The notes under the pieces: model-generated
Seen by the model: the letters and a program-made list of their open reading frames with translations, nothing else
Told to the model about the DNA's origin: nothing
Database searches by the model: none
In this document: piece by piece, positions 1-34,313 of the stretch
Layout: the number at the start of each line of letters is the position of its first letter
Numbering within the stretch: the stretch's first letter is position 1
Assembly (NCBI GenBank): GCA_902783595.1
Contig: CACZRR010000068.1
Location: 1 to 34,313, forward strand
Reading direction: 5' to 3'
Source of the DNA: an uncultured Bacteroidota bacterium
GTDB lineage: Bacteria; Bacteroidota; Bacteroidia; Bacteroidales; P3
DNA: 34,313 bases
Made by a program: the position numbers and the translations under genes

Positions 1-84
1 CTCGGAGGCAATCAGCTCGATGCCTTTGGTCTGACGCTCACGCTCTTTCTGGATGAGGTCGAAGATTTGTGTATCTCTCTGCAT
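1..84 (-). CDS. glyA: Serine hydroxymethyltransferase, N-terminal fragment
   Basis: Only the first 28 codons are inside the window and the gene runs off the left edge. The visible peptide begins [18 protein letters not shown] and continues to GIELIASE, the conserved N-terminus of GlyA (the ELIASEN block lies near the start of all family members). The enzyme is a cytosolic PLP protein that interconverts serine and glycine and loads one-carbon units onto tetrahydrofolate. The ATG at 84 fits the family start. A Bacteroidetes-type promoter lies 40-83 bases upstream. The call rests on a short fragment, but the motif is distinctive. Confidence 0.85.
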
Positions 85-123
85 ATGTTTTAGTTATTGA
101 ATTATTTATAAAAACAACTTTTT

Positions 124-167
124 GCAAATATACAAAAAAATATAGTGTAATAATTATCAACACCAAA
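124..167 (-). promoter_or_regulatory. glyA promoter, Bacteroidetes type
   Basis: On the minus strand, TTTG (167-164) is followed after exactly 19 bases by TATATTTT (144-137), a 7 of 8 match to the Bacteroidetes -7 consensus TAnnTTTG at ideal spacing. A second perfect -7 element, TATATTTGC, lies at 132-124 but has no -33 partner at the right distance. Either would give a short leader ahead of the glyA ATG at 84. Confidence 0.6.
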
Positions 168-375
168 AAAACAATAAAAAATATCTGTCTCACATACCAT
201 TTTTGCTTCGCCAACGTTTTAAAAAAAGATTGTGAAGGCGACACTAATAACCCTTCAAAAAGGAGTTATATCAAGTACACAAAACACTATTCTACAATGC
301 ATTATGTTATTTAAGTAGAAGCAGCACTTTCACAATCATCACAATCCATTCATTTTCAATCAACTCTTGACAGCT

Positions 376-441
376 GCTCTATAGTTGCTCTATAGTTGCT
401 CTATAGTTACCCTATACCATCCCTATATCCGCTCCATGATG
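376..441. repeat. 11-bp tandem repeat, about six units
   Basis: GCTCTATAGTT occurs three times without interruption (376-386, 387-397, 398-408). It is followed in the same 11-base phase by the degenerate units ACCCTATACCA, TCCCTATATCC and GCTCCATGATG. The core CTATA recurs once per helical turn, so any protein that recognises it would be stacked on one face of the DNA. It lies about 180 bases ahead of the gene at 623 and about 290 from glyA. Confidence 0.85.
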
Positions 442-622
442 TCTGGCTGGTCGCTCCACAATCGCTACTGACACCATCCCTCCCGCCACCTACAAAAGAG
501 GATAAACCTTGAATCTTCCCCCCATCAAATCCAAAGGCCACCCACCCTCATCCAAATCATTTTTTATTTGAATACAATATTCTGTATGCTTTTACGTTCC
601 TACGAGGCTTAATTGACATTCA

Positions 623-2050
623 ATGAAAAGAAACATACTCCTCCTCGCGCTACTTGTACTCTCGGTGCCAGCCTCCTTTGCTCAGCGCTACAAAATGGTG
701 TTCCGTCTCGAAGACAACACAGACACGATAATGTACATCGCCAGCCACTACCGCGATCACCTCACCCGCCTCGACAGCGCCCACCGCGCCGCCGACGGCA
801 GCTTTACCTTCGCTGGCAACCGCACCTGGCCCCGCGGCGTCTATGCCCTCGTGGGACAGAAGGGCGACAAAAGCCTGCGCGACTTCGTGATCGACGACAG
901 CCGCCGCTTCACCATCAGCGGCGACGCCACACTCACCCCCTCGTCGGTGACGGTGAAGGGCAGCGACGCCAACCGCGACATGTTCCTCTACCAAGCCACC
1001 GTGGATCAGGCACGCCGCGAGATGGAATCGATCCGCGCCCGCAAAAAAGACGCCGCAACACGCACTCAAGCCGAGACCGACGAGCAGGCGCTGACAGCAC
1101 GCATGGAAGAGTTCGAGAAACGTATGCGCAACCCCCAAAAGGAACAACTCTACTTCACCCTCCTGGCGCTGTGCGACAACGGCGAGGTGCCCGACAGCGT
1201 GGACGACAAACCACTCTACTACCGCCAACACTACTGGGACACTTTCTTCCGCACCCCCCTCGCAGCATCCCACCTCACACTCTCCACACTGCTACACAGC
1301 CCCCAGTTCTTCAACAAGGTGAACTACTTCTTCTTCGGCATGCTCTACTATGCCGACAGCGATACCATCAGCGCCGAGATAGACCGCCTGGCGGCACGCA
1401 TCGGCGACGATACGGCCATGCTACGCTATGTGTTCGACCACATCGAACCCCGCTATTTCCGCTCCACACGCAACGTGGGGTGGGACGCCGCATGGTGTCA
1501 TCTGGCAGAGCACTACTACCTCGCCGGCCGCTGCCCCTGGGCGTCGGAAGGCACACTGCACAACATGCGCTACAACTACAACCGCATACGCAAGAGCATC
1601 ATCGGCGCTCATGGCCAGGAACTCTGGATGGCCGACACCAACCAGAGTGCTGATCCCAAAGATTGGATCTCCAGCCACCGATTCCCCACACCCTACGTCA
1701 TCCTGTGGTTCTGGGATCCCGACTGCCACCACTGCCAGAAGCAGAGCGAGGAGCTCAAAGTTCTCTACGACTCGCTGCTCACGGCACCCTACCGCCCCTT
1801 CGAGGTCTATGCCGTGGGATATGAAAGCGACGTAGACAAGTGGAAGAAATATGTGAAGGAACATGACTTCAGGTGGGTGAACGTGGGAGGACCGAATGTC
1901 AACGTCGACTACCAGGAGGCATACAACGTGCACGGCGCACCCACGATGATCATCCTCGACCAGAATCGCGACATCATCATGAACAAGGTGCTCTCCATCA
2001 AGAACCTCATGAAATTCCTCGAGGATCATGAGAAAAAGAGACAACAATAA
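623..2050 (+). CDS. Exported thioredoxin-like protein (DUF5106/TlpA type)
   Basis: 475 residues. Residues 1-20 are a Sec signal peptide (MKRN, hydrophobic core, ASFA cleavage region), so the product is exported. The N-terminal half resembles the beta-rich DUF4369-like domain of Bacteroidetes TlpA-family proteins (YKMVFRLEDNTDTIMYIA, GVYAL). The middle is helical and DUF5106-like. The C-terminal third is a thioredoxin fold with the redox motif WDPDCHHCQK (Cys368 and Cys371) and a late cis-Pro segment VHGAPTMIILD. It probably reduces or isomerises disulfides in the periplasm; its substrate is unknown. The stop codon overlaps the mutL start (TAATG), indicating co-translation. The ATG at 623 is chosen because it begins the signal peptide directly. 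Confidence 0.85.
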   Translation: MKRNILLLALLVLSVPASFAQRYKMVFRLEDNTDTIMYIASHYRDHLTRLDSAHRAADGSFTFAGNRTWPRGVYALVGQKGDKSLRDFVIDDSRRFTISGDATLTPSSVTVKGSDANRDMFLYQATVDQARREMESIRARKKDAATRTQAETDEQALTARMEEFEKRMRNPQKEQLYFTLLALCDNGEVPDSVDDKPLYYRQHYWDTFFRTPLAASHLTLSTLLHSPQFFNKVNYFFFGMLYYADSDTISAEIDRLAARIGDDTAMLRYVFDHIEPRYFRSTRNVGWDAAWCHLAEHYYLAGRCPWASEGTLHNMRYNYNRIRKSIIGAHGQELWMADTNQSADPKDWISSHRFPTPYVILWFWDPDCHHCQKQSEELKVLYDSLLTAPYRPFEVYAVGYESDVDKWKKYVKEHDFRWVNVGGPNVNVDYQEAYNVHGAPTMIILDQNRDIIMNKVLSIKNLMKFLEDHEKKRQQ

Positions 2051-3852
2051 TGGACATTATCAATATTCTGCCTGACAGCGTAGCCAACCAGATCGCCGCC
2101 GGCGAGGTGGTGGACCGCCCCGCCAGCGCCGTCAAGGAGCTGCTCGAAAACGCCATCGATGCCGGTGCCACACACATCGACCTCGTGGTCAAAGACGCCG
2201 GCCGCACACTCATCCAGGTGATAGACAATGGCTGCGGCATGAGCGACAGCGACGCACGCCTATGCTTCGAACGACACGCCACAAGCAAGATACACCACGC
2301 CGACGACCTCTTCGCCATACGCACCATGGGTTTCCGCGGCGAAGCACTGGCGTCGATAGCGGCCATCGCTCAGGTGGAACTGCGCACACGTCTCCATGAT
2401 GCCGAACTGGGGACGGAGATAGCCATCGAAGGATCCAAAATCATCGACCAGCACCCCACGGCATGCCCCATCGGCACCTCCTTGGCAGTAAAAAACCTCT
2501 TCTTCAACGTCCCCGCACGCCGCGCCTTCCTTAAGCGCGACAGCGTGGAAATGGCACACATCGAGGAGACTTTCCGCCGCGTCACACTCACCCACCCCGA
2601 CATAGCCTTCAGCCTCAGCGCCGGCGGCCGCACACTCTACGACCTCGCGGCAGGCAGCATGCTGCAGCGCATCAGCAGCCTCTTCGCCGACAGCTACAAG
2701 GAGCGCCTCTTCCCCGTGGAGGAGGTGACGGACCTGGTGCGCATCAAGGGGTTCGTGGCACGTCCCGAATTCTCACGGCGCTCCCGCGGCGAGCAATACC
2801 TCTTCGTCGACGGCCGCTTCATCAAACACCCAGGCCTCAGCCGCGCCGTGGAAAAAGCCTACTCGTCACTCATCCCCGACGGCAACTATCCCTCCTACTT
2901 CATCAGCCTGCAGGTGGACCCCAGCCGCATCGACATCAATATCCACCCCGCAAAAACAGAGGTGAAGTTCGCCGACGAGAGCGCCCTCTACGCCATCCTG
3001 CATTCGGCGGTGAAAAAAGCCCTCGGACAGTTCTCTCTGGCCACAGAGCTCTCTTTCGACACACCCCCCGAATTCAACATACCCCCTGCCCCTAAAGGAT
3101 ACAACCCTCCCCCACCCTCCATCAGCTACAACCCCGACTACAATCCCTTCCGCGCCACTCCTTCTCAGACGCGCATGAAACTGGAGCCCAGCGACGACAA
3201 CCACGCTGCGGTTCACCGCCACCTCCAACCCCTGCCGAACAGCACACAGCCCCTACCCGAGGAACCTTCGATACCAGAGCCTATCAACCATGGCAGTGGT
3301 CAGGCCTCCAGCTGCCTCCAGCTGCAGGGACGCTACATCGTCACACCCCTGTCGTCGGGCCTCGCTATCATCGACCAGCACCGCGCTCACCAGCGCATCC
3401 TCTTCGACCGCCTCGCCGACGCCGGTCCCCAGCACACACCATCACAGGCGCTGCTCTTCCCCATACAATGCCATTTCTCCGCCGCCGACGCCGACCTCTT
3501 CGGCGAACTGCTGCCAGACCTGCTGTCCTACGGATTTGCTATCGAGAGCACCGGACAATCCACCTTCGTGGTAACCGCCACGCCGCCCGATGTCGATACA
3601 AACAATCTGCAGAACTTCTTCGACATGATGATCACCGACTGCAAAGGCGCCTCCATGCGTAGCGGCGGCCTCATCAGCGACACCGTGCGGGCCTCGTTGG
3701 CTCGCCAGATGGCCATACGCCCCGGGCGTGTCCTCACCGACGAAGAGATGCAGCAAATGGTGGCAGACCTCTTCGCCTGTCCTATGGCCGACACCGCCCC
3801 CGACGGACGCCCCATCATCACCATCGTCAAACCCGAACAACTACTCAAATGA
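2050..3852 (+). CDS. mutL: DNA mismatch repair protein MutL
   Basis: 600 residues, usual length. The N-terminal GHKL ATPase domain (about 1-330) shows the family motifs in order: NQIAAGEVVDRPASAVKELL, ENAIDAGA, DNGCGM, FERHATSKI and GFRGEALASI. A proline-rich linker (about 335-425) precedes the C-terminal dimerisation domain. The position that in endonuclease MutLs reads DQHA-x2-E-x4-E is here DQHRAHQRILFDR starting at D442, so both glutamates are replaced (Gln and Asp). Nicking activity is therefore doubtful. The distal part CPMADTAPDGRP resembles a degenerate CPHGRP motif. MutL couples MutS mismatch recognition to strand removal. It overlaps both neighbours (TAATG upstream, ATGA downstream). 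Confidence 0.97.
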   Translation: MDIINILPDSVANQIAAGEVVDRPASAVKELLENAIDAGATHIDLVVKDAGRTLIQVIDNGCGMSDSDARLCFERHATSKIHHADDLFAIRTMGFRGEALASIAAIAQVELRTRLHDAELGTEIAIEGSKIIDQHPTACPIGTSLAVKNLFFNVPARRAFLKRDSVEMAHIEETFRRVTLTHPDIAFSLSAGGRTLYDLAAGSMLQRISSLFADSYKERLFPVEEVTDLVRIKGFVARPEFSRRSRGEQYLFVDGRFIKHPGLSRAVEKAYSSLIPDGNYPSYFISLQVDPSRIDINIHPAKTEVKFADESALYAILHSAVKKALGQFSLATELSFDTPPEFNIPPAPKGYNPPPPSISYNPDYNPFRATPSQTRMKLEPSDDNHAAVHRHLQPLPNSTQPLPEEPSIPEPINHGSGQASSCLQLQGRYIVTPLSSGLAIIDQHRAHQRILFDRLADAGPQHTPSQALLFPIQCHFSAADADLFGELLPDLLSYGFAIESTGQSTFVVTATPPDVDTNNLQNFFDMMITDCKGASMRSGGLISDTVRASLARQMAIRPGRVLTDEEMQQMVADLFACPMADTAPDGRPIITIVKPEQLLK

Positions 3853-4457
3853 CACAATACCAACCACAAGGCTTCAAGATGCTGCCCACAGCAGTGAAGC
3901 ACCTCATCATCATCAACGCAATCGTTTACCTCGCCGACTATGTGCTACAGATGCGAGGACTCAGCCTCACGAGGTATATGGCACTCTTTAGCGTCGACAC
4001 CCATGGATTCCAACCCTGGCAGCCGCTCACCTATATGTTCATGCACGGCAACCTCACTCACTTGGTCCTCAACATGTTTATGCTATGGATGTTCGGCACC
4101 ACGATGGAGAATTTCTGGGGCACACGCCGCTTCGTCATCTACTATTTGCTCTGCGGCATCGGCGCAGGCATCCTCAACGCACTCATCCCCGGCATACACC
4201 TCTCCGTGGGCGCTTCGGGAGCCATCTACGGCATACTCCTGGCCTTCGGTATGACGTTCCCCAACGAGCGCATCTACCTCTACTTCCTCGTGCCCCTCAA
4301 GGCCAAATGGATGATCACAGGAATGGTGGTGCTCGAACTAATCGAAGGTCTCTTCTTCACCTACGACGGCGTGGCGCATTTCGCACACCTCTTCGGCATG
4401 CTCGTGGGGCTGTGTCTCATCCTCTGGTGGCGCAAGCATCCCTTCTCGCGCTTCTGA
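3849..4457 (+). CDS. Rhomboid-family intramembrane serine protease
   Basis: 202 residues with about six membrane segments, the minimal bacterial rhomboid size. Diagnostic motifs are HGNLTHLVLNM (66-76) in the second helix, GASGAIYG with catalytic Ser123, and AHLFGMLVG with the partner His180. These enzymes cut substrate transmembrane segments inside the inner membrane; the substrate here is not deducible. The start overlaps the mutL stop by ATGA, so it is translated with mutL. The pairing of mutL with a rhomboid gene is, as I recall, common in Bacteroidales. The gene converges on the YfcC-type carrier with only 7 bases between stop codons. Confidence 0.93.
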   Translation: MTQYQPQGFKMLPTAVKHLIIINAIVYLADYVLQMRGLSLTRYMALFSVDTHGFQPWQPLTYMFMHGNLTHLVLNMFMLWMFGTTMENFWGTRRFVIYYLLCGIGAGILNALIPGIHLSVGASGAIYGILLAFGMTFPNERIYLYFLVPLKAKWMITGMVVLELIEGLFFTYDGVAHFAHLFGMLVGLCLILWWRKHPFSRF

Positions 4458-4472
4458 AAACCGGTCAGAAGC
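4450..4472. terminator. Possible hairpin spanning two convergent stop codons
   Basis: GCTTCTGA (4450-4457) pairs perfectly with TCAGAAGC (4465-4472) around a 7-base loop. The arms contain the TGA stops of the rhomboid gene (+) and the carrier gene (-), so both genes share one 8-bp stem. There is no T-run on either side, so intrinsic termination is uncertain. Confidence 0.35.
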
Positions 4473-5871
4473 CCGGCAACGTCAGCCACAACGTGGGCAG
4501 CAACAGGAAGAAACCCACGACGATGAGTCCCACAATAAATTTCCACACCCATCGCAGCCAGGTGCCATAAGGTATGCGCGCCATGCCGAGCACACCAATA
4601 AGCACGCCACTGGTGGGCGTCAACATGTTGGTGAAGCCGTCGCCAAACTGGAAAGCCAACACGGTGGTCTGCCGCGAGACCTGCATAAGGTCGGCGAACT
4701 GCGTCATGATAGGCATCGTCAGCGCCGCCTTGGCCGACCCGCTGGGCATCACAACATTGAGCAGCGTCTGGAAGAGATACATCACCCCCACCGACGCCAC
4801 CTCGCCCAGCGACGCAAGGCTGCGCGAAAGACCATACAGAAGGGTGTCGATCACGTGACCGTCGCGCAGGATGAAGATGATGCCACTGGCCAACCCCACC
4901 ACCAAAGCGGCGGAGAGGATATCCTTACAGCCCTCAAGAAACAGTTTCGCGATAGCGTCGCCACCCTGCCGGTCGATAATACCGCTGACGATACCCATTG
5001 CCAGGAAGAGAGCTGAGATCTCGGTGATATACCACCCCCATACGAGCACCCCTACCACCAGGGCCACGATGGTGAGCAGCAACACTATCAATATGAGCCG
5101 TTGGCGCCACGTAAGCTCGGCATCGCTGCTGTCGGCGGCACGCGAGCGCCAGTAGTCGTCGAGTCGGTAGACAGGGCTGCGCGAAGGATCTTTCTTCACC
5201 CTATGTGCGTACCACAGCACGAAGGCGATGCCTATCAGCGTCAGCACCACCCAACAGAAAAGACGGTATTCCAATCCGGAGAACAGCGGCAGCTCAGCGA
5301 TACCCTGCGCGATACCTATGGTGAAGGGGTTGAGCATGGCTCCTGCAAAACCCACATGGGCGGCGACATAGCACATGCACACCCCCACGATGCTGTCGTA
5401 GCCCATCTGTATGGCCAAAGGAATGAATACCACCACAAAGGCTATAGTCTCCTCGCTCATGCCGAACACGGCACCAAAGAGGCTGAAGAGCAGCATGACA
5501 AAGGTGATGATGATATTGCCGACACCCAGCCGCTCCACCAAGCGGTAGCGTGTCAGCTGCCGCACTCGCCGCAGGAAGACCATGATACCCACGTCGATAG
5601 CATGACTGTTGTTCAAGATCCAAAATGCACCACCCACCATGAGGATGAAGATGATAATATCGGCTTTGTCAACGAAACCGTTGAACAATGCCGAGAACAC
5701 CTGCCATGTCTGCGGTGCCGCATCAACATAGTGGTACGAGTTGTCCACCACCACTTCGCGCCCCTGCACCTCTTCGCGCACATATTCTCCCGCTGGCACC
5801 ACCCAGGTGAGTAGCGCCGACAGCACAATGAGGGCAAAGACGATGGTGAAGGTATGTGGTATGCGTTTCAT
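4465..5871 (-). CDS. YfcC/DcuC-family carboxylate or peptide carrier
   Basis: 468 residues with about 11-13 hydrophobic helices. It begins MKRIPHTFTIVFALIVL, followed by WVVPAGEY, a hallmark of the YfcC branch of the C4-dicarboxylate anaerobic carrier family. Further family landmarks are the segment around GMSEETIAF, the half-helix region VGFAGAMLNPFTIGIAQGIA, and the C-terminal repeat VVMPSGSAKAALTMPIM followed by a GDGFTNMLTPTSG stretch. It is an inner-membrane secondary transporter; substrate cannot be told from sequence (dicarboxylates, peptides and amino acids are all reported for the superfamily). Its start overlaps the glycosyltransferase stop by ATGA. Confidence 0.88.
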   Translation of the reverse strand: MKRIPHTFTIVFALIVLSALLTWVVPAGEYVREEVQGREVVVDNSYHYVDAAPQTWQVFSALFNGFVDKADIIIFILMVGGAFWILNNSHAIDVGIMVFLRRVRQLTRYRLVERLGVGNIIITFVMLLFSLFGAVFGMSEETIAFVVVFIPLAIQMGYDSIVGVCMCYVAAHVGFAGAMLNPFTIGIAQGIAELPLFSGLEYRLFCWVVLTLIGIAFVLWYAHRVKKDPSRSPVYRLDDYWRSRAADSSDAELTWRQRLILIVLLLTIVALVVGVLVWGWYITEISALFLAMGIVSGIIDRQGGDAIAKLFLEGCKDILSAALVVGLASGIIFILRDGHVIDTLLYGLSRSLASLGEVASVGVMYLFQTLLNVVMPSGSAKAALTMPIMTQFADLMQVSRQTTVLAFQFGDGFTNMLTPTSGVLIGVLGMARIPYGTWLRWVWKFIVGLIVVGFFLLLPTLWLTLPGF

Positions 5872-6986
5872 ATCATTTCTACTATTTTCCGGTTGACAAC
5901 CTCAGGACTGTATGCCTGCATCGTCTCTATACGCCGCTGCACATCGCTATCGGAGAAGGGTCTCACCATCAGGTCGTCCAATGCGTCGCGCATGGCCTCG
6001 GGGCTGTCGGCCACCGTGCAGAGGCCACCGAGAGCTGTGCCCGCCACCATGTGGCTATTCACCAGACAGTGGCGTCCCACGAAGAGCGACTCCAGCAACT
6101 TGAGCTTCAGACCTGTGGGCTGCCCGGTGAAAAGAATATTAACTTGTGCTTCGGAGATCATGCGTTGCATCGTGTCATGGTCGGGATTGGCTACCAGCTT
6201 GACATTCTCGTGCTGTGACACACGTCCACACAGCTCCTCAGAGGGATTGTGGCCAGCCACCACCAAGGGCCAGCGTCCATCATCGAACACATGGCTTATC
6301 AGGTACTCGACAGCAGAGGCATTCTCATCCACCTCCAGGTTGCCGTGGAAAAGAGCGTACTCGCCCCTACCGGTCTTTGAGCACACATGGTTATAGGGCT
6401 GCGAGCTGGTGAGTTGCACCACCTGGTGGCACCCCATGGCGAGGAAGCGTTCCTTGTCGGCCTCTGTCACAGCAAGCACCGTCTTTGCCTTACGCAGGAG
6501 GTTCCCCTCGTAACGCTGCAGACGACGAGATTCTGTGTTCAGATACCTCCGCTTCAGGGCCTTTGGCGTCACACTTGCCAACTGGCGGTAGTAGTCAGCC
6601 TCCACGTTATGCGCCCGCACCAGCACATTGCGTCCTGCAAACGCATCGTCCTGCAACAGCGCACAGGTGTGCACCCCTTCGAGCAGGATGGGATAGTCGT
6701 CCTGCAGGAGACGTGCCTTCAGCTCCTTGCTGTCGCGAGAGCTGACGATAAAAGGCCTACGATCCGTCAGCATGAGCAGGGGCGACATCCGGCGGCGGTA
6801 GTATTGCACCTCCACGCAGTATGGCTCCAGCTCCTTTGCCTGCGTGCGTCCATAGCAGAAGCAGTGCAGATGCACTTTCACCCCTGCCACGCTGAGAGCA
6901 CGCAGCCGATAGAACACATCTATCACCCCACCATAGTCGGCTGGCCAGGGGACGTTGAATGCGACGATATGCAGATGCTTATCCAT
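5868..6986 (-). CDS. Glycosyltransferase, GT-B fold type
   Basis: About 372 residues from the chosen ATG at 6986. Met-Asp-Lys-His here leads straight into the first Rossmann strand (LHIVAFNVPWPADYGG), as expected for a GT-B donor/acceptor domain. A longer frame adds 13 unlikely residues upstream. Later parts fit a GT4-like C-terminal domain: the ALFHGNLEVDEN block, VVAGHNPSEEL, and TGLKLKLLESLFVG, which matches the nucleotide-sugar-binding region. It probably transfers a sugar from a nucleotide-sugar donor in envelope or glycoprotein assembly; donor and acceptor are unknown. The start overlaps the CYTH gene end by 8 bases and the stop overlaps the carrier start, so the three are coupled. Confidence 0.8.
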   Translation of the reverse strand: MDKHLHIVAFNVPWPADYGGVIDVFYRLRALSVAGVKVHLHCFCYGRTQAKELEPYCVEVQYYRRRMSPLLMLTDRRPFIVSSRDSKELKARLLQDDYPILLEGVHTCALLQDDAFAGRNVLVRAHNVEADYYRQLASVTPKALKRRYLNTESRRLQRYEGNLLRKAKTVLAVTEADKERFLAMGCHQVVQLTSSQPYNHVCSKTGRGEYALFHGNLEVDENASAVEYLISHVFDDGRWPLVVAGHNPSEELCGRVSQHENVKLVANPDHDTMQRMISEAQVNILFTGQPTGLKLKLLESLFVGRHCLVNSHMVAGTALGGLCTVADSPEAMRDALDDLMVRPFSDSDVQRRIETMQAYSPEVVNRKIVEMI

Positions 6987-7440
6987 GGATAGCCATATAG
7001 CTGTTACGGTATCTGGGATCGTCACTCACCTCATCGCCGAACCACGCAGGTGGAACGAATCGGTCGGCCTCCTCAGTGGATGCGAACTCCACCTCCACGA
7101 TGCGTAAGCCCTCATGGCTGCCGTGGAAGATATCCACCTCAGCAACGTGTCCATCACCGAGATGGACACGATAGCGTGTCTTACAGACGAGCCGTCCCTC
7201 ACACTTGTCGCGCAAAGACAGGAAACTCTGCTGCGAAAGGAGGAACTCCTCCTCGCGATTCACGATAGCGGTAGTAGCCTCTTGTCGGCGTTCTTTCACC
7301 GTCAGGATGCAGGCATCGCCCATTCTGCGTATTCGCAGGGTGGGCGATGTGCAGAGATATCCTTGTTCAATCTCCACATGAGGATAGCCGTTTAAATCCT
7401 CTGGTAGTGAAGCTATAAGATATTTCCTTTCTATCTCCAT
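6979..7440 (-). CDS. CYTH-domain protein (triphosphate tunnel metalloenzyme)
   Basis: 153 residues. It opens with MEIERKYLI, the ExExK signature of CYTH proteins, and has the alternating charged strands of the beta tunnel: TLRIRRM, CILTVKER, EEEFLL, KTRYRVHL, AEVDIFHG and IVEVEFAS. Members hydrolyse inorganic triphosphate, thiamine triphosphate or related compounds with a divalent metal; which one applies here is unknown. The ATG abuts the purC stop with no gap, so the protein is probably made from the same message. Confidence 0.92.
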   Translation of the reverse strand: MEIERKYLIASLPEDLNGYPHVEIEQGYLCTSPTLRIRRMGDACILTVKERRQEATTAIVNREEEFLLSQQSFLSLRDKCEGRLVCKTRYRVHLGDGHVAEVDIFHGSHEGLRIVEVEFASTEEADRFVPPAWFGDEVSDDPRYRNSYMAIHG

Positions 7441-8388
7441 TTAGAGCGTAGAGAGGTAATTAGTGACATTCTTCTCTATACGCCCCTGCAGATCAGTGCA
7501 TTCGTCTGCCTTCTGGAATTTCTCTCCCGTGATATGCTCGTAGAGCTCGATGTAGCGGTCAGAAATAGCGCTCACTATCGCGTCGGTCATCTCGGGCACC
7601 TGCTGTCCCTCCTTGCCCTGGAAACCGTTCTCCATGAGCCATTCGCGCACAAACTCCTTGCTCAACTGGCGCTGATGCTCTCCCTTTGCCAGCCGTTCCT
7701 CATAGCCTTCGGCATAGAAATAGCGGCTGCTGTCCGGGGTGTGTATCTCATCGATGAGGTAGATCTTGCCGTCGCGCTTGCCAAACTCGTACTTGGTGTC
7801 GACAAGGATGAGACCCTTTTGTGCTGCCATCTCGGTGCCACGCTGGAAGAGAGCGAGGGCATAGCGCTCGAGCTGGTCGTAGTCCTCCTGGCTGACAAGA
7901 CCGGTGCGTATGATCTCCTCACGGCTGATATTCTCATCGTGCCCCTCGTCGGCCTTGGTGGTGGGGGTGACGATGGGTGTGGGGAACTTCTGGTTCTCCT
8001 CCATTCCCTCGGGCAATTTGACGCCACAGAGCGTGCGTGCTCCTGCCTTATATTCGCGCCAGGAACTGCCGGCCAGGTATCCGCGGACAATCATCTCCAC
8101 ACGGAACCCCTCGCATTTGAGGCCCACGGTAACCATGGGGTCGGGGGTCGCCAGCTTCCAGTTGGGCAGGATATCGGCGGTGGCGTCAAGAAACTTAGCC
8201 GCAATCTGGTTGAGCACCTGACCTTTGTAGGGGATACCCTTGGGAAGCACCACATCGAACGCCGAGATGCGGTCACTGACCACCATTGCCATATATTTGT
8301 CGTCGATATTGTACACATCGCGTACTTTACCGACGTAGAGACTTTTCTGCTTGGGAAATTTGAAGTTGGTTTTTACGATTGCGTTCAT
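7441..8388 (-). CDS. purC: SAICAR synthetase
   Basis: 315 residues, the usual length for this branch. It joins aspartate to CAIR using ATP in de novo purine synthesis. Motifs: GKVRDVY near residue 20 (nucleotide loop), [26 protein letters not shown], and [28 protein letters not shown], which carries the metal and substrate ligands. Its position between rsmD and a CYTH gene is not a pathway cluster; no other pur gene is in the window. The ATG at 8388 begins the standard Bacteroidetes N-terminus. Confidence 0.97.
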
Positions 8389-8410
8389 ATCTTGTTCTTT
8401 TTTGTTTCTT

Positions 8411-8956
8411 TTATTCTTCCAGTTTATTGGCGAAGAATGTGAAATTCACCTTGCCATAGTTGCGGTGCTGCCAGAAGTGAGGGTGCTCGGAGAAGCTATA
8501 GTCACGAGGATGCTCTAGGATGAATATGCCGTCGTCGCTGAGCACGCCACTTTCGAACACCATATCCGGAAGTTTCTCCAATCCCTCCAAAGCGTAGGGT
8601 GGGTCAGCAAAGACGATGTCGAACCGGCGGTTGGCGCGACGCAGGAGATCGAACACATCGGCGCGCACCACATGCATGTTATTCACCCCGAGGCGCTCGG
8701 TCTCGCGCTTCATATAGTCGGTGCAGGCGGCATTGATATCGATGCTTGTCACCTCACGTGCGCCACGCGACACGAACTCCAGCGACACGGCTCCCGTGCC
8801 GGCGAAGAGATCCATCACACTGCAATCCTCAAAATCTACGTAGTTGTTCAGTATGTTGAACAGGCTCTCGCGCGCCATATCCGTGGTAGGACGCACGGGC
8901 AGGTTGGCAGGTGGATTGAGACGTCGGCCTCGCAGGCTACCGGCAATGATACGCAT
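8411..8956 (-). CDS. rsmD: 16S rRNA (guanine966-N2)-methyltransferase
   Basis: 181 residues. It begins [13 protein letters not shown], the RsmD N-terminus. The SAM-binding loop is [18 protein letters not shown] (about 49-66), the acidic post-strand residue lies in TSIDINAA, and the catalytic N-methyltransferase motif is FADPPYAL. It methylates G966 of 16S rRNA in the assembled small subunit. It lies 4 bases after the DUF3822 gene, a neighbour pair I recall as typical of Bacteroidetes. Confidence 0.95.
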
Positions 8957-8960
8957 CTCC

Positions 8961-9776
8961 TCAGACGATTAAAGCGTGACGGTAGGTATGCAGGCCCTTC
9001 ATCGCGGCATTGCCCAGCGATGTGTGCTGTCCTGTGTATAGCGACGCCGTGGGGAAATAGGGTTGCAGACGTGCAAAAATATCGCGGTCTACGTCGCCGC
9101 ACAGCAACATCTCGCACCCTTCGTCGGCGAGGCCATAGGCACGTAGCATCTCCACCACAAGGTATATGGCTTGTTCCTTCGAAGAAAAGGAGAGGCGGTT
9201 GCCAAAGATGTAATGTCCCCCCTTCGTCGCTGCCATATCGATGCCGTTGCGGTCCCACCGCAGCATTAGCGTAGCATGTTGCTTTCCGGCGCGTTGCAAC
9301 AGCCTGTCGGCCATTGCCACATGCTGGTTAGTCACCACGATGCCCGGCAGCGCCACCTTGAATGCTGTCACCAGCCGCTCGTCGGATGAGAATAACGACA
9401 CCGCATTCAGACGTGTACTCTCGGCAGAGAGTAGTGATGTGGCTGTGCCACCTACGGCGCGCAGGTAGCTACGTCCTGCCGCTGGGTCGTAGAGCTCTTT
9501 AGGCACCCACACGGCGGCATCAGCCGTCAAGAGCAGTGTCATGCGGGAATAGCCCACCAGCGGTATCCCCACCGAGGCAAAAAATTCTTTCACGTCGCTC
9601 ATCACCTGCGTCATCGTTGCCGCGTGGCGGCCATGAGCACGACCTACGGAGAGCAGCGTGCCCTGAGCGTCCTGCACGGCATAGGCGAAACCGTCAGCCA
9701 ACAATTCCAACGCCAGCGAACAGCTGGCGTGGCGTGATGCATCAGTCGCAGAGATGTAGATGTCGCTATTGTACAT
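8961..9776 (-). CDS. DUF3822 family protein
   Basis: 271 residues, cytosolic, no signal peptide or membrane segment. The overall pattern (short strands such as SCSLALELLADGFAYAVQD, then ATLMLRWDRNGIDMAATKGGHYIFGNRLSF) matches the DUF3822 family found beside rsmD throughout Bacteroidetes. The function is not established. The conserved synteny hints at a role tied to ribosome or RNA metabolism, but this is inference only. Confidence 0.75.
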   Translation of the reverse strand: MYNSDIYISATDASRHASCSLALELLADGFAYAVQDAQGTLLSVGRAHGRHAATMTQVMSDVKEFFASVGIPLVGYSRMTLLLTADAAVWVPKELYDPAAGRSYLRAVGGTATSLLSAESTRLNAVSLFSSDERLVTAFKVALPGIVVTNQHVAMADRLLQRAGKQHATLMLRWDRNGIDMAATKGGHYIFGNRLSFSSKEQAIYLVVEMLRAYGLADEGCEMLLCGDVDRDIFARLQPYFPTASLYTGQHTSLGNAAMKGLHTYRHALIV

Positions 9777-9802
9777 CGTTGCGCAGGTAGCGAGGCGTGT
9801 TT

Positions 9803-10501
9803 TTATTCGAAGTTACCGTCGGTGACAGCCTGTGTCATATCACCCACTTTCCATCCCGCATAACGTCCCGGGACCTCGTTGATCTCGGCGACCTTGTTGA
9901 TGCGAAGCTGATTATCCATATCACTCAGCAGCACATCGAGAGACACCTGGCACTCGAACACAGGAACCAGAAAACCGCTCTTCTCCAACATTCCCGCGCG
10001 CAATTCAAACTCCTCCTGCGAGCCCTTGGGATAGGGCACATAGCGCAGTGCAGCTATCTCCTCGTCGGTGAGCTGACGCTTGTGACCGTTGGCGTCGGTG
10101 GTAGGCAGCTTGCCATCCTCGCGCAGCTTTGCGATGGGGTTCACAAGCACCTCGACACGGGAAATGTATCCCTGCTTCACAGCCTCAGTCTCAGGTATCT
10201 CGTTGATATCAACGTCGGCGGGGATGCGGTCATGGTTCACCACCTTGCTGACCACCTTCATGCTGTCCTCGTTCATCAGACGGTTGAGAAGCGTGTCGAA
10301 GCTGCCACAGTAGGTGCCGTAGGTGACCTTATAGGCCTCCTCGAGGGTGCGGATAGACTTGAGCTTCTCGGCGCAGGCATCGCGACGTTTAGTATATTCA
10401 TTGTCGAAACGCACAGGTTTCATGATGCTGTCGTACAGCACATAAGCCAGGCCGACAATAACGACGGCCAACACAATCTGAACAATAGTTCTGGTCTTCA
10501 T
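9803..10501 (-). CDS. Membrane-anchored hypothetical protein
   Basis: 232 residues. One N-terminal transmembrane helix (about 7-25, TIVQIVLAVVIVGLAYVLY) is followed by a polar, partly coiled-coil domain outside the membrane (RFDNEYTKRRDACAEKLKSIRTLEEAYKVTYG). The anchor plus the following amphipathic helix resembles a pseudopilin layout, but there is no clear prepilin peptidase site. I do not recognise a named family with confidence. It is first in the leftward run with DUF3822 and rsmD, and a -7 promoter element lies 41 bases upstream. Confidence 0.75.
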   Translation of the reverse strand: MKTRTIVQIVLAVVIVGLAYVLYDSIMKPVRFDNEYTKRRDACAEKLKSIRTLEEAYKVTYGTYCGSFDTLLNRLMNEDSMKVVSKVVNHDRIPADVDINEIPETEAVKQGYISRVEVLVNPIAKLREDGKLPTTDANGHKRQLTDEEIAALRYVPYPKGSQEEFELRAGMLEKSGFLVPVFECQVSLDVLLSDMDNQLRINKVAEINEVPGRYAGWKVGDMTQAVTDGNFE

Positions 10502-10541
10502 ATTGATACTTTTTTGTTGATTACACAGTAAGAAATCGGCT

Positions 10542-10550
10542 GCAAAAATA
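10542..10550 (-). promoter_or_regulatory. -7 element for the leftward run
   Basis: On the minus strand this reads TATTTTTGC, a full match to the Bacteroidetes -7 consensus TAnnTTTG, 41 bases ahead of the ATG at 10501. No clear -33 TTTG is seen at 19-21 bases upstream, so the call rests on the -7 and its position. Confidence 0.45.
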
Positions 10551-10670
10551 CGAAGAATTTTCTAAACTGCTGTATTTTTTTCTATTTTTTATGACTGGGA
10601 GGCTGGGGGTTGAAGAAGATTTTCCCATTGGAGAGGGCAATAATAAAGAGCTTTTGTGGTTGATGGGGAT

Positions 10671-11198
10671 ATGAGAGGAGGCTGTGCTGATCTTTTCGTC
10701 ACCTTTTTCAAGGTAGGCACCTTCACCATTGGAGGGGGGTACGCCATGATACCGCTGATGCAGCGCGAGGTGGTGGAGCGTCGGCAGTGGGCGACGGCGG
10801 AGGAGTTTCTCGACATGGTGAGTGTAGCGCAGGCGATGCCCGGGGTGTTTGCGGTGAATATGGCAACGATGGTGGGCTATCGGCGACGGGGCGTGGGCGG
10901 CAGTGTGGCGGCCATCGTGGGATGTGTGCTGATGCCGGTGATACTCATCATAGCATTGGCCATGGGCATCGGCCGGGTGAGCGGAAATAGTGTGCTGGAG
11001 CACCTCTTCATGGGCATACGTCCCGCCGTAGTGGCACTGATGGTGGTGCCCGTCGTCACGCTGGCGAAGGCTGCGGGGGTATCCTGGCGAACGTGCTGGA
11101 TTCCGGTGGTATGCGCGCTGGCGGTGTGGCTGGCGGGGGTGAGTCCTCTGGTGGTGATCATCGTGGCCGCCGCGGTTGGTTTATTACAGACAAAATAG
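10671..11198 (+). CDS. Chromate transporter, first half (short-chain CHR)
   Basis: About 175 residues from the ATG at 10671; a GTG at 10656 would add five residues, but the ATG has GGGG just upstream and matches the usual family start. The signature FFKVGTFTIGGGYAMIPLMQREVV near the N-terminus and VAQAMPGVFAVNMATMVGY further on define the CHR domain, here with about 5-6 helices. Full-length ChrA has two such domains in one chain; here they are separate genes 19 bases apart, implying a heterodimer. Chromate efflux is the family role, but sulfate-like or other anions are possible. Confidence 0.9.
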   Translation: MRGGCADLFVTFFKVGTFTIGGGYAMIPLMQREVVERRQWATAEEFLDMVSVAQAMPGVFAVNMATMVGYRRRGVGGSVAAIVGCVLMPVILIIALAMGIGRVSGNSVLEHLFMGIRPAVVALMVVPVVTLAKAAGVSWRTCWIPVVCALAVWLAGVSPLVVIIVAAAVGLLQTK

Positions 11199-11217
11199 CA
11201 GGACAACAATAAACGCC

Positions 11218-11790
11218 ATGCTTTTCTTCCGGCTTTTCTACACCTTTTTGCTCATCGGAGCTTTCACCTTTGGCGGAGGCTACTCAATGGTGGCCATGAT
11301 AGAAGACGAGGTAGTGACGAAGCAGGGCTGGATGACGTTGGAGGGATTCACCGACCTGCTGGCTATCAGCCAGATGACGCCAGGCCCCATAGGCATCAAT
11401 ACGGCCACTTTTGCAGGCTACCAGGCCGCTGTGGCGTCGGGATTGGGGGTATGGGGTGCCGTAGTCGCTGCACTGGTGGCCAGTGTAGCTGTGGTGCTGG
11501 TACCTGTGGTGCTGATGGTGCTGGTGAGCGGCGGTATGGAGCGCTGGCGGCGGCATCCCCGCGTCGCGAAAGTACTCGCGGCAGTAAGGCTGGCGGTGGT
11601 GGGTCTCATCGCGGCGGCAGCGCTGAGCCTGATGACGGCGGATAATTTTGGTGTTCCGGCGCTGACGCAGCGTTTCGTGGTCTCCGTGACGATATTCGCC
11701 GCAGTCTTCGTGCTTAACTGGCGTTATAAAGTAAGCCCCATCGTGCTCCTCCTTGCGGCGGGGGCGGTGGGACTTATTGTAGGGGCTTAG
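11218..11790 (+). CDS. Chromate transporter, second half (short-chain CHR)
   Basis: About 190 residues from the ATG at 11218, preceded by AGGA. In-frame sequence upstream overlaps the previous gene and is not family-like. It repeats the CHR signature (FYTFLLIGAFTFGGGYSMVAMIEDE) and the second motif (AISQMTPGPIGINTATFAGY). It is clearly paralogous to the preceding gene, consistent with a two-subunit antiparallel transporter. It converges on the Spy-like gene with a 7-base gap and no obvious terminator. Confidence 0.9.
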   Translation: MLFFRLFYTFLLIGAFTFGGGYSMVAMIEDEVVTKQGWMTLEGFTDLLAISQMTPGPIGINTATFAGYQAAVASGLGVWGAVVAALVASVAVVLVPVVLMVLVSGGMERWRRHPRVAKVLAAVRLAVVGLIAAAALSLMTADNFGVPALTQRFVVSVTIFAAVFVLNWRYKVSPIVLLLAAGAVGLIVGA

Positions 11791-11797
11791 AAGAGGG

Positions 11798-12268
11798 TTA
11801 TCTGGCGGCGGGGCGCTTCACCTTTTCTAATTTCCTCTCCCCTTTTTCCATCATACGTTCTTTGTGGCGTTTGGCCAAACGCTCGGAGAGATGTTTGCGC
11901 TGATCGGGTTTCAGCACCTGGTTGATGCGGGTCTTTGTGATGTACATCTCGCGCGAGATGAGGCTCTGCAGCCGTGCTTCGCGGTCGAAAAGGGGGAAGA
12001 TCTCCTTCGAGCGGTCCTCGTCAAGGTTCATGAGGCTGCCGATGCTGTCGCGGACTTGCTCCTGCTGCTTGCGTAGGTGATCCACCCTTTCCTGCGATTC
12101 CTTGGAGATGTTATCTATCTTCCGTTTCTGATCGGAGGAAAGGTCGTCGACAAGGCGGGTGATATCCTGCGGACATTCGCGAGGCTGTTGACGTTCATGC
12201 ATGGGCTGCTGGGCAGAGAGAGAGCAGGCAAGGAGAAATCCTAAGGTCAAAAAAGCAATATGTTTCAT
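11798..12268 (-). CDS. Spy/CpxP-like periplasmic protein
   Basis: 156 residues. Residues 1-19 are a signal peptide (MKHIAFLTLGFLLACSLSAQ). The mature part is nearly all charged helix: DDLSSDQKRKIDNISKESQERVDHL, then IFPLFDREARLQSLISREMYITK, then QVLKPDQRKHLSERLAKRH. This matches the helical hairpin of Spy/CpxP/CnrX proteins (periplasmic chaperones or metal sensors). There is no perfect LTxxQ motif. It is last in a run after an ECF sigma factor and its presumed anti-sigma, an arrangement in which such proteins often act as stress sensor or target. Function inferred. Confidence 0.65.
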   Translation of the reverse strand: MKHIAFLTLGFLLACSLSAQQPMHERQQPRECPQDITRLVDDLSSDQKRKIDNISKESQERVDHLRKQQEQVRDSIGSLMNLDEDRSKEIFPLFDREARLQSLISREMYITKTRINQVLKPDQRKHLSERLAKRHKERMMEKGERKLEKVKRPAAR

Positions 12269-12272
12269 TTTG

Positions 12273-12314
12273 AAGATGTATGATTTATAAATTACGTTTT
12301 AGGTTTTCAGTGTT
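12273..12314. repeat. Degenerate 7-bp periodic array
   Basis: Read in steps of seven, the sequence gives AAGATGT, ATGATTT, ATAAATT, ACGTTTT, AGGTTTT, CAGTGTT. By hand count, 23 of 35 positions match the base seven further on. It fills the gap between the anti-sigma stop and the Spy-like start. Confidence 0.5.
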
Positions 12315-12318
12315 ATGA

Positions 12319-12645
12319 TTATTCGTACTTTTCTGCAAAGAATTCATACGGGTCAGTAGCCAACGACTCGATGGGTGCATAATTGTCATAGTCGGTTACC
12401 TGAGCGATCATATCGGAGATGCGGGCATCGGAGGCGCTGGAGGTCTGTCTGTTGACCACAAGAAGGGCGATGGCGGCGGCAGCGACTACAGCGGCACCTC
12501 CCGCCACACGACGCAGCACAAAACTGACACGTCGGGGACGCAGATAGGGATGACGGCGTACCTGCTCCATCACACCGTCGACGACATCGACGGTGTGATG
12601 GTAGTTCTGGTGGGATAGGTGTTGTAGTTGTTCTTCGATATTCAT
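12319..12645 (-). CDS. Probable anti-sigma factor, single-pass membrane protein
   Basis: 108 residues. The cytosolic N-terminus (about 1-45, MNIEEQLQHLSHQNYHHTVD, then MEQVRRHPYLRPRR) is followed by one transmembrane helix (about 48-66, AGGAAVVAAAAIALLVV) and a short periplasmic tail. It overlaps the ECF sigma gene by four bases (ATGA), the classic sigma/anti-sigma coupling. No zinc-binding HxxxCxxC motif is present, so it would bind the sigma by another surface. The call is from context, size and topology. Confidence 0.6.
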   Translation of the reverse strand: MNIEEQLQHLSHQNYHHTVDVVDGVMEQVRRHPYLRPRRVSFVLRRVAGGAAVVAAAAIALLVVNRQTSSASDARISDMIAQVTDYDNYAPIESLATDPYEFFAEKYE

Positions 12646-13175
12646 TGTTTAAGCATTTTCGCCAGGTTCTTTTTGGCGCGGAAGATGAGCGATTCCACCT
12701 TACTGAGAGAGCATCCCATAACCTCGGCAATCTGCAGGTAGGAGAAATCCTCGAAGGTGTAGAGCACGAGGGCTGTACGCTGCTCATCCTTCAGGCGACC
12801 AATGGCGTCACGCAGAGCATCGAGTTGCTCGCGGCGGATGATCTGTTGTTCTACATTGAGATCGCCACTGGGCATCTCGGGATGTCGCTCGCTGTCATCG
12901 GCACTGACGGTGCGGCGTTCTCGGGTAAGTGCCTTGCAGACCGTATTGACGGTGATGCGGTAGATGAAAGAACTCAACTTGGAATCAAACCTGAAACGCG
13001 GTAGCGCGGTATAGAGCTCCACAAACACCTGCTGTGTCACCTCTTCAACATCAAGGCGGCGACCACAGAGTTTATAGGTCAGGTTGGCTACAATCTGCTG
13101 GTATTCACGCACTATCAAGGCATACTTCTCCGTATCGCCAGCCAAGATCTGCTCCACTATCTGCTTGTCGTCCAC
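12642..13175 (-). CDS. ECF-type RNA polymerase sigma factor
   Basis: 177 residues. Region 2 (about 20-85) reads YALIVREYQQIVANLTYKL, then VEEVTQQVFVELYTALPRF and LSSFIYRITVNTV. Region 4 (about 120-175) has LPxEQR-like LKDEQRTALVLYTFEDFSYL followed by the helix-turn-helix QIAEVMGCSLSKVESLIFRAKKNL. It directs RNA polymerase to a small stress regulon, probably including this operon. The start is GTG at 13175: no in-frame ATG lies nearby and the ECF N-terminus (DDKQIVEQILAGD) begins right after it. The 3' end overlaps the presumed anti-sigma by ATGA. Confidence 0.93.
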   Translation of the reverse strand: MDDKQIVEQILAGDTEKYALIVREYQQIVANLTYKLCGRRLDVEEVTQQVFVELYTALPRFRFDSKLSSFIYRITVNTVCKALTRERRTVSADDSERHPEMPSGDLNVEQQIIRREQLDALRDAIGRLKDEQRTALVLYTFEDFSYLQIAEVMGCSLSKVESLIFRAKKNLAKMLKQ

Positions 13176-13227
13176 AGGTCGGATTCGCTATTAAGTACTT
13201 GTTGATTGTATTTTATTGTAAAAAAAA

Positions 13228-13260
13228 ATCAAAAATCAGAATTCGTAATACTAAATTCCG
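13228..13260. repeat. 7-bp periodic array forming the hslR 3' end
   Basis: In sevens: ATCAAAA, ATCAGAA, TTCGTAA, TACTAAA, TTCCGA. It covers the last ten codons and stop of hslR (residues SEFSITNSDF), which lie beyond the conserved basic tail of the protein. The periodicity is moderate, strongest between the first two units. Confidence 0.4.
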
Positions 13261-13636
13261 ATTTGGCGCGCTCCATCTCACGACGGTCTCGTTTGGTGGG
13301 ACGTCCTATGCCACGGTCTCGTTTTTCAAAAGCATACTGACGCGCCATCTGGATGCGCTCATACTCCTCGGTGGGGGTACGGTCAATCATGAAACCCGCC
13401 ACCAGAGCGGCGCCAACGCGGTTGGCAGGGGTGGAGAGGACCTCTATCTGCTTGTGCAGCTGCTCAATATTGAGGGCATACCGCTCGCCTATCTTCACCT
13501 CGTGCGACGGCTTGAGCTGACGTCCCTTCTCCCCTGCCCCCTCAAGCAGGGTGACGCGACCGTTGAGGCAGGCATCAGCAGCCAACGAGCGGGTCTTGTA
13601 GAGGCGCACGGCCCAGAGGTACTTATCGAGGCGCAT
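13229..13636 (-). CDS. hslR: Hsp15-like S4-domain RNA-binding protein
   Basis: 135 residues. The S4 domain occupies about 1-65: MRLDKYLWAVRLYKTRSLAADAC, NGRVTLLEG, LKPSHEVKIG. A basic C-terminal arm (RGIGRPTKRDRREMERAK) follows, as in Hsp15, which rescues stalled 50S subunits carrying peptidyl-tRNA. The last ten residues (SEFSITNSDF) look like an added tail read from a low-complexity 7-bp repeat. The start is only 5 bases from the tonB stop, so it is likely co-transcribed with the Ton genes. Confidence 0.9.
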   Translation of the reverse strand: MRLDKYLWAVRLYKTRSLAADACLNGRVTLLEGAGEKGRQLKPSHEVKIGERYALNIEQLHKQIEVLSTPANRVGAALVAGFMIDRTPTEEYERIQMARQYAFEKRDRGIGRPTKRDRREMERAKSEFSITNSDF

Positions 13637-13641
13637 TAGGG

Positions 13642-14391
13642 TCAGATCTTGAAGAAATAGGTGATGGTACCCATCTGCTCTTCCAACGCTCTGTCGTCCT
13701 GGTTGAATCGGGCTTTGCGGGCAGCGTCAAGGGCCCAACGGATAAGCTCGTCATTAGTACTGTTGGATCCCTTGGGTTCGTATTCGGCACGCGTCACACG
13801 ACCGCGTTTGTCGACCCAAATGCGAACCACCACGGTGCCCTGCTGGTTGGAGTTATAGACAGGTTTGGGGAGACTCACCGCACTGCGTCCCGCCAGAGAG
13901 TAGCTGCCGCCAGGCACTCCACCCCTCACCGTATTACTACTGGAGGGGTCACCATTCAAGGCGCCCTGGTTACCGGCGTTACCGGTATTGCCATTGCCCT
14001 GGCCGTTATTTCTATTCCTGAGTTGATTGAAGCGGTCGGCCGTGGCTATGGCGTTCTGATTGATGCGTGGCTCCTCCTGCCTCACCTCTTCCTTATGGGT
14101 ATCAGTGGATGCGGGCACTCTGGCAGCACTCTGGCGCTGTGTGGCGCTGCGAGAAGGATGATGCGGTGCCGCCGCCTCCGTGCTACGTGGGGTGGCGGGA
14201 GCGGGCGTGTCACCTTGACCGCGAGTGGGCGAACCAAGGCTGATCTCAAAGCCCTCGGGAGGGTCCTTGGGGGGATGCTGCATCTCGTACTCCGCGGCGT
14301 CGAAGCGGTAGCCACTGATGAGAAGCATAGCGACAACGACAACAAGGGAGAGCAGAGCGGTGGCTATTACAGATGTCGTTTTGGGTGACAT
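13642..14391 (-). CDS. tonB: TonB-family energy transducer
   Basis: 249 residues. A cytosolic start (MSPKTTS) leads to one transmembrane helix (about 8-26). Next come a Pro/Ala/Ser-rich periplasmic spacer, an Asn/Gly-rich low-complexity stretch (NRNNGQGNGNTGNAGNQG) and a C-terminal TonB domain (about 172-249: KPVYNSNQQGTVVVRIWVD, RVTRAEYEP, WALDAARKARFN). It sits after exbB and exbD with 3-base spacing, so it forms the Ton motor that energises outer-membrane SusC-like or siderophore receptors. The short C-terminus also resembles TolA-like variants, so a Tol role cannot be excluded. Confidence 0.88.
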   Translation of the reverse strand: MSPKTTSVIATALLSLVVVVAMLLISGYRFDAAEYEMQHPPKDPPEGFEISLGSPTRGQGDTPAPATPRSTEAAAPHHPSRSATQRQSAARVPASTDTHKEEVRQEEPRINQNAIATADRFNQLRNRNNGQGNGNTGNAGNQGALNGDPSSSNTVRGGVPGGSYSLAGRSAVSLPKPVYNSNQQGTVVVRIWVDKRGRVTRAEYEPKGSNSTNDELIRWALDAARKARFNQDDRALEEQMGTITYFFKI

Positions 14392-14394
14392 AAT

Positions 14395-14805
14395 TCAACT
14401 TTTTGTTGCTAAGGTCACTTTATGTTTGCCGTCGGTAGCGGCATTGATCTGTTCTACAGCATCGAGCGTATAAACGATCTGCTCGACAGGGACCTCCTTG
14501 TCGGCACGCAAGACGATGGCGGCATCGGCAGGGCGCTCTGCCAGCGCGTCGGTGAGCACCTGCCGCAAGTCGGCAGCATCAAAGGGCTCTGTGCCAAGGT
14601 AGTAGGCGATAGGGTTGTAAGTGATATATACCGTAAGGTCCTGCTTCACCCGCGTGTCGCTACTACTCTCCGGGAGGTTGAGGGGGATCGCATTGGGACT
14701 GATGAGTGTCGAGGTGATCATGAAGAATATGAGCAACAGGAACACCAAATCGCTCATGCTCGACGATGAACTCTCAACGCTGATTTTGTTCTGAAGCTTG
14801 ATCAT
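14395..14805 (-). CDS. exbD: ExbD/TolR-family biopolymer transport protein
   Basis: 136 residues with one N-terminal transmembrane helix (about 18-38). The helix carries the conserved aspartate in SMSDLVFLLLIFFMITSTL, the proton-coupling residue of ExbD/TolR. The periplasmic part (INLPESSSDTR-like block, ADKEVPVEQIVYTLDAVEQ) fits the family. It works with ExbB as the proton-driven motor for TonB. Three bases separate it from tonB. The leader contains a 7-bp periodic array. Confidence 0.93.
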   Translation of the reverse strand: MIKLQNKISVESSSSSMSDLVFLLLIFFMITSTLISPNAIPLNLPESSSDTRVKQDLTVYITYNPIAYYLGTEPFDAADLRQVLTDALAERPADAAIVLRADKEVPVEQIVYTLDAVEQINAATDGKHKVTLATKS

Positions 14806-14813
14806 ATCTTAAT

Positions 14814-14845
14814 AAACGTAAATCGTATAACGTCAAACTTCAAAT
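14814..14845. repeat. 7-bp periodic array between exbB and exbD
   Basis: Successive units AAACGTA, AATCGTA, TAACGTC, AAACTTC, AAATCCT. By hand count, 20 of 30 positions match the base seven further on. It occupies the gap between the exbB stop and the exbD start. Confidence 0.6.
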
Positions 14846-14847
14846 CC

Positions 14848-15543
14848 TTATGCCGGCTCGTGGAGGAGGTCCATGAATTCGTTGGCACGCACTTCAAGGT
14901 CAAACACCACATTGTTGATGCGCGTCACCAACAGGTTGTATAGGAAATAGCATATAATACCCACAATTAGGCCACCAACGGTGGTAACCATGGCGGTGGA
15001 AATACCGCCGGAGAGGGTCTGTATACTGATATTGGTGCCCGCATTGGACATATCATGGAAGGCAGTGATCATGCCAGTTACGGTACCCAGGAAGCCGAGC
15101 ATGGGACCCAAGGAAGCTACGGTAGCCACCAGCGACACGCGCTTTTCAAGGCCCGCCACCTCCAATTTACCCTCATTCTCAATGGCTGCCTGGATATCGG
15201 GAAGCGGACGTCCGAGACGAGAGAAGCCCTTATTGATCATGCGCCCCAATGGGGTGTCGTTCTCTTTAGAGAGGTCACGGGCTCGCTCAAGATCCCCCTC
15301 ATGTACGTACTGTCGTATATTCTCCATGAAGACATTGTCTTCCTGCCCTTTCAAGGCTCGGCTGAGGGTGAGGTAACGCTCAATGAAGATATAAACGGCC
15401 AGCACCAGCAATAAGGCCAGGACGATCATAATCCAACCGCCGCTGACAGCCATCTGCCACAATGACAGAGAGGTGACGGCGTCGCTCTGCGTGGCGGCAT
15501 TCTCCGCAAGCGAATCAATTTGAACAATCTGTAAAAGATGCAT
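14848..15543 (-). CDS. exbB: MotA/TolQ/ExbB proton channel protein
   Basis: 231 residues with three transmembrane helices (about 28-52, 135-160 and 177-205). The large cytosolic loop after helix 1 contains FIERYLTLSRALKGQ. The family signature lies around SLVATVASLGPMLGFLGTVTGMITAF and ISTAMVTTVGGLIVGI, with the pore Thr residues in the last two helices. It is the stator of the Ton complex with ExbD. The order exbB-exbD-tonB on one strand is standard. Confidence 0.94.
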   Translation of the reverse strand: MHLLQIVQIDSLAENAATQSDAVTSLSLWQMAVSGGWIMIVLALLLVLAVYIFIERYLTLSRALKGQEDNVFMENIRQYVHEGDLERARDLSKENDTPLGRMINKGFSRLGRPLPDIQAAIENEGKLEVAGLEKRVSLVATVASLGPMLGFLGTVTGMITAFHDMSNAGTNISIQTLSGGISTAMVTTVGGLIVGIICYFLYNLLVTRINNVVFDLEVRANEFMDLLHEPA

Positions 15544-15549
15544 ATTTTT

Positions 15550-15600
15550 GAATTTAAAACTTAATACTTAGAATATAGAATTTAAGAATTAGAATCTTAA
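15550..15600. repeat. 7-bp periodic array between DUF5683 gene and exbB
   Basis: On the minus strand the units read TAAATTC, TATATTC, TAAGTAT, TAAGTTT, TAAATTC. By hand count, 26 of 43 positions match at lag seven. The array runs from just ahead of the exbB ATG into the last codons of the DUF5683 gene. Confidence 0.6.
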
Positions 15601-16152
15601 CGACATCGCCAACGAGGGCTGTAATCCATAGGGAGAAGGCTGCACACTGGGCAGCACATTCATGCTGATGTTATCGTCAATCTGAAAATCGTAGAGGTGG
15701 CCGAACACATAGGCGTCAAGAAGGTTGAGAGCATAGATGCCGGCGGCAATAACACTGTACAGCTGGAAATAGCGGTTGTAAGAGTTATAAAGACTGTAGA
15801 TATTCGATGTGGGATAACCGGCATAGTCCTGCATACGGGGCGTCCCGCCATGGTCGACACGATAGAGGTACTCATCGCGGAAGGTATCCATCTTGTCGTA
15901 GTTGTAATATATGAGATAGCCGACACCGGCGAGGAGACCATAGATGATGGGCACCTTCCAAGCCTGACCATTGTATACCTGACCGCCGCCAGGAATCAGC
16001 GACCACCGCAACGCTGTGCGTGGCGAGTGTTTCCCCTCTACTTCAACGGGCTTCCTCTTGCGACGCAGCATGCTGTCGCCATCCTGGGCATTGCCCTGCT
16101 GCATGCAAACCAGTAGCAGCACGCACACCAAGCCGCCAAGCCATCTCTTCAT
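15589..16152 (-). CDS. DUF5683 family exported/membrane protein
   Basis: 187 residues. Signal peptide or first helix at 1-22 (MKRWLGGLVCVLLLVCMQQGNA). The DUF5683 core follows: PRTALRWSLIPGGGQVYNGQAWKVPIIYG, then a membrane helix (LLAGVGYLIYYNYD) and a second one near ALNLLDAYVFGHLYDF. The family is found right after parB in many Bacteroidales; its role is unknown. The ten-base gap from parB suggests co-expression. The last codons merge into a 7-bp repeat. Confidence 0.82.
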   Translation of the reverse strand: MKRWLGGLVCVLLLVCMQQGNAQDGDSMLRRKRKPVEVEGKHSPRTALRWSLIPGGGQVYNGQAWKVPIIYGLLAGVGYLIYYNYDKMDTFRDEYLYRVDHGGTPRMQDYAGYPTSNIYSLYNSYNRYFQLYSVIAAGIYALNLLDAYVFGHLYDFQIDDNISMNVLPSVQPSPYGLQPSLAMSLRF

Positions 16153-16162
16153 CGCCCCCCCC

Positions 16163-17047
16163 CTATTCCCCTTCTAGCAGTGCGACGATACGGTCAAAAT
16201 CCTTATCGGAGTTGAAGTGGATAGTCAACGTCCCTCTGCCGCGCTGTGTCCGTTTGATATCCACGGTGGACTGCAGACGTGCCTTGAGGTCACGCACCAC
16301 GGCGCTATGACGCTCCGGAAGGATGCCACGTTTCTTCGTTGTAGGAACAACGGGTTTCTTTCGCGTATTCTGCACCAACTGCTCTGTCTGATGTACCGAC
16401 AACTGCCGCTCGATGATGCTATGAAGGATGTCGAGGTGCTGTTCCTCATCCTCCACATTAATGAGTGCGCGCGCGTGCGCCATACTTATTTTACCCTCTG
16501 TCAGCGCCGCCTGTGTCTCATCGGGTAGCGTCAGCAGGCGCAGGTAATTGGTGATGGTGGAACGATTCTTTCCCACACGTGCGCTGAGTTCCTCATGGGT
16601 GAGACGGCACTCCTCGATAAGCGCTTTGTAGGCCTGCGCCACCTCTATGGCGCCAAGATTCTCGCGCTGAATGTTCTCCACCAGCGCCATCTCCATCATC
16701 TGCGTGTCGGTGGCGGTACGTACATAGGCGGGGATTTCCTTGAGGCCCGCCATACGCGACGCACGCGTACGACGCTCTCCGGCGATGAGCTGGTAGCTGC
16801 CGTCGGGCATGCGACGCACCGTAACAGGACTGATGACGCCCTGCACCCTGATGGATTGCGCCAAATCCTCAAGAGCCTCATCGGCAAAAGCCTTACGGGG
16901 CTGGTAAGGGTTAGCGACGATGCGGTCGAGGGAAATAGACTCTACACCTTCGTGGGCCGGCGTGGTACCTTGCGCCACATCGATGTCAATATCGGGCAGT
17001 ATAGAGCCCAATCCACGGCCCAAACCTCCACTTTTCTTCTTGGTCAT
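16163..17047 (-). CDS. parB: Chromosome-partitioning protein ParB
   Basis: About 294 residues from the ATG at 17047. An upstream in-frame start at 17080 adds eleven non-conserved residues, while MTKKKSGGLGRGLGSILP is the normal family start. The N-terminal CTPase domain has the boxes ISLDRIVANPYQPRKAF, GVISPVTVRRM and LIAGERRTRASRMAG. The helix-turn-helix part is LTHEELSARVGKNRSTITNYLRLL, with ISMAHARAL after it. A C-terminal dimerisation region follows. ParB loads at parS sites and spreads to organise the origin with ParA. No parS site was recognised in the window. Confidence 0.96.
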   Translation of the reverse strand: MTKKKSGGLGRGLGSILPDIDIDVAQGTTPAHEGVESISLDRIVANPYQPRKAFADEALEDLAQSIRVQGVISPVTVRRMPDGSYQLIAGERRTRASRMAGLKEIPAYVRTATDTQMMEMALVENIQRENLGAIEVAQAYKALIEECRLTHEELSARVGKNRSTITNYLRLLTLPDETQAALTEGKISMAHARALINVEDEEQHLDILHSIIERQLSVHQTEQLVQNTRKKPVVPTTKKRGILPERHSAVVRDLKARLQSTVDIKRTQRGRGTLTIHFNSDKDFDRIVALLEGE

Positions 17048-17088
17048 AATGCTCTCTTTGTTGTCTGTTGGATGGCTCAAGTCAACGC

Positions 17089-17859
17089 TCAGCGGCGGCT
17101 CTGGCGCTCGAGAATCTCCTGAGCCAGGTTGAGGTAATTGACGGCACCGGACGATGAGGCGTCATGCATGATGATAGACTTGCCGTATGAGGGTGCCTCC
17201 GCCAACTTGGTATTGCGGTAGATGAGGGTGTTGAACACCATCTGCTTGAAATGGTCACGGACATCCTGCACCACCTGCCGCGCCAACCGAAGGCGGTTAT
17301 CATACATGGTGATGAGTAGACCTTCGATGGCGAGCGTAGGATTGAGGCGCGTTTGCACAATACGCACGGTGTTAAGCAATTTGCCCAGACCCTCCAAGGC
17401 GAAGTATTCGCTCTGGATGGGTATGATCACCGAGTCGCTGGCTGTTAGGGCGTTAATGGTGATGAGGCCCAGCGACGGCGAGCAGTCGATAATGATAAAG
17501 TCATAATCGTCCTTAATGGGCGCCAGCGCGCGTGCCAGGAACTGCTCGCGGCCCTTCTCCTCGATGAGCTCCACCTCGGCACCGACCAGGTCGATGCGCG
17601 TAGGCAGCAGGTCCAGGTGGGGGGTGTCGGTCGCGACGATGACATCGCGAGCCGCCGCCTGCCCCAGGATGCACTCGTATACGCTCTTCTGCAGCGCGTC
17701 GGGAGCCACCCCCAGGCCCGACGTAGCGTTGGCCTGCGGGTCGCAATCCACCAGCAGCACCCTCTTCTCGAGCACCGCCAGCGAAGCACTGAGGTTGACG
17801 GCCGTCGTCGTCTTGCCTACGCCACCCTTCTGGTTAGCTATGGAAATGATCTTCGCCAT
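17089..17859 (-). CDS. parA: Chromosome-partitioning ATPase ParA
   Basis: 256 residues from the ATG at 17859; a GTG at 17865 gives two more residues and is less likely. Deviant Walker A box KGGVGKTTTAVNLS is at about 10-23, Walker A' is LLVDCDPQANAT, and Walker B is FIIIDCSPSLGLIT. It binds DNA non-specifically as an ATP dimer and drives ParB/origin segregation. It lies 41 bases ahead of parB and 9 bases after the DUF3276 gene. Confidence 0.97.
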   Translation of the reverse strand: MAKIISIANQKGGVGKTTTAVNLSASLAVLEKRVLLVDCDPQANATSGLGVAPDALQKSVYECILGQAAARDVIVATDTPHLDLLPTRIDLVGAEVELIEEKGREQFLARALAPIKDDYDFIIIDCSPSLGLITINALTASDSVIIPIQSEYFALEGLGKLLNTVRIVQTRLNPTLAIEGLLITMYDNRLRLARQVVQDVRDHFKQMVFNTLIYRNTKLAEAPSYGKSIIMHDASSSGAVNYLNLAQEILERQSRR

Positions 17860-17868
17860 CTTCACATG

Positions 17869-18207
17869 TTAGAACTTGAAATCGATATCGTCGAGCTTGC
17901 TGTCCACGTCGTCGCCGCGCCAGCTCTCTTCCACCACCACGGGGGGCGGCACAATGCCTGTCTCAATGAATGACAGTGCGTTGGCAAAGCCCTGGCGGAA
18001 CTTATCGAAATCCTCCTTATAGAGGAACATCTTGTTCTTCTCGAAATATACTTCACCGGTGTTATTGTCAAAGAGTTTGCGGCTCTCAGTGATGGTAATA
18101 AACTTATCGCCTCCTCTCGTCTCCTTCACGTCGAAGAAATATCTACGTTTACCGGCAGGAATAGCCTGGCTGTACAGCTCCTCTTTTCTATGCTCTTGAT
18201 TCTCCAT
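17869..18207 (-). CDS. DUF3276 PUR-domain nucleic-acid-binding protein
   Basis: 112 residues. The PUR repeat core is visible: YSQAIPAGKRRYFFDVKETRGGDKFITITESRK, then a strand pair ending MFLYKEDFDKFRQGF. Bacterial members of this family are small dimeric proteins related to eukaryotic Pur-alpha and Borrelia BpuR, which bind single-stranded DNA and RNA and regulate gene expression. The acidic C-terminal tail (DDVDSKLDDIDFKF) is usual. It leads the parA-parB run, with its own -7 element 36 bases upstream. Confidence 0.9.
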   Translation of the reverse strand: MENQEHRKEELYSQAIPAGKRRYFFDVKETRGGDKFITITESRKLFDNNTGEVYFEKNKMFLYKEDFDKFRQGFANALSFIETGIVPPPVVVEESWRGDDVDSKLDDIDFKF

Positions 18208-18242
18208 AATGTTTATATGTTTTTATACATGCGTTTGCGACT

Positions 18243-18251
18243 GCAAAAATA
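18243..18251 (-). promoter_or_regulatory. -7 element ahead of DUF3276/parAB
   Basis: The minus strand reads TATTTTTGC, matching TAnnTTTG, 36 bases before the ATG at 18207. A weak ATTG lies 17 bases upstream as a possible -33. It would start the long leftward transcript through parA and parB. Confidence 0.45.
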
Positions 18252-18339
18252 CTTGTTTTTTATCATATCAATAGGCGGAGGGCGCAAAAAGTTATCAACA
18301 GGTGCCCTTTCATTTCCTTCCCTTCGCGGCGCCTACGGG

Positions 18340-19620
18340 TCAATGCTTGTGTGTCATAATGTCGAGAATGCAGTCGTCGGTGGCGTCCATGCCCTCTTTG
18401 CCGAGGCGGCCGAGGTTGCGGATAGAGCTGTCGAGATCGTTCTCGCTGAGACCGTCGGTGGCGTCGACGACATGACCGTGTACGGCGAGTTCGCTGCATA
18501 CGAAAGCGCTGTAAAGACCCACACTCATCTTGAGGGCGCAGCTGGGCTTAGCACCGTCGCACACCATGCCGGCGATGGTGTTGATCATATTCTTCAGGGC
18601 GAAGCCCACCTGCTCAAAGGAACCCCCTTCGAGGTAGGTCAAAGATGCTGCGACACCCATCGTGGCATTGACGATGCCGCAAAGCGCGGAGAGGCGTCCG
18701 ATGCCGCGCTTAATATATATGGACATGAGATGACTCATGGTCATAGCGCGCAATATTTGCTCCTCTGAGCAGCCCTTCAGGGTGCCATAGTAGTAGGGCG
18801 GCAGGGTGCATGTGATGCCTTGGTTGCCGGAACCCGAGTTGGAGTAGACGGCCTTGGTACACCCATCCATACGTGCATCGCTGGCCGCCGCGGTGCGTGC
18901 CACCACGGTGTGTACAATGTCGCCGCGCGCCTGCTCCATGAGTATCTTGCCTGTGTGGAGCCCCATGCCCTGGAGACCACAGTCGGCCGCTGCACTGTTG
19001 TAATCCACCGCCTCCTTGAGCCACAGGAGCTCCTGCAACGGAGCCGTGGTGGCATAGTCGTAGACGAGGCGCGCGGACAACGCCAACTGGGGCTCAGATG
19101 TTGCCGTTTCTGCGGGCTGCTCGTCGAGACCCTTGCTGTGATCCATCAGCACCTGGCCGTCGCGTTCGAGGTATACGAACAGCGTGTGGCGCCGCGCGAT
19201 GATGGCCGTGGCCTGATGGGTGGCGCTGCGCACGGTGCAGCAGATGTGGAGTTTCTCGTCGCCCTCTCCCACGCCTATCTCTATCCTGTCGGCGTGGTTC
19301 GCCAGCCAGCCCTTAGCATCTTGAACCTGGGAGTGCTGCAGGGTGAGCACCTCGAGGCCGCGGGCAGGATCGCCGTGGGTGACGGCCATAGCCACCGCTA
19401 TGGGCAGTCCTATCATCCCTGTTCCTGGAATGCCGACACCCATTGCGTTCTTGAACACATTCTTGCTCAGCGTCAGCGCGATGTGCAGAGGCTCTTCTTC
19501 GAGCAGCGTACAGGCTTTGGCAACACAGAGGGCTACAGCGCCCGGCTCGGTACATCCAGTGGCGGGCACCACCTCCTGTTTCATTATGTCAGCGATCTGC
19601 TTACGAACAATATCTTCCAT
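18340..19620 (-). CDS. L-cysteine desulfidase / L-serine ammonia-lyase family protein
   Basis: About 426 residues from the ATG at 19620; a TTG two codons earlier is less likely. It opens with MEDIVRKQIADIMKQEVVPATGCTEPGAVAL, the UPF0597 (YhaM/CyuA) N-terminus containing the active-site ATGCTEP block. Later cysteines that would hold the iron-sulfur cluster lie in GITCTLPPYYYG, LCGIVNATMG and VCDGAKPSCALK. These enzymes break L-cysteine into pyruvate, ammonia and sulfide, or act on serine; substrate is not decidable from sequence. It lies 23 bases after dnaB, in a gap with weak 7-bp periodicity. Confidence 0.88.
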   Translation of the reverse strand: MEDIVRKQIADIMKQEVVPATGCTEPGAVALCVAKACTLLEEEPLHIALTLSKNVFKNAMGVGIPGTGMIGLPIAVAMAVTHGDPARGLEVLTLQHSQVQDAKGWLANHADRIEIGVGEGDEKLHICCTVRSATHQATAIIARRHTLFVYLERDGQVLMDHSKGLDEQPAETATSEPQLALSARLVYDYATTAPLQELLWLKEAVDYNSAAADCGLQGMGLHTGKILMEQARGDIVHTVVARTAAASDARMDGCTKAVYSNSGSGNQGITCTLPPYYYGTLKGCSEEQILRAMTMSHLMSIYIKRGIGRLSALCGIVNATMGVAASLTYLEGGSFEQVGFALKNMINTIAGMVCDGAKPSCALKMSVGLYSAFVCSELAVHGHVVDATDGLSENDLDSSIRNLGRLGKEGMDATDDCILDIMTHKH

Positions 19621-19643
19621 ATCCAAATTCTATGTTCTAAAAA

Positions 19644-21161
19644 TCAAAACGGATCCAGGTCACCGTCGGGGGGGAAGTTGTCGTCGTTCATCTTGGAGTC
19701 GACGATCATGCTGCCGCCGTCGAAAGCGGTGTTCTGTGGCATGAGGGCCGCGGCGTCGGCGTCGCCGAACTTGGGAGCGTTCTCGAAGCGTGCGAACTCC
19801 TTGACGAAGCGCAGGCGCACCTCACCGGTACCACCGCTGCGGTGCTTGGCGACGAGCAGGTCGGCCATACCCGCCGTGGAGCCGTGGTCGTCCTCCTGGA
19901 TGCCGTAGTACTCGGGGCGGTAGATAAAAATGACGATGTCAGCGTCCTGCTCAATGGCACCGCTCTCGCGGAGGTCGCTGAGCTGCGGCTTGTTGCCGAC
20001 GCGGTTCTCGACGGCACGGCTGAGCTGCGACATAGCGAGGACGGGGATGCCCAACTCTTTGGAGAGCGACTTGAGCTGGCGGGAGATCATGCTGATCTCC
20101 TGCTCACGATTGCCGTTGCGGTTGTCGGCGGTGCCGCTGGTCATGAGCTGGAGGTAGTCGATGAATATCATCTGTATGTCGTAGCGCTGCTTGAGGCGAC
20201 GCGCTTTGGCACGCAGCTCGAAAATGGTGAGCTGGGGGGTGTCGTCAATATAGATAGGCGCGCTGCCGAGGGGCTGGGCGCCACGTTTGAGCTGTTCCTG
20301 CTCGTAGGGGGCAAGGTGACCACGCTTGAGCTTGTCGCCCGGGAGGCGGGCCTCACTGCTGATGAGGCGCATGGCAAGCTCCTGGCCTGTCATCTCGAGT
20401 GAGAAGAAGGCCACGGGCTTATGGAAGTCGATAGCCATATTGCGCGCCATACTGAGGGCACATGCCGTCTTACCCATGGCGGGACGTGCAGCGAGGATGA
20501 TGAGGGTGCCGGGTTGGAAGCCCGCAGTCATGCGGTCAAGGTCGACGAAGCCGGACTCGAGGCCGCTGAGGCCGTCGCTCTTTTCTCCGGCCTCCTTGAT
20601 CTGTTCCATGGCTATGGTGACGAAATCACCCATGGGGTGATAGTCGGAGCGGAAATTCTTGTCGTTGATGTCCATGAGACGCTGCTCGGTGCGGTCGAGG
20701 AGATCGACGACATCGGTCGTCTCGTCGTAGGCCTGAGTGATTGTCTCGGTGGATATTCTTATCATCTCGCGCTGGATGAACTTCTCGCTGAGCACACGGA
20801 TGTGGTACTCGATATGCGCTGCCGAGACAACATTCTCTGTCAGCTTGGAGACAGCATAGGCGCCGCCCGCGGCCTCCAGCTCGCCATCCTGTCGAAGGCG
20901 TTCCACCACGGTGAGCAGATCGACGGGCTGGCTCTGTTCGAAGAGTTTGCGGATGGCACGGTAGACGGCCTGGTGCTCGGGTTTGTAGAAATAGTCGACA
21001 TGCAGCGTCTCGATGGCATTGATGAGTGCCGTCTGGTCGAGCATGAGGGCGCCGAGGACTCCCTCCTCGAGGGCCACGGCTTGGGGGGGCGTGTTGCCGT
21101 TGAGGTCGAAAGCCTGCGCGTAACTTATTCTATCCTTACGTCTTGTACCTGTATTAGGCAT
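19644..21161 (-). CDS. dnaB: Replicative DNA helicase DnaB
   Basis: 505 residues. The N-terminal helical domain begins near PPQAVALEEGVLGALMLD (about 24-41). The RecA-like C-terminal domain has Walker A in ARPAMGKTACALSMARN, Walker B in MIFIDYLQLM, and SQLSRAVENR plus DLRESGAIEQDADIV. It is the hexameric helicase that unwinds DNA ahead of the replisome. No intein is present. The ATG at 21161 has a -7 element 24 bases upstream, sharing the intergenic space with the butyrate kinase promoter. Confidence 0.97.
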   Translation of the reverse strand: MPNTGTRRKDRISYAQAFDLNGNTPPQAVALEEGVLGALMLDQTALINAIETLHVDYFYKPEHQAVYRAIRKLFEQSQPVDLLTVVERLRQDGELEAAGGAYAVSKLTENVVSAAHIEYHIRVLSEKFIQREMIRISTETITQAYDETTDVVDLLDRTEQRLMDINDKNFRSDYHPMGDFVTIAMEQIKEAGEKSDGLSGLESGFVDLDRMTAGFQPGTLIILAARPAMGKTACALSMARNMAIDFHKPVAFFSLEMTGQELAMRLISSEARLPGDKLKRGHLAPYEQEQLKRGAQPLGSAPIYIDDTPQLTIFELRAKARRLKQRYDIQMIFIDYLQLMTSGTADNRNGNREQEISMISRQLKSLSKELGIPVLAMSQLSRAVENRVGNKPQLSDLRESGAIEQDADIVIFIYRPEYYGIQEDDHGSTAGMADLLVAKHRSGGTGEVRLRFVKEFARFENAPKFGDADAAALMPQNTAFDGGSMIVDSKMNDDNFPPDGDLDPF

Positions 21162-21184
21162 AAAAAATAGTCGCTTTTAACATT

Positions 21185-21193
21185 GCAAAGATA
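21185..21193 (-). promoter_or_regulatory. dnaB -7 element
   Basis: The minus strand reads TATCTTTGC, a perfect -7, 24 bases before the dnaB ATG. The expected -33 position carries no TTTG. Transcription would begin very close to the start codon, giving a short leader. Confidence 0.5.
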
Positions 21194-21221
21194 CAAAAAA
21201 AAACAACCGCGTCATTATTCG

Positions 21222-21253
21222 TTTTCAATATTCATTTTTTTTCCTATCTTTGC
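21222..21253 (+). promoter_or_regulatory. Butyrate kinase promoter
   Basis: TTTT (21222-21225), 19 bases, then TATCTTTGC (21245-21253): a perfect Bacteroidetes -7 with a near-consensus -33 at ideal spacing. The predicted start gives a leader of about 45 bases to the ATG at 21303. Confidence 0.65.
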
Positions 21254-21302
21254 ACCGATTTTTTTAGCGAAACAAATAAACAATAAAATACATAACAACA
21301 CT

Positions 21303-22394
21303 ATGAGCACAAAGAAATATACGCTGGTAATCAATCCGGGAGCCACGTCGACCAAAGCTGCCATCTACGATGGCGAGAACGAGATTTTCACCGAGAACCT
21401 GTCGCACCCCATCGAAGAGATACAGAAATTCAAGGAGGTCGCCGACCAGTTTGAGTACCGCAAAGGTGCCATTCTCGATATGGTGAAACGTCACGGTATC
21501 GGTACCGACGAGATAGCCATTGTCATGGGCCGCGGTGGTCTCACCCGTCCCTGCGAGAGCGGTTGCTATCGTGTCAACGACCTGATGAAAGAGGAGTGCC
21601 ACGCGGGCATACAGGGTAAGCATGCTTGCAACCTCGGCGCCCTCATCAGCGACAGTATCGCCCGCGAGATAGGTCTGGGCAGTGCCTACATTGCCGACCC
21701 CGGCATCGTCGACGAGCGTCCCGCCTTTGCCAAGATCAGCGGCCACCCCGTCTTCGACCTCGACGAGAAGGTGGAAGGTCCTATCTGGCATTGCCTGAAC
21801 CAGAAGATGACAGCCAAGCTGTACGCCCGCGAGGTGGGCAAGCGCTATGAGGACCTGAACCTCATCATCGCCCACATGGGCGGCGGCGTCAGCGTAGGCG
21901 TCCACGACCACGGCCGCGTCACCGAGGTGAACCGTGCCCTCTGCGGCCTCGGAGCTTTCTCGCCCACCCGTTGCGGCAGCATCAACGCCTCCAAGCTCAT
22001 CGAGGTGGCCTGCAGCGGCAAATACGACGAAGCAAAGCTGAAGAAGATGGTCACTGCCGAGGGCGGATTCGTGGCCTACCTGGGCACCAACGACGCCTAC
22101 GAGGTGGAGAAACGCGCCATCGCCGGCGACGAGAAATGCCAACTGCTGGTGGAGGCATTCACCTACCAGGTGGCCATGGAGATCAGCCGTCTGGCCGCTG
22201 TGGTCAACGGCAAAGTCGACGCCATCCTGCTCACCGGCGGCATCGCCTACAGCAAACCCTGGATGGCAATGATTGAGGAACGCATCGGCTGGATCGCTCC
22301 CGTCAAGATATACAAAGGCGAAAACGAGATGCTGGCACTGGCCATCTGCGGCAAAGAGGTGCTCGATGGTGTGCAGGTGAAAGAATACAAATAA
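21303..22394 (+). CDS. buk: Butyrate (branched-chain fatty acid) kinase
   Basis: 363 residues from the ATG at 21303. The frame extends 40 codons upstream, but those are AT-rich, cover the promoter and do not fit the family. ASKHA-fold motifs: LVINPGATSTKAAIYDG at the N-terminus, VMGRGGLTRP, LIIAHMGGGVSVGVHDHGRV and AILLTGGIAYS. It phosphorylates butyrate or branched-chain acids reversibly and makes ATP from acyl-phosphate. The usual partner, phosphate butyryltransferase (ptb), is not adjacent here. It leads a run with an FKBP isomerase 19 bases on. Confidence 0.93.
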   Translation: MSTKKYTLVINPGATSTKAAIYDGENEIFTENLSHPIEEIQKFKEVADQFEYRKGAILDMVKRHGIGTDEIAIVMGRGGLTRPCESGCYRVNDLMKEECHAGIQGKHACNLGALISDSIAREIGLGSAYIADPGIVDERPAFAKISGHPVFDLDEKVEGPIWHCLNQKMTAKLYAREVGKRYEDLNLIIAHMGGGVSVGVHDHGRVTEVNRALCGLGAFSPTRCGSINASKLIEVACSGKYDEAKLKKMVTAEGGFVAYLGTNDAYEVEKRAIAGDEKCQLLVEAFTYQVAMEISRLAAVVNGKVDAILLTGGIAYSKPWMAMIEERIGWIAPVKIYKGENEMLALAICGKEVLDGVQVKEYK

Positions 22395-22413
22395 AAATTA
22401 GCGTATAGAGTTG

Positions 22414-23172
22414 ATGAAAAAAACCGTTCTTTTGCTTGCGGCATGTGCTCTCTTTGTCAGCGCGGGCGCACAAGAGGTGAAGATCAAGAAGGGCAAGGTG
22501 ACGATGAGCGAGGCTCTCTACCATGAGCTCTGCACCAAAGCTGCCGCCTACGACAGCCTGACGGCGGCACCAGCCTCCTTCAGCGACTCGGCAGCCTACG
22601 CCATCGGTCGCGACATCTTCCGGCAGTGGGACGCCCAGCAACTGGGCATCGACGGCCGTCTGGCAGGCCTGGCACTGACGGAGTGTGCGGCAGGAAAGAG
22701 CCGCCTGGACGACGCCGCGGCAACACCGTTGCTGCGCCGCTTCCAGCAAGAGTTCGAACTGCGCAACAACCCCACGGCACGCGAGAACATAAAGAAAGGG
22801 GAAGCTTTCCTGCGCGAGATCAGCAACAACAAGAGCGTCTACACCACCCCCAGCGGCCTCAAATACCGCAAGCTACAAGACGGCAACGGACGCCGTCCCA
22901 AAGCCACTGACAAGGTGAAGGTGCACTACACCGGCCGCCTCATCGACGGCAAGACGTTCGACAGCAGTGTGGATCGCGGCGAGCCCCTCACCTTCCCTCT
23001 CAACCAGGTGATACCCGGCTGGACAGAAGGCCTGCAACTCATGGACGAAGGATCAAAATACATCCTCTACGTTCCCTACAACCTCGGCTACGGCACGCGC
23101 GATATGGGCTCCATACCCGCGGGATCGACGCTCGTCTTCGAGGTGGAACTTCTTGCTATCAATCCCGAATGA
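22414..23172 (+). CDS. Exported FKBP-type peptidyl-prolyl isomerase
   Basis: 252 residues from the ATG at 22414; a TTG one codon earlier is ignored. Residues 1-20 form a signal peptide (MKKTVLLLAACALFVSAGAQ). The helical N-terminal dimerisation domain (about 45-130, DSAAYAIGRDIFRQWD) precedes the FKBP domain (about 150-250): TPSGLKYRKL, KVKVHYTGRLIDGKTFDSS, NQVIPGWTEGLQLM and GSKYILYVPYNLGYG. This is the FkpA/Mip layout of a periplasmic folding helper. The stop overlaps the aroC start (ATGA). Confidence 0.94.
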   Translation: MKKTVLLLAACALFVSAGAQEVKIKKGKVTMSEALYHELCTKAAAYDSLTAAPASFSDSAAYAIGRDIFRQWDAQQLGIDGRLAGLALTECAAGKSRLDDAAATPLLRRFQQEFELRNNPTARENIKKGEAFLREISNNKSVYTTPSGLKYRKLQDGNGRRPKATDKVKVHYTGRLIDGKTFDSSVDRGEPLTFPLNQVIPGWTEGLQLMDEGSKYILYVPYNLGYGTRDMGSIPAGSTLVFEVELLAINPE

Positions 23173-24107
23173 GCAACACCATAGGCACTACGCTACGGCT
23201 CACCACCTTCGGTGAGTCGCACGGCACAGCCATAGGGGGCATCCTTGACGGATGCCCTTCTGGCATACCCCTCGACCTGGGCGCCATCGACGCCGACCTG
23301 GTGCGGCGGCGCACTGGCGCACCTCGTGGCGAGAGCGACACAGTGGTGTGGCTCTCGGGACTCTCCGACGACGATATGCCACGCACGCTGGGGACACCCA
23401 TAGCCTTCACGCTGGCCAACGAACAGACGCGCCCCGACGACTACGACGCCCTGCGGCACCTCTGCCGTCCGGGTCATGCCGACTACACCTACCTGCAGCG
23501 CTACGGGCTGCGCGACCACCGCGGCGGCGGACGCGCATCGGCACGCGAGACAGCGGTGCGGGTGGTGGCAGGCGCCATCGCCAAGCAGTTGCTGTCTGGC
23601 GTCACCTTCCAGACCACCGTGACGACGCCCGCCCCCACGACACCCGACGACACCCTTGGCGGCATCGTGGAGTGCACCATCCGCGGCGTGGCAGCAGGCA
23701 TCGGCAACCCCCTCTTCTCCAAGCTGGGGGCCGCACTGGCACACGCCATGATGACCATCCCATCGGCCATAGGATTTGAGATGGGAGCCGGATTTGCGGC
23801 GGCAGCCATGAAGGGCAGCGAATATATCGACCGCTGGACACCCGACGCCACCACGGTCACCAACCACTGCGGCGGCATACAGGGCGGCATCAGCAACGGC
23901 ATGCCAATCACATTCCGTGTGGCATTCCACCCCGTGGTAACCATCCCACAACCCGTAGAATGCCTGGCAGAGGACGGCACACTCACCACGGTGGACATCG
24001 GAGGCCGTCACGACCGCTACCATGTGCCACGCGCGGCCGTGGTGGTGGAAGCAATGGCGGCACTCGTCGTGGCCGACCAAGTTCTCATTTCTAAAAGAGG
24101 TGCCTGA
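23169..24107 (+). CDS. aroC: Chorismate synthase, shortened form
   Basis: 312 residues; the family is usually 350-370. It converts EPSP to chorismate with reduced FMN, the last shikimate step. Motifs present: TTFGESHG with His18, RPGHADYTY with His103, GLRDHRGGGRASARETA, HCGGIQGGISNGMPI and GGRHDRYHVPR with Asp282. Two segments are shortened: the arginine-rich loop after RRR (residues 46-56, RRRTGAPRGES, lacking about five residues) and the stretch between about 140 and 163, where roughly 40 residues are missing. The proline of GRHDP is Arg. The frame is uninterrupted. It is probably active but slimmed. Confidence 0.93.
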   Translation: MSNTIGTTLRLTTFGESHGTAIGGILDGCPSGIPLDLGAIDADLVRRRTGAPRGESDTVVWLSGLSDDDMPRTLGTPIAFTLANEQTRPDDYDALRHLCRPGHADYTYLQRYGLRDHRGGGRASARETAVRVVAGAIAKQLLSGVTFQTTVTTPAPTTPDDTLGGIVECTIRGVAAGIGNPLFSKLGAALAHAMMTIPSAIGFEMGAGFAAAAMKGSEYIDRWTPDATTVTNHCGGIQGGISNGMPITFRVAFHPVVTIPQPVECLAEDGTLTTVDIGGRHDRYHVPRAAVVVEAMAALVVADQVLISKRGA

Positions 24108-24110
24108 GTG

Positions 24111-24160
24111 TACCTAAAACGTCAAACGTATAACGTAAAACGTAAAACATCAAAATCAAA
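24111..24160. repeat. 7-bp tandem array (AACGTAA type)
   Basis: Seven successive units on the plus strand: TACCTAA, AACGTCA, AACGTAT, AACGTAA, AACGTAA, AACATCA, AAATCAA. The period is unmistakable. It lies between the aroC stop and the lipoprotein start. Confidence 0.85.
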
Positions 24161-24176
24161 GTACTGTATTCTAAGT

Positions 24177-24953
24177 ATGAAGAAACGTTTATCACCCTCT
24201 CCCCTACCTCTCCTCGCCATCGCGGCGACACTCCTCCTCTCCGCCTGCCACAGCGACAGCTTCCGCATCGAAGGACAGCTGCAAGGCGGCGAGAACCGTA
24301 GCCTCTGGCTCGAGGAGATAGCCCCCGAAGGCACCCTCTTCATCGACTCCATAGCCCTCGACAGCAAGGGCCGCTTCTCCTACCGCTGCACCATGCCCTA
24401 TCGCAGCCTCTACTCCCTGCACAGCAGCGAGGAAGACTTCGTGGTGCTGCTGCCCGACTACGGCGAGAAAATCACCGTGGGCGGTACCATCACCCCGCTG
24501 GCCTCCTCCTACACGGTGACGGGATCGCCGGAGAGCACACTCCTGTGGCAGCTGCAGCAGTTCTCAGGCGACGGCGGCAAAGCGCTGCTGGCACTCATCG
24601 ACACCACCGACCACTATGCCGCCATGCTGAAGGCGGGACTTGTGGACGACGCCACGGTGGCGGCCAAAAAGCAGGAGACCGACTCCATCTACCGCACCCT
24701 GTTCGTGGAACAGCAGGAGTACGTGTGCCGCTTCATCGAGGACAACCGCGGCTCCCTGGCCACGCTGATAGCCCTCTACAAGCCCTTTAACAACCGTCCG
24801 CTCCTCGACCCACGTACGGGCACGACGATGGACTACTTCGACATCGTGCTGGAAGGTCTGCAGGAAGCACTGCCCGACAACCCCCACACGCAACATTTCA
24901 AGAACACCACCGAGCACCTGCGCAGCGCGCTGGCTCGCCAGAACGAAGAATAG
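24177..24953 (+). CDS. DUF4369-type lipoprotein
   Basis: 258 residues from the ATG at 24177; upstream in-frame codons are the 7-bp array and are not family-like. A lipoprotein signal (MKKRLSPSPLPLLAIAATLLLSAC) ends with the lipobox LSAC. A DUF4369-like beta domain follows (SFRIEGQLQGGENRSLWLEE, FIDSIALDSKGRFSY), then a helical middle region. In relatives this architecture continues into a thioredoxin domain, but here the protein stops before it, with no CxxC. It is probably tethered to the outer membrane; function is unknown. The stop codon lies at the foot of a strong terminator. Confidence 0.78.
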   Translation: MKKRLSPSPLPLLAIAATLLLSACHSDSFRIEGQLQGGENRSLWLEEIAPEGTLFIDSIALDSKGRFSYRCTMPYRSLYSLHSSEEDFVVLLPDYGEKITVGGTITPLASSYTVTGSPESTLLWQLQQFSGDGGKALLALIDTTDHYAAMLKAGLVDDATVAAKKQETDSIYRTLFVEQQEYVCRFIEDNRGSLATLIALYKPFNNRPLLDPRTGTTMDYFDIVLEGLQEALPDNPHTQHFKNTTEHLRSALARQNEE

Positions 24954-24986
24954 AAGAGGGCGCCGATGGCGCCCTCTTCTGTTTTC
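24952..24986 (+). terminator. Intrinsic terminator between convergent genes
   Basis: AGAAGAGGGCGCC (24952-24964) pairs perfectly with its complement at 24968-24980 around a three-base GAT loop, followed by GTTTTC on the plus strand. A 13-bp stem with U-rich tail is a good terminator for the rightward run. It may also stop leftward transcripts from the peptidase gene, though that side is less U-rich. Confidence 0.85.
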
Positions 24987-25004
24987 AATACTTTCACTCT
25001 CTCT

Positions 25005-27119
25005 TCACTTCTTCAGCCACTGGTCAAACCAGTCGATGAAGTTGCGATGCCAAAGGAGGCTGTTCTGGGGCTTGAGCACCCAGTGGGTCTCGTCGGGGAA
25101 ATAGAGGTAGCGGCTGGGGATGTGGCGCATCTGGGCGGCGTTGTAGGCGGCCATACCTTCGGATGCGACGATGCGGAAGTCGAACTCGGAGTGGATGACG
25201 CAGATGGGTGTGTTCCACTTGTCGACGAAGAGGTGCGGCGAGTTGCTGTAGCTCTTCTTAATCTGCGGGTTGTTCCAATCCCAGTAGGGACCACCGAGGT
25301 CCCAGTTGTCGAACCACATTTCCTCGGTCTCGAGGTACTGCTGCTCGAAGTTGAACATGCCGTTGTGGGCGAGGAAGGCCTTGAAGCGGCGGCCCTCATC
25401 GTAGCCCTTCACATCATGGTTGTGGCCAGCAAGCCAGTAGATGCTGTAGCCGCCGAAGGAGGCACCGCAGGCACCGATGCGCTCCTTATCAATCTGCGGG
25501 AAGTTGTTTGCGAAGTAGTCGGTGGCACTCATGTAGTCCTGCATGCAGAGTCCGCCGTAGTCACCGCTGATCTGCTCGAGCCACTCCATACCGAAGCCCG
25601 GTACGCCGCGGCGGTTGGGAGCAATGACGAAGTAGCCGGCACCGCTCATCACCTCGAAGTTCCAGCGTGTGCTCCAGAACTGGCTGACGATATTCTGGGG
25701 ACCACCCTCGCAGAAGAGCAGCGCAGGATAGGTCTTGGTGCTGTCGTAGTCGTAGGGGTAGATGAGCCAGGTGAGCATCTCCTTGCCGTCGACGGTCTTG
25801 ATCCAGTAGGGCTCCACCTTACCCATGCGCACCTGCCCGAGGACCTCATCGTTGACGGTGGTGAGCTTACGGCCTTCGGCCTTGTCGTCGGAGAGGTTGT
25901 AGGCATAGAGGGTGGCGGGATATTGCATGGAGACCTGCGAAGCGACGATCTGGCTGCCTGTCATCTGGAAGCCGTTGACGTCGTGCATGCCCTGCGAAAG
26001 CTGGCGGATAGTCTTGCTTTCGCGATTGAATGCGAAGAGCTCCAGGGTGCCGCGGTACATGACCACAGCCACAAGTTCCTTGTCGTCGGCGCTCCAGCTG
26101 ATGCCGCTGACGCCGTAGTCGAAGTCCTCGGTGAGGTCCACCTTAGTGCCGCTGGCGAGGTCCATTACCATCAGACGCAGCTTGTCGCTCTCGTAGCCGT
26201 CGCGCTCCATGCTCTCCCAGGCCACCATGGTGCCGTCGTGGTTGAAGACGGGGTTCTGGTCGTAACCCATGATGCCCTCGCTCAGGTTCTTGGTCTCGCC
26301 GCTGGCGATATCATAGAGGTAGATGTCGCTGTTGGTGCTGTGGGCATAGTCATAACCCGTCTTCTTGCGGCAGGTGTAGACGATCTTGGTGCCGTCGGGG
26401 CTGTAGTTGTACTGCTCCGTGCCACCCCAAGGACGCATGGGGCACTCGTAGGGTTGGTCGGCGCCGAGGATGTCGACAGCACTCTCCATATTGGCTTTGC
26501 CGTTGGTGAGGGTGACGAGGTAGATGTGGGGGATTTCGTCCACCCAGTTGTCCCAGTGGCGGTACATGAGGTCCTCGTTGATGCGACCGGTGGTCTTGTC
26601 GAGACCGGCATAGAGCTTGTTGAGGTGATCGGGGCGCTCCACGGGGATGGTGCTGATATACACCAGCGAGGTGCCGTCGGGCGACACCTTGAAGCCTTCG
26701 AAGCCGTTCTCGTTGGTGGCGACGACCTGCTCTTTCTTGCTGTCGACGTTGATGGAGCGGATCTCATTGCCACGACAGAACAGCAGCGTGTTGGCATCGA
26801 GCCACACAGGGCTGAACTCACTGGCGGCGGTGGTGGTGAGGCGCGTGGCGTCGCCACCCTCGACAGGCATCACATAGAGCTCCACATTGCCCTTGTTCTC
26901 CTCCATGGAGATGTATTTCACTCCGTAGGCCACCTGTTTGCCATCGGGGCTGAGGGCGTACTCGCCAATCTGTCCCAGCGACCACATCACCTCGGGAGTG
27001 AAACGGCCGTCGTTGACGGCGACGGCAGGCTTCTCAATCACCACCTCGGCAGGCGCCGACTGGCGGCAGGCAGCAAGACCAAGGGTCGCAGCCGCTAATA
27101 ATAGTATCTTTTCTTTCAT
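25005..27119 (-). CDS. S9 peptidase, DPP5-like dipeptidyl peptidase
   Basis: 704 residues. A lipoprotein-like signal (MKEKILLLAAATLGLAAC) has Cys at 18. A seven-bladed propeller with repeated SPDG-type motifs (YALSPDGKQVAY, VSPDGTSLVYI, YSPDGTKIVYT) fills about 40-440. The C-terminal alpha/beta hydrolase domain has the triad Ser554 in GASFGGYS, Asp647 in HSEFDFRI and His679 in PDETHWV. The layout and spacing match Porphyromonas DPP5, which removes dipeptides from peptides in the periplasm. The family is usual in proteolytic or amino-acid-using Bacteroidales. Confidence 0.93.
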   Translation of the reverse strand: MKEKILLLAAATLGLAACRQSAPAEVVIEKPAVAVNDGRFTPEVMWSLGQIGEYALSPDGKQVAYGVKYISMEENKGNVELYVMPVEGGDATRLTTTAASEFSPVWLDANTLLFCRGNEIRSINVDSKKEQVVATNENGFEGFKVSPDGTSLVYISTIPVERPDHLNKLYAGLDKTTGRINEDLMYRHWDNWVDEIPHIYLVTLTNGKANMESAVDILGADQPYECPMRPWGGTEQYNYSPDGTKIVYTCRKKTGYDYAHSTNSDIYLYDIASGETKNLSEGIMGYDQNPVFNHDGTMVAWESMERDGYESDKLRLMVMDLASGTKVDLTEDFDYGVSGISWSADDKELVAVVMYRGTLELFAFNRESKTIRQLSQGMHDVNGFQMTGSQIVASQVSMQYPATLYAYNLSDDKAEGRKLTTVNDEVLGQVRMGKVEPYWIKTVDGKEMLTWLIYPYDYDSTKTYPALLFCEGGPQNIVSQFWSTRWNFEVMSGAGYFVIAPNRRGVPGFGMEWLEQISGDYGGLCMQDYMSATDYFANNFPQIDKERIGACGASFGGYSIYWLAGHNHDVKGYDEGRRFKAFLAHNGMFNFEQQYLETEEMWFDNWDLGGPYWDWNNPQIKKSYSNSPHLFVDKWNTPICVIHSEFDFRIVASEGMAAYNAAQMRHIPSRYLYFPDETHWVLKPQNSLLWHRNFIDWFDQWLKK

Positions 27120-27146
27120 GTAATTATGTTTTAATATATTATTGTC

Positions 27147-28001
27147 TTATCTTTTATTGACGGCCTCCTCGCGCGGCGTCATGGGTGTGCGGACATCGAC
27201 GCCGTAGAAGTTGAATCCCTCGGCACCGGGCTCCACAATATCGATATTCCTCACCTCGATAGGCAACGCCTCGAAGGTGACGGAATAGATCTGGATGTCA
27301 TATCCGCCCTTGTTGAACGAGAAATTGGTATACTCGGGATACTGGGTGATGCCCTCCACCTTGGTCATCTTGTAGTGCTCACCCGTGGCGTTGTCACGCA
27401 GGAAGATGTCGGGATGGACACAGATGCCCTTGTCCACTGTGGGACGGTGCTTGGGGGTCCGCGGCGAGTAGCCGAAGTACACGGTGGTGCTGCCCTTCTC
27501 CACGACGATGCGCTCGATGCGCACCACTTCGGCGGCAGGCGAGCAGGCGTCATAATGCGGGAAGTTGAGGGTGCGCGGCACGATGGGTTTCAGCTCGTTG
27601 CGCGAATACACACGCTCGGCACCCGGCGCAGTCTCCTTCACCCGCCGCAGCTGCAGATCCGACTCCACAGCGTAGCAACGCATATCCTCGGTGAAGTAGA
27701 AACGCAACGTGGTGGCCGGCGTCCCCTTCTCCTTGGTGCGACGGTTGCGCACCTGGTACTGCCCGTACAGGCGCTCGGCAGAGGTGCCCTTCAGGGTGGC
27801 AGCGTCATATTCGGCAAGGGTGCCGTTGCGATGGTCGTTGAGGGTGATGGAGGGGTAGCCGAATTCAGCTACGATGTTGTAGTACGTCTTGCCCAGATAC
27901 ACCCCCTCCAAGTCCCTGTCGGCACTCACATAGCGGCTGCCCCAGCACGAGGTCAGAAGCACCACACACGCCACACTGACAACGAATAATATCTTTTTCA
28001 T
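27147..28001 (-). CDS. Hypothetical lipoprotein
   Basis: 284 residues. A lipoprotein signal (MKKILFVVSVACVVLLTSC) has lipobox LTSC. The rest is mostly beta with short helices: GVYLGKTYYNIVAEFGYPSI, FYFTEDMRCYAVESDL, RIERIVVEKGSTTVYFGYSPR, and IQIYSVTFEALP near the end. I do not recognise a named family. The layout (short N-terminal SmpA/BamE-like YLGKTYYNIVAEFGYP motif, then a beta-sandwich) suggests a cell-envelope protein, but this is only a resemblance. It is 12 bases after the MORN gene on the same strand. Confidence 0.72.
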   Translation of the reverse strand: MKKILFVVSVACVVLLTSCWGSRYVSADRDLEGVYLGKTYYNIVAEFGYPSITLNDHRNGTLAEYDAATLKGTSAERLYGQYQVRNRRTKEKGTPATTLRFYFTEDMRCYAVESDLQLRRVKETAPGAERVYSRNELKPIVPRTLNFPHYDACSPAAEVVRIERIVVEKGSTTVYFGYSPRTPKHRPTVDKGICVHPDIFLRDNATGEHYKMTKVEGITQYPEYTNFSFNKGGYDIQIYSVTFEALPIEVRNIDIVEPGAEGFNFYGVDVRTPMTPREEAVNKR

Positions 28002-28013
28002 GAAACCTGTTGT

Positions 28014-28661
28014 TTAATTTTCTGTTTCCGTTTCTGTTTCCATTTCCGTCTCCAGGATGCCCTGGTGGAACACGCCTCTTACCGTCACACCTTCGGCGTT
28101 GGTATAGGTACCCAACCCCTCGTACTGGTCGTTGAGCCAGTTGCCATCGTAGCGCGAGCCGTCGGCGAACACCATGACGCCAGGACCCGTCAGGTGCCAC
28201 TGGTTGAAGTTACCCTCATAGCGGTCACCGTTGGCCCACACCTTCACACCGTACCCCATGGCCATACCGTTCACAAACTGACCCTCGAAACGCGTGCCGT
28301 CGGCCCACTGGAAATAGCCCTTGCCGGTGCGGCTGCCGTCCACCCAGTCACCCTCCATCATATCGCCATTGGGCCAACGGTAGATACCGTGACCTTTGAT
28401 GTTGCCGTTCTTCCACTGCCCCGAGAAGGAGCCGCCAGTGACCCAATAGTAGGTCCCCTGCCCCTCCATGACGCCCTTGCGCCACTGACCCTCGTAGCGG
28501 TCGCCCGTCACCCACGTCATCATACCCTCACCATGGCGTCGCCCTTTGCCGTCGCGCTGACCGGAATAAAACGAGCCGTCGTCATAGTTGGTGATCTCCC
28601 TCACCTGCCCCATCGCAGTCAGCGAGCAGCAGACAAACAGCACTATAAACAATCTCTTCAT
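28014..28661 (-). CDS. Exported MORN-repeat protein
   Basis: 215 residues from the ATG at 28661; a TTG one codon earlier is ignored. Residues 1-19 form a signal peptide (MKRLFIVLFVCCSLTAMGQ). About eight MORN repeats (GDRYEGQWRKGVMEGQGTY, then GSFSGQWKNGNIKGHGIY and so on) fill nearly all the rest. MORN units bind membranes or proteins as an elongated sheet. The last residues, ETEMETETETEN, come from a hexanucleotide repeat. Function unknown; its neighbour is a lipoprotein. Confidence 0.92.
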   Translation of the reverse strand: MKRLFIVLFVCCSLTAMGQVREITNYDDGSFYSGQRDGKGRRHGEGMMTWVTGDRYEGQWRKGVMEGQGTYYWVTGGSFSGQWKNGNIKGHGIYRWPNGDMMEGDWVDGSRTGKGYFQWADGTRFEGQFVNGMAMGYGVKVWANGDRYEGNFNQWHLTGPGVMVFADGSRYDGNWLNDQYEGLGTYTNAEGVTVRGVFHQGILETEMETETETEN

Positions 28662-28713
28662 CAAAAAACGTCTAAATCTTCTAAATCATCTGTTTACAAA
28701 GACTCTCCCCTCG

Positions 28714-29484
28714 CTATATCTCCACCGTCAAGCCGTCATACGCCAGCCACACCCCCTCCGGCAACTCTTCCTGCACACGCTCGTGCAGACCCATCTCGTG
28801 GCTCATATGCGTCAGATAGGCGCGCCGCGGCTTCAGCTCCTTGATCAGCGCCAGCGACTCCTCCAGACAGAAGTGCGACCAGTGTTTTTCCTTCCGCAAG
28901 GCGTTCACCACCAGCACCTCCAGTCCTCGCAGCTTCCCCTTCTCCCCCTCCGGCACAGCGTTGACGTCGGTGAGGTAGGCCATATCGCCAATCCTGTACC
29001 CCAGGATGGGCAGGTCTTTGTGCATCACACGTATCGGCTCCACCGTCATGCCGGCAACATCAAAAGCCCCTTCGACATCGTGCAGCCGCGCCTCCGGCAA
29101 TCCCGGATAGTCGTGCGGCGCAAAAATATAGCGGTAGTCGCGCAACAAGGCCTCGCGCGCCTCCGCATTGAGGTAGATATCCATGGGACCGTGCTGCACA
29201 TGGTTGAAAGCCCTGATGTCGTCCAAGCCCGCCACATGGTCGCGGTGCGCATGGGTGATGAGTATGGCCGCCAACGACCGCACACCCTGCCGCAGCATCT
29301 GCTGCCGGAAGTCGGGACCTATGTCGAAAAGAATATTGCGACTCTCCCCCTCCTGCTCCACAGTCAGCATCGCCGACGTACGCAAGCGCTGGTCACGCCG
29401 GTCGCCCGACGTGCACACCTCGCAACCACAGGTGATCACAGGCACTCCTTGCGAGGTTCCTGTACCCAGGAAAGTCAGCTTCAT
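28714..29484 (-). CDS. MBL-fold metallohydrolase, PhnP-like
   Basis: 256 residues from the ATG at 29484; a GTG one codon earlier is ignored. It starts MKLTFLGTGTSQGVPVITCGCEVC, with a cysteine pair typical of PhnP relatives. The metal site is THAHRDHVAGLDD, with later ligands around MAYLTDVNAV and a His in RAYLTHMSHEMG. PhnP-type enzymes hydrolyse cyclic phosphodiesters; other relatives use nucleotides or cofactors. It lies 11 bases after the response regulator. Confidence 0.88.
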   Translation of the reverse strand: MKLTFLGTGTSQGVPVITCGCEVCTSGDRRDQRLRTSAMLTVEQEGESRNILFDIGPDFRQQMLRQGVRSLAAILITHAHRDHVAGLDDIRAFNHVQHGPMDIYLNAEAREALLRDYRYIFAPHDYPGLPEARLHDVEGAFDVAGMTVEPIRVMHKDLPILGYRIGDMAYLTDVNAVPEGEKGKLRGLEVLVVNALRKEKHWSHFCLEESLALIKELKPRRAYLTHMSHEMGLHERVQEELPEGVWLAYDGLTVEI

Positions 29485-29495
29485 CACCCCAGCGA

Positions 29496-30188
29496 CTATT
29501 CTTTATGCGTCAGCTTGAAGCCCACACCGTGCACATTGACGATCTCCACCGAGGGGTCAGCCTTCAGGTACTTGCGCAACTTGGTGATATACACATCCAT
29601 CGAACGGGCGGCAAAGTAGCTGTCATCCTTCCAGATGCGCTCCAACGTGGTGTTGCGGTCCACCAGCTGGTTGAAGTTCACGGCGAATATCTTCAGCAGG
29701 TCACTCTCCTTGGCGGTGAGCCTCTGCACCTCCTCGCCGAGCGTCAGCGTCTGGTGCGTATAATCGAAGGTGAAGTTGCCAATCTTGAACACATTCTTGT
29801 CGATGCGCTCCTCATTGAACGAACGGCGCATCGTGGCATTCAACCGCGCCAGCAGCTCTTCCATGGAGAACGGCTTGGTGATGTAGTCGTCGGCACCCAC
29901 CTCAAAACCCTTCAGCTTGTCCTCCTCGAGGTTCTTGGCGGTGAGAAAGATGATGGGCACCTTCTTGTCGGCACGACGTATCTCTTTGGCTACGGTAAAA
30001 CCATCCTTGGCGGGCATCATCACATCGAGAATGCAGGCGTCAATGTCGCCTTCGTCAAAGACATTCAGCGCCTCGTCACCATCCTTGGTCCAAAGCACCG
30101 TGTAGCCTTTCTGCGTGAGATAGGCCTTGAGAATCGTTCCTAAATTAGGGTCGTCCTCGGCCACTAACAATTTAATTCCCAAATTCAT
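29496..30188 (-). CDS. OmpR/PhoB-family response regulator, RprY-like
   Basis: 230 residues. The receiver domain (about 5-118) has the acidic pair EDD at 11-13, phospho-acceptor Asp55 in ILDVMMPAKDGF, the switch Thr in FLTAK and Lys in ITKPFSMEELLAR. The winged-helix domain (about 130-228) ends VDVYITKLRKYL-like and VNVHGVGFKL. It resembles RprY of Bacteroides and Porphyromonas, but no histidine kinase gene lies next to it; its immediate upstream neighbours are membrane AraC/7TM genes. The leader contains a hairpin. Confidence 0.9.
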   Translation of the reverse strand: MNLGIKLLVAEDDPNLGTILKAYLTQKGYTVLWTKDGDEALNVFDEGDIDACILDVMMPAKDGFTVAKEIRRADKKVPIIFLTAKNLEEDKLKGFEVGADDYITKPFSMEELLARLNATMRRSFNEERIDKNVFKIGNFTFDYTHQTLTLGEEVQRLTAKESDLLKIFAVNFNQLVDRNTTLERIWKDDSYFAARSMDVYITKLRKYLKADPSVEIVNVHGVGFKLTHKE

Positions 30189-30223
30189 ATCAATTGTGGT
30201 TTATGTTTGTTTTCCTTTCCTCC

Positions 30224-30247
30224 GGACGGCATCAAGCCGACCTTTTT
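30224..30247 (+). terminator. Hairpin plus T-run in the response-regulator leader
   Basis: GGACGGC (30224-30230) pairs with GCCGACC (30236-30242) at six of seven positions around an ATCAA loop, followed on the plus strand by TTTTT. On the plus strand this looks like an intrinsic terminator, but no rightward gene precedes it. On the minus strand it is a hairpin 36 bases before the regulator ATG, where it may affect translation. Confidence 0.35.
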
Positions 30248-30370
30248 ATCATTAAGTAGAACACTAACCAATAAAATTGTCTTTTATTGTGTCAAATGTT
30301 AAATTTTTTTTTGTTAATTGCCCCTGGTATATGCGGAGGTCGGAGCCAACGGCAAACTCGCTTGCCTTAT

Positions 30371-30430
30371 GCGGAGGGAGGAGGGAGGATGTCGGAGGGT
30401 TGGCCTCGCCTACGCCCTCCGCCCTCCGAC
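30371..30430. repeat. GC-rich 7-bp array with inverted halves
   Basis: The left half reads in sevens GCGGAGG, GAGGAGG, GAGGATG, TCGGAGG; the right half CGCCCTC, CGCCCTC, CGACCTA. The halves are inverted complements: GTCGGAGGG (30391-30399) pairs with CCCTCCGAC (30422-30430). It directly follows the stop of the AraC/7TM gene on the minus strand and could serve as its terminator, though no U-run follows. Confidence 0.6.
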
Positions 30431-31567
30431 CTAGTCAAGGTGAAACGATTGTCCCAGCGGAGCGTGGAGCACACGCTGCCAGGCGCTCTCAAGGGCGTCG
30501 GGGGTGAGAAAGCCCGTTTGGTGTGCCAGGTGCGCCAGCACGTCGGGGTTATGAAGGTCAGGATGCTCGGCGAGGATGAGCGTGACGGCATGCTGCACAC
30601 GGAGGGCATCGAGGTATTCGGCGAAAGGTACGCCATGGGAGTGGTGGATGGCGTCGATGATTTCATCCTCAGTGCTGCCGAGCGCCTTGGCCAGAGCAGG
30701 AACGGAGAGGTCGGGATTGAGGAAGGCATGCTCTTTCTCAACATATTGATCGAGCCGCCGCACCAATGCTGCGGGGTCGCGGTGCGTGGGGGTGTGCCGG
30801 GGCAGATGCTCGGCGCCGGTATTGATAGCGTAGACAGAATGGCCAATATAGAAAAGGATGGCGGCAAAAGGCAGCACGTAGGTGAGGTAGAAGAGGAGGG
30901 GGTGGTCGGGAGAGAAAGGTTGGGTGAATATGGTGGCAAAAATGAGGGCAAGGCCGAGATTGGAGGCAATATAGATGCCTTTGAGGTTGAGGTTGCGGAA
31001 GCGCTCGTCCGAGTAGTATTCGGCGTTGATCTTGCGGAGGCTTATGGCTTTGCGTATGCCCGACACGAAGATGTAGAGAGTCTCAAAGGTGAAGACGACC
31101 CAGAAAGTGTAGAAGTTGGCCACCACGATGAGGTTGTAGCGCCAGGCGCCGGGAACGAAGACGCTGGGATACCCTTCACGGCAGCGGTCAGCCCACTGCC
31201 GGTACATCTCCGCCCCACCGATCATGGAAGAGGCTATCATGAGGCCTATGCAGATAAGCGTGGGAAGGAAGATGGTGCGGACAGACAACGAGGCGTTGTT
31301 CTGGCGGGTGAGCGCGTTGATGGCGATGTGGATGACGGGAGGCGTGGCCAGGATGACGTCGGGCAAGAGCATGAGGAGCAGGTACTCACGCATCAGGAAG
31401 GTGTTGAAGAGGCACCCCAGAAGGATGAACGTGAACGACACCATGGTCAAAGCAAGCATCATGAGCCATTGGGCGTTGAGCACATGCCGTTTGTGGAGCA
31501 GGGTGGCCAAAGGCCAAAAGAGGCCTACGAGGCCCAAAAGAACAAGTCCTATAGATACGGGAGTCAT
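30431..31567 (-). CDS. 7TM membrane protein fused to AraC-type DNA-binding domain
   Basis: 378 residues. About seven hydrophobic helices fill 1-260 (for example LGLVGLFWPLATLL, LLLMLLPDVILATPPVIHIAI, FLPTLICIGLMIASSMI). The last ~110 residues carry an AraC/XylS helix pair: LDQYVEKEHAFLNPDLSVPA, LAKALGSTEDEIIDAI, VPFAEYLDALRVQHAVTLIL, and HLAHQTGFLTPDALESAWQRV. It is thus a membrane-anchored transcription factor, presumably sensing through the 7TM part. Its 7TM half is homologous to the next gene upstream. A gene 32 bases upstream and a response regulator 243 bases downstream make a regulatory neighbourhood. Ligand and targets unknown. Confidence 0.82.
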   Translation of the reverse strand: MTPVSIGLVLLGLVGLFWPLATLLHKRHVLNAQWLMMLALTMVSFTFILLGCLFNTFLMREYLLLMLLPDVILATPPVIHIAINALTRQNNASLSVRTIFLPTLICIGLMIASSMIGGAEMYRQWADRCREGYPSVFVPGAWRYNLIVVANFYTFWVVFTFETLYIFVSGIRKAISLRKINAEYYSDERFRNLNLKGIYIASNLGLALIFATIFTQPFSPDHPLLFYLTYVLPFAAILFYIGHSVYAINTGAEHLPRHTPTHRDPAALVRRLDQYVEKEHAFLNPDLSVPALAKALGSTEDEIIDAIHHSHGVPFAEYLDALRVQHAVTLILAEHPDLHNPDVLAHLAHQTGFLTPDALESAWQRVLHAPLGQSFHLD

Positions 31568-31598
31568 GGGAGTTCAGAGTTAAAGTTAATAATTAAAA

Positions 31599-32399
31599 TT
31601 ATTCGTTTTCTATTTTCTGGCGGGTGTAGTCGGCCAAAAATCGAGCATCGTAGCTATAGCGATAGGCAAAACGACCGGTGAGGTACACAAAGACAGTCAG
31701 TATGACGGCACAGGCAATGAGACCGTATTTGTAGTAGAGCGGACGGAAGGCTATGAAGTAGATGGTCAACAAGCCGAAGGGCAGGAAGAGGCTGGCCACG
31801 ACGATGATCTCACGTATGCTGAGGTTGGGCAGGTTGAGACCCTGCGCATAGAAAGCATTGAAGCGCTGCTTGTAATGGTACGCCTTGCGGCCGCTAAGGA
31901 TGAGCAGCACGGTGCCCGTGACAATCATGCTGACAGGGTATACTATCTGGTTCCAGAAGATCATAAAGTTGTAGGCAAAATCCCTCGGCTGCCAAGGTAT
32001 ACGGCCACTCTCAAAGACCTGAACGCACATCTCCTGGTAGCGGCTGGGGTGCATGCCGAAAGCGGCGATGGTGAGACCTACGGTGAAAAGAAGGGGAATG
32101 AGGAACACCCGGCGCTGGCGCAGGGTGGCACCGCGGGGCTCCGTGAGCGAGCAGATGGAGATATAGAACAACGGCGTACAGAACGACGACGACACCTCGA
32201 CGAGGTAGTCATAGAGAAAGAGACCGCCGGCACGGCCGCGGAAGTAGACGCCGGCGACGGTGATGGCGAAGGCGTCGACCACAAGGGTGAGACAGAGAAG
32301 CACCTGTGCACGGGTGAGGTGCCTCTTGGTCATAGCAATGATGAAGGCCCATGCCATAGCCACCACCGCCGGAAGATATAGTATTAAACTCCACCTCAT
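31599..32399 (-). CDS. 7TM membrane protein, paralogue without DNA-binding domain
   Basis: 266 residues with seven predicted helices (LILYLPAVVAMAWAFIIAM, QVLLCLTLVVDAFAITVAGVY, VFLIPLLFTVGLTIAAFGM and others). It aligns by eye with the 7TM half of the neighbouring AraC fusion: same topology, similar loop before helix 6 (RFNAFYAQGLNLPNLSIREIIVVASLF versus KINAEYYSDERFRNLNLKGIYIASNLG). It ends shortly after the last helix (ADYTRQKIENE), so it has no effector domain. It may be a partner or decoy subunit for the fused protein, or an effector-less duplicate. Family unnamed to me. Confidence 0.75.
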   Translation of the reverse strand: MRWSLILYLPAVVAMAWAFIIAMTKRHLTRAQVLLCLTLVVDAFAITVAGVYFRGRAGGLFLYDYLVEVSSSFCTPLFYISICSLTEPRGATLRQRRVFLIPLLFTVGLTIAAFGMHPSRYQEMCVQVFESGRIPWQPRDFAYNFMIFWNQIVYPVSMIVTGTVLLILSGRKAYHYKQRFNAFYAQGLNLPNLSIREIIVVASLFLPFGLLTIYFIAFRPLYYKYGLIACAVILTVFVYLTGRFAYRYSYDARFLADYTRQKIENE

Positions 32400-32412
32400 A
32401 ATTCTTCTAATT

Positions 32413-32450
32413 GATCAAACGTATAACGTAAAACCTAAAACGTAAAACAA
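32413..32450. repeat. 7-bp tandem array (ACGTAAA type)
   Basis: Successive units ACGTATA, ACGTAAA, ACCTAAA, ACGTAAA after GATCAA. By hand count, 19 of 22 core positions match at lag seven. Nearly the same heptamer as the array at 24111-24160, about 8 kb away. Confidence 0.8.
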
Positions 32451-32480
32451 TCTATCAATTCGAGTAATTAGCCGTTAAAA

Positions 32481-32520
32481 AACTTAACTTTAAACTTTAA
32501 CCTTTAAACTTTGAACTTTA
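32481..32520. repeat. 7-bp tandem array (CTTTAAA type)
   Basis: Units CTTTAAA, CTTTAAC, CTTTAAA, CTTTGAA, CTTTATT run straight up to the ispG stop. It is a different heptamer from the array 30 bases to the left but has the same period. Confidence 0.85.
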
Positions 32521-32521
32521 T

Positions 32522-33673
32522 TCACCGGTCCCTCTCGATGAACCTCACCAGCTCGTCCACAGCGTCCTTCTGGTCGATGTCACGCTTCACCACCTCCTTG
32601 CCTTTGTAGAGGGTGATCTTGCCGTGACCCGACCCCACATAGCCGTAGTCGGCATCGGCCATCTCGCCGGGACCGTTGACGATGCAGCCCATCACGCCGA
32701 TCTTCACACCCACCAGGTGCTTCGTCTTCTCCTTGATCTCGCGCAGCGCCGTCTGGATGTCGTACTGCGTGCGGCCGCACGACGGACAGGCGATATATTC
32801 CGTCTGTGTGATGCGCACCCCCACGGCCTGCAGGATGTCGTAAGCGATGGGCATCTCCTTCTCAGGATCCTCGGTGAGGCTCACACGCACCGTGTCGCCG
32901 ATGCCGTCGAGCAGCAGCGCCCCGATGCCGGCGGCACTCTTCAGGCGTCCCTGCATGCCGTCGCCAGCCTCCGTGACACCCAGGTGTATCGGGTAGTCCA
33001 TACCCATATCGTGCATCTTCTTCACGAAGAGCCTCGTGCTGTCCACCATCACCTTCACGTTCGAGGCCTTCATCGAGAACACCAGGTCGTGGTAGTCCTG
33101 CTGGCGGCACACCTCGGCGAACTCGATGGCGCTCTGCGCCATACCCTCCGGCGTATTGCCGTAGCGGCTCATGATGCGCTCACTCAGCGAGCCGTGGTTC
33201 GTGCCGATGCGCATCGCTGTGTGGTGCGCCTTGCATATCTCTATCAGCGACGCCATCCTCTCCCCTATTCTCTTCAGCTCGTCCTGGTACTCACGCTCCT
33301 GCTCATCCGACCACTTCCCACTTTCCACATCCCACTTTCCGCTGTTGCGATCCACGTAGTTGCCGGGGTTCACCCTCACCTTCTCCACCAGCGCGGCGGC
33401 CACCTCGGCGGCTTTGGGGCTGAAGTGGATGTCCGCCACCAGCGGCACCTCACAGCCGCGCCGCAGCAGCTCCTCCTTGATGCGGCCGAGGTTCTCCGCC
33501 GCCTTCACGTCGGGCGCCGTGATGCGCACCAGCTCGCAGCCCGCCTCCACCATCCTCAGCGCCTGCTCCACGGTGGCGCGGGTATCCATCGTGTCGGTAT
33601 TCGTCATGCTCTGCACGCGCACGGGCGCTCCCCCACCCAGCGTCAGGTTGCCTATATGTATCTGTCTGCTCAT
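32522..33673 (-). CDS. ispG: HMB-PP synthase IspG, large-type sequence lacking A* domain
   Basis: 383 residues. It makes HMBPP from MEcPP in the MEP isoprenoid pathway using a 4Fe-4S cluster. TIM-barrel part: VRVQSMTNTDTMDT, LVADIHFSPKAA, VRVNPGNYVDR, RIGTNHGSLSERIMSRYG, SMKASN and LGVTEAGDG. The cluster domain has ACPSCGRTQYD (Cys296, Cys299), GCIVNGPGE (Cys330, Glu337) and MADADYGYVG. NHGSLS and the MADAD-YGYVG end are typical of the large bacterial/plant enzyme, which carries a ~230-260 residue A* domain after VSLTEDPE. Here that domain is absent and the frame joins smoothly. A 7-bp repeat lies inside the gene. Confidence 0.95.
   Translation of the reverse strand: MSRQIHIGNLTLGGGAPVRVQSMTNTDTMDTRATVEQALRMVEAGCELVRITAPDVKAAENLGRIKEELLRRGCEVPLVADIHFSPKAAEVAAALVEKVRVNPGNYVDRNSGKWDVESGKWSDEQEREYQDELKRIGERMASLIEICKAHHTAMRIGTNHGSLSERIMSRYGNTPEGMAQSAIEFAEVCRQQDYHDLVFSMKASNVKVMVDSTRLFVKKMHDMGMDYPIHLGVTEAGDGMQGRLKSAAGIGALLLDGIGDTVRVSLTEDPEKEMPIAYDILQAVGVRITQTEYIACPSCGRTQYDIQTALREIKEKTKHLVGVKIGVMGCIVNGPGEMADADYGYVGSGHGKITLYKGKEVVKRDIDQKDAVDELVRFIERDR
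33311..33345. repeat. 7-bp array inside the ispG coding region
   Basis: Units CCACTTC, CCACTTT, CCACATC, CCACTTT, CCGCTGT on the plus strand. Translated in the ispG frame it gives the repetitive peptide SGKWDVESGKWS in a variable loop after NPGNYVDR. It has the same period as the intergenic arrays. Confidence 0.85.
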
Positions 33674-33688
33674 TGTTATTATTTGGAA

Positions 33689-34090
33689 TTAACGTGTCCT
33701 ATGTTCTATTTTCCTTATCTTTTCGTCTATAATCCTATTACAAATATCTTGTATCTCATCTTTACCTGTGAAATACCATCCTTGTTGGGTTAGTCCATTC
33801 GGATACTCAAGTTCCTCAAACTCGTTATTTATTGTTCTCTTTATGAGTTTCCATTTTTCAAGGTCATCTTTACAACGACTTTGAAAGTGGTAATTTACCC
33901 AATCTTCTGCTGAATTTATATGCAATCTGGCATTTCGTATTTTGTCTCGTTCAATGCTATTTTCCTCTGCCGTTTCGCTTAAGTCTAATCCAACACTATT
34001 AAGCATTGCTTTCCTTGTAGAGGTACTACCACCTACCAAAGCAATTATGACTACGATTAGAACAATAGCCAATATGATTATTACTCCCAT
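33689..34090 (-). CDS. Small single-pass membrane protein, unknown
   Basis: 133 residues. One N-terminal transmembrane helix (about 2-19, GVIIILAIVLIVVIIALV), then a polar helical domain (RKAMLNSVGLDLSETAEEN, INSAEDWVNYHF, TQQGWYFTGKDEIQDICNRI). I recognise no family. Base composition is clearly lower in GC than the neighbours, and codon use is A/T-ending, unlike the rest of the window, which suggests recent acquisition. It ends 15 bases before ispG. A short C-rich linker precedes it. Confidence 0.65.
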   Translation of the reverse strand: MGVIIILAIVLIVVIIALVGGSTSTRKAMLNSVGLDLSETAEENSIERDKIRNARLHINSAEDWVNYHFQSRCKDDLEKWKLIKRTINNEFEELEYPNGLTQQGWYFTGKDEIQDICNRIIDEKIRKIEHRTR

Positions 34091-34145
34091 GTCTGTCTAT
34101 GATTATTGTTTGACATCAATTTCTTGTTTCATTTGTGCAATTTCA

Positions 34146-34163
34146 CCGCGCACATATGCGGGG
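34146..34163. repeat. Imperfect palindrome, first of a pair
   Basis: CCGCGCACATATGCGGGG differs at only two positions from the perfect palindrome at 34187-34204. The spacing between copies is 41 bases, about four helical turns. Confidence 0.65.
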
Positions 34164-34186
34164 CGCACTTCCGGACTGAAAATCGA

Positions 34187-34204
34187 CCGCGCATATATGC
34201 GCGG
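34187..34204. repeat. Perfect 18-bp palindrome
   Basis: CCGCGCATATATGCGCGG is its own reverse complement. It could be an operator for a dimeric regulator, a hairpin at RNA level, or a dispersed palindromic element. No neighbouring regulator gene is visible inside the window to assign it to. Confidence 0.75.
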
Positions 34205-34283
34205 CACATTTACCGTCCCGGACGCCCCTCCCGCATCCCTGCAAGGCTATGTTTCCCGTCCGTATCATCCTCGTGCGTCTTTG

Positions 34284-34313
34284 TTATTTCTTCTTGCGGC
34301 TCTTCGGCTTGTC
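34284..34313 (-). CDS. C-terminal tail of an unidentified protein
   Basis: The last nine codons before a TAA read DKPKSRKKK, a lysine-rich tail, and continue off the right edge. Such basic tails end many nucleic-acid-binding and helicase proteins in this phylum. Too short to name, and it could be chance. Confidence 0.35.
   Translation of the reverse strand, partial: DKPKSRKKK

Follow-up and report, generated by a model that had tools for sequence, protein, structure and literature searches.

Period-7 arrays of shared heptamer families at unlinked sites, in gaps and in frame within core-enzyme genes, of an uncultured Bacteroidales genome

A few families of heptamers, for the most part different from species to species, recur as short, imperfect tandem arrays at unlinked sites of the source genome, in noncoding gaps as well as in frame within genes for core enzymes. 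The lag-7 excess, the occurrence of common units at unlinked sites without shared flanks, the in-frame position of arrays within protein-family matches, the presence of different arrays or none at one orthologous site, and the inverted arrangement of neighbouring arrays are all observed. That the arrays spread by template switching and grow by slippage, with selection acting as a filter, is an explanation that we favour tentatively, at somewhat below an even chance. The period-7 excess was already known, and the novelty lies in the colonisation of core enzymes in frame; in the open-licence literature no description of in-frame heptamer arrays in core genes was found.

The window (the whole stretch of 34,313 nucleotides analysed here) contains the following arrays, listed together with the host gene of one of them.

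12273..12314, no strand assigned: imperfect period-7 array that fills the space separating minus-strand ORFs 11798-12268 and 12319-12645
13228..13260, no strand assigned: weak AAAAATC period-7 array between minus-strand ORFs, adjoining the ECF sigma-factor gene 12642-13175
14813..14840, plus strand: [ACT]AAAC[GCA]T-family array of 4 units between ExbD/TolR-like and ExbB/TolQ-like genes (both on the minus strand, with family matches below curated cut-offs)
15550..15600, no strand assigned: imperfect period-7 array between minus-strand ORFs, reported as period 21
24112..24154, plus strand: [ACT]AAAC[GCA]T-family array, beginning 4 nt past the stop of the chorismate synthase gene aroC
30373..30432, no strand assigned: inverted array pair with a GGAGGGA arm (30373-30389) and a CCCTCCG arm (30409-30432), predicted to form a hairpin
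32416..32450, plus strand: [ACT]AAAC[GCA]T-family array of 5 units, downstream of ispG
32481..32520, no strand assigned: AAACTTT array, the second in the gap that holds the 32416..32450 array; it ends 1 nt from the ispG stop codon
32522..33673, minus strand: ispG (383 aa), within which one array lies in frame
33311..33345, minus strand: AAAGTGG-family array in ispG, whose in-frame translation is SGKWDVESGKW (residues 111-121)

The 7-bp period that an initial annotation had claimed for eight main tracts is real. Lag-7 identity is 0.66 in the tract at 12273, 0.72 at 14814, 0.61 at 15550, 0.72 at 24111, 0.57 at 30371, 0.71 at 32413, 0.76 at 32481 and 0.75 at 33311, and each exceeds 2000 dinucleotide shuffles at that lag (p <= 0.0005). 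Two weaker tracts had been added to these: 13228-13260 stands (0.62, p <= 0.0015, 2000 dinucleotide shuffles) and 19620-19645 is unsupported by the shuffle comparison (0.42, p 0.17). The best lag in the range 3 to 15 is 7 or 14 in the eight main tracts and in 13228. Scanned as a whole at a score >= 13, the window yields 6 segments at lag 7 vs 0.1 in shuffles, 4 at lag 14 (a multiple of 7), 2 at lag 6, one each at lags 11, 12 and 15, and none at lags 4, 5, 8, 9, 10 and 13. Tandem Repeats Finder leaves tracts 12273 and 14814 unreported.

The same kind of scan of lags against shuffled sequence, which the annotation had named as the check that could refute it, returns 35 lag-7 arrays vs 0.2 in shuffles from 329 kb of the source genome, about a third of it, with contig starts chosen by contig number and not at random. 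Tandem 7-bp units beyond random expectation, the property by which bacterial heptanucleotide SSRs are recognised, are thus found in the window and in the 329 kb. The preference for gaps between co-directional genes is modest: 23 of 27 noncoding arrays in the source sample lie in such gaps, which account for 74% of all gaps and for 58% of the bases in gaps.

The units are not free to change, as a fixed period with arbitrary sequence would have it; they form families common to unlinked arrays. Identical units occur in 7.3% of pairs of unlinked arrays of the source sample vs 0.4% with scrambled units (1558 pairs). Between genomes the figure is 0.9% for the source vs G015 and 0.1% for the source vs G004, and 9.6% for G015 vs G004, which have a main family in common, a point against the favoured explanation. 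Several dissimilar families coexist within one genome. The description of the tracts as built of different heptamers is only partly right, because tracts 14814, 24111 and 32413 belong to a single family, [ACT]AAAC[GCA]T (AAAACGT). This family is matched in 8 of 59 genomes of the genus, the source included, and a match is absent from 51 of the 58 other genus genomes searched. In this family, the best sampled, two phases vary over 188 units (positions 1 and 6, with 83 and 66 mismatches) and three are nearly fixed (positions 3 to 5, with 1, 5 and 1); a like pattern of fixed and free positions is seen again in G071/G052. Slippage with random mutation does not predict such phases, and recognition of a motif therefore stays in contention. 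Shared unit families together with fixed and free phases also keep a recognised or templated motif, dismissed at the outset, among the candidates. Two of the three main units of the source genome are not common as 7-mers outside arrays (AAAACGT at percentile 0.13, AAAGTGG at 0.54), and ACCTCCG is (0.93). Seeding by abundant 7-mers was rejected on the finding that, of the five leading units in each genome, most have an ordinary or low frequency outside arrays; ACCTCCG and, in G015, AAAATTG are among the common ones. Fifteen of 23 AAAACGT arrays can be placed among genes, and all 15 lie between co-directional genes, 9 in the same orientation as the genes and 6 opposite. Array positions are spread along the gap. 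The constant orientation and position of regulator binding-site arrays is accordingly missing, and with the gene-relative orientation mixed a strand-specific RNA function of these arrays was discarded.

The array in ispG had been taken for the sole exception to an intergenic location, a view overturned genome-wide: 30 of 57 arrays in the source sample lie in called genes, and 18 of these 30 fall within a single family match, the hosts including PurL (five arrays), DnaE, RNase R and IspG. Across three congeneric samples the counts in called genes are 30/57, 12/29 and 15/34, compared with 4/82 in cyanobacterial loci; coding density per kb is still below noncoding in the congeneric samples, and the mainly intergenic location of bacterial heptanucleotide SSRs is not found in the three. 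Gene calls come from a simple caller, by which some starts are wrongly set and open arrays may be absorbed into genes; two source genes with coding arrays (L137 5966-6874 and L145 15416-16846) stand outside the family scan. The consensus unit is open on both strands in 35 of 57 coding arrays and in 9 of 63 noncoding ones; a random heptamer has a 69% chance of being open on any one strand. This result is partly built in because the gene caller requires open frames. The aligned part of ispG is 8 codons longer than that of the array-free ortholog L002, and IspG residues 107-139, the array included, do not align to chain 3noy_A in a phmmer comparison with solved structures. A single-sequence structure prediction of IspG was set aside as a poor model (mean pLDDT 45.5).

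These sites turn over. One and the same loop of PurL or IspG carries different repeats, or none, in relatives, and at ispG both the loop and the downstream gap show turnover at a fixed site. The PurL loops require at least 2, 2, 3, 3 and 5 changes on a tree built from ungapped columns, the loop columns still among them, with L217 included at loop 122 though its score is one below the label threshold. The alignments cover PurL loci from 30 of 31 and DnaE from 29 of 31 genomes searched, and IspG from 20 of the 33 genomes with a match, to which 7 named loci were added. Frames remain open in the array-bearing orthologs, which come from separate assemblies.

Sites have repeats in common, but their surroundings are no more alike than those of controls. 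With arrays masked, another match exists for 1 of 60 flanks in coding sequence and for 9 of 54 in noncoding sequence, vs 10 of 200 and 45 of 200 for control flanks around random sites (a few of them fully masked). Neighbouring arrays less than 50 bp apart are inverted in 9 cases, direct in 1 and tied in 1, and those less than 300 bp apart are inverted in 11, direct in 5 and tied in 3, a pattern that template switching at the replication fork could give. Hairpins are predicted in all three inverted pairs tested; for the pair at 30371-30430, z is -2.5 on the plus strand and -1.9 on the minus strand. Within arrays, adjacent units are closer than permuted ones in each of five family sets, with an equally low value in 0 to 17 of 1000 permutations; these sets were chosen by lag-7 score, a choice that inflates adjacency measures. 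In arrays chosen by family match the adjacency signal is small (1.27 vs 1.39, 10/1000 permutations), and in G071/G052 arrays so chosen it is absent (1.38 vs 1.40, 401/1000). Non-adjacent units of a source-genome array are as similar as adjacent ones (1.13); in longer source arrays identity drops from 0.77 to 0.70, 0.68 and 0.63 at lags 7, 14, 21 and 28. The adjacency in the five sets and the lag-7 excess bear out that part of the initial reading which proposed a generating process, one with a 7-nt register. Mixed multi-unit words common to arrays show no excess over shuffled unit order in either of two tests; copying of multi-unit tracts is therefore not demonstrated, and was dropped as a candidate.

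Local slippage alone, meaning repeated 7-nt slippage of resident sequence, favoured by the polymerase footprint and with no movement between sites, would account for the likeness of adjacent units, and array GC tracks flank GC in the first source-genome arrays (rho 0.59; 0.21 and 0.32, non-significant, in the other two sets). The heptanucleotide excess of many bacterial genomes is ascribed to it in excerpts of PMC4692102 and PMC4679880, citing Mrazek 2007. It is nevertheless rather unlikely here: identical units at unlinked sites far exceed both the scrambled-unit and the source-vs-congener levels, AAAACGT is rare as a 7-mer outside arrays, and unit variation is limited to certain phases. Comparably doubtful are selected arrays of degenerate motifs for a DNA- or RNA-binding protein, with sites every 7 bp, whose spacing and fixed positions selection would keep. 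The recurring fixed and free phases and the confinement of placeable AAAACGT arrays to co-directional gaps are consistent with such sites, and regulator-bound heptameric direct repeats are described in an excerpt of PMC5930380; mixed orientation, several unlike families in one genome, the many arrays within enzyme genes (five in purL alone) and the narrow distribution of AAAACGT in the genus argue the other way.

Carriage of the arrays by mobile elements such as MITEs or elements akin to the Rickettsia palindromic ones is brought to mind by the in-frame inserts in metabolic genes and by the predicted hairpins, but is very unlikely and was rejected: in place of an element sequence common to sites beyond the repeat, flanks are shared no more than those of random sites, and array length and unit vary. 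Writing by a telomerase-like reverse transcriptase from a short RNA template with ambiguous positions would explain why arrays are bare, share units, show fixed and free phases and occur in both orientations; it was also rejected, as highly improbable, in a search confined to RVT_1, which is unmatched in 4 of 8 genomes searched, all four array-bearing (the source, 80% complete; G015, 95%; G004, 98%; G025, 82%). Loss of mismatch repair was eliminated, in a search for mutS, by mutS1 above cut-off in 29 of 30 genomes, the source included. An artefact of metagenome assembly or binning is scarcely credible: tandem repeats can be misassembled, and the source genome lies in 112 contigs, but arrays recur at corresponding loops of orthologs in separate assemblies with frames open, and period-7 arrays are frequent in cyanobacterial loci too, isolates included.

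Among known systems, as far as excerpts of the sources describe them, a report of 2007 described an excess of heptanucleotides in bacteria, on which, according to a paper of 2015, detailed work was still lacking; intergenic over-representation in Xanthomonas and Nostoc is recorded, with slippage proposed (PMC4692102, PMC4679880). The bacterial heptanucleotide SSRs (Mrazek 2007; Calothrix) are alike in their 7-bp unit and over-representation, whereas the units here make up several families confined to some species, are imperfect, combine fixed with free phases, and in many cases lie in frame in core genes. The GGGNATC and GGGGA(T/C)T repeats of Xanthomonas and Nostoc (PMC4692102) are likewise dispersed; some positions of the heptamer are fixed and others variable, arrays of about four units are frequent, and length and sequence differ among relatives; G-quadruplex formation is their theme, and about half of the source-genome arrays are genic. 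The TAACTGA repeats of marine Beggiatoaceae, cyanobacteria and five Bacteroidetes (PMC4679880) are patchy, gene-near heptamer direct repeats as here, yet of one exact heptamer with rare variants in place of many degenerate families. Borg tandem repeats (PMC9879509) share rapid evolution, presence in gaps and genes, and absence at the same site in relatives; they are perfect, with in-gene units divisible by three, unlike these imperfect 7-nt units. Rickettsia palindromic elements (reviewed in PMC10969869) insert in frame in metabolic genes in like manner, but measure about 150 bp; the tandem 7-mers here extend over 20 to 127 bp and have no shared flanks.

In the explanation tentatively favoured, bare arrays would reach new sites when replication forks switch template at short homologies, and would lengthen through 7-nt strand slippage, while in genes purifying selection against stop codons and frameshifts would probably act as a filter. 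Each species would keep its own pool of units, seeding new arrays wherever a target has a few matching bases, and enzyme loops would be overwritten again and again. It is a good deal more speculative, and on balance improbable, that a unit-specific writing process places 7-bp words with fixed and free letters at scattered sites and overwrites core-enzyme loops, with no transposon, RVT_1 match or shared flanks; if true, micro-repeats form a vocabulary that extends through the genome, differs in most species and propagates itself.

In this genus, for which at least 119 genomes are available, the vocabulary of units turns over between species, and a given enzyme loop is colonised more than once. 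Species-level turnover, in-frame entry and repeated colonisation of loops allow direct tests, by comparison of strains, of how 7-bp arrays originate and spread. The arrays supply core enzymes with new loop sequence in a way that ordinary indel models omit, and if their fixed and free phases reflect a templated or recognised motif, they point to an unknown activity.

Lag-7 identity exceeds that of 2000 shuffles in all eight main tracts of the window (12273, 14814, 15550, 24111, 30371, 32413, 32481 and 33311), in agreement with the 7-bp period that the initial annotation had read in them; its two weaker examples divide, with 13228-13260 also beating 2000 shuffles and 19620-19645 failing. Tandem Repeats Finder calls period 7 at 13224, 24115, 30373, 30409, 32417, 32486 and 33311, gives period 21 for the tract at 15550, and calls no repeat at 12273 or 14814. 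A short stretch at 30341-30377, adjoining an inverted pair, matches repeated sequence elsewhere in the same genome (locus L134, 16310-16441). That genome (1.77 Mb in 112 contigs, 80% complete) has as its nearest named relatives by ispG the Bacteroidetes/Bacteroidales metagenome-assembled genomes L002-L004, at 90-91% identity. The excess also holds beyond the window: in 329 kb of this genome, 35 segments reach a lag-7 score of at least 13, versus 0.2 expected from shuffles. At that score lags 4, 5, 8, 10 and 13 yield 0 to 2 segments each, and lags 3, 6, 9, 11, 12, 14, 18 and 21 are also elevated (10 to 21 each), in part because of codons and multiples of 7.

In two congeners, arrays with lag 7 as best lag number 27 in 353 kb and 33 in 400 kb; lag-9 and lag-11 arrays are as numerous (29 and 22; 28 and 36), so that lag 7 is one among several periods there. 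Cyanobacterial loci have a similar lag-7 density, and the period-7 excess itself is therefore widespread; density is low in Prochlorococcus and a mixed group. Period-7 excess in bacteria is already published, as the available text of PMC4692102 and PMC4679880 (citing Mrazek 2007) records. A second dispersed class has an 11-bp period (e.g., TGCTCTATAGT, TGGGAGCGGAC, TGTTCGATTGT; CTGGTAGGTRT in the congener G004) and is nearly all noncoding (noncoding/coding 20/1, 23/0 and 38/1 in three samples):

Window 372-427: 11-bp array
L144 13424-13515: 11-bp array
L136 2339-2392: 11-bp array
L140 8832-8944: 11-bp array
Many loci of the congeners G004 and G015: 11-bp arrays

Arrays of 8 bp, of types AGACTTCG and GTTAGTGC, lie at L167 7573-8173, L187 9232-9765 and L186 11209; some of this set are apparently inverted pairs.

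With every array reduced to a consensus unit, rotation and strand ignored, identical units occur in 7.3% of 1558 unlinked pairs within the window's genome, versus 0.4% with scrambled units. Identical pairs between this genome and others amount to 0.9% (G015), 0.1% (G004) and 0.4% (named loci); G015 and G004 have one family in common, with 9.6% of pairs identical. The window genome's own families include AAAGTGG (14 arrays), AAAACGT (6, plus 2 AAACGTC) and ACCTCCG (5). A whole-genome pattern scan of 59 genomes, whose windows overlap and so do not count arrays, finds AAAGTGG triplets in 58 windows here, 268 in G056 and 0 in 26 genomes, and AAAACGT triplets in 67 windows here, with 8 of the 59 genomes matching, this one included; the reversed control, AAAGGTG, turns out to be a large family in its own right in other genomes (220 windows in G036, 0 here). 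Six AAAACGT arrays in a single orientation lie within ~21 kb of contig C48 of this genome (26-47 kb; L274 and L275), with up to 17 units and higher-order repeats.

The AAAACGT unit has fixed and free positions. Over 23 arrays and 188 units of this genome, mismatches at positions 1-7 number 83, 9, 1, 5, 1, 66 and 13; in G071 and G052 (15 arrays) they number 16, 6, 1, 2, 1, 18 and 8. Bias in the remaining families is uneven and milder. Two units from different arrays resemble each other almost as closely as two from a single array: mean mismatches in this genome are 1.40 between arrays and, within an array, 1.27 for adjacent and 1.13 for non-adjacent units. Permutation detects a small local excess here (10 of 1000); the same test shows no such excess in G071/G052 (401 of 1000). 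The main signal is a common degenerate unit, and the smaller one is local duplication.

Arrays also enter genes, as placed by a self-trained gene caller: 30 of 57 here, with coding arrays per kb about six-fold below noncoding DNA; the corresponding counts are 12 of 29 for G015 and 15 of 34 for G004. Eighteen of the 30 sit within one family match (the IleS and GsiA-like matches score under curated cut-offs, and the IleS gene is truncated by a contig end), four are interdomain or at a domain edge in a protein with two domains, and eight are near ends, in unassigned stretches or in unscanned genes:

Within one family match: IspG, PurL (five), DnaE, IleS, RNase R
Within one family match: GsiA-like ABC protein (two), GH92, peptidase U32, GSCFA (three), metallo-hydrolase (two)
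Interdomain or at a domain edge: CinA, PrmC-like, PriA, RapZ-C protein

Read in the sense direction, the consensus unit is free of stops in 49 of the 57 coding arrays, versus 69% of random heptamers, an excess partly helped by the caller's requirement for open frames. The AAAACGT repeat carries a stop on one strand, and none of nine such arrays lies in a gene; both observations fit a filter on landings.

Orthologous sites turn over. In the window, two arrays occupy the gap 3' of ispG. The gap has a TAATTCT array in L003 but is free of arrays in L002 and L004; in L007, where the next gene differs, it has an AGGTAGC array. The ispG loop carries an array in 4 of 20 congeneric loci, the window's included, and in none of seven named loci; one further congeneric locus, L096 (ispG of G007), has an in-frame insert of another kind there, NTPSPLRGTPPWQGES, and ispG of L084 ends with a TPDPSPLKRGE tail. 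Among the matches listed, five PurL loops differ between species, some of which have period-7 arrays there and others 9-bp repeats, the two fillings being similar in length in the 627 loop; on a 27-species tree the five require at least 2, 2, 3, 3 and 5 changes. The 9-bp coding repeats are of types CCCATTAAA, TCTAGCAGC, CAGAATACT and AAGGACCTT (L213-L223, L241). Most listed inserts of at least 5 residues are not period-7 (a lag-7 score of 12 is reached in PurL by 5 of 19 and in DnaE by 1 of 24). An apparent in-frame TGA interrupts otherwise long matches in dnaE of G025 (L253) and a purL fragment of G024.

Where neighboring arrays are separated by under 50 bp, nine pairs are inverted, one is direct and one is tied, some calls being decided by only one or two bases; three inverted pairs, when folded, all form hairpins (z -2.5, -5.1 and -7.1). 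Noncoding arrays lie in co-directional gaps (23 of 27 here, 12 of 12 placed in G015 with 5 unplaced, 15 of 19 in G004) and otherwise in divergent ones; none of 58 gap-placed period-7 arrays is in a convergent gap, such gaps holding 7, 16 and 21% of gap bases in the three genomes.

Heptamer excess and dispersed heptamer families are each already known (PMC4692102, PMC4679880), as are in-frame palindromic inserts (PMC10969869), to judge from the available text of these papers. What we did not find in the literature searched, as far as that text extends, is the combination: degenerate 7-bp families, in frame in core enzyme genes, turning over between species. Three easy answers are disfavored: a reverse-transcriptase origin by the absence of an RVT_1 match from four array-bearing genomes (this one, G015, G004 and G025), carriage by an element with shared flanks by array flanks that are shared no more than those of random sites, and mismatch-repair loss by the presence of MutS in 29 of 30 genomes, this one included. 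(In G021, listed as 98% complete, mutS1 has no match above the cut-off; best E 7e-38.)

Template switching at replication forks through short homology could spread units, and might also produce inverted neighbors; slippage after switching would then lengthen them. Together these two steps are the simplest known process covering both spread and extension, and we infer that they are the likely mechanism. Alone, they leave the fixed and free phases unaccounted for, and a search for multi-unit tracts shared between arrays found no excess over shuffled unit order; selection on the motif is therefore a serious rival, and a specific activity that writes the units may be at work. The data ask for an account in two layers, in which a unit specific to the genome arrives at unlinked sites free of flanks and is extended there by local duplication.
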